Below are positions 1 through 64,000 of a stretch of DNA of 64,000 nucleotides, piece after piece (position 1 is the first letter of the stretch; every line of letters starts with the position of its first letter). Both the position numbers and the translations under genes were made by a program. The stretch is from Limnanthes douglasii subsp. nivea (lineage: Eukaryota; Streptophyta; Magnoliopsida; Brassicales; Limnanthaceae), in assembly GCA_036936605.1 (NCBI GenBank), contig JAUPFV010000004.1, forward strand, positions 93,398,334 through 93,462,333. Direction: 5' to 3'. The notes under the pieces were generated by a model. It searched no databases, had not been told where the DNA came from, and saw nothing but the letters and a program-made list of their open reading frames with translations.

Positions 1-279
1 CCTCCTATATCCCTCAAGTCATCCTCATCGAACACAATGAAGGGAAATGGAATCTGTGATTGATAGGAAGTCATGCCTCCCTCCAGTTGGGTAGCTAATG
101 TATGTACGTGCCTCTTCCTTAAAGAAGCAGTGGGTGCTGTCATGGTATCCCCTCCAAAAATTGTGAGTGATTTAAAAAAGTTAATGAACCCGGACACTGT
201 TTTACAACGTTCCTCAATGGCACCCACTCTGTTTCGAGTTGGATCAGGGTCCAAATACTCCAACTCTATATCGAACCTC

Positions 280-963
280 TCAACTATCATCATCGAAATT
301 CATCATAAAATTTTTAAATTGTTCTAAGTGGTTGTCCAGATCTTTACTGCCATCGTATTTCTCCATTTTTGTACTATCGAACCTCTTAGGGAGGTTTCCG
401 GACAGGATCTTGGAAGACAATAGAGATTGTCTCCAATTCCGGCCACGACTGAAAATGATATCCTCATTGGGAGTTGCAAAGATACCTGGTTCATCATGGA
501 AGGCAAAAGGATCCACCAGCATCCGGTCTACGTGTCTCCGGCTATGAGATGATCCTTTGCCTATATTTCTCTTTAACTTCCCATGTCTATCCCTTTTTCT
601 TGAATACTTTTTAATCAACTTTTGTTTCTTTTTAGATCGACCCTCATCGCTGCTGGAGGACAATGATTCTTCAACTCCATCTTCGTTCGAGGAGTTACTG
701 GAAGACTCTGAGTCTGAATTAGAGCTCTCCACTGGCTTGGACCGGTGAGACTTTTTGGAGCTAGCATGAGTCTTCTTCGTACTCACATGGGTCTTCGAAG
801 GCTCATGCTCTCTAGGGTTGTCAGTATGATGAGCAGCTGATGCCTTTAGCTTTTCTTTTATGCCCATCTTTGCCTTCTCTGCCCTCAGAGCTTCTATCTC
901 ACCTTTTAACCTATCACGCTCCTCGATGGTGTATTCAACATTTTCACCCACCACTTCAAGCAA
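280..963 (-). pseudogene. Gag N-terminal part, duplicate copy 1 (element D)
   Basis: A 227-codon frame for the N-terminal half of a Tat-type Gag. It begins with a charged coiled-coil-like stretch (IEERDRLKGEIEALRAEK), followed by a Ser/Asp/Glu-rich acidic region and a basic KKKQKLIKKYSRKRD stretch. The conserved Gag core then begins (RGRNWRQ, LPKRFDSTKMEKYDG, DNHLEQFKNFMMNFDDD). It stops right after the Asp run, where element C continues with the rest of the core. The end is created by a deletion that joins the Asp run to a downstream frame. It lies directly downstream of copy 2 on the minus strand. It is not expected to be functional. Confidence 0.8.
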
Positions 964-1653
964 AGAAACTTGTCGTCATCATCGAAATTCATCATGAAAT
1001 TTTTGAATTGTTCCAAGTGGTTGTCTAGATCTTTACTACCATCGTATTTCTCCATTTTTGTACTATCGAACCTCTTAGGGAGGTTTCCGGACAGGATCTT
1101 GGAAGACAATGGAGATTGTCTCCAATTCCGGCCACGACTGAAAACGGTATCCTCATTGGGAGTTGCAAAGATACCTGGTTCATCATGGAAGGCAAAAGGA
1201 TCCACCAGCATCCGGTCTACGTGTCTCCGGCTATGAGATGATCCTTTGCATATATTTCTCTTTAACTTCCCATGTATATCCCTTTTTCTTGAATACTTTT
1301 TAATCAACTTTTGTTTCTTTTTAGATCGACCCTCATCGCTGCTGGAGGACAAGGATTCTTCAACTCCATCTTCGTCCGATGAGCTACTGGAAGACTTTGA
1401 GTCTGAATCAGAGCTCTCCACTGGCTTGGACCGGTGAGACTTTTTGGAGCTAGCATGAGTCTTCTTCGTACTCACATGGGTCTTCGAAGGCTCATGCTCT
1501 CTAGGGTTGTCAGTATGATGAGCAGCTGATGCCTTTAACTTTTCTTTTATGCCCATCTTTGCCTTCTCTGCCCTCAGAGCTTCTATCTCACCTTTTAACC
1601 TATCACGCTCCTCGATGGTGTATTCTTCATTTTCACCCACCACTTCAAGCAAA
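287..1653. repeat. 678-bp tandem duplication within gag
   Basis: Bases 287-964 and 976-1653 align without gaps at an offset of 689 bp, separated by 11 unmatched bases (965-975). The same words are seen at 361 and 1050 and at 541 and 1230. By eye the copies differ at only a small number of positions. Short TCATCATCG and CTTCAAGCAA words lie near the edges, so unequal crossing-over or replication slippage is plausible. Confidence 0.95.
906..1652 (-). pseudogene. Gag N-terminal part, duplicate copy 2 (element D)
   Basis: This is the LTR-proximal copy of the duplicated gag segment, with the same order of parts as copy 1: coiled-coil-like start, Ser/Asp-rich acidic region, basic patch, Gag core. 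At the duplication join the frame continues past the Asp run for a short stretch resembling the following core (DDDDKFLCLKWW) and then stops. It differs from copy 1 by a handful of substitutions, for example DIHGK for DRHGK and NICKG for NIGKG. The duplication is therefore younger than the insertion but not brand new. In element C the equivalent coding begins shortly after the PBS; here the start codon is uncertain. Confidence 0.8.
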
Positions 1654-1737
1654 AGATGGTGGTACTTCTGGTGCGTCCGGATTAATTCGGACTGGTTTTT
1701 CTGATGGTTTTGAATGCTAAATTCAGGTACCGTCGTG

Positions 1738-1755
1738 CTCCCACTGTGGTCGCCA
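1738..1755 (-). promoter_or_regulatory. Primer binding site of element D (tRNA-Arg type)
   Basis: On the minus strand this reads TGGCGACCACAGTGGGAG, three bases (AAT) after the LTR end. The same 18-mer stands in the same place in element C. It is the exact complement of the 3' end of a plant tRNA-Arg(UCG) with CCA as I recall it. A tRNA-Arg primer is typical of Ogre/Tat elements. Confidence 0.8.
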
Positions 1756-1758
1756 ATT

Positions 1759-2166
1759 TGATGTGGTTTATTTTTGTGTGAGAGTAAATTTTTAATTTCT
1801 GTTTAGAGTTTTATGGAGTTTTGTAAGTATTTAAAGCTTAGGTAGATTGTAGAGGGAGAATTAAGTACCATGGTTGTATTTAATTTTCATTACCCTCATT
1901 TAATGTTGGTGGTTGGGTATTTATACCCTTATATTTGGGCCTTATGGGCTTTGGGGTCGTGTTTCATGGATCCGGGTCGAGTTTAAGGACCCATTAGTTC
2001 TAAGTAGGAGAACAAGCAGCTTAGTCAAGAAGTAATTAGGTTTTAAGTACTTTAGTTCTGTTCGAACATTCCAATGGATGATGGTGTCCGAACTGCCCCT
2101 GTCCGGTTAGGTAGATATTGTCCGAACTGACCCTGTCCGAGGTGGTGACAGAATCCGGACTCATCA
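1759..2166 (-). repeat. 5' LTR of element D (408 bp)
   Basis: On the minus strand it begins TGATGAGTCCGG at 2166 and ends CATCA at 1759, giving TG...CA ends. It is related to the LTRs of element B (55145-55550, 406 bp) and element C (61673-62142, 470 bp), which share the words around the gggtcgagttta stretch and the TATTTATA region. The other LTR lies outside the window. The five bases beyond 2166 (GAAAT) would be one half of the target duplication. Confidence 0.85.
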
Positions 2167-3294
2167 GAAATCATATTTTGTTTTGGTTTATGGGATGGAC
2201 ACAATAAATCCTGCCAAATCCAGACTTCCATAATTTAGAGTGAAAAATTCTAAGTTTAGAAATGATAAAGGGATAAGAGTCAAACTTGACTTGATTAAAG
2301 AGAAAAGAATAAATTCACCTATAATATCCATTCATTATCAAACTTTGATTGAGAAATAAATATGTGTTTCGAGTTCTTCGAAGGGAATTCAAAGTAGGAG
2401 ATAAAGTTCTAAAGAAAGTTGTCTTGTAAACAATATATAAATGGTTTATGAAAGTTGGGGTAAAATTAAGAATGACCATATTCGATAACTTAAAGGGTAA
2501 AACTATGAACTTATTGTTTGGAAGACCAAGAAGGAAAACCATTTTGGTACCCCTAGAACATCAAATTTCTACGATTGTATTTGGAATGAGTGTGTAAAAA
2601 TTGTATAAAATTAAATATGTATTAACCAATGACATTCTCTTTCCTACTCTGGTAGCGTAAGAAGGTTTTAACAAAATGTCTACAGATTCGACTGGTGAAT
2701 ATAAGTCATTTGTTGTTTATATTTTCTAACTTCATTTTCGATAGGTCTAGGAAAATTTAAACAAAAATATTACTTAAAAAGTTTCAATAGTAGTTGGTCA
2801 TGTTTAAAAGGTTCCAACACTAGTTGGTTATGTTTAGAAGGTTTCAACACTAGTTGGTTATTATTCAAAGGTTTCAACACTACTTGGGCATGTCTAAAAT
2901 ATTCCCACATTAGTTTGTCACACTTAAAAACTCCAATACTAGTTGGTCAATACCGAGAGCTCGGTACTTTTGAATATAAAAAAAGCTTCTCGTAATTGGT
3001 TGGGGACTAATCATCCTCGACTAGGTAAAATCCAAAGACATGACATTATATGAAAACTTTATAAAATAACAAGAAAAAAATAAACAAAAATATTAGTATT
3101 TATAAAATCTGAATAATAACACAAAACACCATGGTTGTACAAGGATTTGGAGTTTAAAAAGGAATATAAAAAGGCAGTTACAATATTGAGAACACAAAAA
3201 CAAAATTATTTAGATATATCCTCAGGGTCCCTTACGGACCGACTATCATGAGAGGTCTCTTTCTTGGACTCCCCACTTTTAGAGTCACCACCAC
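2167..3294. other. Spacer between elements D and A, with a minisatellite
   Basis: AT-rich DNA without a convincing gene. At 2781-2950 a unit of about 30-36 bp built around GGTTTCAACACTAGTTGGTTA is repeated some five to six times with drift. At 3203-3294 the minus strand reads as a short Ser/Asp/Lys-rich C-terminal tail (GGDSKSGESKKETSHDSRS) with a stop. It may be the end of a retrotransposon ORF cut by element A; I cannot say which. Confidence 0.5.
2781..2950. repeat. Minisatellite, unit about 30-36 bp
   Basis: Successive imperfect copies of a unit with the core CAACACTAGTTGGTTATGTTT, starting at about 2781, 2811, 2841, 2872, 2903 and 2933. Copies diverge progressively. No coding potential. 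Confidence 0.8.
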
Positions 3295-3653
3295 TGATGA
3301 GGTTTGATTTTGCTTTAGTAAATTGCTAAGGAAAAATTCTATAGAGAGAAAATGTTAAAGAGTTTTTAGAGAGAGAAAACACAAGTACAAATGAGTTTCA
3401 AAGTAAAAGTGTTCAACGCCTTTATTAGAATAGTCTGGTCCTTTATATAGAGGACACAAGACTTAGTCTCAAACTGGATCTGTTACAAAAATGGACTAAT
3501 TGCCGTTTAGTCCTTATAAATTATACAAAGTCACAAATATCCTCTAAAACTTACACCAGTCACAAATTAAGGATAAAATTTATATTAATTACAATTAAAT
3601 CCATAAATTTACATTATTTAAAAATTAATCCTTAAAACTCTATTTCCTTATCA
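3295..3653 (-). repeat. 3' LTR of element A
   Basis: 359 bp. In plus orientation it starts TGATGAGG and ends TTATCA. It aligns end to end with 13000-13357. The word AGAGAGAAAA near one end and TCCTTTATATAGAG (TATA-like) in the middle are shared by both copies. Confidence 0.9.
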
Positions 3654-4142
3654 GAAGCCCTGTAGTTCTCATGTCAGTAAATGAGTGAGAACTAAAAAGT
3701 CTTCTAATCCGTTTTATCTTTGAATCTTTAACCTGTCATAAATAAAAAAACAATTGTTCAAAGCCATTAGCTTAAACTATTATTCGAAGCATGTATACAA
3801 TATAAAATATTACAAACATATTTGAACCAAAGAATAAATTTCAATTGGCTAGCTTCGAATAACCTTTGTAGGTAAATATGGACCAATAAATTTGTAATCA
3901 CTTTAAATCGATGTAATCGCTTTTCACTTCATATCGATGTAATTACTTTTTATGAAAATTATCCTCGAAGTATTATGTAGATAAATCATCTTCGAGTATA
4001 ACCGTTACATTCATCATGACCCTAGTAATCTAGCCTGACAGATGTCGAACATCTAATCCACTCAACGATTCATATTCCAACCTATCACCATATGGGTCTC
4101 TCCATCTTCACACGTTTTCACTTACTTTAGTATAAATACAAC

Positions 4143-6564
4143 ATGTCTCTCATTCCAACTCTCCTCACACAAAACCGCTCTAGAGAGAAGTTAGAGTTTT
4201 TGGCTACCTTCATCCGCTCCTCCCCTATTCCCAGGTTTCTCACCGCAAAATTCAAATTTCCCGATCAACCTTCATCCTCTCCGATCAACCCTTACTTGGT
4301 TTATGAGAAAGAAACCAAGAACCAAAAATAGAAGGTCATTCTTTCCAAAACACCAGAATTCTCTGATACTGATAGTAACCTAGTGTTCCTTGAAAAAGGT
4401 TTGTTATATATACTACAAAGAAAGTCAAGCCTCTGCCCTTAAGAAGCAATGGGGAATGAGAGAAGACATAACCCTTCGTCTGCCAAAATAAGGAGAAGCT
4501 CCCCTCAACTACAAAAAGATGATGAACTAGTGGTATACCCAGAAATCATTAAATGAGGTCTTCGATTTCCACTAGATCCGATGATCGTGGAGAATTTCGA
4601 AGTCCTCAGTTTATGCCCTACTCAGGTGACACCGTATCAATGGTTCACCCTCATGTCATTAATCATGGCATCCCGTCTTTCCAAAATTCCCATCAGCATT
4701 AAAGACTTCATCTCACTGACTCAACTTTCAAAAGGTCTGAAGCTTCCATTCTATTACCTAACATTGATGGATGACCTCAAGATCATCGAAGATCTTCTGG
4801 AGGCTGATAAATTCTGGAAACAAAAATTAGTTTTAATATCTGGAGCTTGGGAAAATGGCAAAGCAATTTCCGAAGCCAACCCTTCAAAATTAACTCTTGT
4901 TTGAAGAAGCAATCGTAAGTTCTTCAAAAAATTTACATTTTAATTCAAAAAAATTATTTTATTATTTTTTAACATTTTATTTTGCTAATTTATACTAGAA
5001 ATTTTGAGTGCTACTCAACACGTCGAGAAGCTGCTAAAGATATTTTCCAAAAACTCGCCGCCTGGGCTGAAAATGAATGGAATAATGCATTTCATACTGC
5101 CTTTCAGTCCATCAATTTCCTCCAATGCCACATGTTTCCGATCAAAGAAGGTGGGCTGCCTCCTCAAGATTTGTTTTCCGATCCAGATCCAAAACTCGTG
5201 TGCCAACGAATACCCCAGCCTGACTGTAAAGTCTTTCTTCCTATTTGAAACAGATCGGATAGCCATCTGCCAAAAAAGAAGAAAGAAAAAATCACCAAGA
5301 AAAAGAAAGGTAAAAAGGCAGTTAGCACATATGGTACTAACCCTTCCACGTCCTCGAAACCCAAACGTCGAAAATGCAAAGTTGCAGAATAAACTCTTTT
5401 GCCCATTGAAGAGGGAAAAGTTCAAGAACCATCATCAAAGAAAAAGAAAATATCTTCTGATTCATTCGAAAGAAAAAGAAACATAAGAAAATCACTTCGT
5501 ACACTTTGGTTGATGAAGACGAAGATGCTGCTGCTGGAAACCAACAACACCCCCAAACTCTTCGACCGAAGAACATTCTAATAATGACAACCCTGTGATT
5601 CTCATTGATGACAATTCCCCTGCCGTTTATCATGCTCATACAAGCTTCGACCCAAATATGTTCATTGATTTCGAGAACACAGAAGCGCTCGCTGGCGAAG
5701 AAGATTATGTTATTCAAGTCATCCAAAATCACATGCTTGATTTTGCGAGGCCTACACCAGACAAAGTTCTTCCAGAAGTTACTCGTTCTTATAAACCCGT
5801 CACATCTCTGGATATGATTCACAAGCCTAGTACATCGGAATTTCGTATCCCTCCTCCAAATCCTGCAATTGCCATCGCTCTTTAACCATTTTCCGGTCTT
5901 GACGCTGCTGTAAAGACTATTTCTTCTCAAATCGGAGCTTCTCAAGACTATCTCAAATAGTTGGCCAAAGATATGGTTTACTATAAGGAATCTTATGAAG
6001 CTGAAAATAAATTTAGAGAGACTTTGCAAAACAATGTAGTTGAACAGTTTTATGGTTATGAGATGGCTAGATCCGAGCTGATAAAAGACGCTCTCTACAT
6101 AAAAGATCATCTTCGAATCAAGCATATGGTTGATACAGAGTTGTTGACAAAATATCATGAAGAAAAAAATGAAGAAACTCAAAACTGAGCATGCTGTTGA
6201 ACTGAATATCGAAAAATCCAACTCCACCACGCTTCGAAATCCTCTAACTCTTTGTGAAGCAAAAAACAAGAAGTTGACCGATGAAATAGAAAAACTAAAG
6301 ATAAATTTTGAAGCAGAAAAAGCTACTGATGTAGCTGCTGCCGAAGCTGAGCTTTCAAAGGATATGCAAACAGCTATTCACGTCAGAAAAAAAGATGCAA
6401 CCATCCTTCTTCTTCGAGAACTTCATGCTGCTTATCCAAAAATCAATCTTACAAATTTTTGGAATGATATTCCTGAAGAAAAACGTCCAAGCGAAGCTTT
6501 CGACCCTGTTCCCAGTTCATCATCTTCAGAAGACGAGTCATCCGAAGAAGAATCTTCTGACTAA
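4143..6564 (+). pseudogene. Antisense extra ORF of element A (gypsy-type transposon protein, Transposase_28-like)
   Basis: A plus-strand, spliced coding unit lying antisense between integrase and 3' LTR, as described for additional ORFs of Tat elements. The piece at 4581-4904 reads EVLSLCPTQVTPYQWFTLMS...ASRLSKIPIS and is clearly homologous to element B 56922-57285. This is the domain known as putative gypsy-type transposon (Transposase_28). A GT-AG intron at 4915-4998 sits at the same place as the intron in B. The next exon (AAWAENEWNNAFHTAFQSI) matches B's following exon. Lys-rich linkers come next, and a coiled-coil-like C-terminal part at 5961-6564 ends in an acidic SSSSEDESSEEESSD tail. 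Frames are broken in several places (stops at 4902, 5246, 5883, 6186). Molecular function is unknown. Confidence 0.7.
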
Positions 6565-7019
6565 CTATATTTTCAGTCTTTTTTTTGTCTTTATCTACTT
6601 AAAATATCTTCTTTTTTTGTACTGTAACAACTTGATCTAAATGACAAAGAGTTTTTCTATGTTTCCATTCTCTTGCATATTATTTGATGTTAAATACAAA
6701 ATGATTGCAAAATCTTAATAATATAAGCTTACCACCTCAAATACCGTAATAAAAATTAATGGGTATTATAATTCTTCGAAAAAATTGTATTTCTTCAAAA
6801 AGAGTTGAATATGTCGTTAAGCTTGATTAGCTCATCAAAATTCTCAGTGCGCTTTTAAACATTCACTTTGAAATATCAAATATGTAGTGTGGTTATAAAA
6901 CATGGTTATCTCTTCGAAAAGTGTCATAAACACATCGGGATATTCTACTCTTAACTAATCTCAAAGGTGATCAATCTTTGATGATTTGTTAAGATAGTAT
7001 CCAAATAAATGTAAACAAC

Positions 7020-8700
7020 CATTGGCCAAAAAAATAACTTTATTGATAAAGTTGAATATGTACATGTACATGGCGCCTCGTTAAAACGTTCCTGGGCCAG
7101 CAGGGTATGAAAGAGTGCGCCATTCGAAACAAAAATTCCAAAGTACAAAAATACGTCTACTCTCAATAAAGCTTCAAGTGCTGAATATTCCATGGATGTT
7201 GTAGCGTTCTCCCCTCGAAATCACAAAGACGATAAGACCTCGACTTAATTCTTTCAACAACTATATAAGGCCCTTCTCAGTTTGGAGCCATTTTTCCGAG
7301 GCTCTTTTCCTTTGTGTGCAGGAAAACTTTTCGCAACACTTTATCACCTTCTTTAAATTCTCTTCTTTTCAACTTCGAATGATATTTACTTCTCATAAGA
7401 GTTTGATAATGAATTGTATTCAAATGAGCTCAAACCATTTTTTCCTCAGTAAGATCCAAATTTGCCCTTTAAAATTCGTCATTAACTCTTTCAGAATATT
7501 GATATATTCTAAAAGATGACATCGTAGATTCAATAGGGCTAACTGCATCCATACCATATGCTAAAGTAAAATGAGTCTCTTTTGTAGCCTCTCTTGAAGT
7601 TGTTCGATAAGCCCAAAGCACCTGTTATAAATAATTTGGCCATTTTCCTGCTGCCCCCGATAGATTCTTCTTCAAGCCATCTAAAATCATTCTATTTGTC
7701 ACTCCACTTGTCCATTAGCTTGAGGATGAAAGGGCGTAAAAAACATTGTTGAATTCCTTTAGAAGTACATAATGCAGCCATTTCCCTATTGTTAAATTGA
7801 GTGCCATTATCTGTTGTAATTTTCTGATGAACCCCAAAACGACAACAAATATTATTCACAATAAATTTGATGACATCCTTTGCTTTTGTACCTGATAGTG
7901 GTTCTGCTTCTGCCCACTTCGTAAAATAATCCACCGCCATAATTATCATCTGCTTTCCCCCAAAAGCCATCGGCAAAGATCCCACCAGATCAATTCCCTA
8001 CCTATCAAATGGTATTGCCTCAGATATAAACATAAGCGGCACTACTGGTCTGTGAATAGCATTAGCAAATCTCTGACAAGTATCACAGCCTCAGACTAAA
8101 TTCTTAGCATCGTTCATGATTGTAGGCCAGTAAAACCCTACAACTAAAACTTGACATGATAACGCTTTGAACCCACAATGAGCTGACCCTTCACCATCAT
8201 GCAATTCTGACAATATTTCTTGCAATTCTTGTTTGCCTAAACATCGTAGTAATGATTTGCTTAATGCCTTTTTATATAAAATTCCATCCATAACTATATA
8301 TCCGAAAGATTTACCCCTTAACATTTTAGCCAATTGAGAATCATCTGGCAATAATCCTTGGGTAAAAAAATTAAGAATATCCGATCGCCAAGCGCGTCGG
8401 CTTTCATCAGTGACAAAAAATCCTTCTATAATTTTACATTGGCTAGATTGAGTAACAATTGAAGGATTTTCTTGTAGCAAAATCCAATGATATTCTTCCT
8501 CGTAGGCAACATTTGCTAAAGAATCAGCCACCATGTTACTTCCTCGCCCGATATATTCCACAACCACATTTTCAAACAGAAGCATTAAATTCTGAAGCTC
8601 CCGAATATATAAAATCAAACAATCTTTCCTTGCTTCAGAAAATCCACATACCTGATTTGTCAAAAACTGAGAATCCGTTTCCAAACGTACTGAACTCGCC
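7020..8700 (-). pseudogene. Second RNase H and integrase region of element A
   Basis: Minus-strand pieces in order. At 8500-8684 is the end of an RNase H-like domain (EYIGRGSNMVADSLAN). At 8091-8400 is the integrase zinc-binding HHCC region (ELHDGEGSAHCGFKAL). At 7692-7985 is the integrase catalytic core with AVDYFTKWAEAEPL and TTDNGTQF, so two of the three D,D-35-E residues are seen. At 7200-7300 is the C-terminal part (FLHTKEKSLGKMAPN-stop-EGPY), where the usual Trp codon of NWEGPY is a TGA. Several other stops separate the pieces, so this integrase is dead. Its job would have been insertion of the element cDNA. It matches element B 59329-60564. Confidence 0.85.
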
Positions 8701-9029
8701 CCAAATTTTTTTGTCTATCTCAGACCTGCCAAAGAAGCTTCGTACTCAGCTTCATTGTTTGAAGCATGAAAACCAAATTTAATTAATTGGACCATGGTTT
8801 CCCCCGTCGAAGCTATCAATTGAACCCCAACACTGCACCCTGAAAAACTGGATCCTTCATCCATTCGAACAACCCACTTCGAATCTAAAGGCAAAGCTTT
8901 TTTACTTTCTTCCTCATCTGATCAACTTGAGTGGAACTGAACAAAAAAAATCAGTCAGTGCCTCTGCCTTGATCGTTGTTCGAGGTGTAAATAAAATATC
9001 GTAATCCCCTAACTCCACTGACCATTTGG

Positions 9030-10433
9030 TCATCCTCCCCGAAATATCAGGTCGTTGTAATACATTTTTAAGGGGAATAAAGTTCGGACTTCTATAGTAT
9101 GAGCTTGAAAATATGGACGCATCTTTCTAGCAGCAATCACCAATGCTAAAACCACTTTCTCCAACTTCATATATCTCTTTTCTGCTGCCACCAAACTTTT
9201 ACTAATGTAATACACCGGCTTCGGAATCCCCGAATCTTCGCTAATTAACACTGCGCTGAGTGAAAAATCCGATATCGCTATGTACAAAAATAATTTCTCC
9301 TCATTTCGAAGCTTCGTTAAAATTGTTGGTGATGACAACATGTTTTTAGTGTTTGTGAATGCTGATTCGCATTCCGACGTCTATTCGAACCTGTTGGATC
9401 CTCGTAACACTTGAAAGAAAGGAAAATATTTGTCATAAAATCTTGAAATAAATCGATTAAATGCTGTTAACCTTCCTGACAAAATTTTCACTTCTTTGAC
9501 TGATCGAGGTGAATTCATTATTATCCAAGCTTTTAACTGTTCTGGGTCGGCTTCTATTCCTTTTTCACTAATAATAAAACCCAAAAACTTCCCCGAACGA
9601 ACTCCAAAGGTACACTTTTTAGGATTTAATTTCAACATAATCGCTCTTAAATTCAAAAAACCTTCCTCTAGATCATCAAGATGCACTTCGTCCCTTGAAC
9701 TCTTCACTACCATATCGTCTATATATACTTCCATATTTTTTCCGATCTGCATAGCAAAAGCTTTATTCATCAATCTCTGATAAATGGCTCCAGCATTCTT
9801 CAATCCGAAGGGCATCACTCTATAACAATGCAAACCCCTATCAGTTATAAAATTCGTGCACTCTTGATCTTTTGGATCCATTTGGATCTGATTATACCCT
9901 GCGAAAGCATCCCATAAAAGTCAAAATTTTGTTGCCTGAAGTGGAATCAATCAACTGATCTATTCGAGGAACATGAAATGGATCTTTGGGGTAAGCTCTA
10001 TTCAAATCTGTAAAATCCACACACATCCTCCATTTCCCATTCTTCTTTTTAACCACCACCGGATTCGCCGTCCACAAAGGGTACTGTGGTTCCCTTATAT
10101 GTCCGACCTTAGACAACTGATCCATTTCTGCAACAATTACTTCCGCTTTTCCGAGGAAAACACTCTTCTTTTTTGAATTACCGGCTTAACCTTCGGATTT
10201 ATAGCCAAGCTGTGTATAATTACCTCAATACGTACTCTTGTTACATCTTTTGTCTTCCAAGTGAAGACATCCACTTTTTGAGATAAGAAATCAAGCAGTT
10301 GTTGACGTAGAAAAAGGGTCAATAAAGCTCCAATCCGAAGCACTTTTCCTTCCGAAAAAGTAAACTCCTCTATTTTTTCACTCACTGTTAAAGACCCCGG
10401 GGTTTCCCTCGGATCGTCAACCTTTTCTTCCAA
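9030..10433 (-). pseudogene. Reverse transcriptase and RNase H of element A
   Basis: Order on the minus strand: RT N-terminus 10137-10433, then fingers/palm at 9892-10125 (EPQYPLWTANPVVVKKKNGKWRMC is visible, followed by VDFTDLNRAYPKDPF). The rest of RT is at 9381-9881 with the intact catalytic YIDDM box, and the connection/RNase H start at 9030-9341 (PKPVYYISKSLVAAEKRY). Between the second and third pieces, near 9910, the reading changes frame by one base inside the FMDAF-GYNQI motif, which looks like a single-base insertion. Other joins are also interrupted by stops. The gene would have copied element RNA using the tRNA primer at 12979-12996. Confidence 0.9.
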
Positions 10434-10809
10434 ATTCGAGTGTACCCTCTCTAACTGCTATTCTCGCATCAAATCTTCACTGCTGGATCCTCAGACCCGA
10501 AGCTTTGTGCCATATCATTCTCTATCAACCTTTTGATCGCCTCGAACCACTCCAACTCTGTCTCTAACCACGTACTTAAAGCACTGATGAAATTTTGAAA
10601 CCACCACGTACATTCTTGAAAGCCATAATCTTCCAAAAATAGCATTATAACTTGTGGGACAGTCCACCACCACAAAGAATACTTGGATCTTTTTCTTGAA
10701 TGATCATTTCCCAAATTAACTTCACCCTCGAATTCTCTAACAACACGAGCTGTCACACATGTGAATCCGATAATTGTACGATCTGATTGAGTAATCCGAT
10801 GTGGGTTTA

Positions 10810-11172
10810 TCATCCTATCATAGGTGGACTTAAAAGGACATTAGCAGAACTGTCAGTGTTAATTAACACACATCGAATTTTGACGCCAGCCACCCCAGCT
10901 CCAATCACCACAGCATCTTCATGTGGTCCTGCAGTCCCTCTCAAATCATCTTCATCAAACAAAATGAAGGGAATATCTTTCTTTCCATACAAATTTGTTG
11001 ACATCCTCCCTTCAATTTGAGTTGTCAAGTTGACAACATACCTTTTCCTCGAACTGTCTGAATTTCCAATCATTGAATTGCCCCCAAAAATTGCCAACGA
11101 TTCAAAAAACTTGCACAATTCCCGAACATGCCCATTTTCCACAAAAGCAACCTCGACTGCCATCAGAAGCAA
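10810..11172 (-). pseudogene. Aspartic protease region of element A
   Basis: A 120-codon frame joining the gag tail (FESLAIFGGNS, then FILFDEDDLRG, the same marker as FIVFDEDDLRD in elements C and D) to the retropepsin start. The protease active-site triplet, normally DTG or DSG, reads Asn-Thr-Asp in VLINTDSSANVL. Together with the broken frames this means no active protease. Its role would have been processing of Gag-Pol. Confidence 0.7.
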
Positions 11173-11214
11173 CCTGTTTGGATGATTTTCAACATATTCA
11201 TTAGAAGCATCGAA

Positions 11215-12880
11215 TTACTCAATCTGTGAATCCATAATCATCAAGTTCTCAGTTGGCGGTGCAACCTTCGAAGTTAATGCGCCATTATGCTTCGATGCAC
11301 TCCCATGTGACTTCACATAAGTCTGGAGCTTTCCATCCTCAATAAAATATTGGATTTTTTTCTTCAGAGCAATACAATCATTCATATCATGCACAATATC
11401 ATGATGATACCTACAAAATTTATTATTCCTCTCCTCCCTCGGTCTACTGATAGGAGCTGGCTTCCTAAAGTTTACAGAATTCTTAGTCTTATCCCTTATG
11501 ACAGAATCACTCTCTGTGAAATCAACATAGTACTCTGGCTTGACCCATATATTTGGCCTAGGCCTGTTGTAATTGTTAGATGGAGCGTGGTTCGAATAAC
11601 CACCACTCCGAGGAGGCAAATCGATGTTATTCTGCCTCGACTGCTGATTATTACCATTACCATTGTTATTACCATTCAAGGACTGCCTATGATTATTGGC
11701 TGTCTGTCCTGAATTTTTCGGAGTATTAGCTGGTCCACCTTGGACTCCAATCGACTCCTCCACCTTGATCTGATCCTCAACTTGAGCCATCAACGCTCCA
11801 AAAGTCAAGGCCCTTCTCTTTGTCGTCTCATCAACCAAATCCCCTGACAATAATCCGTGGCGAAAAGCTTCAATCGCCACATTTTCCTCACAGTTGTCCA
11901 AACTAGCCTTGGTCAACACAAATCTCTTGGTATAGTCTTTCAATTTTTCTCCCGGTGCCTGCTTACTGAATAATCGTATCACCATTAGCTCTCATCTATT
12001 TGCTTCCCACAAACTGCCTTTGAAAAGCAGTATAAAAATCTCTAAAATTTGATATGGACCCCTTGGAATCCTGTTGTACCACTTGAGAGTTGTTCCCTTC
12101 ATAGTTTGGGAAAAAGCACGACACACAAGCCGGTCCTCATCCTCGAAGTTCATCATATAATTTTTGAATTGTTCGATGTGGTCATCGGGATTCTGCATCC
12201 CATTGAACTTTTCAACATTCGAAATGTCAAAACGCTTCGGAAGCGTCATAGAACAAATTTCATCTGTTAATGGAGAATTTCTCCAATCAACGCCTTGAAC
12301 GAATTTATCATTGGTTCCCATTGTGACATATAGATTCCTATCATTTTCAGCATACTTATTTGAAGGATTCCCTTCATGCCAAGTTGATCGAGGAGAATTC
12401 TTAGACTTACTCTCTTTTTTATACCTCCTCGAATAATATCTTTTTGATTCCTCTTTCAAAGAAACTCTATGCCTTTTAAATCTCGAGGTTGAACTTTCAA
12501 CCTCCTCGTCACTGGAATTTATTAATTTCTATTTGTCTTTTTTATCATTTCGAGAAGAATATCGCTCTTTAGAAGGCACAAAATATGCTTTTTTGTGCTC
12601 ATACTTAGCATGTCGATCATCAAAAGATCAATCTGACCGACCTTCCTCATCGGTATTTTCCATTTCTTGCCTAACTTCAGATTGATTCCTGCAAAAAGTA
12701 TCTATTGTTCTCTCCGTTCTTATTTTTCATTCAAAGAATTAATTTTATCCAGGAATTGATTCATTCTTGTCTCAACATCAGATCGAACTTGGACCGAAGA
12801 CGATCCATCACTTATATTCCCATCAGTTCCATTATTTTGCAAAGACATTTCTCACAGTTTCTATCACTGATTGAAGCGTA
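11215..12880 (-). pseudogene. gag of element A
   Basis: The Gag core is at 11992-12459: RNSPLTDEICSMTLPKRFDISNVEKFNG, then DDHIEQFKNYMMNFEDED, then AFSQTMKGTTLKWY. The core continues in another frame at 11215-11985 (LFSKQAPGEKLKDYTKRFV) and ends with a Tat-type zinc knuckle, CRYHHDIVHDMNDC, where the usual Gly-His is Val-His. The N-terminal part at 12460-12850 is split over frames; an ATG with MSLQNNGTDGNISD lies near 12848. It corresponds to C 62170-63650. Stops and shifts rule out a functional product. Confidence 0.8.
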
Positions 12881-12978
12881 GGATTATTATCGAGATTTAT
12901 CATATGAATTTTAATCAAGAAATACCACTAGATAATATCACTTTCGAACAGAATAAGCCATTGAGCTTTCTTATTCAG

Positions 12979-12996
12979 TCCTCAGTGAAGTCGCTA
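12979..12996 (-). promoter_or_regulatory. Primer binding site of element A
   Basis: Minus strand TAGCGACTTCACTGAGGA, three bases (AAT) inside the 5' LTR. It differs from the D/C primer site but has the same form, TNGCGAC at its start. The second base A instead of G would break the CCA pairing and could be a later mutation. The likely primer is another tRNA-Arg isoacceptor. Confidence 0.6.
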
Positions 12997-12999
12997 ATT

Positions 13000-13357
13000 T
13001 GATGAGGTTTGATTTCGCTTTAGTAAATTGCTAAAGAATAATTATAGAGAGAGAAAATGTTAGAGAGTTTTTAGAGAGAGAAAACACAAGTACAAATTAG
13101 TTTCAAAGTAAAACTGTTCAACCCCTTTATTAGAGTAGTTTGGTCCTTTATATAGAGAAGCCAAGATTTAGTCTCAAACTGAATCTGTTACAAAAATGAA
13201 CTAATTACCGCTTAGTCCTTATAAATTATTCAAAGTCACAAATATCCTCTAAAACTTACACCAGTCACAAATTAAGGACAAAAGTTATATTAATTACAAT
13301 TAAATCTTTAATTTACATTATTTACAAATTAATCCATAAAACTATATTTCCATATCA
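13000..13357 (-). repeat. 5' LTR of element A
   Basis: 358 bp, TGATGAGG...CATATCA in plus orientation. It is about 92 percent identical to 3295-3653 by a count made by eye. Beyond 13357 the sequence changes at once to a fossil integrase of another element. Confidence 0.9.
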
Positions 13358-14130
13358 GTTATCTATAGTGATTATTATCCGGACTCTAAATCTACAACAT
13401 ATGTTGGATAAAATAAATTTGATAACATCATTTGTTTTAGTTCCAGAAAAAGGCTCGGCCTCCACCCACTTAGAAAAATTATCAACGACCATTATGATGG
13501 TTTGTCATTCTCTAGTGGTCACATGCAACGGCCCAACTAAATCTAATCCCCATATATTAATAGAAAATATTTTGAAAAATAGTTTAAGTGGTACCAATGG
13601 CATATGTATAGTGTTGAAAACTCAGTGCTATGTATCACACCTTCTGAAGAGCTCTTTGGCATCAATCATGATGGAATGCAAAATAATACCCAACCAATAA
13701 TAACCTTCTTGTCAATGCTTTTAATAAAACAATGACTCAATTCATCTCCATCATGTAGTTTAGATAGTACCATCGGTGAGTTATTCGTTATGAGACATCG
13801 TAATAATGGCCATATTAAAGAATTTATTTGTAGAGAGCGTCTCCAAAGACCGCAAAACCATGTTATTTAAATCTCAATTTTTAGCTAATATTTTATAAAG
13901 TTGGAAAGTCCCTCTAATAAAATATTCATTTAGATCATACTTCTAATATTTCTTGAGACTTGTTGAAATCTGCAATTATTCTTCTGTGTGTAGTTTATGT
14001 TTGGAAGCTATTGTTATCGAATGATATTCTTGTTCGACTATTCACAGATATCCTTCGAAATATGTTATAGTTGCTAGATAATCGGCAATATAATTTTATA
14101 TTCGGTGAATGTGCTCATATTAAATGTATT
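13358..14130 (-). pseudogene. Fossil gypsy integrase/RNase H (element E)
   Basis: On the minus strand this aligns with element B from about 59950 to 60700. It shows the integrase core start, the region around the zinc-binding HHCC domain (near 13650-13800) and RNase H remnants near 14050. Matching words include CTACAACATATG, and the corrupted core reads RIIITIDN where B has KITTDN. Element A's LTR begins exactly within this codon run, so A lies inside or against an older gypsy element. Many stops in all frames. Confidence 0.7.
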
Positions 14131-14149
14131 TGAACAAGGTTGTCAGCTC

Positions 14150-16330
14150 TTTAGAATCCTTTAGATACTTCACTATATGGTATTTCCTAGGTTGTCTTTG
14201 AACAAGGGTGTCATTTGTGATATGAATTTATTAATTTGTCTTAGAGTACTGATTGGGTGAGAACTTATCATCTTTGACTATGAGGGTATCCATAAGTTTG
14301 ATGTTTTCCAATACATAACTAAGTAACATACTTTCAATGTATTCCTTTTCTGACAAACCCATAATATATCAAGGATAATATCTTACGCTTTGGATCCCTA
14401 ACAAAAAAGAAACATTTAGCGAAGGTTTTTATGTCACTTTTATCTGATAGAAAATTCTTAGTGGCATATAATAAAACTATACTTTTTATGACAATGATTA
14501 TGTTACTGACATACATGACTAAATAAATCACTTTACTCCACACTTTGATGTACACAATCCTTAATAATATTCATCTCAAACCGAACGAGGTGATGGTTTC
14601 TATTATAATACAACTGACAAAATGTTTGTTTGAGCCATAAATGAATTTATTTAGTTTTCGCATAATCAACTTTAAATATTACCAAACAAAATTTTCAGAT
14701 TATTTAATGTTTATCGTTTTCTCAATGTCTATATTGAGAAATATATTGTGTTAACATTCATCTGATGAAACTACAAATCAAAATGAACAATTAGAACTAT
14801 TTTTTTATTAAATGAGTCATCTGATGAAACTGGAGAAAGTGTCTCAAAATAATCAATGCCTTCACGTTGAGTGTAACATATCACTTCAATACGTGTTTTA
14901 TATATTTTTAATTTTATGGAAGCATCGCGTTTGATTTTAAATATTCATTTATAACTAATTATTTTCTTTCTTACAAGTAAGATGGTAAAATCTCATACTA
15001 AATTGTTTTTCGTCGATTTATACTCTTCATTCATATCTTCAATCCATATATTAGAGTTTGAACTCTTCACAACATCAAAGATAATTGGATCATCTTCAAA
15101 TATGATTAAATCACCTTCTAGAATATTTGATGACTCTTTACATTAATAAAAAATGCCACATAATTTGAATGTAAAACAATTCTTCTTTCTATGGTGGCAC
15201 AATGCGATGTAGGCCTTATATATCGCTGAATTTCTTGAGATTGTTGAGTTTGTTCATAAAAACAACATTAATTTTTTCTACTTGAGGTGGAAGATTCATA
15301 TTTTTCCGAGTTAATAAATACCATATCCTATTATTGATAACCGATACACTAACTATAATCGAAGAATCAATGTTAGAGATTGAATGAATTCTAATTCTTC
15401 CCAAAAAAATCTTGTTATGTGATTCATTCCACCCAAAACTTGAATCTTATATAAATATAGTAGATCTCAATTTAATGCTTAGTGATAGAATAACATTTAT
15501 AATTTCGTGAATTGTCTGGATTGGATAACCTAAAAATAACAACTAACTATTTTGGATTCTACCTTATGTTTGATCGGTCTATAAGGATTTTCTTCAATTG
15601 GGAATTTTCATACACGAAAATGCTTAAAGCTGGTATTTCTCCCTCTAAAATATTCACATGGTGTTTGAAATGATGTTATAGTAGGTACCCTATTAAGTGT
15701 TTGAGTTGCACACTTAAAAGCTTATCCAATAAGTGAAATGGTAGTGATGTATGAGCAATCATGCTCTTAGTTATTTCTTGTAATGTGCGGGTTTTGTTTC
15801 ATTCAGGTACACCATTCATAGTGGGAAAATCCGACATGATGTATTGAGGAACAATATCATACTATTTTAGGTAAATAACAAACATGTTATGATATTTTTC
15901 ACCAAAACCATCATACATTCCATAATATTCATCACCATGGTCTAATATGAAGACTTTAATCATTTTACCAAGTTGTAACTCAATCTCGGTCTTAACATAT
16001 TCGAACATGCCAATGACTTCATATTTCTCACAAAACGAATATAGGTGGCCATCATAACAGTAATTTATGGATAAATGAAATATCTTTGGTCCTTCTATAA
16101 AGGTATATGAAAAAGGTTGTATATGTATGTATGGATTAATTTTAAGACATCTTTAGAATAAAAGGGTTCAATTTTTTCTGTTTGGTATGATTCATTTTGA
16201 TACATCCATCACATGTCTTAAAGTCACTGTAATCAAGAGGGCCTAAAAGACTGTTAGCAACAATCTTGTTAATTTTCTTCGAGATATAACCTAAATGCAT
16301 GTGTCACATAAAGGTTGAATTTGTAAGTAG
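14150..16330 (-). pseudogene. Fossil Ty1/copia pol
   Basis: Minus-strand remnants in Copia order. At 16160-16310 is a GAG-pre-integrase domain (LGYISKKINKIVANSLLGPLD). At 15800-16040 is integrase (HLYSFCEKYEVIGMF, then DHGDEYYGMYDGFGE, then IMSDFPTMNGVPE). At 14800-14900 is RT (YTQREGIDYFETLSPV). At 14334-14555 is the RT palm, where the YVDD box is YVSN, so both catalytic Asp are gone. No LTRs were found. The element is old, with frameshifts throughout. Confidence 0.8.
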
Positions 16331-19300
16331 TATTGTGTGATATATTCACGACTATATAATTGAAAATATTATTCAATCTATATACTTAAAACATTATTCA
16401 ATTTATAGTTGCAAGTAATATAAATTATTCAATCTATACTGTGTGATATTTGCAAGGTATATTATTCAATTTATAGTTGAGTTTATTGCTTGGGTTTTAA
16501 ACATTTATTCTTAATATTAATCAACAATCAATTTAACTAGATATGCATGATGCTAATGAATAATACTTAGTGAAAACAATGTTTTAATTAGATTTTACAA
16601 CCACAATCGGAATAACAAAAAAATTAAAAGGAATTAATAGTTTGTTGTTATAAAAAATTTATACGTCATTGGATAATTTTTACTTTTCACATATGTATTT
16701 TACAAAAAAGTATAAAAAAAAATGAAAAACATTAAAATCATTATTATACTTAAGTATAACTTTTCTAGTATGTTGTATAATCTCACTTCCATTATTGTAC
16801 TTATTCATATATCATTCATAACATTAATTTAATTATAACATATTATATATTAGTTTTGCTAACATATTAACTTAGAAATAGAAAGTAAATCATGCACTCG
16901 ATACTTATATAGGTTCGAGATCTCAAGAACTTTGAATCCTCCATTTGAAATCCGAATAGGTATTAAAAAATAACTTTATATGAATCAAAATCTTTTGTTA
17001 CGACAAAACTACAAATACAAAATGCATTGGCTCTAAACATAAGGTTGTACGAGTAAACAACAACCAACGTGGTTTATAAATATTACACACAGACACACCT
17101 ATATATACTAGAAGAAGTAAGAGGAAGTCGATACACCTTTTATTTTTATTTTACCAAAATCAGACATTTGGAGGTGAACAAGAGGTTTAAGGTCTCTCCG
17201 ATAACAAGAAAGCACCACAACTTAAGGAAAAAACCTTTTTTCTACTCATACATCAAACATTAACCTAAAAATTACAAGAAAATATGGTTAGTTTCTTGAA
17301 ATCTCTCGTTACATCTCTCTTACAACTCGGCATGTTACAACTTTTGACTTACCCAACACTCCAAAATATCACTTATTATACCAAGGTCTAACTTGTAATT
17401 GATCGGTTTGTCAGTCCATCTAAAAAAACACGGAAAATAACTTATATCCATGTTCCGTATTAAACAAATAAATTAGGACAAGAATATTAGCAAGTTAGGC
17501 CAGTAATATTAAAACTTATTTTGTTCAACAAATTTCACCAAATAGTTAATCATTCTAGATCATCCAAAAAGAACATACGAGACATGTAAATAATGTACAA
17601 TTATCCATCATCTAGGATCTCAAAAGTTTATTTAAAAATGTATCTTGATCTCTTATACATAAAAATTTGAATAATTTTACTTTATACCCTATAAGCAAGA
17701 TTGTCATTGGTGGACTTTAAGCACTCAAATAGTTAATCAAATGATATTTATCCTTGATTTTATATTACTTGTTTACTAATCTAATTATTATTTTATTTTA
17801 ATAATAAATAAAATACTCTCATTTTGTTTATTTTTGTTTATTACTAATTAAAAGATTAAATAATAAAAATAAGTTAATATGAAAAAAAACAGCTATATTT
17901 GAAGAGAAATAGAAAAAGGCAAGACTTGAAAAAACTATAAGAAATAGACAAAAATTAAGTTTGGACACATAATTGGAATCAAATAAGAAAATAAAATTTA
18001 GTTTTATATTATATAAATCATAATGATTTATTATTTAGTTTAAAAGAATAAAATATATATATTACTTTATTTGATGAGTGTTACAATTTTAGTTATTAAG
18101 CAGTATGGTTTTATTTTTAAGAAATAATGTTTCTCAAAATAATCTTCTTATTTTTTATGCACCCTTTTGATGTTTTTGATCAGTGTGTGAACCAAAAGAG
18201 TTAAAGTATATATTAACTTGATAACTATCTGAGCACAAAATTTATTCTACTTATTATATTTTATAAAATTTAATATTTTAGTTTCATACTTTACTAAATT
18301 TCAAATTGTAGTGGAAAAGATGAGCATCTTGACCAATATTTTCCTAAGATATCATAATCAAAAAACCGTATATCCGAATAGTTTTTTTGCTACATAAACT
18401 ATCAACAACTAATACCGAAGCCCTGACCTGGGAGATAAAATTGATTTTTGCATCCATATATTTCCTCCTACTGAAAATAAATTATGAAATAAAACATAGA
18501 ATAATAAAGTAAAAATTATCTTGATCCATTTCTTCTTTTCAATATCTAAAAATATGCCTTTTAGTCATTAGCATATAGGAGGTTGATACTTAGTTGCTCT
18601 TGAAAATTTATTTCATCTTATTCATTTAAAAAAATGAATTAAGGTTAATTAACTACAATATATATAACATAAATGAGCTAAAAAATTAGTATTTAATAGT
18701 CTAATATGCCCTTGAGCGTCTTATGGTCAATGGAAAATAAAAATCTGAAAAATTACGAGTGAACTAAATTTAAATTCTTATATTTCCATACTGAAAATTT
18801 CGAAACTTTTAAATCGAAACATCAAAACCGTGTCTAAACAAAGCCTTGCTCGTGAAAGAAAGTGTCAAGTTCTGGATATCTTATTTTAATATCGTAATAT
18901 GATTCTTGACAATATCAGTTGACAATAATTTGTTTGTTATGGGTATAAATATCTAAGTTGCGTAACTCACAACATACATTCACAACTCATATCATACATA
19001 CACACGTCTCATAACAACTTATTTTTTTGCTAATTCAGTTAGGTTAAAAATAAGAATGACCACTGGTATATAGCTTCGATAATCATATTCAAATACATGA
19101 AATATTTAAACATGAGAATCACCAAGAATAAAGGAAAATGGGGGGGGGGGGGGAAATCCTAATTTGATGAAGAAATTGTTGAGATTTGCATGGATCTTAT
19201 GCAATCAACATCATCTATTTCTTTCATCAGATCTCAAACTAGAGGAACAATCAGAGTCTTCATGCTTCCGGTAGTCAACCATTGCCATACTAACACTCCT

Positions 19301-21447
19301 CACCCAATGTACAAACTTTATCAAATATTTTCTTTAGTTCCACATAACCTATAACCACGAAACATGAAATAACACCGATCAACTTAAAAACTTAACTGAA
19401 AATACAAGATACATATGGGGAGCCTGGAATTTTTATACTGTCTTTACTTGTAATCAATAATATTTGTACTACTTCTCTGCTACCAATAGGAGATGTAGAT
19501 TTCCAATTACCATTTATGTAAGAAAAACTAAATTTTTAGAATTGGTTCAAATTCAAAATATTACATCATTATGGTTACGCTCAATGTAAAGTAATAGAAT
19601 GTCATATTCATGACTTTATAAATTGTGCATTGGAATAATTATATTTGAAATGATAACGAAGATATTAAAAAAATGGATGTCCATATTTTACTAACCAAAG
19701 TATGCTAACAATTTGGGGACAATTGAGACGACATATACGTACGTACTGAAATAATTTCAACAATTTTAGATGGAAAAGAAATCATACATCACAATTCATT
19801 ATATTACGAAACAAACAAACCTCCTATTTTTTCCACAGATATCCGTAGTACAACATCTTCTGAAATACCCCATTTATAACGCATGATTTCCATCATGCAT
19901 TCTTCTAGGTATACATATATCTAAGATTAAAAATAAATTTATGAAAAAGCTTTTTTAAAAGAAACATTTCTCCTTCACGAAATTCTCTAAGAAGATATAG
20001 TAGTAGGTCTCTCAGAAGTTCACACGATATCAAACTTCAAGACTACATAAGTAGTATTAGCGGCATTATCTCGCTTATCCTTTATTTGAGCAGTAAATGA
20101 TACTATTTATTTTGTAACATCTTGTGATTAAAAATGGGATGGTTGTCTGATTAGATTTCAACGCATGAGGCTTCTGATGCGCTAATGGATGCACTAATAA
20201 TGGAACTACAAATATCTCCAAACTGACCAAATATTATGTGAGCTAGATTCCACGACTGAAATAGTAAGAGAATGTATAATATATAAACTCTCCCGAATTT
20301 TAACCCAAATAACATATTAAATATTTAAAAAATTAATAAATAATATTTGACTCTAAGATCGTACACATATTTTTTAAGGCATGTAAGAGACTGAACGGAA
20401 CATATACTGATCCATATATCCTTTCGACCAAAATAATTCAACCAATTAATAATGACCAAAATAATTCAACCAATTAATAATGTTGATGTTTAAGTATGTA
20501 GTATAACACCGACATAAAAAATAAGGTTTATAAATATAAAATACTAGAGAAAAAAGAAAAAAGAAAAAATCTTTGTACTATGAAGATAAAAAAATACAAA
20601 ATCCAAAATTCAATGTCGCTCTTATATATGGTGAATGAATTGATGTATGTCGTTGATTTAATGTTAATATTGACGACTTATAAATAGGCTAATCATGTCA
20701 AGCATTAAAAATAAAGCTCACAAATATACATGTCGTATATGCTATGGCAAAATTAAACATTAAAGTGTGACATTCTTTATTTATTCTACTAACACATAAA
20801 TTTTATGAATTTATGTGTGGAAAAAATTCACCTCACTAATTGACTATTATTAATATGTAAATGAATATTTTGTATTTAATTAAAGATTAAAAAAAGGTTT
20901 GATAAAAACATATCACATTATGCAGTATTTGGTGTAGTAATCTTATTATCTATAATATATTTATATTTAAAATTTAATTTATAAAAACAACAATTTTAGT
21001 AACAAAAATTTTAAAATCTAAACTTTAATGGATAAAATATATGAATTCAGATTTTAATTTGATTAATAAACTTTATTGAGATCTAAAATAATAATTATAT
21101 CTAAACTTTGTTAATAAAAACATTAATTTCAGTCACAAAGTTTTTTCAGAATCTAAAGTCTACTTTAGTTGATTCAAATTTTAATTTAATTAATGAAACA
21201 TTACCGAACCATTTTTTAATATATTATGGTAAATAATAATTATATTTACATTTTAAATTATTAAAATTTCATAAATTTTCATTGATTTAGATTTATTTTT
21301 TTGAATTATGATTTGAATTAAATCCATAGTCCGGATGTGAAATCAAACTAAGCGGACGTGAAATCAAACTAAGTAAAAATATTTTCTTACTTAAACATGT
21401 TAAAATAGGGTTCAGAGAGTGAAAATAGTAATTATTTTTGTGGTCAT
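16331..21447. other. AT-rich intergenic DNA, no gene recognised
   Basis: About 5 kb of AT-rich sequence in which I find no convincing ORF, RNA gene or element. Small features: a run of 14 G at 19140-19153 and a perfect 28-bp tandem pair at 20426-20481. A TATA-like TATAAATAT near 18941-18949 is followed by an A/C-rich leader-like stretch but no coding frame. Confidence 0.5.
20426..20481. repeat. 28-bp perfect tandem pair
   Basis: Two exact adjacent copies (20426-20453 and 20454-20481) of a 28-bp AT-rich unit starting GACCAAAATAATTC. No coding potential. Confidence 0.9.
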
Positions 21448-21624
21448 GTACCACCGGTTCACGGGCTCTGAACCAGTGATACATGCCCATAAAACCGGTG
21501 GTCATACACAACCAACACCATCAGTGCACAGACCCAGAAGCGATGACGTTAGACCTCGGTAATGATATCTCTGAGGTCCCGCACCACCGGTTCTGGTGCT
21601 GGTGCGCATTCGCACCATCAGTTC
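21448..21624. repeat. Decayed motif array related to MULE-1 arrays
   Basis: Near-palindromic 13-mers of the form NNACC-NNN-GGTNN start at 21448 (GTACCACCGGTTC), 21470, 21492, 21515 and 21538. After a degenerate stretch they recur at 21581 (GCACCACCGGTTC) and 21612. The pitch is 22-23 bp, as in the MULE-1 arrays. It lies about 1.8 kb outside MULE-1, so it looks like the remnant of a second, older relative. Confidence 0.65.
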
Positions 21625-21660
21625 TAAAACCATAACACACGTGAAGAGGGTAACCGTTCT

Positions 21661-23159
21661 TTGAATGTGAACATGCATGAAGAAGGTAACGTGACACTGC
21701 CTTTTAATTCAATTACAACCACTAACCTGCATGGACATAGAGATATCAATGGAAACGTGCATTTCAAAAGTAATGATTCTTTTAATAAGTATGTGCATAT
21801 GGAAAGTAATGGTAAGGTGCATGGGAAAAAAATGTTACTGAGATCAAACATAATCATTCAACCAAGGTCAAATATTGGAACAACTCTAATTAATGGATTT
21901 AATGTGGGTAATGACAATTAGAGTACCCCATTCAACCAGTTTAATACTGGTAACGCCAGAGTTCCTTTTTATAAGAATAATCATCCCTTCACATTGCAAA
22001 CAACACAAGATTCACCTAAAATGTTCTCCAGCCTATTCCAAGGTTCCCATTTGGAATCTAAAGGTTTGAAGCTCCAGTTTATCCCTCCTTCTTCAGATGA
22101 TGTCGATATCATTTTTGATTCGACAGATGAAGTTCCGTTCGTCGAGACTTGGGGTCAGTGTCTCATCGGATGTTTCATCGGTAAGTTTCTGGGTAAGATT
22201 GCACTGGATAATATTGTGAAACAATGGGGAGTTAGCTGCAAAACTCGGTCTTATGGAAACATACCTTATATCACATATGGTAAGACTTTAATGCTTAAAA
22301 AAATCAATAAAGATGTAATGTTAACATATGATCTATTCACAAAAATTCCAACATGGGTGGTCCTCGTGAAACAGGTCTAAGCAAGATTTCATCAAAAATT
22401 GGTACGCCACTTTTTACAGATCAATTTACTTGTGAAAAAAGTCGCATGAAGTATGCTAGAATTCTAGTAGAAATTGACGTTAGCAAAAAACCAATCACAA
22501 GTTTTGGTATAAAGCTTTATTGTGGAAGAAGATATACTCAACCTGTTGTATATGAAAACTTTCCATTGTTTTGCTATGTGTGTCAGCGATTTGGACACAA
22601 TCACTCTCTTTGTCCATCTATAGAGCATGGTAAAACTAACATCGAGAAGCAGAAAGAAACCACGACACAATCGTCCCGTATAGCCCAAAACTTGCGTCAG
22701 AACGTAAGTGACTTACCACCTGAATCCAAAGGTACTCCTATCACTTCTAAATCCCCTCGAAAAGTTACGATTAACCCCATCGCACGCCCCAAAACATATG
22801 AAATTCCCACACCCATTATTGGAGAAAAGATGAATCACACCTATAAAGAAAAGGTCTCTTCATGTGATACCATCTACTTGCCTAGCCGAATCAGCCTCCT
22901 AATTGACACTCCAATTACTCATGTTAATGATCGGGAACCCATATATGGCCATCCACAGGGTAAAAATAAAACCACACCTTCCACGAGTAACATAACTGAT
23001 CCATCAACTGTCTCATGGCAAAAGGTACATAGTAAGAAATCTAAAAAATTTGCGAGGCGTGGAATGCCTATAAACTCCACGGTTTGTGTCATTCGAATCA
23101 CTCTCATGACCTTGAAGATTTTATTCGCACTATATCCGCATTATCAACTAACTTGTTAG
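21661..23159 (+). pseudogene. LINE (L1-type) ORF1, broken
   Basis: Plus-strand frame with stops (21919) and a frame change around 22355-22390. The middle part (22130-22350) has the DUF4283 look (VETWGQCLIGCFIGKFLGKI, then KIPTWV). After the frame change come LSKISSKIGTPLF, SRMKYARILVEIDVSK and a CCHC zinc knuckle CYVCQRFGHNHSLC (Cys-X2-Cys-X4-His-X4-Cys) at about 22573-22614. The C-terminal tail is Ser/Thr/Pro-rich. In plant L1 elements this protein binds the element RNA. No ORF2 endonuclease or RT follows; after 23160 there is only AT-rich DNA, so the copy is internally deleted or 3' truncated. Confidence 0.75.
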
Positions 23160-23388
23160 AATTTTTTGATTTATTGATGTATTTAGTTATTTATTTATTT
23201 ATAAAGTCCATTAGTGACTTGTACTCTATGAGATTTTAGGGCTCTCTAAATGATTGTAAATTTTTACATCATATATATACAAATCCATATTTATCTAGAA
23301 AAAAAATGACGAATCATCACACTTAAAAAAGAAAAAGAAGATTTGGAGATGAAATTGATTATATTATAATTAAAAATTAAAAACCTAT
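23160..23388. other. Short non-coding stretch before MULE-1
   Basis: AT-rich DNA with TTTATT repeats after the LINE ORF1 remnant. It may be LINE 3' UTR, but no clear poly(A) tail or target duplication was found. Confidence 0.35.
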
Positions 23389-23397
23389 TAACACAAA
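23389..23397. repeat. Target site duplication of MULE-1, left copy
   Basis: TAACACAAA, identical to 29709-29717. Nine bases is the usual length for Mutator-like elements. Confidence 0.9.
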
Positions 23398-23438
23398 GGG
23401 TATGGCTATATATACCCAAAACGAGTTTAAGTATACCC
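23398..23438 (+). repeat. Left terminal inverted repeat of MULE-1
   Basis: Begins GGGTATGGCTATATATACCC. It matches the reverse complement of 29668-29708 apart from about four positions. GTATACCCAA words recur just inside (about 23550 and 23584). Confidence 0.9.
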
Positions 23439-23713
23439 AAAAACAACAGTTGACTTTGGATTGACTTTTTTTTGACATTTTTACCCTCCATCAGAAAATT
23501 AATATCTAAACTGCCATTAAGTAAAAAAAACTACTAAGTGTATCCTGAGTATACCCAATTCACCAAAAGTCCTATTTCGCTATGTATACCCAAACAAACA
23601 CTCTTCTTTGCTGAATTTACTATCCAAATAGTATAGTTTCTTAAAATTTTTGAAACCTAATTCAAACTTCCTAAGAAAATCAAGAACATTCAAACTAAAA
23701 CACAAAATCGATC

Positions 23714-25353
23714 ATGTCGGAAGCAGAACTAGGGATCAGCGTGGAGGAGTTGATGTCGCTGGAGAGAAGGAATGATGAATTTTCGCCGGAAAAAGAGATT
23801 GAGTCGCCGGAGAAGGAGCCATGGTCGCCGGAACCGCCACCACCGTCGCCGGCGAAGGTATTGAAGAACCAGGCGAACCATGCACCATCGGTTCCATATG
23901 CCGGAACCGATGGTGCATGGCCACGCAGCCGGTCGGTTCCACAGCCCCAGCACCACCGGTGCTGAGGCCAAGAACCGGTGGACCTGGGGCCTCAGTCCGC
24001 TCGGTTCTGAGGCCCCAGCACCACCGGTTCATGGCCTCAGCACCGGTGGTGCTAATGGCCGTGTCCGGCCGGTTCTGAGGCCTAGAACCACCGGTTTTAG
24101 GCCTCAGAACCTTGAATTTGCGCATTTTTTTTCGAAAAAAGGCCTGATTTTTTTTATGTTGTTAACTATACTTGAATGTTTATTGTGTTTTTTTGTTGTG
24201 TAACAGGGGACGGATGTCGCAAGTGGGACTGAGGCACCTTCCGCTACCGATTATAGTCATTTGTTCTTCACTACCGAGTTCTACACACACGACGCGTTGG
24301 TGAAATGGGTTACGAAGATCGGAAAACTTTATGGTATGGTTATCAACATAAGCCGGCGCGACAAAGTAAACAGCAGAAAAAATCCGAGAGTTTATTTCCA
24401 GTGTGAGAGGGGGGGGGGGGAAATATATTCCAAGGGTTGCAGAAAAAGACCGCAAACGGAAGTCTACAGGAACGAAAAAGATTGACTGCCCATTTGAGCT
24501 TCTCGGGTCAATGGTTGCCCCAGATCAATGGAAGTTAGAAGTAAAATGTGGTACTCATAACCATGACACTTCTATACATCTAGATGATCATTCTTTTGCT
24601 GGCCGTTTGAATGATGAAGAGATGGAGTATGTTGAACGAGCGACCTTCATTGGTACTAACCCCAGAGATATACTGAATGGTGTGAAGAAATTGAACGAAG
24701 ATAATGTTTCTACCATGCGAACGATCTACAATGCACGACAAAAAAATCGGGTTCTAAAGAAGGCGGGTAGGTCACAACTTCAGTTCTTGTGGGGTGAGCT
24801 TAAGTCACATAATTATTATGAATGGCATAAATCTGGTGAAGACGATGGACAAATCATTACAGATTTGTTTTTTTCCCATCATGTCAGTGTTGACCTTTTG
24901 CGCACATTTCCGACAGTTTTGATTATGGATAGTACATATAAAGTGATACGGTATGGTATGCCATTTTTCGAGATAGTGGGTGTGACGTGTACTGGATTGA
25001 CTTTCTGTGCGGCATTTGCCTTCATGTCGGGTGAGAAGTTAAACAACTTCAAATGGGTATTAGAGTGTTTGAAATCGTTGATTTCCGTTCATGGAATTGA
25101 AGAACCGCGGGTCATCCTAACCGATAGAGATTTAGCATTGATGAATGCTATAGAAGTGGTATTCCCAGAGACAACGCATATGTTATGTCGTTGGCACATT
25201 AACCAAAATGTTCAAGGGCAAACAAGAAAGCACTTCCGCGAGAAAAGTGATCATAAAGAATTTGTTAGTGCTTGGAAGAAGATTGCGTATAGTGAATCAT
25301 GTATTATTGCATTAATTCATTCAAATTACCAACTTATAACGAAAAGCCAATAA
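23714..25353 (+). pseudogene. MULE transposase, FAR1-type, frameshifted and C-terminally truncated
   Basis: Exon 1 is 23714-23857 (MSEAELGISVEELMSLE, acidic and Pro-rich). A GT-AG intron at 23858-24206 holds motif array 1. Exon 2 starts at 24207 in the same frame and codes a FAR1-like zinc-binding domain (FYTHDALVKWVTKIGKLYG; later DCPFELLGS...KCGTHNHD). A run of 12 G at 24409-24420 shifts the frame inside this domain. The MULE catalytic domain follows, with the first Asp in LIMDSTYKVIRYGMPF and the second in ILTDRDLALMNAIEVVFP, then LCRWHINQN. The frame ends at 25353 soon after SAWKKIAYSES, before the third acidic residue and the SWIM zinc finger. Excision and insertion activity is therefore not expected. 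Confidence 0.85.
23882..24111. repeat. Motif array 1 (11 units, 22-23-bp pitch) in transposase intron
   Basis: 13-mers start at 23882, 23904, 23927, 23950, 23972, 23995, 24018, 24040, 24063, 24085 and 24107 (last partial). Examples: GCACCATCGGTTC, GAACCGATGGTGC, GCACCACCGGTGC, GTCCGGCCGGTTC. Spacers are 9-10 bp and often contain TGAGGCC or its complement. An 18-bp perfect stem is formed by 23878-23895 and 23903-23920. The array fills most of the first intron. Confidence 0.9.
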
Positions 25354-25440
25354 TCATTTCATAACTAAAATAAAACATCACAAACAAGCAACAACAACAT
25401 ATTCTAAACATTAGTACATAACTTGATATAGAACAGACAG

Positions 25441-25830
25441 TTAGTCAAAATCATAACCTCCATTGTCGCTGAGAATACGCACTGTTTCCTCCTTCATGGC
25501 AATTTGAGAATGAACGTATTGTGCCATTTCCAACGACATATAGTCTGTGATCATTAAGCCAAAGGAGTCGAACGCTTCATTCCTAACTTCTGGGGGCTCG
25601 TTAAACACCAAGAACATCAGTCCACTAGTTATAGACTTGTACCTAGTGGCTACCTCCTGACGAGTACGGGATCGAGGCATTTGTCTAGATGTAGACATTT
25701 CGCCGTACATGAAATACATCATACACAAAACTTCATCAAAGAACTCATCGGTATTATCGTCCGGCCGTTTGAACTTCACAGCTTTCGCAGCCTTGAGCAG
25801 ATGAGCATCATCAAACACACTCCAACCCAT
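25441..25830 (-). CDS. Unrecognised 129-aa protein of MULE-1
   Basis: An intact minus-strand frame. The start chosen is the ATG at 25830 (MGWSVFDDAHLLKAAKAV), 71 bp from a TATATAAG box. I do not recognise the family. The product is mildly acidic at the C-terminus (LSDNGGYDFD) and looks helical, with a Met-rich middle (DEVLCMMYFMYGEM), a short Arg/Ser patch (RQMPRSRTRQEV) and no membrane segment or zinc motif. It lies tail to tail with the truncated transposase and downstream of the PMD gene on the same strand. Its start region lies between the transposase remnant and array 2. It could be an element accessory protein, for example a DNA-binding partner of the arrays, but that is a guess from position only. 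Confidence 0.6.
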   Translation of the reverse strand: MGWSVFDDAHLLKAAKAVKFKRPDDNTDEFFDEVLCMMYFMYGEMSTSRQMPRSRTRQEVATRYKSITSGLMFLVFNEPPEVRNEAFDSFGLMITDYMSLEMAQYVHSQIAMKEETVRILSDNGGYDFD

Positions 25831-25894
25831 TAAGATAAACTTCAACTACTTTAAAAGGAGAGTTTTGTGTGTTTGGTGTTGTAAGGTATGGTTC

Positions 25895-25902
25895 CTTATA
25901 TA
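25895..25902 (-). promoter_or_regulatory. TATA box of the 129-aa gene
   Basis: Minus strand TATATAAG, about 65-70 bp upstream of the ATG at 25830, with an A/C-rich leader between. Array 2 begins about 95 bp further upstream. The same octamer precedes the PMD gene and the MULE-2 transposase. Confidence 0.55.
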
Positions 25903-25996
25903 GAAGAATGAGAGTTTACATTGGCGGGAATTCTAGAGCGCGAAAAAAGAAATCGCGGGAAAAAAAACCGGGAAAAAAATTCCAAGACAAAATTGC

Positions 25997-26284
25997 GCAC
26001 CATAGGTACTGTCTTCTGTGTACCTATGGTGCACAGTCTGGTGTACCATCGGTACAGTAGACTGTGTACCGATGGTCCCATGCACCGGTCGGTACGTAAC
26101 GTGCCGGCCGGTGCATGGTACCATCGGTACATAGTCTAGTGTACCGATGGTACATCAGACCCTGTACCGATGGTACCATGTACCATCGGTACTGCCTCCT
26201 GTGTACCCATGGTGCACAGGCTACTGTACCATGGGTACGCAGTAGTGTGCACCATAGGTACCACTAACTGCGTACCCATGGTGC
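25997..26284. repeat. Motif array 2 (14 units, 23-bp pitch, paired inverted motifs)
   Basis: 13-mers start at 25997, 26020, 26043, 26066, then a compressed centre (26082, 26101), then 26118, 26141, 26164, 26180, 26203, 26226, 26249, 26272. The main form is GTACCATCGGTAC or its complement GTACCGATGGTAC. Neighbours form reverse-complement pairs whose centres change together (ATA/TAT, ATC/GAT, CAT/ATG), so each pair can fold into a 13-bp stem with a 10-nt loop. Spacers are 10 bp with varied sequence. It is placed upstream of the 129-aa gene promoter. Confidence 0.92.
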
Positions 26285-26858
26285 AATTTAACTTGTATTT
26301 TTTTTAAAAATATGTTTTCGGTTTATGGGGTTTTTTTTGACAAGTTTATACCCGAATGTTATTGTGTTTTGGTGTTATGGATTTTAAGTTTATACCCGAA
26401 TGTTATTGTGTTACTATTATAATTTTAGTTTTTGACGAATTTAATATGAAGTGAAGTACAGAAAATCGAGAATTACTAGTATAATGTTATGGTGTTTTGG
26501 TGTTATGGTATGACTTATGTTAGATCAAGTTAAGTACAAAAAATCAATAAGAACAGTAAAAGCAGTAGATAGTAGAAGTCATAAGTCATATTACAAAGTA
26601 GATGTCATAAGTCATAATACAAAACAAGATACTGAAACAACTAAGAAGTCCACAGGAATGAAAGATCATAACAACGCTAGAACAAGTCCGATGATGAGGA
26701 CGAACAACCATGGAGAGAATAGCTGCAGGACCTGATCTCTCCACCTCAGCGCACCCGCCTCCCCACGCTCGACGGGCATAGTAACAATGGAGCGAACGAC
26801 GTCTAAAAGTCTATCGTCCGTGGTACGCGGTGGGGGAGTGATAGTATGCCAACCATAC
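26285..26858. other. Non-coding stretch with small repeats; possible alternative end of the PMD gene
   Basis: The word AAGTTTATACCCGAATGTTA occurs at about 26342 and again at about 26385, with nearby GTTTTGGTGTTATGG copies. On the minus strand 26666-26896 is an open frame (YLAEYGWHTITPPPR, then a hydrophobic tail WLFVLIIGLVLALL). It could be the original C-terminus of the PMD protein in a shifted frame. Confidence 0.45.
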
Positions 26859-29427
26859 TCAGCCAGGTACCTCCAGTGACTGTCTATATGTGGCAATGGT
26901 AACTGTCAAACGATCCTCAGCAAGCAAGTGTTGACGCCAATCTAGCCATGCGCTCTCTCGCCACGTGTACCTCGCCAGATCTCCTTTCCTGTAACCCGGT
27001 CGTAGTACAAGTGGGAGTTGGGGCTCATCCTGAACCCGTCCGAACTGGCGCATAACCCGATCAGGCATGTAGCCCTCGACCGTGCTCATCATCCGCAAAG
27101 GATAAACAATAGTGCGGATCTCCTGGGCTGGAAACTGGACTCTAATGCCCTCGTATGGCTCAAATAGGACCTGTTACAAAGCATTACAACAATTAGATTG
27201 ATTTAAAATCCTAACACTTAATATCAAAATTGTAATGGGAAACAAATATTTAAAAACTTACATCTGACTCCTTCTGATCAGCAAGGAGAGTACGAATGAC
27301 CGATTTGGGGCGGATGTTTTGCCCAACAATCTGCTTCGGCAGCCACTTCACAATCCTAGGCTGCCTCGCTACGTGGTCAGCATTCTCGGAGGCACTAAAC
27401 GCTGGGAAGTGGTCATAGATCCAACAATCAAGCATAGCTACAAAACCATAAAGGTTATGCTTCGATGCTTTCGAAGCATCACCTAAACCACGGAACAGGA
27501 ATGCCAATGCACTCGTACCCCACGCTATGTCCCACAACCCAGAGTCCATATTGGCTAACCCGTAAGTGTAGTCAGCCTTCACGCTCTTCTGACTAGTATC
27601 CGCAAAAATAGTGCAACCAAATAAGAACATAAGGTATGCTCGTGATACCTGGCGGATAGTCGCATCATCAGTCTGCTCGATGTAGCGCCCCCTGGTGAAA
27701 GTCTCCCTCAGCCACTTTATCTTGAAGCCAACGCCTCTGGTGGACTGTATCTCTGTGCGGACCTCATCCACTGTCAGACCTAACATACTAGCGTAGTAGC
27801 TGTATGCCTCGTCACGTGGAGCCGTGACTACATCAAGTGTCCGACCAACTACATGGAGACCTGTAATGCAGCTGACATCATCGAGCGTAATCGTCATCTC
27901 TCCAAATGAGAAATGGAAAGTGTTGGTCTCCTGATGCCAACGCTCAACAAAAACCTCGTCTAAGACGGAATGTGTGAAGTACTGAGGCAGGTGGGCTATA
28001 AGAGGACCTAAAGGAGTCCGCGCCAAAAATCGCTGCACATCTGGCTGAGCAGTCAAGTCCTACATACGTAGCACATTATAATGTGCCTGTACGCCCAGTG
28101 TAGTGCGACCCTATAAATTAAAAACAAAGTCAGAACATAATAATAGAAAAACCTTAGAGTAGACGTTTAATAATTAGGTACTTACCTGTCCGATGAAGAC
28201 GTGGTACGCCTCATGCTCCTTGTAGTCAGGAAATAGAGGGATCTTGTTGCATTTCAGAAATGCAAACGTCTTTCGTTGCTCCTCGGTGTGGATGGCATCT
28301 ATGTGCTCCTCGTCAATCGTGTCCTGCTCAGGGTCCCCAGTGGCATCCACCCTGTCGCTAACAGGTGGTGGATGTGTAATAGTATGCGCAGGGGACGCAG
28401 CTCTGCGAGAAGGAGAGGGAGGTGGTGGATCACTAGCACCGGGAGGTGGTGATCTATGTGTATGCGATGACGACGTCTCTCGTCGTGAGGACCCTCCACC
28501 TCTGATATCAATCGCCTCAGTCGCTATGGCCTTTTCCTTCCTCTGGCCATGCTTGATTCGGCGCAAAGACCGATCAGTCCGTATCCGTTCCTCCTCCTCC
28601 CTAAGACGAATAGTCTCAGAGTCATCTGGAGTATCTCGTCCGCGCTTGGCATCGCGGACCCGCTCATCCTCAACCGCGCGAACAGTCTTAATACTCTTGT
28701 CTGGCGGTGGTGGACGTGACCCAGGGGGGTACGCCCTGGATCGTGGAAGACGTCGCTCCTCCACTGCGTCTGACCTACAAAAATACAAAACAAAGAAAGA
28801 AATTAATAACACTAACATATAAAATTTAAATCAACAACACTCCTATACGTATGGTGAAATTTGAAGTTTTTTTATTAAAAAAAATACCATACGAGAACTT
28901 TTGAAACCCAAAAATTAGAGTTTTTTTTAAAAAAATTAGGGTACCATAGGTACCAAAGAGGGTGAACCGAGTGGCACGAGAGCTAGTGCCGCTCGGTTTC
29001 GGCACTGTGTGCCGAACGACACAGGGCATTGTGCCGCTCGGCACACAGATGGTGTGCCGCTCGGTACACAGTTGGTGTACCGAGCGGCACACCATCACGC
29101 ACCGATGGTGCGCCTTGGGCAGCACCATCGGTGCGTATGCCTAGTACGCTCGGTACTGGGCATACGCACCGATGGTGCTGCCCAAGGCGCACCACCGGTG
29201 CGGCGCCGGCCATTTTCCAGCCGGCGAGTTGGCTGGAAAATGGCCCAAATAATCATCCTAAACCTACCCTAAACCCTAATTCTCTACCTAATTCTATCCT
29301 AAACTCAAAATTAAACCCTAAATCTAACCAAAAACTAAAATTCATACCTAAAGCTAACAAAATTAAGTAACAAAATTAATTTGGGGACTTACGTAGGAGG
29401 CGGCGGAGGGTTTTTGTTCTTGACCAT
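26859..29427 (-). CDS. Plant mobile domain (PMD, aminotransferase-like) protein of MULE-1
   Basis: Spliced minus-strand gene. Exons are 29427-29393 (MVKNKNPPPPP), 28774-28186, 28059-27262 and 27170-26859, all joined by GT-AG and in frame, giving about 577 aa. For exon 3 the nearer acceptor at 28110 would include a TAG; the acceptor at 28060 avoids it. Residues 1-200 are charged and Pro/Arg-rich. The PMD follows with marks such as FVERWHQETNTFHFSFGEMTITLDDVSCITGL, and the C-terminal part has MPDRVMRQFGRVQDEPQLP. PMD proteins are found both in transposons and as host proteins (MAIN/MAIL in Arabidopsis, linked to silencing and genome stability); the biochemical role is unknown. The frame stops at 26859 after SLEVPG, where relatives seem to continue, so a late frameshift is possible. 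Confidence 0.8.
28941..29201. repeat. Motif array 3 (12 units, 22-23-bp pitch) in PMD intron 1
   Basis: Units start at 28941, 28964, 28986, 29009, 29031, 29054, 29077, 29099, 29122, 29144, 29166 and 29189. The left part uses 14-mers of the type GTGCCGCTCGGTAC / GTACCGAGCGGCAC with 8-9-bp spacers. The right part uses 13-mers GCACCGATGGTGC and relatives. It lies entirely in intron 1 (28775-29392) of the PMD gene. Confidence 0.9.
29099..29201. repeat. 43-bp inverted repeat (hairpin) at the end of array 3
   Basis: Arms 29099-29141 and 29159-29201 are reverse complements with a single mismatch, including the spacers and not only the motifs. The 17-base loop has its own 5-bp AGTAC/GTACT stem. The transcript of intron 1 would fold into a long hairpin. 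Confidence 0.92.
29208..29245. repeat. 15-bp perfect inverted repeat
   Basis: GGCCATTTTCCAGCC (29208-29222) and GGCTGGAAAATGGCC (29231-29245) with an 8-base loop, directly after array 3. Confidence 0.9.
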
Positions 29428-29593
29428 AATGAAGGAGGAGGAGGAGGAGGAGGAGTGGTGGTGGTGGTGGTGGTTCGCTGGAAAAATTAAGAGATAAGTG
29501 AGGTGAGATTCTAGAGAGAAGTGAGAGGTATGAGTGAAGTGAGAGAAAGTGTTGGTTTAAGTGGAGTAGATGAAGTTAGTAAAAAAAAAATGG

Positions 29594-29601
29594 CTTATAT
29601 A
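29594..29601 (-). promoter_or_regulatory. TATA box of the PMD gene
   Basis: Minus strand TATATAAG, about 107 bp inside the right end of MULE-1 and about 167 bp upstream of the PMD ATG. The leader between is GA/CT-rich with GGA and GGT triplet runs (29431-29472). Confidence 0.55.
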
Positions 29602-29667
29602 CCCACAAAAGGGCATTTTTGGAAAAAATTGGGTATACTTAGATCACCTTTAGGTATACTCAAAATT

Positions 29668-29708
29668 GGATATACTTAAACTCGTTTTGGGTATATATAG
29701 CTTGACCC
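29668..29708 (-). repeat. Right terminal inverted repeat of MULE-1
   Basis: Reverse complement begins GGGTCAAGCTATATATACCC and shares ACGAGTTTAAGTATA with the left end. Confidence 0.9.
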
Positions 29709-29717
29709 TAACACAAA
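29709..29717. repeat. Target site duplication of MULE-1, right copy
   Basis: TAACACAAA, exact copy of 23389-23397. Confidence 0.9.
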
Positions 29718-30057
29718 TTAAATCATATCAATAGATGACATCTTACCAATCGAAAATTAAAACTGACAAAATAATCCGAAATCAGAAGGGAAGGCCTTTA
29801 AATCTGAAAATTAGAATAAAATGAAGAATACACTTAAGCATAAATTTAAGGGTTTAAACCAATTAGTAATATTTATTAAACAATAATCATTTGAAAAAAA
29901 GGTGAAATAGTTATGATACAGCAAATAAGTAATAAATATGTACTAAATGTATCAGAAAACGTCTTCTGCGGCCAGAATTCTGTCGTCGTCTCCGTTTCGC
30001 ACATTATCCATTTTCGTCATTGCCAAGTTGCCAACTGCGTGGAAGAAGAGGACGACA

Positions 30058-33000
30058 ATGGAACCTGCTATGTACTTTCCTAACAAACAATACCACACTT
30101 CACTATCTCCATTTCTAATCTCTTCTTCTATACGATACAACTCACTAGCTTCGTCATCTTTGCTAAACCGCTCGATCGCATTCACCAACGATAATCGGTA
30201 CCGTAGTTGCTCTACAAGATTCGTGAAAGATAGAGTCGAAGTAGGAATCGAAAACGACGGAAATCGCGAACCGGAAGAGGATAGCAAAAACACCGAGACG
30301 ATCGTATCGGCTTGTTTAGTAGGGTTAATTACAGGTATCGGTGTTGTTCTCTTCAACAACGGGGTTCATGTAATTCGAGATTACTTTTGGGATGGGATTC
30401 CTTACCGAGGTGCTTCGTGGTTAAGAGAGGAACCGTTTGAGTCCAGTTGGTTGCGAGTCATCTGTGCCCCCGCATGTGGAGGCTTGATAGTGAGCTTTTT
30501 GAATGTGATACGAGAAGAAGTCGATAGTGTTGACAACGACGACGATGACAACGATGATGCTTGGCTCGATCGAGTAAAGGCTGTTTTGCGGCCTTTATTG
30601 AAGACAGTAGCTGCTTGTGTCACCCTTGGGACTGGGAATTCTTTGGGGCCTGAAGGTCCCAGTGTGGAGATTGGAACTTCCGTAGCTAAGGGAGTCAATA
30701 ATCTCTTTGGTAAAAGCCCCCGGACAAGATTGTCCCTGCTTGCTTCGGGCTCTGCTGCTGGACTGGCTTCTGGTTTGTGGAGTGATCCATATTACCTAGT
30801 ATATTACCAAACTGTTATCACGTGATTCAGTTTTATCTTTGTTTTGTGTTGAACCAGTTACTAAATATGGCAAAACCATAAAGTTTTTGAGTTCAAGTAG
30901 TAGAAAAGTTGGTCAGTACAGTTGTTTTGTGCATTGTAGGTTTCAATGCAGCTGTTGCTGGGTGCTTCTTTGCAGTTGAGTCTGTGCTGTGGCCATCACC
31001 GGCTGACTCATCTGTATCTCTCACAAACACGACTTCCATGGTTATCCTTGGTGCAGTAATTGCTGCTGTTGTTTCCCAAGTAGGCCTTGGAACCGAACCT
31101 GCATTCAAGATCCCAGAATATGACTTCCGCTCTATCGGTGGTAATTCTTTCATTCCTTTCTCTTGTTAATCAAATTTTGTTTTGTTTATCATGCTACTGT
31201 GGCTTTAGTAATAATAGGTACTGTATATGGACTGTGAAGCTATTGACTTATAAAATAGAAACTGGTTAGAGGTAGATTTTATTAATGCTTTGAAGTTGAA
31301 CCTAAACTCTGAAGACTTTATTCTAAGAGCTGATCTTGTTGTCAGAAATCCCGCTATATCTGCTTCTGGGTATGATATGTGGTTTGGTGTCAGTCGCCTT
31401 AACTAGATGTACATCCTACATGTTGGGGGCTGTTGATAATGTTCACAAGACCGCTGGAGTACCAAGGGCTGTGTTCCCTGTACTAGGTGGCTTAACTACT
31501 GGAATCATAGCCTTGATGTATCCTGAAATCCTCTACTGGGGTTTTCAGAATGTTGACATTTTATTGGAATCTCGGCCGTTTGTAAAAGGCCTCTCAGCTG
31601 ATCTCTTGCTTCAGCTGGTTGGCGTGAAGATAGTTGCGACCTCACTGTGCCGAGCCTCTGGATTGGTTGGTGGCTATTATGCCCCATCCCTATTTATTGG
31701 TGCAGCAACAGGAATGGCGTATGGAAAATTTATTAATCTTGCCGTTGAGCAATTAAATCCAGCAATTCATCTTTCCATCCTGGAAGTGGCATCCCCGCAA
31801 GCATATGGTTTGGTAATGTCCCCAATACCTTGTTGTTATTTCACCTTTCTGTTAAGTGGCAAAGTAATATAAAGTTTTATGGTTTGGAATAATATATTTT
31901 TCTTTTGTTTCATCATCTCACTATATGGTAGTTTAATGTGTCTAATATGCTTACAAGTGCTCATTTCAACTAAGAATGCATTAACTTCAAGTTTTTTATT
32001 TATGGTGAGTACAATGTTAAGTGATGGTAATAGTAGCTTCTGACTAAAAACACAGAAGATAATTCTGAAATGCTTTTAAAATGAATGAAGCACAGTCTAG
32101 TGGACATGTCTCAATATTAAAATCCAAAAAGTATATGACAGCTATAAATGCTAAGGGGAACGTTATAGGCCATAGTTACGAGCCCTGAATTTATTATGCC
32201 CCTTCAATAGCCTGGTTGCAACTTTCATGACTTCTTTTGGGACATTGATGTAAAATTGAAAATATAAAAGGTCATGGAAATTATAAAGATGATAAAAGAA
32301 GTTCTAAAGAGGGTATCAGAAGGTAAATAACTACTGTAAGCATGGTGGAGAGATCCACAATTTCTAACACAATAGTTTAATATATAATGTATAGGTTGTT
32401 AAAAAATTTAGGGAAAGCTTCAAGAGTTAAGTGATTTTTCTTTTTTGTCCCTGTAGCAATTATATTGTCTAAATGAACTGATTAATTTATTAATTTTCTC
32501 ATTGTCAATAGTAAAAATCTGATAACCCGGTAGTTGACTCTGTATTGCTAGACCAGAAGTTTTAATAATATACATTTTAGATAAGCGTTATAATGCATTT
32601 GGTTATTCATCATTGAAAATTTAAAAACTTCGACATTAGTCTCATATGAGCTCTATCACAGGTTGGAATGGCTGCTACTCTTGCTGGGGTGTGTCAAGTT
32701 CCTCTTACGGCAGTTTTACTGCTTTTCGAACTTACACGAGATTATTATATAGTTTTACCCTTACTGGGAGCTGTTGGTATGTCATCATGGATTACATCTG
32801 GACTAACAAAAAGAAGAGACGCTAAAGAAAGCAAAGACGTCAAAGAAAGAAGCAGCAGTAATACAGCACCATTACCTCAAACATCGTCCTCCGATCTAGT
32901 TGAGTTATCTTCCAGTTATAACGAGGAATCTTATGAGAATAACCTTTGTGAACTTGAGAGTTCTCTCTGCGTCGAGGATACCAATTCTCAAACTAAAGAG

Positions 33001-33839
33001 TTTAAGAACATTTTTGTTTCAGAAGCCATGAGAACGAGATATGTAACTGTATTTATGAGCACTTTACTAACCGAAGCAGTGGCACTCATGCTTGAAGAGA
33101 AGCAATCCTGTGCAATAATTGTTGATACGGATAACATTTTAGTCGGTCTATTGACCTTGGCGGACATTCAAGACTTCAGCAAAGTCACAACTAAAAAAAA
33201 CGCTGGAGCTAAGGTACGGCTACAGTCTTCAGTCCATCACTCGAAATTAACATGTAGTAGTTTTGCTAGTCAGGAAAAAAAAAGTTTTAAATCAATAGAA
33301 ATTATTTATGGTGAATTGAAAGAAAATGAAGGATGTGATCTAGAAACTAGAACTTTTGTTTTTGTAACTATACTTATCATTCTGACACATTGCACTCGAC
33401 AAAAGGCCTAATAATGTCATTAACTTGCCTTTTTCTTTCCTTTTTGTTTTATACAGAAGCTTTTAGTATCTGAAATGTGTTCGCTACATGGTGAAAACTG
33501 CCGCGTACCATGGACCGCTACACCTAATATGGACCTTGTTTCTGCTCAAATGGTCATGAATAAGGTTGGTGTTAGTCACATTCCTGTTGTTCTAGAGAAG
33601 GATAAAGGTAACAGACCCCAACCTGTTGGCCTTTTAGATCGAGAATCTATCAGTCTAACATACAGGTACGTCTTCTGAAATCCACCTTCCTGCCTTCAAA
33701 AACTCTGTTTGTGTACTCAACTCTGGTTGACCACTAAGTTTGTGGATCAGTATTATTATCAATGCTTCTCGTATTTTTACTTTAAATGTCTTCATTTTTA
33801 TTATTCAGAGTTCTAGCAGCCAGAGAATACCTCGAGTAA
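30058..33839 (+). CDS. CLC-E: CLC-e type chloride channel/transporter (plastid)
   Basis: Six exons with GT-AG introns: 30058-30772, 30940-31140, 31346-31812, 32662-33213, 33457-33665, 33809-33839. They join to one open frame of 724 aa, close to the roughly 710 aa of Arabidopsis CLC-e. The N-terminal 50-60 residues are Ser/Thr/Arg-rich (transit-peptide-like), fitting the thylakoid location of CLC-e. The membrane part has the anion-path motif GPEGPSVEIG at about residues 195-205, then FNAAVAGCFFAVES, SGLVGGYYAPSLFIGAATG and GVCQVPLTAVLLLFELT. A charged linker (GMSSWITSG, then LCELESSLCVED) and two CBS domains (about 580-715; EAMRTRY, EKQSCAIIVD, NKVGVSHIPVV) follow. An upstream in-frame ATG at 29947 is possible, but MEPAMY gives the better transit peptide. 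CLC-e helps set anion balance in thylakoids. The gene looks functional. MULE-1 ends 340 bp upstream of this start codon. Confidence 0.92.
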
Positions 33840-36800
33840 TCACAGAATGGAGTTCTTTTTAACCAAACAGTTGTAAAGATTGACCGCAGTGCTTATATTC
33901 CTCAGCATTATACCCAGACAGATACAACACTTAATGCAATGGCTACAGAACTTGTGTTGTTCTGTCTCTACCTTGGTTGATCTTAATCCTAATTCCTAAC
34001 CAGCAGAACCAATTGTTTTATGACATGAAACAAGAAACTTATTGGAAGGTTTTAATAGCGACCTCCATTGTGCCGATCTTAACATTTCATTGTGCATTAC
34101 GAGGGCATTGAATTCAAGAGTATAGTTTCTTCCAACCAGTGTGTAATGCTCAAATGACACAATGTCAAGATAAAGGAACCAAACAACAGGTAGTCAGTTT
34201 GTCTTAAACATAAAGTTTGTATTAGTTTTCCATATGTTGCTTTACTTTTTCTGTGTAGATTTAGATGCAAGCTGTAAAAAACACACTTAGACTTGCTTAC
34301 TATTAGAGCTACAAGATGTGAATATCTTTACAATACTACAAAATACTCTTTTGTCTTTTCATTTTCTGCGCGTGGTTTTAATCCAAAGAGAGATCCAGAC
34401 AACCCAATAAAATACAAAACACAAAATAATTGCTGAAAACATACATTATGGTGGAGATATATCGAAATTGATTTGTTTCCTTTATGTTCAGATCACATAA
34501 TTAATTTGTTTTCCTTACTGTCATTTCAGATTTAGACAAACGATGGTTTTTCAAATACAAAATATATTGGGTTAATTCTTGGCTATTTCTTACTAACATT
34601 TTTGTAAAAAAGAGAGTAACATTTTAGATGTTTGAAATTAGTTTCGTTGTTTCAATAATTTTTTAGTTTTGTTTTAGCTTTGTAGCGTTTCTCTTTTAGT
34701 CAACTTATAAATCTAATTAAAACATTAACAAAAAACACTATCGTGGGATAAAGTTGCATCGGATCCAACGAGAAATTAGAAATTTTAATTCTCTATCAAA
34801 GAGTCACAAAATATAAGGACTTGATTATAAATTTGCTTTAAAACTAAACATGGCGTCTAACGTCTTTCCATCCAAATTTCATGAAATCAAAACATAGCCT
34901 CCATGAGATAAAACATAGCCTCCAAGCCTAGCTCTTACCCCAATTTCCTTCAAGTCTCCATCAACAATCCGTTTGATTCGCAACCTAATACTCAGCCTTA
35001 ACACTTCTCCTATCGTTGATTTCTTGGCTTTTCGACCTTGTTCCTGTAAAAAGAAAAGGAAAAGAAAGAGAACCAAAAGCTTACCTGCAAAACTAGGCAT
35101 CATGTTGAGAAAAGTAACCCAAACCCAGACTCTTTAAAAAGATAATGTAAAAAAGCTTAATAGAAATTTTGAAAGAATTAAAATTTGGTTTCTCTTTACA
35201 TTTCAGAGTCCATTTCGCAAGCCAAATTAGCATGATTTTGGACTATTAAGATGTGCTTGATAACCATGAAAGAAGCTAAAGAATTTCTACACATTTTCAA
35301 AAACAGATTGAGGAACCAAGGTGAGCTTCCATTCGCAAAAAGACTAATTACTAATTAGAGTCCGACAATCGAGACTCTATATTCACGTTAGTCCACTAAT
35401 TTCTCTTACAAATCATTTATAACAATGTTATTTTTAAAAGATAATATTGTTATAGAAAGAACAAACGTGGTACATTTCAAATTTGAATTATAAAATACAT
35501 TAAATAGTCTCAATTATCATATGAGACCTAACTAAAAACTAATTGCAGTATTTAGAAAATACACAGTACCAAATGGATATATTGGATTATACGAATATTT
35601 TTCACTTTCAATTACAATTACGTTCGACGATTCAAGATTTTTATTATTTTTAGATTTGATTTTTTATTTTTTAATTCTTTTTAAATTAATCAGACTCGAG
35701 TGGTGTTCATTAGCTTTTTAAACCTCAGTCATTTTTTAAAAAGCGAAACTATTTCCTCCATAAAATTTATTATTTTTTCCGTCTCAAATTTTTTAAAAAA
35801 TATTCAACATTTGTTTTTTTTTTGTTTTAGTTTCCTTTCTAATTTATATTTTGATATCACTATGAACTATCCACCCTTTATTAAAAAAAACACATAATTA
35901 AGTCAAATTATAGCTAACATATATCATTTGACTTCTAAAATTAAACCTTAAAAACAAAAAAAACTCAAATTTCTTAAAAATTAATCATAGAACATGAAGA
36001 TACCCAAACCAAAGATTCAACACCTTATAACATCACCAAATCAACTAACAAGATAATTTAATCTTGTAAAAATGGAAACAAACAAAAATCAGAGAGTCAG
36101 AAATAAAAAACAAGTTAATTTTTTTTAAGTATAAACAAATCAAAAACAGATTTCCAAAGTTTTAAAAAATTAATTCGATACTAAAAAAAAGCAAAAATCT
36201 GTTATTGGAACTCAATATACAGGGAAAAAATTAAAAAAAAACATAGTAAGAGAGTTCCGGGAACTGCAAATTTTTCTGCATATCGAGTTCGTGGCTAGTT
36301 TTTTTTGTTAAAAGAGTTGATGTATGTGCATTTATATTGATAGGATTAGCATTTATGGGTGGAAATATATATGGTAGGTAGAAGGTTGTTGGAAAAAATT
36401 AAGGTAGATATGGTGTTTGGGTGGTTGCTGGAGAAGAAGGTAAATATTGAGTATTTAGAGTAAAATTAAAAAAAAAGTAAATTAGTAATTTCCAATATAG
36501 AGGAAATTAGAAAGTGGAGTCTTTTTTGAAATATAGGGGAAATTAAAATCTTATTGAGAAAATAGGATTAGAATTCTTCAAACATTCGTCAAAGCCCTAA
36601 TTACCGTATCCGTTTCACATTATAAATTTCGTCTCGCATTCCATCCAAGTAAGTTATTTGATTTTTTTTAAATTGATTAAATTTGGTTATTGCTAAGAAT
36701 TCAACGTCTTGTTAGTTTTGAATGTTCAATTATAAGGAACTTAAAATATAAAAAACATGTATTTTCATGGAGTATGCTTGAATTTTAACAACTGATATTA

Positions 36801-36974
36801 AAAAGTGAATCACACCACACATTTTTTAGGTACGTCTAATTTGATTTCCTTTACCTTGGTTGTAATCATAGACATCCTTTACTTTGATTCCCTATAATGT
36901 GCTATCGGACATATTTGCCATTATACTTCTGAATAGAATATCTCATATATGAAACATTATACATTTACTTTGTC
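33840..36974. other. CLC-e 3' flank and intergenic DNA
   Basis: The CLC-e 3' UTR probably ends within a few hundred bases; AATAAA-type words occur around 34406. The rest is AT-rich. A minus-strand frame at 34879-35103 (KKSTIGEVLRLSIRLRIKR) has no recognised homologue and is likely chance. I see nothing else that I can support. Confidence 0.45.
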
Positions 36975-37228
36975 ATTTTTGGCAAATGCTTTCTCAACTT
37001 CCATGAGAAACTCCGAGACATAGATATCATCTTTTAGGACAACCCACGAAGCATAGCTGGTATCCTTGAAGTATGAAGGCAAAACATAACCAGTTAGACC
37101 GTTCTGATTTTCCATACTTCTTTTTCCTTATCTAAATTTTCTTGAGTAAAGAGATATGGGTTAGGTTTCATTACTGCAATGTCATAATCCCAATGCTTCA
37201 AGAACCACTCAATATCTTCTTTTTTATT
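36975..37228 (-). pseudogene. Unidentified coding fragment
   Basis: The minus strand reads as ordinary protein in two frames joined by a one-base shift near 37110. First comes EDIEWFLKHWDYDIAVMKP then NPYLFTQENLDKEKE. After the shift it reads NQNGLTGYVLPSYFKD then TSYASWVVLKDDIYV. The composition is unlike the surrounding AT-rich DNA and has the look of a real domain, but I do not recognise the family. Probably an exon remnant of a transposed or duplicated host gene. Confidence 0.45.
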
Positions 37229-37459
37229 GATTAAAATTTGAACCATTTAACATTGGGGGTTTGTTCCCCATCGAATTTTAAACCATTGCATTAACTAGAA
37301 CATATATAACACATTGTTCATAAGTAAACTTGACATATAGAAACTTAACATACTTGAAGATTCCTGATAACATACCATGATAATAAAGTACTGGAATGAA
37401 AATTATATTAACATGTGTTTATGAGGTGGAAAAACTACCATTGATCATTATTTTAACTA

Positions 37460-37680
37460 TCCAAAGTACCGATGAAACCCCTTTGAGGGATGATTTTATC
37501 TACTTAAATTAAAATAATATTAATTTTTCTTAAGTACCGGTGAATCCATCAGGAGGGCTGTTTTCACCTACTAAAATAAAAATAAATACTAAGGATTAAT
37601 TTTTTCCCAAGTACCGGTGAAACCTTTAAAATCACACACTTAAATTAAAAAAATCTTAAAAATCAATTTTTAGTAGAGTT
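37460..37680. repeat. Three tandem copies of a unit of about 75 bp
   Basis: Units starting AAGTACCGATGAA (about 37464), AAGTACCGGTGAA (about 37532) and AAGTACCGGTGAA (about 37608). Each is followed by a TTTTATCTACTTAAATTAAAA-like half. Diverged copies, no coding potential. Confidence 0.75.
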
Positions 37681-37689
37681 TCTCGAGTT

Positions 37690-39388
37690 ATGATTAACCA
37701 AATCCAAATGTAAACATTCCAAAGGGCCAAAAATATTTGTAATTAAATTAATCTCTTAAACCTTTTCAGATCATATGATCCTCAATGAGATTAATTAACT
37801 TTCTGAAGGATCGATTAAGTTATTCCATGATTTACCTATCAAAATCTGAAACCTTAGTCATGCATATCCATATAATCATTAAAGCATACAAACCATTTAT
37901 TTTATTAATAGATACAAAATATAGCATTTCCAAACATCTATAACGTAAAATAACTAATTTTTTTATAAAGAACAATGTTTTCTGAAAAATGAATAATGGG
38001 TGTGAACAATGCTTGTAGAAAACACTATTTATCATTTTTTTAGATTTTTTAAAGGCCGCTAGTGTTGTCATTGGGCCAACCGTCCAACCAACAACCCCCT
38101 ACTACATTGCAACATCAGTAGATTGTTATTTCTTGCAACTTGCAGCGTTGGCAACAACTAGCTAGCCACTATGAACAACACCGAACTTGAATTGACAATC
38201 TGGGTCTTGTCCGGCCTGACCCGAACAAATTCGACCTGACCTGGACAAATCCGACCTAACCCGACCGACTTTTATCTGGTCCGAATATAAATTGGACCGG
38301 GTACAGGTCTATAAATTATAACCCGCAAACGGAATTCATCGGGTTGGCTCTATTTTTTAAATTGTCCAAATTGGTCCGATCCGAAAATAAAATAAAATAA
38401 AAATAAAAATATACAAATAAAAAATAATATATAAAAATAAAAAATTATTTTAAAAATAAAATATGTTAAATGGTTGTAGATATTCTTTTCAACAAACCCA
38501 CAACTTAGCTTTTACATTTAGATTGAAGCACTAGCCTCTTTGTGATCACCGACCACAACCACTAAATTAATTTAATATGTATGACGTCCATAAGCTAAGA
38601 ATGGAAACTATTTTGGATGATATTTTGATGATCTTATAACTAAAATGGGTAACTATACAAAAAATGCATCTTTGTGATATAATTTTAATAAACGTGGTAT
38701 TTTATTTTTTACAAAATATGTTTAAAAGGTGTAAATTAAAATATTTTATTTTTCTTCTTTAGAATATAATCTTATAATATGTATATATTTAATGATTGAA
38801 TAAGTATTTCACATCAGACAACATAATACATATAGTATGATAATCATTCCTAAAAAAACAAATGCAATTATCTTCCAAATATGTAGGATACATATTATTT
38901 ATATAATGAAACATCTAGTTGTATATGATACTACGATGATGACGGTATTTTCTAAAATATGCACTGCCTCCCATTATAAACGTCAATGAAGGTGAAAATT
39001 GACATATATGTGTTTTTAAAATTATTAATTTTTTATTTGTTTTTAGTTTTTATTTAAATATAGTAAAATTCACATTGAAAGTGTTAGTATTCACGAAATA
39101 GATTTTTTTTACAAAATTTATAAAATCATACACGCAAAAAATTGTATAATCTCTTACATTTGATTTTTGATCGAATAATTATTTCACAAGAATTGCTAAA
39201 AAATGCAGTTTTTATTCTGTGAAGTCGTTTTTTTCTCTCGTGATTTTCAATATTTATAAAAATTCCACTAGACAAAAATCCTAAAAAATCCTGCTATGTA
39301 TTATTATAATCTTTCAAATATCATAGTTTTAACTAAACTAGATATGAATATAATCTTGAGAGTTTTTATCCAAATAATATAAGTATAT
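37690..39388. other. Intergenic DNA left of MULE-2
   Basis: AT-rich, no gene seen. At 38200-38350 a cluster of CGACCTGACC and CCGACC words forms a GC-richer patch (degenerate short repeat). Confidence 0.5.
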
Positions 39389-39397
39389 TATTTAAAA
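39389..39397. repeat. Probable target duplication of MULE-2, left copy
   Basis: TATTTAAAA; the right counterpart at 52430-52438 is TATTTAGAA (8 of 9 identical). In AT-rich DNA an 8/9 match is only moderate evidence; it gains weight from the similar ends next to it. Confidence 0.55.
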
Positions 39398-39512
39398 GAG
39401 AAAATTAGACATAAATACCTATTCAAGTACCAAATACAAAAGTGGTATTCATTTTAAACTAGTTTCATAAAATATTTAGGAATAATAATTTGGACAAAAA
39501 TACCCTCTAGGG

Positions 39513-39520
39513 TATAAAAG
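39513..39520 (+). promoter_or_regulatory. TATA box of the ULP1-like gene
   Basis: TATAAAAG, 115 bp inside the left end of MULE-2, followed by a CT-rich leader. The first ORF begins at 40480, so a long leader or leader intron with four motif copies (40129-40302) lies between. Confidence 0.5.
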
Positions 39521-40479
39521 GAAGCAATTTGGTTACAACCCACTTTTTTCATCTCATAAGCCTAACTTTTGGGTTCCAATTCCCTCCATTTTCACTTTTC
39601 TAATTTTGAGGAGAGAGAAACACGAAACCCAAGAGTGAACAAAAAAACCACCTTCAACACAACCGTGAACCAACATTTTACTCGACGATATCAGTTCTGA
39701 CTCCGGTAAACGGTTAAAAGCGGACGTTGCCGACGACTATACACATTCCGATATAGTTTCGGGCGGTGTTTGACCGTTAGAGGTTAGTTTCCTTGTTTCG
39801 ATGAGTTTTTTTGGTCGGAAGAGACACTGTAACATCCGAGACTATTGTTTTGAGTATGTTTCGAAGTATTGTAATGGATAGTAGACAGTTCTTCGGCGAC
39901 GTTTTTTCTTGATTTTGGAAGTTATATATAGATGAGTTTGTATGTTGTTGAGATACCGTTATTTTTTTCTGAAATTTTGTGTGTTAGTTAAGGGTTGAAG
40001 ATGTTTGCGTGAGACTATAGGTGTTATGTTAGTGTCGATGTTGATATCAGAGAATATGCCGATGGAGCAGACAGTTGTTAGTTGATTGTTTGACAAGAAT
40101 CGCAACCTCGCCGTGAAAGTGTACCCCTATCTAGCAATGTCTGTATTTTAGCAAGTATTGGCATCATATGCATGAAATGTTGTACATATCTAGCAATGTA
40201 TGCAATATGTGTTGCAATGTCTAACAATTTCAGTATTGTGTTTACAGTAACATGTAACATGTCTAGCAATGTGGTACTGAATCTACCATATGTCTAGCAA
40301 TGTGTACAAAGTTAGTTGATGTTGTTGTTTGGTTAGTGAAACCCGTGTGGTGTTTGGTTGGTAATGTCTAAGATTGTGAAAAGTTGTTTTGTGTTATGTT
40401 GGGATGATTGCGATACATACTACTTGGATATAAGGATTATGATTAAGTTGACTCGAAATTGCGATATATGTAGGCAAAC

Positions 40480-43400
40480 ATGATTAAGACGGGCGTATTC
40501 AACATGTCTGGCTTAGTCAGTATAAACAACCTTTTAAGACGGGATATAATTACAGCAGAACACATAGAAGCTGCAAGAGACACCATGTTCTATATGTTTC
40601 TGAAAACATCGTTCGACGTAAGGAACGAGATTCTGAAGTTGAAAAAGTTCCACAACCTGATCGAGGAAATTTGTAGTTTTTACGATGTGAAAATGAAGGC
40701 TTTCAAGATAGGTCGTAAGTATGTTAAGCTAACTCCAAAGGATGTGAAGGCCATATTTGGGCTGAAACACGGGAACGAGGAGATGCCTATGAATCAAACA
40801 GAAGCCTTTATCGGTCGGTTCGCTGATAAAGCTAAGAATGATTTGATGTTAATGAAGAAATAGATTTTGAGTCCCCGCACAAGGAGCGGGCCGAGAAACG
40901 ATAAATCAGTGTCTAATGCATTGATAAAGGTGAACGAATTCTCGAACTTGTATTTGTTTTGAATTTTTGTTGCATCATATTAATATGATATTATGTTTTA
41001 TATGTAATTAGAAATGTCATCATAATCTATCTAGCAATGTCATAATAAGAGTATTTGCTTTGAATTGCTGTTGCAGCATATTAGTATGTTGTTGTTTTTT
41101 TACATGTACTCAGCAATATCATCGTAGTCTATCTAGTAATATCATAATAGGAGTAACTGTTTTGATTTGTTGTTGCAGTATATGAGTATGATGTTATTTA
41201 TTTTCTAGGAATCGATAGAGAAAGTAATAAGGGACGGAGGGGAGGACCAGGCGAAGAACGTTGCTCGTGTGTTGATACTTTCCATATGCTCGACACTGTT
41301 GTTTTCAGTGTCAGGCGATGTAGTCGGCTGGATAACAGTATTCTACATGGAGGATCTCGAGAAAATAAACAACTACGACTGGTCCAGAGCTATAGTTGAA
41401 AAGCTGCAGAAGTCACTGGACAAATGTATTAAGGCCAGGAATCCCGATAGAGTGACCGGATGCGTTGCTCTTCTATTTGTAAGGACGATTCCTTATGTTA
41501 TTACGTTAGTTTTTAAAACCATATTTGAATGTTGTGTTATTTTGTATGCAGCCCTTTTTGATGGAGCACAGTTTCATCGACGTTGAAATACCAAGACCAA
41601 ACATAATCCCTAGGTGTTATAAGTGGTGGGGATTGGAGGCGAACAAGTCAAATTTTGAAATGATCGAGATGGTCAGCCAACTTAGAGACGCGCAGGTATG
41701 ATAAATATGATTTGGTAGCTGATGGTATTCCTACTAAGTATCTAGCAATGTTTGAATTTAACTTATCTAGCAATATATCATAGTATAACCTATCTAGCAG
41801 TGACATAGAAGCCCTAAATCGCAACCACTTGACTTTTATTATCTAGCAACTGCATATTCAAAGCAATCGCAATCACTTGAACCTGAGTAGGTAATAATAG
41901 TAATTCATAATTCACAACCATGATTAAATTGTTGTGAGGCAATCACATTTGCATATCTAAATGTCTATTATACTATCAAATTGTATTTGTTAGGTTATGG
42001 ATGATGAGCTATCGTTGACAGAGGCTGAATGTCAAGCTTTTAGAGAAAATGAATTAGGGGGGAGGAACTCTGAAGGTGCTGCAGAAACCAGTGAGCCAAG
42101 GAGTCGGAAAAGAAAGAAGTCTGTTGCAAACAGAACTGTAAGAAGATAGAAGAAATAGTTCCATGATGAGGCTGGAACAAGTCGTAAAATAAGTTTGAAC
42201 ATTGAGATTGAGGACAACACAACACCGCCAGCAGCAGGAGAGAATTATGATGTTACGCTGCGTGAATTCATGACGAAGAAGAAGTCGACAGTCGGTGCAA
42301 CAAAAATCAAAAGGTTGAAAAAGAAAGAGCACCGTATGTCGAGTATTCCAAGTTTCGGAAGACTGTCACAGTCGGTGTTACATGACAAGCGGGTGCTGAA
42401 AAAGCACAACAGGTTGCACCGATTGAAAGTTGAAAACAAAAAGTTGAAAATGGCGCTTGAACAGAGAATCCAACAAGTGAGTATTCGTATGCTTTTTACG
42501 GATAAAACATGTATAACAAATCACGTATACTATTTAACATGTTTGTTTGACACGAGTTGAAGGACTGAAAAAAGAGTTAAATCAGTTGAAAGCGAAGCTC
42601 AAAGTAGCAGAGGACACTATAGATGCTGATAATGCCAAAATTCTCAACACCTTATCAATGCCGTTTTGCCGTGAAGATAAAGAGGATACTGAACCTGTGG
42701 CTGCAAATATTAGCAAGAAAGTAATTAAGAAAACAGTTGTTTACCAATGTCGCAGGCATGGATTTGTGCCGAAGAGGAGCCTAGAAGATTCGAAGACCCC
42801 AATAATAACTAGCAAAGGATGTTGAGGTGGAGGAAACAACAGAAGAACATAAAGAGTTTGAGACAGTTGAGGCAAACGAGAATGAAGGATCTGAAGAGGT
42901 GAACTTAGAAGCAGCTGCAGGGTTGGTTGACTCTGAAACACCTGTTGAACCTAGGCCAGAGACTACGTTAGAGGATGGTATTGTTGTAGATGTCGTTGGG
43001 AAGCAGATAAGGCCTACCCTACTTGTGTATGATGCTAATAATGAGAAAGGGTATGTGGATGCAAAATTATCACCCTAACTCATATTTTCGGCGTACAAAC
43101 TAAAGTTGTCTTAGCTGAACAGGGACACAAAGTTGGATCTAACGAGGTTGATGGACAAAAGTTAGTGGAGGATACACGTGAGCCGTTAAATAGAGGGTGC
43201 AACGATGAAACCAAAACTACGGAACAACAGGTGGAGAACCCAGAAAATATAAATGAATAAGGAAATGTAGAGACGGGTCAGAGTAAAGAAGAAGCTGACA
43301 AACATGACGTTGAAACCACTGTAGATTCAACCAAAGACATTGGAAAAGCACCTATTGGGGTGGAGAATGTAGCCCCAGAAGTCCTAGTGCCTGAACCTAG

Positions 43401-45866
43401 CGTTCAGGATGTGGTGGAGAATGTGGCTGAAGATGTAAGTGGATCTTATAATCGTTAAGATTCATCAATATTTAGTATTATGTTTTGGCATGTTTTGAAG
43501 TATTACAAGTCTAGGTTTGATAATGACTAAGATGGACTGTTGTTTTTTTAAAATGTTGTTTGACAATGTAAGAAAACTTTAAGACTTGAAATGTTTTTTT
43601 TGCATCATGATTTATTTTTATACGATAGATATATGTCGCAAAAATCGAAATCATTAAGAGACGATGTCTAGCAAACACTGGTTAAATTAATAGTAGCTGA
43701 ATCAAATAAATTGCATGAAGTATATAGGTGCAATTGCAACCTTGTACCGGGTTGAGATTTTTCATGAAAATCTATATAGCTGTATCTAGCAATGTCAACT
43801 AGGTGTAAATCACAACCATTTTAATAACATATCTAGCAATGAGTCCTGCACTAAAATCGCAATGCATATGGGTAACTTCATTGTCTTACATTATTAGGGA
43901 ATGCAAATAGCAAGGCTGGAAGGAAAGCGTCAATATACTATACCATGGTATTGAATAAGCAGCAAAGTGTGAACTACTATCACAACTAGTGTCTCCCGTC
44001 AAGGTTATTCCAATTCGTAACGAAGAACAGTAATCCGCAACAAAGACTAAAGTTATTACGCATGATGAAAAAGTAAAACAGGTCGGGGGAGATATATCTG
44101 AAAACCTGCAGATAGGGGCAGTTAAGTATGCAACACCCCTACAAGATAAAGTAGCATCTAACACACTAACTGTAATTTCTGTTATACCGTTGGCTAACGA
44201 ATTTTTTGAAGACTGCACGCAATCCTTTTACGAAGAATGTGGCAATGCTGTAGAAAATTCAAATGAGAAGAGACGTACTTTTGGATCCATCGAGGAAGGT
44301 CAAACAAATCTCGATGTAAGTGGATCTTTTTCTTACCAACACCGACATAAGTAATGTTAGGGAATTAATTTGATACATTACAGGTGCACGCTGATGAGAT
44401 CCCAAGGTGGAACTTACTTAGTCAGACGCAGGTGAGACAACCACAAGTTGCGTACGAAGATTGGCCGAAGCGTACAACTACGACGCAACTCATAGATATT
44501 AGTGAGTATAACAAGGTGTTAAAAATAAGCAGCGAATAAGAACAAGAAGATCCAGAAGTATGGTACTTGCCAATGTCGGAGTTCTCATATAGGATTTTCA
44601 TTAGTGTGAGCGAGATAATGGAACTCCCGAACCAAACTGAAGTAGACTTCAAGGTAATATTCTGTTCAATCGCAGCAACAATGTTAACTTAAAGGTATCT
44701 AACAATGTTAAATTAATATATCTAGCAATGTCTAATTAGTCCACCTAGCAATGTTACAATAGATCTAGAAATGTCCAAGTATAGTATCCACCAGTAAGGA
44801 ATCTAGCAATACCATCTACGTTGTCTACGTATACAGTGTTGTTTCTTGTTTTTAATCATTGTCATTTACATATTTTAAGCAATTAATTGTTAATTGATAG
44901 ATCATAGATGCTTGGATATATAAGCTGCTCAAAGATGAAAATTGGAGAGTCTATATGAAAGGGTTTGATGATAAGTATTCATTTATGGTCAGCGCTATTC
45001 AAATATCTAGAACTGCAACTGTAAGTGCATAAGGTATTATTTATGTTATATTTCAACAATTTACTTCCTATAGTAATGTTAAAAAATTACAGGAAACACT
45101 GGCTATAAAGGAAGATATGTCAAACATTATGGATAATTTTTTTGAAACAATGAAACCACACACATATGTTGCCCTTGTTCCTCTTTGCACCGTTAACAAG
45201 CCCGACGTCAACCATTGGACGTTGCTCGTTATTGATATCGAGAATGGGACTGCTAGTAGCCACAACTCACTATTTCCATGGAGCAAACACATTCCAGATA
45301 AGACGAGAAATACAGCCGATTGCCTCATAATAAACTCTATGATATAAATATATTTATTTATATCTTGCAATAGCTACCAACCTAATGTTTGAATGAATGT
45401 TACAGAATCAGCAGTGTACGCTATTGCAAGTGTTTCTGGCCATATTTTTTTAGTGTATCTAGCAATATGATATTAGACTATATTTCCCGGTATCTAGCAA
45501 TGTCTCATGAATGTATCTAGCAATGCCAGAAATTGTACCTAGCAATGATATAGTCGCCTAAATTGCAATGTAATAAGGGGTTCTTTGATTTTGCAGTTGG
45601 CCTATTGCATGAAAAAAAAATACATACCTGCTGTGAAGGTTGGATACAAAATCAAGACAATGAGAAATATCCCACAACAGGAAAATGACAACCTTGACTG
45701 TGGGATTTTTGTTTGTGAGTACGCGAAATACATCATTCAGAAATGATATGTTCCTAAAGAATATGGAAAAGATATGCAAGCTAAAAGAAGAGATGAAATA
45801 TTTAAGCATTTCCTCAATGATTCAAACACAAACCGACGATCGTAGTGTTGGGAGAATTTTTTTTAT
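40480..45866 (+). pseudogene. ULP1-like cysteine protease (peptidase C48) gene of MULE-2, decayed
   Basis: Multi-exon plus-strand gene. The N-terminal domain at 40480-40863 is typical of plant transposon ULP1 proteins (FYDVKMKAFKIGRKYV then LTPKDVKAIFGLKHG). The next exon at 41211-41490 has MEDLEKINNYDWSRAIV, and the one at 41550-41696 has PFLMEHSFIDVEIPRP. Acidic and coiled-coil linkers follow at 42000-43440. The C48 catalytic part is in exons 44901-45019 (IIDAWIYKLLKDENW), 45093-45346 (NHWTLLVIDIEN) and 45596-45746 (QENDNLDCGIFVCEY). His and Cys of the triad are present; the Asp position reads Asn (SSHNSL). Stops at 40861, 42147 and elsewhere show decay. Such proteases cleave SUMO or ubiquitin-like tags; their use to the element is unknown. 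Introns carry the TATCTAGCAATGT motif. Confidence 0.8.
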
Positions 45867-46117
45867 GTAATTTTTTTTTTGGGATAAGTGTTGTGTAGTT
45901 CATTTAAAATTAGATGCTAGTATTAGAGGATTACTTGGAAATGTAGTAACAATCGTAATGTATCTGCTTGTGTTAAGGGTGTCAAAATTGTTGTGTAATT
46001 CATTTCTACCAATGTCATTTTTATAGTATTACTATCCATTAAGGATGAAAAAATATTTTGCAAACCGGTTATACAGCCACCTACAGTTGGCAATCAAAAT
46101 GTAATTCAACATTGATG

Positions 46118-46759
46118 TATCTAGCAATGTCTAGATACGTGTATCTAACAATGTATTGTCAAGGTATCTAGAAATATACTGCCATTATTATTGTATGAAA
46201 AAATTTAAAAATTATTCTGCATCTAGTAATGTCCATATAACTTATCTAGCAATGTTATACTGCTGTATCTAGCAACGTCGTTATAACTTATCTAGCAATG
46301 TTATACTGTTGTATCTATCAATGCCCGTATAACGTATCTAGTAAGGTTTACTGATGTGTCTATCAATGTCCATGTAACTTATCTAGCAATGTTATACTGC
46401 TTATCTAGCAATGTCTTTATAAGATGTCTAGCAATGTTACGCTGCTGTATCTATCAACCTCGTTATAATGTATCTAGAAATATTTTGATGCTGCATCTAG
46501 CAATGTCGTTATAATGCATATAGCAATGTTGTGACGCTGTATCTATCAATGTCGTTATAACGTATCTAGCAATGTTCTGATACTGTATCTAGCAATATCG
46601 TTATAATGTATTTAGCAATGTTTTGCTCTGTATCTATAAATATCGTTATAAGGTATCTAGCAATGTTTTGATACTGTATCTAACAATATCGTTTTAAGCT
46701 ATCTAGCAATGATATGCTGCTGTATCTATTAATGTCACATGTGGCTTATCTAGCAATGT
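46118..46759 (+). repeat. Dense array of TATCTAGCAATGT (24 phased units, 23-bp pitch)
   Basis: Unit starts: 46220, 46243, 46266, 46289, 46312, 46335, 46357, 46380, 46402, 46425, 46448, 46471, 46494, 46517, 46540, 46563, 46586, 46609, 46631, 46654, 46677, 46700, 46723, 46747. Three more are at 46118, 46142 and 46165. Steps are 22, 23 or 24 bp. Each unit is a 13-mer plus a spacer of about 10 bp. Spacers alternate between a TATACTGCTG type and a CGTTATAACG type, giving a 46-bp higher-order unit. It lies between the ULP1-like gene and the acidic ORF. Confidence 0.95.
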
Positions 46760-47140
46760 AAAATCTTAGTAAATCACAATGATATACTTATATTGGACCA
46801 ACTATATTAATGCATTGCTAGACAAATTTATTGGGAGACAAGTACATTAAATGAGATCAAAATGACTGTTAACTACATCCGTCCGTAATTAAACATATAT
46901 GTTTTTATCCTATTTTTTAACTTGTTAGTTGAAAATACAAAGGTAGATGAGTTGAATCATTACATGCATTAACTAGATGTGTACAATCAAATGTCTGCAA
47001 ATAATTGCATTTGCTAGATTGGACATAGCATCGGGCATTGCATTTCACTATAAGTAGGGGATGAGAGTTTAGGTTATTCATCTAACACCACTTTGCAAGA
47101 AATCATCTAACACTACTTTGCAAGAACACCACTTTTGAAA

Positions 47141-47542
47141 ATGACCCCTTCTTCCCCAGTCACAGAAAGGTACTCATTGGACGACGACTGGTGTTCCAAC
47201 TACTAGCTAGACAACAAGGCATACAAGCGTAGAACCATTTCTGAGTAAGCGTCAGACGACAAGGATGACTGCTCAGGTTGGTCGTCCAAGTGAGAAGAAA
47301 ACTACGCTTCATGGGACTCATGGTCACTCGATGATGGCTACGAGTCTTACCCTGAACAACTTCCAAAACGGAAGCGACGAAGGGATAGCTGGGAGTCTGC
47401 TAACGGAGACGACGATGATGAAGATGAAGCCGGCGATGAGAAGTTGGAAGACAAAAAGGATGAAGAAGAAGAAGAATAAGAAGAAGAGGAGGAGAAAGCT
47501 GAAAGGTCTGATGAGGAGGAGGACGAAAACGATTCTGATTAG
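47141..47542 (+). pseudogene. Small acidic ORF of MULE-2 with four in-frame stops
   Basis: A 133-codon frame from ATG 47141 to TAG 47542, broken by four internal stops (NY-stop-LDN, SE-stop-AS, SK-stop-EEN, EEEEE-stop-EEE). It is otherwise coherent: Asp/Trp/Tyr-rich middle (SLDDGYESYPEQLPKRKRRRDSW, basic patch included) and a long Glu/Asp-rich tail ending DENDSD. The reading holds across the stops without frame changes, so it was a real gene until recently. It is the third gene of the element. Function unknown; acidic tails are common in chromatin-associated proteins, but that is only suggestive. Confidence 0.6.
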
Positions 47543-48628
47543 GTTTATGGCAGTTCAAGCAGTATCATTTTATTTTTAGTAGATTTTTTATGTTTTGATG
47601 GGCTATAAACAAAACCAACCCTCTGAGTAGTTCTATTTTTTGGGAGGGTTGTTGAATTGGGCAGTTGTACTGCCATGAATGATGTTCTAATCTTATTATG
47701 ATGTTTGCTTTTTTTGTGATCTATATTAGTTTACATGTTGTTGCCATTTTAACAGTTTCACTAAATATTAGAGAGTAAGTGGTTTAATGAAGCAGTTGTA
47801 AAGGAAGTTAAAAAACACAATCGCAATGTAAGCACCAAAATTAACTAGTATATCACAATATCATGTAAGACATATATGACAGTGGCTTTCTAATTCCCCC
47901 CCAATATAACAGTTGGCTATCTCCAAATGTCATTCATGGGCCTACACCAATGTCATAATGGGGTTTTTAACTAGGGTATATAAAAAAATCTAGGAATGTC
48001 AATTAGTTTAGCTACCTATGTAAATGTATCTAGCAATGAGGTATAAAGCATATCTTGCATTGTGACCATTCTTTAATCTGACATATGAGTTTATCAAATC
48101 TAAATAAGGTGTATCTCTACCAATTTGATATTAACCTTTAAGTCGCAAGGATAATATGTTATATCTAGCAATGTTAGAATTGGATACCCATGTATTTCAT
48201 GTTACTGGAATGTTCATCTCTGTAAAATGGAGTATCTAGCAAATTCATATCCACGTATCTAGCAATGTCATTTTAGACTTACAATCGCAAGGGTATTACA
48301 CTGTATCCAGCAATGTAGCATGAGAAATTTAATTTTAATGCAACTACCAATGATATAACAAGTATCTAGCAATGTCACCATAGCCTATCTAGAAATGTCA
48401 AACAAGAGTAAAGAATATAATTAACGAGTCAAGGAGACGTTATATGTAGCAATGTTAACAGTTTTAAAACATACAAATCGCAAGATAACGAGTGTTTATC
48501 CAAGGATATAAAAAAAACAAAAGAAAACAAACTTAATTCTACAGGTTTGTTATATTCAGATGGAGCATTGCAGGACCTCCTGTTGTGTTCTGATTTGAAA
48601 CAACGACCACACCGAGACTGGGTGGTGG

Positions 48629-51042
48629 TTACCTCTCATTTTGATGGAATACGTTTTTTTCTCGACCCTCCCGCTCGTCTTTTAACGTTCGGTGGATTAA
48701 CCAATGGCTCTCCATCATTTTTATGGTAGTAGCTTCACCAAAATCTGTTATAGCCGGTATGTTAAAAGAATAACTGGACCTGAAATTTGCAGCAGTGAAG
48801 AAGGGCTCTACTAAAGTCATCGGATCTTCCATTAAAGATACTATTGCAGCAAATGCATGTGGGTATGGGAAACATTCTTGCTGCCAAGAACCATATGTAC
48901 ATTTGAAATCAAGGATGTTTACCACCATTACTGGGTCTGATAAATCCTAAAAAAATGGCAGAAGACTTGCGTACTAACCACGTTCGACCGCACTGTACAT
49001 TCTCTTTAAATAGCTTGTCAAACTCGGGGCATAATTAGGTGTTCCAGCTTAGACCCTCTGATAAACGTCTAGACATCTGAGTCATAAGAAGAACTTTAAT
49101 CCTGTCGACCAATTCCACTATAGGCAGATTGCACAATTTTTTTATCTGCGCGTTGAACGATTCCACAGCTGTTGATGCCATTGCCCCATACCATTTGCAT
49201 TTGACGTATGCCTGAGCATACTTTTCCAGGTGGCAAATTGTTTAGAAATTTGGCGATACGATCACCCCTTGGTGCTGAAACTATGCTAATCGTTCGTTAA
49301 AAAGGTCCAATGTCGGGGCATAAGCACAACTCTTAAACATCACTAGCATATTGTTTCCATGGACTCTGTTTGTGTGTTCAAGAGCTTTATTCAAATTCTG
49401 AACTAGATGGAATAAGTGTGGTAGTCATTAGGATATAGAGTTGCTACAACGTTAATAATACCAGCATGACGGTCTCAAATAAACGTTATCTGGCGCCCTA
49501 GCAAATGCGGTTTTAGACTTTACAAAAACCAAAACCAATTGTCCGAGTCTTCACTACCAAAAATCCCAAAAGAAATGGGAAGTAGACCTGTAGCAACACG
49601 TAATATTACATTTGTTTCCAGGGTTCCACAGAAAAGTTGCAGACAGAAAACATTACTGGATTGTTAGATTGAATGACCATAAATCCCAAGTTAGATACAA
49701 CCTATCTAGCAATATCTAAAGTAACAATAAAACTCAATCCAACACTTTTGAATGACCTTATATTGAAAACACGAGACTAACCTATCTAGCAGCCTAAATC
49801 TACCAATCTAGCATGTTGGGATGTGTTTAAAAAAACACATAGGCAACAATCGCAATCTAATAAAGCCAATCTAGAAATATTTGGTGATGATATATGAGCA
49901 AAACCAGAAACCACATATCTAGCAACATGTAAACTAATAGATGGACTAATTGTTGTTGCCATCCTTTGCCACTGCTGAGAGAAACACCCCATCATGCTTC
50001 CGTGTTAGATGATTTCCGTCAACGTACAATAAAGGGCGGCGCAAATGAAAACCCTGAAAGCACGCGCCGAACGCTATAAAACACCCTCGGAAAACATTAC
50101 CGGGTGTTAAATCCAAATGACAGTCCGTTGTAATATCAAGAATCTTTAATCATTTGAAGTAACCTTTTAGTAATCTGAAAGAAGTATTGCTATCTCTAAA
50201 TACTACATGCCTTTCCTTTTCTAAAGTATTCCACGATAGACGATAAGAATTGTCTAAATCGTAGTCTTTCTTGATAGAGGACTGTATAGTTTTAGCTGTC
50301 ACACTTTAACAGTTCCTAAAAGATTATGAATCTCATCGGCAATCAAATCAGATGAAAAATGACTTCTCTTCTTTTTTGTGAATACATGACTGCAAGTATG
50401 GGTATTAACAAACCTCTTTATGGTCATTAAACCGATTCTAGAATCATTTGAAGTATAGAGCCTCTATTTGCACTCGTCTAAATCTTTGTTCACACAATAA
50501 ACTATGATCTTTCTAAATGTATTATGCATGTACTTAAAGGAAAAACTGTTCTCTAATGCATACAAGGATAAGGATAACCTTAGACCTGCAGCACCATCAA
50601 CAAATGACTGACCAACACCGACGATAGCTTCGACCCATCCAGTTATAACAAGATGCCTTCTCTTGAGGGTTGAAATAACTAAACAATTACTACTTTCACC
50701 ACTAGTTTGTTGGTTATGGAGGATTTTTCGAAAAGTTGAACAGGCTGTTTACGTTTAATTGCAGACCCTTTATCGATCACTTGTTCTTCGATAACAAAAC
50801 TAACACTCTTGAGATGCTCGACATCAAGGTATACTTCCAAACCAATAAAATCTTGTGTCGTTATTAAACAAACAATTCTTCTGAGCACCACAAGAATAAC
50901 TAATGGTGCAGTTGCCTCTAACAAGATCCTGCCATGTGCTTTCGACGTACTGTTGGAGAGCGTCAAATGATTCAAATTCGGACAACAGAACAATAGTTGT
51001 TTTGTGACCAAATTTGAAATTGCAAACTTTGGGTTTCGACAT
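48629..51042 (-). pseudogene. MULE transposase (MURA-like, SWIM type), decayed
   Basis: Minus strand. It starts at 51042 (MSKPKVCNFKFGHKTTIVLL). The first catalytic Asp is near 50020 (FAPPFIV in one frame, YVDGNHLTRK in the other). A part around 49500-49560 reads PISFGIFGSEDSDNWFWF, followed by the second Asp in DRHAGI near 49475. The SWIM zinc finger is at about 48850-48910 (FKCTYGSWQQECFPYPHAFAAI, where the second Cys of Cys-X-Cys is Tyr). The C-terminal block FFTAANFRSSYSFNIPAI fits the family. Stops and shifts separate the blocks, so no active enzyme is expected. Motif copies at 49690-49925 lie in a probable intron. It runs convergent to the other two genes. Confidence 0.75.
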
Positions 51043-52272
51043 ATACTACCCTGCATTGTAGAAGATTGGGTTAGTTTGTTGTAGGGAAATATAGAAAGCA
51101 TAAATGTGTTACAGAAAAAATCTATCTATCTCGTAATTAAACCAATCTAGCAATGTCTCAAAAGTGCAATCACAATATAAAAAAACGAACATCTGGTAAA
51201 TCACAATGTGTGTTAAGACTAGTAAATCACAGTGTCTATGCGTAATCTAGCACCTACTGTTTCTAAGTTTCATAAGGAATGTTCATCTCCAACAATGTTT
51301 GTACTTGTTGACGCTGCAAATCGCTATCAATCATGTACAAATCTAAATAACCACAGAAATACACACCTAGCTAACAATAAACCACACACTTTTAGAGGCA
51401 AATCACAATGACTATACTGATATCTAGCAATGATTACACAAAACGCAACGACAAGTATCAGTGGCAAGTAAAAACGCAAGGACTATAGCTAATGGTGCTT
51501 GTATCTAGCAGTGTAAGTATTCAACACAAAAAATGCAACGACAATAGAAGACTCAACCAAACTAGCAACGACAACATAAAAAAACTCTTAAATCACATCC
51601 TCTTCTCTCAGACTGAAAAGAAAATAATCACATCCTGTTTGCTCGGACTGAAAAATTGTAAATGCTTACCGGAAAGTTACAGAATAATATATCGCTCGTT
51701 AATCGACCAGAACGCTAAACAAAACAAAATCTAAACATTAAAAAATGATTAACATACATGATTTTGACTAGTTCGATCTAAGTTTGAGCTGGAAAAACGA
51801 AAATGGAAAAACTACCGGCGAGCAGTACGTAACAAACCTTTAGAGTGACTTCAGCAATGTCAGAGGTTGAGGAAGAAACCTGGTTACCGCTCTGGCCAAT
51901 AGCTATAAAATCTCAGGTTCTCGACGGGATTAAATCTCAGGTTATGCTAGAAGCTTGTTTACAGGTCGGGGGAACAGATTATCGCCGACGGTTTTGATCT
52001 CCGGTGCTTGAATGTGGTCAGTTATGGCCGGTAAATGGTGGTTTCAAAAGGTGAACGGTTTTTGGGTAGGATCGTCGGTGGCTAACGGTGGTTGCCGCCA
52101 AGAACCTGATCACGATAACAAATTTTCTAACCAATAGACCCTTCTTGGAAAACAAATATTTTGTTAGGTTAGGAGAGAGAGAGAGGAGAGAGAGAGAGTG
52201 ACGGCTGGTCATATATTCAAAATTCAAATTTCTTGATTGGATGAAAAATACCTCATTTTTCACAAAATAAGA

Positions 52273-52280
52273 CTTATATA
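52273..52280 (-). promoter_or_regulatory. TATA box of the MULE-2 transposase gene
   Basis: Minus strand TATATAAG, about 150 bp inside the right end of MULE-2, driving inward. The same octamer is used in MULE-1. The start codon at 51042 lies 1.2 kb further, which leaves room for leader introns; motif copies at 51140-51510 lie there. Confidence 0.45.
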
Positions 52281-52429
52281 CTAGATTGAGGGTAGTTGTG
52301 ATATTAAAAAGAAATTAGGTCTTGAAAGGGAATTCTTTTATTGAGGTTGGTATTAAGTGAGCATTAACCCATTTTTTGGTACTAATAACTAATATGTTTG
52401 GCCAATTGGTACTTAGTATGTCATTTTCC

Positions 52430-52438
52430 TATTTAGAA
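52430..52438. repeat. Probable target duplication of MULE-2, right copy
   Basis: TATTTAGAA, one base different from 39389-39397. Confidence 0.55.
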
Positions 52439-52722
52439 TTTAACATAGTAAATTTAAAAGTGCAGTAACTATTAAAATTTAAAATATAGAGTATTATCTA
52501 ACTATTATATTTATTTATTTATTTATATATATATAATTTAGTTTTTCTATTTATTATTTGAGATCTATTTTTTAATAATATTTTAAATATTCAGTTATAC
52601 AAAATTATCACATGTACATATAATTTTTTATTTTTTATTTTAATTTGTTGAAGCCTATTGTTTTGGAATTTGAAACGGAAAAGGTTTGATTGAGTATGAT
52701 TTTAATTTATTTCAAGCTTTTA

Positions 52723-52726
<4 letters not shown>

Positions 52727-52776
<50 letters not shown>
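52727..52776. repeat. (AT)25 microsatellite
   Basis: Uninterrupted AT dinucleotide run of 50 bp. Confidence 0.98.
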
Positions 52777-52779
<3 letters not shown>

Positions 52780-52784
52780 GATTT

Positions 52785-53075
52785 GAATTAAGTTTTCATT
52801 ACAAATAAAATATTTTTGCAATTTTCATTAAATAGCGAATATATTTTTATCATTTTCATTAAAAACTAAATATTTTAGAATTTTCATTAAAAAGTGAATA
52901 TATCACTAACATTTTCATTAAAAATTGAATATTTTTGCGATATTTATTAAAAATGGAATATATGTATAGTATTTTTCTTTGTAATTTTCAGTAAAGATGT
53001 AATACATCTATAGTATTCTTGTTTGTAATTTTCATTTAATACTGAATATATACGTATCATTTTCATTAAGTATTC
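52785..53075. repeat. Minisatellite around ATTTTCATTAAAAA-TGAATAT
   Basis: About nine imperfect copies of a unit of about 28-40 bp with the core ATTTTCATTAAAAANTGAAT. AT-rich, no coding potential. It follows the AT microsatellite directly. Confidence 0.85.
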
Positions 53076-53109
53076 ACTATCTTCTTATATCTCTATGACG
53101 AGGGCTCCT

Positions 53110-53413
53110 GTTGACGATGTTAGTTGTCCAAAACAGCTCATTCACTCAATCTCTTCAATCTCTTGTTCTATCCAGCTGCCGGAAGCATAACTTTTACTTT
53201 AAGTAAGTTACGGCTCATCTTCTCAGCTATTCTATTCTTCGAGGTACTCTTCAAGATTTTGCTAGTTGACGATGTTAGTTGTCCAAAACAGCTTATTCAC
53301 TCAATCTCTTGTTGTATCTAGCTGTCAGAAGCATAACTTTTACTCCAAGTAAGTTACAGCTCATCTTCTCAGTTATTCCATTCTTCAAAATACTCTTCAA
53401 GATTTTGCTAGTT
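53110..53413. repeat. 155-bp tandem duplication
   Basis: 53110-53264 is repeated at 53265-53413. Both copies start GTTGACGATGTTAGTTGTCC and end near TTCAAGATTTTGCTAG. The second copy lacks a few bases of a CTTCAATCT repeat. It sits next to a Copia remnant and may derive from it. Confidence 0.9.
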
Positions 53414-53479
53414 AATGGTTGGTTCACTAATACTCTTCAACTGCCTCCAGTCGGATCCCAACAGATTCATTCTCCACAT

Positions 53480-53900
53480 TCTCCATACTAGACAGCTATT
53501 CTACTACGGACCCATCAAAGACCAAAACACCATCGGTTGTAGTAACCTCCATAACAACATGTGATTCTTGAAAGACCATAAGTCTTCTATATTCATCCTT
53601 ATACACAAACCCTTCCTCATCTAACATACCTATAGATAGAAGGTTACATTTAAATTAAATGACATACCTCACATTTGCTAAAACCTTTTCCAATCTAGTA
53701 GATAGCTTGAATGTAATAGTTCCCTCACGAAATCATCATTAAGACTGCGTTTGACTTTACTCCAAGATCCGCGACCTTCGTCTTTTTACTTTGTTTTCTT
53801 CACCAACAAAGATGATTTATCGAAAATTGATATCAGATCTTCACGCTCACCATACCACTTGTTAGAGAAACCATCAATATCTGAACAAGATCCAATCCAA
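53480..53900 (-). pseudogene. Ty1/copia protease/pre-integrase remnant
   Basis: The minus strand reads VRYVI then FKCNLLSIGMLDEEGF and YKDEYRRLMVFQESHVV, the region between protease and integrase in Copia polyproteins. Too short and interrupted to assign a lineage. No LTRs identified. Confidence 0.65.
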
Positions 53901-55144
53901 CCCGACCCTAACACATTGTAAAAGAATCAACCATCATTGATCCATATCAAATGGAATTTATTAATATTTTCAAAATATTTTGAGAAAAAAATCTTCTAAA
54001 TTCCAGGATGGAAATATATATGAAATAGATAAAATCAAATTAAATAAAGAAATAATGACATGTACATAAATTTTTTTTATGTATTATACGATTTTAAATT
54101 ACCGTTTTTATAATTATTTTAAAATGCAGGGTAAATATATTTATTTATATATTTAAAAATTTATATTTATCTGAACAATTTGTTTGTTAGCTATCTCGAA
54201 GTGAGACTATTATTTAATGGAAAACCTTTTGAGTCGTTCTATAAATTTTTTTATTTGAAGGAGAAAAGGTTATCTTGTTATTTTCTAAGGACGTCTGATT
54301 CTTTTAAGTCTATTTTTTCTAGTTTATCTTCAATATCTGAATGAAAGAAGCTCAACACGGATGATAAGACACGCAATAATGGTTGCATTCTTGCTCTTAC
54401 TAACCATAAAGAGATACTTTTGATTAATCGACATTGGCACGTCAGGCTCTACCATAACCCTAGCCCTTTACCAGACCAAGATAAAAAATTGCCCAATACG
54501 AGAAAGTCATAAAAAAATAAGAAGGGGTAAGGCCCCATTGAAAGAGAAAACACTACACGATAACTACCATGGTTTTATGTAATTACAGAAGGAATATGAC
54601 GTCAAAGAAAAGATAAGAGATATAAGTTGTGGTCACAACTCTCACATTAAATGCATCAAACAATGACTTTTACATAAAACACTTGTCATTTTTGTAAATC
54701 TATGACATAAGTTCCCGGTACTAAAACCAAACTTATTTTGGCTAGTAAAAAGTGGTTTACTCACTGGATTTATTTTGTTTATTTACCTTTGTTCTTGGTT
54801 ATTTTTATAGACTCTTATTCTTGTGGACTGAATTTGCAAAAAGAAAATTTATGGGTTGTTCTTTATAATTTAAAGAAACGTGTGTTAATGATTTATGAGG
54901 ATAATTTGTATTTTTAATAATTTACTTTAAAGTTATTTATTTAGATATTTGTGTTGCCTCATAGGTGATGGGTTTCATTTCATAAACGTTAGGTGTATTT
55001 TTGTTGTCTAAATTTATAGTTTTTATATATTAGTGGAATTTTAGTCATTTCAAGTTATTGAGATTTGTTTTTTGATTTAGATGCCTTATTCTAATAAAAT
55101 ATAGTCTCATTATAACCTATCCTAATGGGTAATGCTATTAAAGG
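53901..55144. other. Intergenic DNA
   Basis: AT-rich, with no ORF or repeat that I can support. Confidence 0.5.
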
Positions 55145-55550
55145 TGGGTATGGTTTATTTCTGGCTAAGGGTAATCTGGTAAGTGTCTAAAAAGTGGTAT
55201 GCTATTAAGTGTTAAAAGGTGTTTTGATAATTTTGTGGTGTTTTGTGTATAGTGTGTAGAGTAGAGAGATAATTAAGCTACCTACTAGTATTAAATTATG
55301 ATCACCCTCATTAATGAAAGTGGTTAGGATATTTATACTTTTATTACTGACCCATTAGCTTATTGGATCGGGTTGTGAAACCAGGTCGAGTTTAATGACC
55401 CATTTAGTCATATAGTTTTAAGTTGATTAGCAACAAGCTTAGTTAAAAGTTAGTACATTTGTCCTGTTCGAATATTTGGTGTAGTAGTTTAGTCCGAATT
55501 GTCCTTCGCATTTAATTGTGGCATAGTGACTGAAAACTCCAAACTCATCA
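55145..55550 (-). repeat. 3' LTR of element B (406 bp)
   Basis: Minus strand TGATGAGTTTGG start at 55550; the other end is TGGGTATGG in plus orientation at 55145. It shares GGTCGAGTTTAA and TAAGTTGATTAG-like words with the D and C LTRs. Directly inside (55551-55563) the minus strand reads AAAAGGGGCTAA, a likely polypurine tract. Confidence 0.8.
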
Positions 55551-56038
55551 TTAGCCCCTTTTAGGTCTTGCAAAAGATCTTTGGAAGAGCTAAAAATAAA
55601 AAAAATCAATACCATCTTATCCCGATATGGTTGCGTAGTCCAAACTGCAAAAGCTTTCCATCAATAACGATCTTGTTCGAATTTTGTCAGAATTGACTTT
55701 TCATCTCAGAATTCTAAGACTTTTTCTTGAATCGTGAGACACGTGTCAAAATCTAGTTCGACCTTTCAACCTTTTTTCTCCTAGATTATCGCACCCACTA
55801 GGCTTAGAAAGTAACCTAGGTTTTAATTTTCACACATTTTGCAGCCTTTAATCATTGCAAAAAAATAGACCCATCTTCTCCTAGGTAACTTCTCCTTTTA
55901 CTGTTATATATAAACTTTTCTACTGTTTCATTGTCTTCCACAATCAAATTTTCTTAGAGAGAGAACTTAGTTTATCTTTAAACTTGTTCTTAAGACATAT
56001 ATGTTCACAACATAAACGCCTTAGTTAAAAGAGGTTGG

Positions 56039-58650
56039 TTGAACTTTTCTAAATTAAAGAGAGCACAGAAAGTAGCAAGGGACAAACGTATTACTGCTGG
56101 TCTTACTGCTTCTCCAAGCGAGAAAGGTAATCATCCAAACCAAAACACCAATCAAGGGTCATCTTCTTCAAAAAATCCTAGAGCTAAGAAACCTCCATTC
56201 ATAACAGACCTTTCATCTCTCCCATATGGTTCCTCAGTCCAAGAATCCCACAACTCTTTACCCAATGAGAAAGCCGTTTCCAGTGTTAGGAAACCCTCAC
56301 CGTTCATTGCAATGGGATCAGACACAGAAAAATCACCAGATAAGCTAACTCATCGCAGGGTTATGCGTCAATCCACAACCAAATCCACACCCACATCTTC
56401 AAAACCCTCCAATTCGGAGGTAACAAAGGTTGTATCACAAGTTAAAATATCCGGAAAACAGCCTCCACCAGATACCAGAATATCAGAAGCGTCATCTGCA
56501 CAACCTTCTAGACAACCGTTTACAAAACCAACCGAGCAGGCTCCTTCAAAAACATTTGAACAGCCTTCCACAGTGATGGAAGATAGTATTGAGGAAGACT
56601 CTTTCGAGGCTGAGGCGTCTGGTCAAACATGGGATACAACTTCAGACCCGAAAGACAAAACTAAGGTGGGCATGACTCATCCAGACGCTCTTCCGGAGAG
56701 TTTAGAGGGTAAAGTGGGTCCCTGTTTTAAGAAAGGTAAATGTCAAATACCTAGTGGCCCTTCAGAATATCAAATACGTGTATACCCACACAACTTAGTT
56801 GGGCCGGATCCATACTAAATGGGGGATCCCAGATTCAGTAAAGGTGAGGATCCCTGTTACTCTAGAGACCCCAATGGACTACAAACTGAATGAGACGGTA
56901 GTCTACACTGAATTACTGAACTAGGGACTTCGGTTCCCCTTGGATCCGGAGATTGTCAGATATTTCCATCTGATCAAATTGTGTCCCAGCCAACTGAGCC
57001 CTAACGCTTGGTACATCCTCCTATCCTGCATCATTGCATCCAGGCTGTCTAAGATTCCACTAGCGATGGAGCAGTTTGCTGCTGTGGCAAGCTTATGAAA
57101 GAACCATCTGATTCCCTTCTACCATTACAACATGGGGAATGACTACAAGGTGGTAGATGATCTCTTGGAGTCCGAAAAACCCTGGAGGACGCAGTTCCTT
57201 TTTATTAGCGAGACTTGAGAGAATAGCAGAATGATCAAGGTTGTTACAAACCCAAGCCTTTTAACTAGTCACTGGAATAGCATTGGTGAGTTTCTCTTAC
57301 CTTTTTCTTTTATCTTTTATGTTAAAGTTTTTCATTTTGACTAACTGATGTTTCCTCCCAGTTCTTCCGAAGGAGTTCACGGGCTATCTAGAGGCAGGAC
57401 AGAACACTTGCACCAAGCTGAATGCTTGGGCTTCGGAGAACTGAGAGAATTCCTTCTACAATTGCTTCAAGTCAGGAAAATTTATAAGGTCTCACCAGTG
57501 GAACACCACAAGCAGACGAGATCTTACATGGAAAGAGTTAACCACCCCCTCCCCCTACTGATGTGATCCTGAAGAGGACAGAAGCCAAGGATGCTCAGTT
57601 CTATCTGCCTTCCAGGGCCAAAGCCCCTAGTAAAATGAAGAATAAGAAGAGGAAGGCCACAACAGACCTAGCCCAAACAACTACAGAGGGGGCCGGTTCG
57701 GAGAACCAGGGAGGCATCAATGCGGCTTTGCTAGAAGCAGTGGAGGTTACTGTAAAGGAAGCCGGAGGGTAAAAGAACCCACCAAGGCCTCCTAAGAAAG
57801 ATAAGAAACACAAGGCCAACATCGATGAAAAGACTGCAAAAAAGAAGGTCACTCTGGGAGCAAAGATAATCCTTCGCCCAACATAAGTCCTCCCCCCAGC
57901 TCCTACCGATCCCACCTTACAAGATGAAATTTCAACTGATCTTCAGCCCGGATAGATTGCTGGTGATGTCAATGATGAGGTAGACCTTGAAGCCTTTTAA
58001 GATATTAATATCTATTTTAATGATCTAGAGAAAAATGACTTTGCTGGTCCTTACCGCACTTGCAATTCTTCCAATATGGTGACTTATAACGGGAAGTCCT
58101 ACTCTATATCCGGGGAGCAAGATACCTTAAGCCATGCCCTCCTAGGCTACATCAGACCAGTGCTTGATTTGGAGAGGCTGGTAAAAACTCAAACAAGCAC
58201 TATTAACTCTCTAACCACTGACAAGAAAAACTTGTCAGATAATGTTCTTAGTGCTCAACAAAGCATAAAGGTGTTGAAGAAGGAAAAAGATGAGTTAGCA
58301 GCCAAGCTGATTGCATCACAGGCAGCCAACACTGAGCTTCAAACCAAATTCTACAACTTGGAGACCTCTTCTTCATAAAACCTCACAGCCTTGAAGTAGA
58401 AATTAAACACTAAGGATGGCGTTATCCAAACTTTATCCAATGAGAAGACCAAGTTGGAGAGTACTGTTCAAGAGAAGATTAAAGAGAAGGAAGCACTTGA
58501 ATGCCAACAGGAACAAGCTATTGCCGCAGGCATAGAGAAGTATGCCAATGGGATAGTGGATTCCCTAGAGAAGAAGGATGATGAGATCAAATCCGATATG
58601 GTGTTCCTGTTTCATGAGATCTTTCATAAGAGGACCCTTGGTCCCTTATA
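56039..58650 (+). pseudogene. Antisense extra ORF of element B (Transposase_28-like)
   Basis: Plus-strand unit antisense to the element. First part 56039-56818: Ser/Pro/Lys-rich, open for 259 codons, true start unclear. The conserved domain is at about 56915-57285 in another frame (FPLDPEIVRYFHLIKLCPSQ, LSPNAWYILLSCIIASRLSK, FYHYNMGNDYKVVDDLLESE) with two stops. A GT-AG intron at 57286-57361 is in the same place as in element A. The next exon reads KEFTGYLEAGQNTCTKLNAWASEN. Then come Lys-rich linkers (57563-57890) and coiled-coil-like parts at 58076-58375 and 58454-58650. Homology to A's antisense ORF in domain order and intron position supports a real, conserved gene of this lineage. Function unknown. 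Confidence 0.75.
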
Positions 58651-59328
58651 AAAATATGTAGAGTATGAGGACATTTCATTCCATACTCTAGCAGATGGTG
58701 ACAAATGCAACTACTCTAGCAGAATAAATTCTACAACTGATGATGATGAAAGAACGGGTGAGAGTTCAAGTGTTGAACTCAAAAGTCCCAAAAGGATGGT
58801 GGTGAAAAAAAATCCGAAAGGAACAAACCCTAAGGTTTTATTATGTAATTTTTGTTTTATGAAATACTAAATTCCTTGGATGGCCAAGGATTTTTTTTGT
58901 ACTACCAATCGGTTTGAGTCCGATCAAGTTTAATTATTTAATTTCCCTTTTAATTTAATACTTTGTTTCAATCTTTCATGACTAATGTTTAAGTAGCCCC
59001 TAAAATTTCAAAAGTATTGAATCGAGAGTATCCAATATCTCCGATCACACGTGTTTAATAATTGTGACCAAGTGTTAAACATATCTGATCAACCCAAGAA
59101 AAATTGAGAGCCGGGGTGTTGAATAAGCAATTTACATTCTAATTGAATTGAAACAAAATCACACTAGACTTTTAAAGAAGGCATCATATATTATTGAAAA
59201 CTCCGGACACCTCATTAAAACCTCCCTGCGCCACTAGGGTAGGAAAGAGTATGCCCCATAATGTTTACATTGGTATTTAACATGTAAATATTTACAAAAG
59301 AACTTTATTCTAAATATAACCTGAGATT

Positions 59329-60564
59329 CTAAACATTCCATGGATGCTTTAGAGCTCTCCATTCTTTCTCTTGGAGCCTGTATACCCCCGGTTTGACCTT
59401 TTCGTAAACCACATAAAGGCCTTCCCAGTTTGGAGCCAACTTACTGAACCGCTTCTCCTTGGTATGCAAAAAGATTTTTCTTAAAACTTTATCTCTTGCT
59501 TGAAAATATCTTCTTTTGACTTTGGAAGAATATTTGTTCCTCATCAATCCTTGGTAGAGCTGTTCTCAAATGCGCTTTAACCATATTTTCCTCTATTAAG
59601 TCCAACTGATTCCTAACTGCTACATCATTAGCCTGTTTGGAATAATTTTGGACCATATGTAATGGTAAAGTAGCCTCTATGGGACTAATTACATCCATTC
59701 CATATACCAAAGCAAAAATATATTCTTGTGCGGCCGCCCGATAAGTAGTTCGGTAGGTCCACAATACTTCTTGTAAATAACTTGGCCATTTTCCTGCAGC
59801 TGCCTCCAAATTCTTCTTTAATCCGGACAAGATGGTTCTATTTGCAACCTTAACTTAGCCATTTTCTTGAGGGTGGAAAGGAGAAGAAAATTGTTGAATC
59901 CCTCTAGAGGTACATAAGACTTCCATGTCTTTGTTGTCAAACTATGGCCCATTGTCTGTAGTAATCTTTTGAGGAACCCCAAATCTACAACATATGCTGG
60001 ATATGATGAATTTAATAACAGCTTTCGATGTGGTTCCATCCAAAGAAGTTGCCTCTATCCATTTAGCTAAATAGTCAATGACAACTATTATAGTTCTACA
60101 CCCACCAGATGCCATAAGAAGAGGCCCAACTATATCCATCCCCTACATGCAAAGGGTAGTGGTTCAGAAATAGACCCCATGTGTATAGTTGGCACATGAA
60201 TTTCATTCTCATATTTTTGACATGGATCACATTTCTTCACCATTTCTTTAGTATATGCCATTATGGTTGGCCAATAGTATCTGACTAACAAAACTCTTCG
60301 GGTTAGTGCCTTGTAACCATAGTGTGCTGAGCCTTCCCTATCATATAATTCAGACAATACAACATGGGATTCTTCAAACATTAAACACCGTAGTAGAGGC
60401 ATGCTAAAAGAATTTTTGTAAAAAAATTCTCTTATTATTAAAAAACCACGAGCCTTGTACTTAATCTTTTTTGCCACAGCTTTACCCGAAGGCAATGTCC
60501 CATCAGAAATGTATTGAAGGAGAGTGTATCTCCAATCTTTAGGTTGAATAATAAGTATGCTCAT
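59329..60564 (-). pseudogene. Integrase of element B
   Basis: Minus strand, in order: zinc-binding part 60130-60564 (YDREGSAHYGYKALTRRVLL then CDPCQKY), catalytic core start 59942-60139 (MDIVGPLLMASGG, VVIDYLAKWIEA, KITTDNGP), later core 59489-59830 (KWPSYLQEVLWTYRTTYRAAAQ) and C-terminal part 59329-59547 (KIFLHTKEKRFSKLAPNWEGLY). Two catalytic Asp are visible. Several frame changes and stops, so it is inactive. It matches A 7020-8400. Confidence 0.85.
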
Positions 60565-61672
60565 ATTTTCTTCATCTTATTTCTTATGATCTATCTGTAT
60601 AGATGGACATTCTTGTACAAGAATCCATAGATAGGATTCATAATAGGCTATAGTTTTCAGGGAGTCTGCCAAAGTGTTTTCTGACTTAGGAATGTATTCA
60701 TAGCAAATATTTTAAAGTTAGCTGCCACTTCTTTCAACATGAGCAACTACTTGACGAACTGTTCCTTCTTGGCTTCAAACTTCCCTTGAGCATGGTAGAT
60801 GAGAAATTGAGAGTCACTCATTAATCAGACTCTCTTAGCCCCACATAGGAGAGCTAGCTAAAGACCAGCTATGGTTGCTTCATTCTCAGACTCATTGCTG
60901 GAGGCCCTGAATCCAAAGAATATAGCTTGATACATTTTATCACCATATGGGGAGGTTAAGCAAATTCCAGCTCCACATCCCATAGTACTTGATCCACCAT
61001 CAGTTCAAACCACCCATTCCTTTTTAAAACCACTTTCCAAATCCTGTCTGAAAGATCTGTCAATATGAAACTCTACCAAGAAGTCATCCACTGATTGAGC
61101 TTTAATTGCTGTTCGGGGGGCAAAGTCAATATCGTAATCACCCAATTCCACTGACCACTTGGTCATTCTACTTGATATGTCAGCTTTTTGAAGAACATTC
61201 TTTAACGGAAAATACGTTCGGATGACAATAGAATGAGCTTGGAATTATGGTCTCATCTTTCTTGCTGCAATTACTAAGGCCAGTGTCAACTTCTCCAACC
61301 TCAAGTATCTTCTTTCAGCATCTAGTAAACTCTTACTGATGTAGTACACCGGACGAGGATAAATGTCCATTTCCCTTACTAGGACAACACTTATAGCACA
61401 TTCTGATACAGCTAGATACGCATAAAGCTTTTCTCCCGGAACAGGTTTGAAAAGAGTTTTGGGTAAAGACAAATGTTTCTTTATTTAAATAAAAGCTTGG
61501 TCGCACTGTGGGGAGTAATTGAAGTCTTTAGCATTTCTCAATACTTGGAAAAACGGAGCGCACTTGTCCGATGATCTTGAAAGAAATCTGTTCAATGGAG
61601 CCAACGTTCCTGTGAGCCTTTGAACTTCTTTAATATTTCAAGGAGGGTCCATTACTAATAAGACATTAAGCT
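60565..61672 (-). pseudogene. RNase H and end of RT of element B, interrupted by element C
   Basis: 61245-61472 reads YAYLAVSECAISVVLVRE then PRPVYYISKSLLDAERRYLR, the RT-RNase H connection and first RNase H. 60600-61240 holds the rest with a second RNase H-like part in broken frames. Near 61500-61620 the end of RT is recognisable (PLNRF, FFQVLRN). The sequence breaks at 61672, where the LTR of element C begins. Confidence 0.75.
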
Positions 61673-62142
61673 TGATGAGTCCGAATTCGAAGTGCTCCCC
61701 GGAAGGGCAGCCCAAAGTAAATCTCTCCGTGAACCGGACAGACTCCAAGAGCTTAATACGGACAAGACTTTTGAACCGGGCAGATGACTTCGAACACTGC
61801 AAGTCTAAAGCAGTTCGAACTATGACTAAAGTACTAAAAAACCTAAACACTATCTGACTAAGCTACCTGCCCATCTGCTTAAAACTCATGGGTCTTTAAA
61901 CATGACCCGGGTCCATTAAACTTGACCCGAAAGCCCATAAGGGCCCAAATTACATACTATAAATACCCAACCACCCGCATTAACTATGGGTAACAAAAAT
62001 TTACTGCTGCCAAGCTGCTCAATTCTCTCTCCACCTTGAAACACCCTGAAACATCCTCACAACACCCTGAAACACCCTCACGCCGCCTTAAAACTCCACT
62101 TGAAATTACCAGCCTACCCTCAGGCTACTTTTATCCTCACCA
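61673..62142 (+). repeat. 5' LTR of element C (470 bp)
   Basis: Starts TGATGAGTCCGAATTC and ends CCTCACCA, followed by AAT and the PBS. It contains TATAAATACCC (about 61968), a good TATA box in this family. The GAAACACCCTGAAACATCCT part near 62040 is a short internal repeat. It is longer than the LTRs of D and B by about 60 bp. Confidence 0.88.
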
Positions 62143-62145
62143 AAT

Positions 62146-62163
62146 TGGCGACCACAGTGGGAG
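62146..62163 (+). promoter_or_regulatory. Primer binding site of element C (tRNA-Arg type)
   Basis: TGGCGACCACAGTGGGAG, identical to the D primer site and complementary to the 3' end of plant tRNA-Arg(UCG) as I recall it. Confidence 0.8.
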
Positions 62164-62169
62164 GCGACG

Positions 62170-64000
62170 GTGCCTGAATCCAGTATTCAAAACCAAGTAA
62201 AGAAATTCTGTCCGAATGATGAGTATACTGTCCAAGAGCGCGACAGGTTAAAACTTGAGATAGAAGCCCTGAGGGCTGAAAAAGCCAAGATGGGCGTGAA
62301 AGAGAAATCCAAAGCATTAGCTGCTCACCACACCGATAACCCAAGAGAGCATGGGGTTTCCCAAAACTCATGAGAGCACTAAGAAGACGCATGCCAGCTC
62401 TAAAAAGTCTCACTGGTCCAAGCCTGTGGAGAGTTCTGACTCGAGTTCAGAGTCTTCGGACAGCTCTTCGGACAGTGAGGGAAATGAAAAGTCCTTGTCC
62501 TCTAGTAGTGATGAGGGGCGAACCAGGAAAAAACAGAAACAAGTTAAGAAGTATTCCAGAAAAAGAGATCACCATGGAAGAATGAAGAGGCACATTGGAA
62601 AAGGGTCATCTCACAACCGGAGGCATGTAGACCGGATGCTGATGGATCCTTTTGCCTTCCATGATGAGCCAGGTATCTTTGCAACTCCTAATGAGGATAC
62701 TGCGTTCAGTCGTGGGAGGAATTGGAGGCAATCGCCATTGTCTTCTAAAATACTGTCCGGGAACCTCCCCAAGAGGTTTGATAGCACCAAGATGGAGAAG
62801 TACGATGGCAGTACTGATCCGGACAATCATCTGGAGCAATTCAAGAACTTCATGATGAACTTTGATGATGATGATAAACTACTCTGTAGGGCATTCTCCC
62901 AGTCATTTACGGGGAGTGCACTGAAATGGTACAACAGCCTGCCTCAGGGTTGTATTAAAGACTTTGATACTTTTTGGGTGACCTTTCGAAGGCAGTTTGT
63001 GGGAAGTAAGGAGCTGAAGGGCAATGGAGCCAAACGAGTCGTTAAAGGAGTACATAAGTCGTTTTGTAAACACAAAGAACGGGTTGGCTGATTGCTTTGA
63101 ACAGGTGGCAATAGCATCCCTGAGACAAGGTTTGAACCCAGGCAACCTGGCCGATTCGGTGACCAGGAAGAAGGCCATGACCTGGGGAGGATTGCTAAAC
63201 CAAGTTGGCAAACAAATAAATGTTGATGAAACAAAGAAGACCAGGGTGCACAGACAGGTGAGATCCACCCCGGTGGCACCAACTCCAAATCAAAACCAGT
63301 CCGGGAACAAAGCAAGAGAAACCGGACAGGGGCATGGAAGGGGAAAAGCTCAGTCTCAACCAGCTGCTCCTGCACAAAGCCAACAGTCTAGAAACAAAAG
63401 AGGGCCATGGGTCCAACCGGAGTGGTTTGCAGAGCTCAAAGAAAGTGTGGCAACCATTTTCGATAAAACAAAAGATGAAGTACACTACCGGAGACCGGCA
63501 GCCTTGCAGTCTCCCAGAGAACATCGAAATAATTCCTTTTGCCAATACCATAATGATATTGGCCATACCACCAATCATTGCATAGCGTTAAAACAAGAGG
63601 TACAAAACTTGATTGAAAGAGGGAAGTTGGGTGCATACGTTAAAAGGAGAGGAGGCAACAGGCCTGACAATACTCACCGGGCTGGGCCGGTTAATGCTGC
63701 CCCGGAGGGGGCTATGGTAATAGTTGAAAGGTTTGATGTGGAGTCTGAATACTTGGATCCTGATCCAACCAGAAACAGAGTGGGTACTATTGAGGAGCGT
63801 TCTAGATCAGTCTCCGGGCTCATTAAATTCTTCGAGTCACTGACAATCTTCGGAGGGGACACTATGACGGCTCCTACTACTTCTTCAAGGAAAAGGCATG
63901 TTCATAATTTGGCCTTCCAGCTAGAAGGAGGCATGACATCCTATCAATCTCCAAACTCGTTCCCATTCATAGTTTTCGATGAGGATGATTTGAGAGATAT
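62170..64000 (+). pseudogene. gag of element C (two frameshifts, runs off the window)
   Basis: The first frame starts near 62170 (coiled-coil-like YTVQERDRLKLEIEALRAEK). A one-base shift near 62355 leads to the second frame, 62351-63091: Ser-rich acidic region, basic KKQKQVKKYSRKRD, Gag core with RGRNWRQSPLSSKILSGNLP, DNHLEQFKNFMMNFDDDD and AFSQSFTGSALKWYNSLPQG. A second shift near 63020 leads to a third frame, open to the window end. This holds SLKEYISRFVNTKNGL, a Gln-rich stretch, the zinc knuckle FCQYHNDIGHTTNHC at about 63538-63582, and FDEDDLRD at the end. Gag would form the particle that packages element RNA. With only two single-base lesions it is the best-preserved gag here. Confidence 0.85.

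Follow-up and report, generated by a model that had tools for sequence, protein, structure and literature searches.

The window, a 64,000-nucleotide stretch of DNA from Limnanthes douglasii subsp. nivea, contains two Mutator-like elements, MULE-1 and MULE-2. The original prediction treated positions 23398-52429 as two MULEs; both are present, but that span also covers a host gene between them. This gene (29947-33411), which we take to be chloride-channel-like, directly adjoins MULE-1. The elements and their genes are as follows.

23398-29708, no strand assigned: MULE-1, a PMD-bearing Mutator-like element, with TIRs and a 9-bp duplication
23714-25290, + strand: remnant of the MULE-1 transposase gene (Pfam MULE, 4.8e-28)
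25444-25830, - strand: uninterrupted 129-aa ORF of MULE-1
26860-29427, - strand: MULE-1 PMD gene (Pfam PMD, 3.6e-43)
39398-52429, no strand assigned: MULE-2, a VANDAL/KIU-like element, with a 9-bp duplication (TATTTAAAA/TATTTAGAA) and degenerate TIRs
40480-41625, + strand: N-terminal PMD/DUF1985-like domain encoded by the ULP1 gene of MULE-2, containing an in-frame stop (alignment to P0122, hhalign to PMD)
44540-45850, + strand: MULE-2 region resembling ULP1/C48 peptidases (Pfam Peptidase_C48, 1.3e-10, with exons joined and stops written as X)
48560-51045, - strand: putative remnant of the MULE-2 transposase (Pfam MULE, 2.4e-4, on joined pieces)

MULE-1 has TIRs of 44 nt that are complementary at 91%, and identical 9-bp sequences (TAACACAAA, read off the sequence) flank it at 23389-23397 and 29709-29717. 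It is without the degenerate TIRs that are a feature of VANDALs and has kept long ones instead. Its transposase gene, with splice sites placed by eye, comprises exon 1 (23714-23857), intron 1 (23858-24206), and exon 2 (from 24207), and a typed join of the coding parts gave a weak FAR1-type DNA-binding match (0.005, below the cut-off). A frame change was seen at a G run at 24400-24420, and the C-terminal part of the protein was not found in the region 25290-25353; together, these two defects make it unlikely that this copy is autonomous. The 129-aa ORF yielded no relative in a homologue search and no family in Pfam, and prediction of its fold from the single sequence was uninformative, giving no confident fold. 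Upstream of this ORF is a TATATAAGG box-like sequence. The PMD gene of MULE-1 is a separate gene, unfused and on the opposite strand to the transposase. In our gene models, made by eye, exon 1 spans 29393-29427 and intron 1 spans 28775-29392, and PMD sits in the reading frames at 27250-28059 and 26859-27173. At 26700-26900 on the - strand, the frame of the last PMD exon stops and another frame continues to a hydrophobic C-terminus, a pattern that may reflect chance or a broken frame close to the 3' end of the gene.

The two copies of the MULE-2 duplication match at 8 of 9 positions, the ends of the element having first been chosen by eye. With the ends thus picked beforehand, the score of the degenerate TIRs was equalled by 0.3% of 2000 random pairs. 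That the N-terminal domain and the C-terminal ULP1 region belong to one long, decayed gene is assumed from the order of the exons and from P0122, a Rhododendron vialii protein that has both. Within the ULP1 domain (45180-45290), MULE-2 reads HNSL, with Asn at what is presumably the position of the catalytic Asp; P0122 reads YNSL. The transposase scored 21.9 bits for Pfam MULE against a curated cut-off of 27.6. The best placement of MULE-2 is among VANDAL/KIU-type elements, which are already known, as a decayed member. Activity is unreadable from these copies, since neither transposase is intact and nor is the accessory gene of MULE-2.

Word arrays in introns and spacers

Both elements contain repeated short words, located as follows.

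21448-21615, no strand assigned: orphan array, decayed and related to A1 (alignment with A1 of 153 bp at 67%, 22-bp pitch)
23882-24097, no strand assigned: array A1, in transposase intron 1 of MULE-1 (10 hand-placed units with a mean pitch of 22.6 bp)
25997-26284, no strand assigned: array A2, in the region approximately 165-455 bp upstream of the 129-aa ORF (14 units, most of them spaced by 23 bp)
28941-29201, no strand assigned: array A3, in PMD intron 1 of MULE-1 (12 hand-placed units with a mean pitch of 22.5 bp)
40128-51514, + strand: 60 forward copies of TATCTAGCAATGT in MULE-2 (≤2 mismatches allowed; highest density at 46118-46759)

In MULE-1, the repeated word is a dyad of 13-14 bp, GNRCC-N3/4-GGYNC. 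It recurs at a pitch of 22-23 bp in three arrays, and every one of the three genes has one of these arrays close to its 5' end. A1 and A3 lie similarly far, about 0.5 kb, from the two ends of the element, A2 is central, and the outer 480 bp contain no exact dyad. Exact dyads with a 3-nt core occur 22 times in the 6.3 kb of MULE-1 versus 4 times in the other 57.7 kb of the window, and two of these 4 belong to the orphan array. When one mismatch was allowed (3-nt core), the counts were 31 inside MULE-1 and 26 outside; a first-order Markov model gave a mean of 4.9 for MULE-1, with a maximum of 12 in 200 simulations. Intervals within arrays fell between 21.5 and 23.5 bp in 17 of 25 cases and, in 21 of the 25, differed by no more than 1.5 bp from a multiple of 22.6. 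When cores of 3 and of 4 nt are both counted, there are 28 exact dyads, and hand-called coding sequence contains none of them. Each array has its own flavors, GAACC and GCACC in A1, GTACC in A2, and GTGCC and GCACC in A3. The orientation of the dyads alternates, the asymmetric core being found in both orientations rather than in a single one.

Between different MULE-1 arrays, dyads are 62-70% alike, compared with 32% for random 13-mers, and spacers are at the random level (32-34%); this comparison is partly circular, because the unit centers were set by hand at the dyads, in a visible phase and with some imperfect units. Two off-phase A2 units were excluded from the spacer comparison and the motif-match analysis, and the unsupervised dyad counts and intervals are unaffected by the hand-set centers. 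Spacers are more alike within A1 and within A2, but not within A3, than between arrays. Single-strand folds of A2 and A3 are very stable hairpins (z of -22 and -24, respectively). In all three MULE-1 arrays and in the orphan array, spacers stabilize the folds beyond what the dyads contribute, with 0 of 60 spacer shuffles folding as well in each, which points to growth by inverted duplication. We also considered the CpG observed/expected ratio as a sign of low methylation and rejected it, as the values (0.67 in A1, 0.72 in A2, and 0.99 in A3, compared with 0.89 for MULE-1 and 0.70 for the window) are not distinctive.

The orphan array lies 1.8 kb to the left of MULE-1, outside any recognized MULE. 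It aligned to A1 with 64.0 bits, compared with a maximum of 31.1 among 500 Markov sequences, and has kept the exact core in 3 of 8 hand-placed units. It lies 5' of a LINE-like ORF1 remnant with weak DUF4283 and zinc-knuckle matches. AT9TSD1, a non-VANDAL element, bears VANC6 words according to the available text of Hosaka 2017 (PMC5735166), and by analogy the orphan array may be a hitch-hiker; it may also be a scrap of an older MULE.

The word of MULE-2, TATCTAGCAATGT, is directional. At ≤2 mismatches it occurs 60 times forward and once in reverse in the element and 0 times in the rest of the window, whereas 50 Markov sequences gave a mean of 0.54 and a maximum of 2; the contrast weakens at 3 mismatches, with 86 copies inside MULE-2 and 21 outside. 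Intervals are exactly 23 bp in 22 of 59 cases and 22-24 bp in 28, with 23 bp the usual spacing in the dense array. Words are spread over most of the element, with none (≤2 mismatches) in the outer 480 bp, and the approximately 6.1 kb of MULE-2 exons, set by hand, contain none of the 60 forward copies. At 35 dispersed sites, conservation is confined to the 13-mer (1.1-1.8 bits, compared with ≤0.7 in its surroundings), and tandem expansion is evident in the dense array. The orientation of the word is constant although the genes of MULE-2 run both ways, so that DNA, rather than RNA, is the probable form in which the word is read. A fold of 291 bases of the dense array showed no unusual structure (z of -0.1). 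The double word had 0 matches in viral and prokaryote genome contigs, a search that is uninformative for a plant element.

These data agree with the original prediction that both elements carry arrays of a private word at a pitch of about 23 bp, that the arrays occupy introns and spacers, and that the elements have no motif sequence in common, GNRCC-N3/4-GGYNC and TATCTAGCAATGT being unlike. The further claim that the two share the same architecture holds for the private arrays and for the pitch but not for the word itself, which is symmetric and alternating in MULE-1 and directional in MULE-2. The common 23-bp pitch is real and may be a coincidence. A meaning in this pitch was considered and dropped, as there are two cases only and 23 bp does not correspond to an integral number of helical turns.

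Relationship between the PMD, DUF1985, and VANC21 domains

Accessory factors of the two elements had been pictured as unrelated, which the sequence comparisons do not support. When the joined MULE-2 gene was used as a query, one of 7991 scored candidates, P0122, matched significantly (7.3e-8), and the N-terminus of the MULE-2 protein is 29% identical to P0122 over 264 aa (E of 6e-20 in a single comparison). In Pfam, P0122 matched PMD (2.4e-5, under the cut-off) and C48 in one chain. With PMD-like and ULP1 domains together, P0122 links PMD to the KIU architecture. For PMD, we built an alignment (alignment A1, distinct from array A1) that covers the main PMD exon only and comprises the window protein and 32 of the 120 homologues listed, 211 having been found; many of the named homologues are called MAIN-LIKE. 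By hhalign, a profile of 33 PMD proteins matched the two-sequence profile of MULE-2 and P0122 over 190 columns, with a probability of 94.5% and an E value of 7.8e-8. An HMM of 33 PMD proteins scored the MULE-2 N-terminus at 1.1e-6, compared with 1.7e-3 for the best of 500 shuffles. We conclude from these sequence comparisons that the PMD of MULE-1 is homologous to the N-terminal domain of the MULE-2 ULP1 gene.

Matches to DUF1985 were found in 23 of the 33 PMD proteins when E values of ≤10 were allowed, the best at 2.9e-4. For the MULE-1 protein, Pfam reported PMD only and no DUF1985 match. The N-terminal domain of MULE-2 matched DUF1985 at 0.026, below the cut-off, and had no Pfam PMD match at E ≤1.

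A structural model of the MULE-1 PMD aligned to VANC21 in the structure that includes its target DNA (9lnj), at 10% identity, so that, as modeled, the accessory protein of MULE-1 has the VANC fold. The private noncoding arrays of the original prediction and the parallel it draws with VANC proteins are both well supported. Sequence searches of the PDB with alignment A1 or alignment A2 (again not the arrays) did not return VANC21 among their matches. The low identity and the absence of VANC21 from these matches suggest that its DNA-contact residues may not be kept in PMD. The literature searched, in its available parts, yielded no relation between PMD and VANC by sequence or fold; one may be published, as the paper on 9lnj and Sasaki 2022 (EMBO J) lay outside the search.

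Proposed anti-silencing role of the arrays and alternatives

We propose that each MULE has, or had, its own anti-silencing factor, built on a shared fold and reading the private 13-bp word of the element, and consider this fairly probable. The proposal builds on the arrays, their placement, the domain homology, and the fold match, from which we infer binding, dimerization, and demethylation; each element is known from one copy. The factors of both MULEs would be built on one fold, that of PMD, DUF1985, and the VANC21 region crystallized with DNA. Each would recognize a private 13-bp word, multiplied in introns and in DNA upstream of genes, and the bound factor would remove or block DNA methylation at the arrays, so that the genes of the element stay expressible. 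For MULE-2, a VANC protein of the ULP1-bearing (KIU) kind acting on a directional word would correspond to the VANC mechanism as described in the available text of PMC13317346. For MULE-1, a stand-alone PMD protein would act on the arrays near the 5' ends of the three genes, and the symmetry of the word suggests that this reader is probably a dimer.

The arrays could serve other ends. In En/Spm, a CACTA element, the sites for TNPA are subterminal. The arrays might similarly be transposase binding sites that organize transposition or autoregulation, not anti-silencing, which we regard as unlikely. The location of A1 and A3, each about 0.5 kb from a MULE-1 end, would fit such sites, as would the FAR1-type match below the cut-off (0.005) in the MULE-1 transposase, and MURA itself lowers TIR methylation in maize (discussed in the available text of PMC10398659). 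Against this, A2 is central, MULE-2 words cover most of the element, the outer 480 bp lack exact dyads in MULE-1 and words at ≤2 mismatches in MULE-2, and PMD has, as modeled, the VANC21 fold. Alternatively, the reader of the MULE-1 dyad might be the 129-aa protein and not PMD; it could, for instance, act as a small helical dimer. Its ORF is uninterrupted, unlike the broken transposase gene, and has A2 immediately upstream, but the protein has no homologue, family, or confident fold in our searches, whereas PMD has a predicted structural relative that is bound to DNA (VANC21); we think this assignment less likely still.

The stability of A2 and A3 as hairpins (z of -22 and -24) and the failure of all spacer shuffles to fold as well (0 of 60 in A1, A2, A3, and the orphan array) would also be expected if the MULE-1 arrays acted as RNA or DNA hairpins, through foldback transcripts that give rise to small RNAs or through cruciforms that affect transcription. 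We find this improbable, and more so than a reader encoded by the 129-aa ORF: the folded part of the dense MULE-2 array lacks structure of this kind (z of -0.1), hairpins are a by-product of alternating palindromes, inverted duplication explains the paired spacers, and self-derived small RNAs would be expected to silence the element. The lowest probability of all goes to neutral tandem or foldback expansions, or sites for host transcription factors, with no element-encoded reader. Tandem expansion in the dense MULE-2 array, the greater likeness of spacers within arrays than between them in A1 and A2, but not in A3, and an orphan array outside any recognized MULE are in keeping with it; conservation of the 13-mer only at dispersed MULE-2 sites, and persistence of MULE-1 dyads where spacers are at the random level (with hand-set unit centers), are not. 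The anti-silencing proposal itself has to accommodate the long hairpins formed by the MULE-1 arrays and not by the MULE-2 array, the long TIRs of MULE-1, unlike those of VANDALs, and the promotion of silencing by the host proteins MAIN and MAIL1.

The predicted tie between PMD and the fold of VANC21, crystallized with DNA, raises the hypothesis that PMD proteins read DNA words, for which the MULE-1 dyad is a candidate. If true, element-specific anti-silencing extends beyond VANDALs, and a family of host silencing proteins shares its origin with a family of transposon anti-silencing factors. We put forward a broader view tentatively, as possible rather than probable: PMD, DUF1985, and VANC would form one superfamily of motif-reading chromatin factors, PMD-MULEs would possess a second anti-silencing system, diversified independently, in which a dimer reads a palindromic word, and the silencing-promoting MAIN and MAIL1 would be relatives of transposon anti-silencing factors. 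A preprint reportedly describes PMD protein-DNA motif modules that counter Polycomb silencing.

Comparison with known systems

The TNPA sites of En/Spm resemble the arrays in being repeated short sites for an element protein that counters methylation, and differ in position and type of element. Activation of Spm by TnpA with demethylation is reported in the available text of PMC10398659. Closer parallels are VANDAL21/Hiun and VANDAL6, in which, as far as the accessible text of Hosaka 2017 (PMC5735166) goes, a private short word is dense in introns and intergenic DNA and the accessory proteins VANC21 and VANC6 contain DUF1985. Both elements described here are like them in having a private word dense in noncoding DNA, and MULE-2 also in the same orientation of its word; MULE-1 differs in its alternating dyad, in having PMD instead of a Pfam DUF1985, and in its long TIRs. 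The VANDAL words YAGTATTAY and AGTTGTMC each have 2 exact matches in MULE-2 and none in MULE-1. KIU (Kaonashi) VANDALs, whose VANC has an ULP1 domain according to the available part of a review citing other work (PMC13317346), share with MULE-2 the ULP1 domain, the degenerate TIRs, directional arrays, and probably the PMD/DUF1985-like N-terminus. MULE-2 differs in being decayed, and its 13-bp word is absent from the KIU literature found, in the parts available.

Host PMD proteins MAIN and MAIL1 promote silencing of transposons and are tied to gene expression and a short DOWN motif, CATGCAGTTT in the MORC1 promoter (available text of PMC7156037 and PMC9899485, and for silencing also of PMC5418596). 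DOWN has no exact match in the window and is a different word from those of MULE-1 and MULE-2. The likeness lies in PMD proteins tied to a short DNA motif; unlike the factors proposed here, MAIN and MAIL1 support silencing. The function of PMD, in transposons and in MAIN/MAIL1, is called unknown in the accessible parts of Ikeda 2017 (PMC5418596) and of a 2021 review.

MULEs with PMD are themselves known: in the available text of Ikeda 2017 (PMC5418596), those of grasses and Amborella carry PMD fused to the transposase, and an anti-silencing role for MULE-borne PMD proteins was speculated on there and taken up again in the 2021 review. The claim of an undescribed system stands in part. MULE-2 falls within the described KIU elements and the anti-silencing idea had already been voiced, but the arrays of a PMD element and the structural link between PMD and VANC21 are new as far as our searches show. 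MULE-1 resembles the elements of Ikeda 2017 as a MULE with PMD, and differs in carrying PMD as a separate, oppositely oriented gene and in its motif arrays, of which the available text of that paper makes no mention. Within the same searches, MULE-1 is new in combining a separate PMD gene and long TIRs with a symmetric motif, the hairpin-forming arrays of which lie close to the 5' ends of its three genes.
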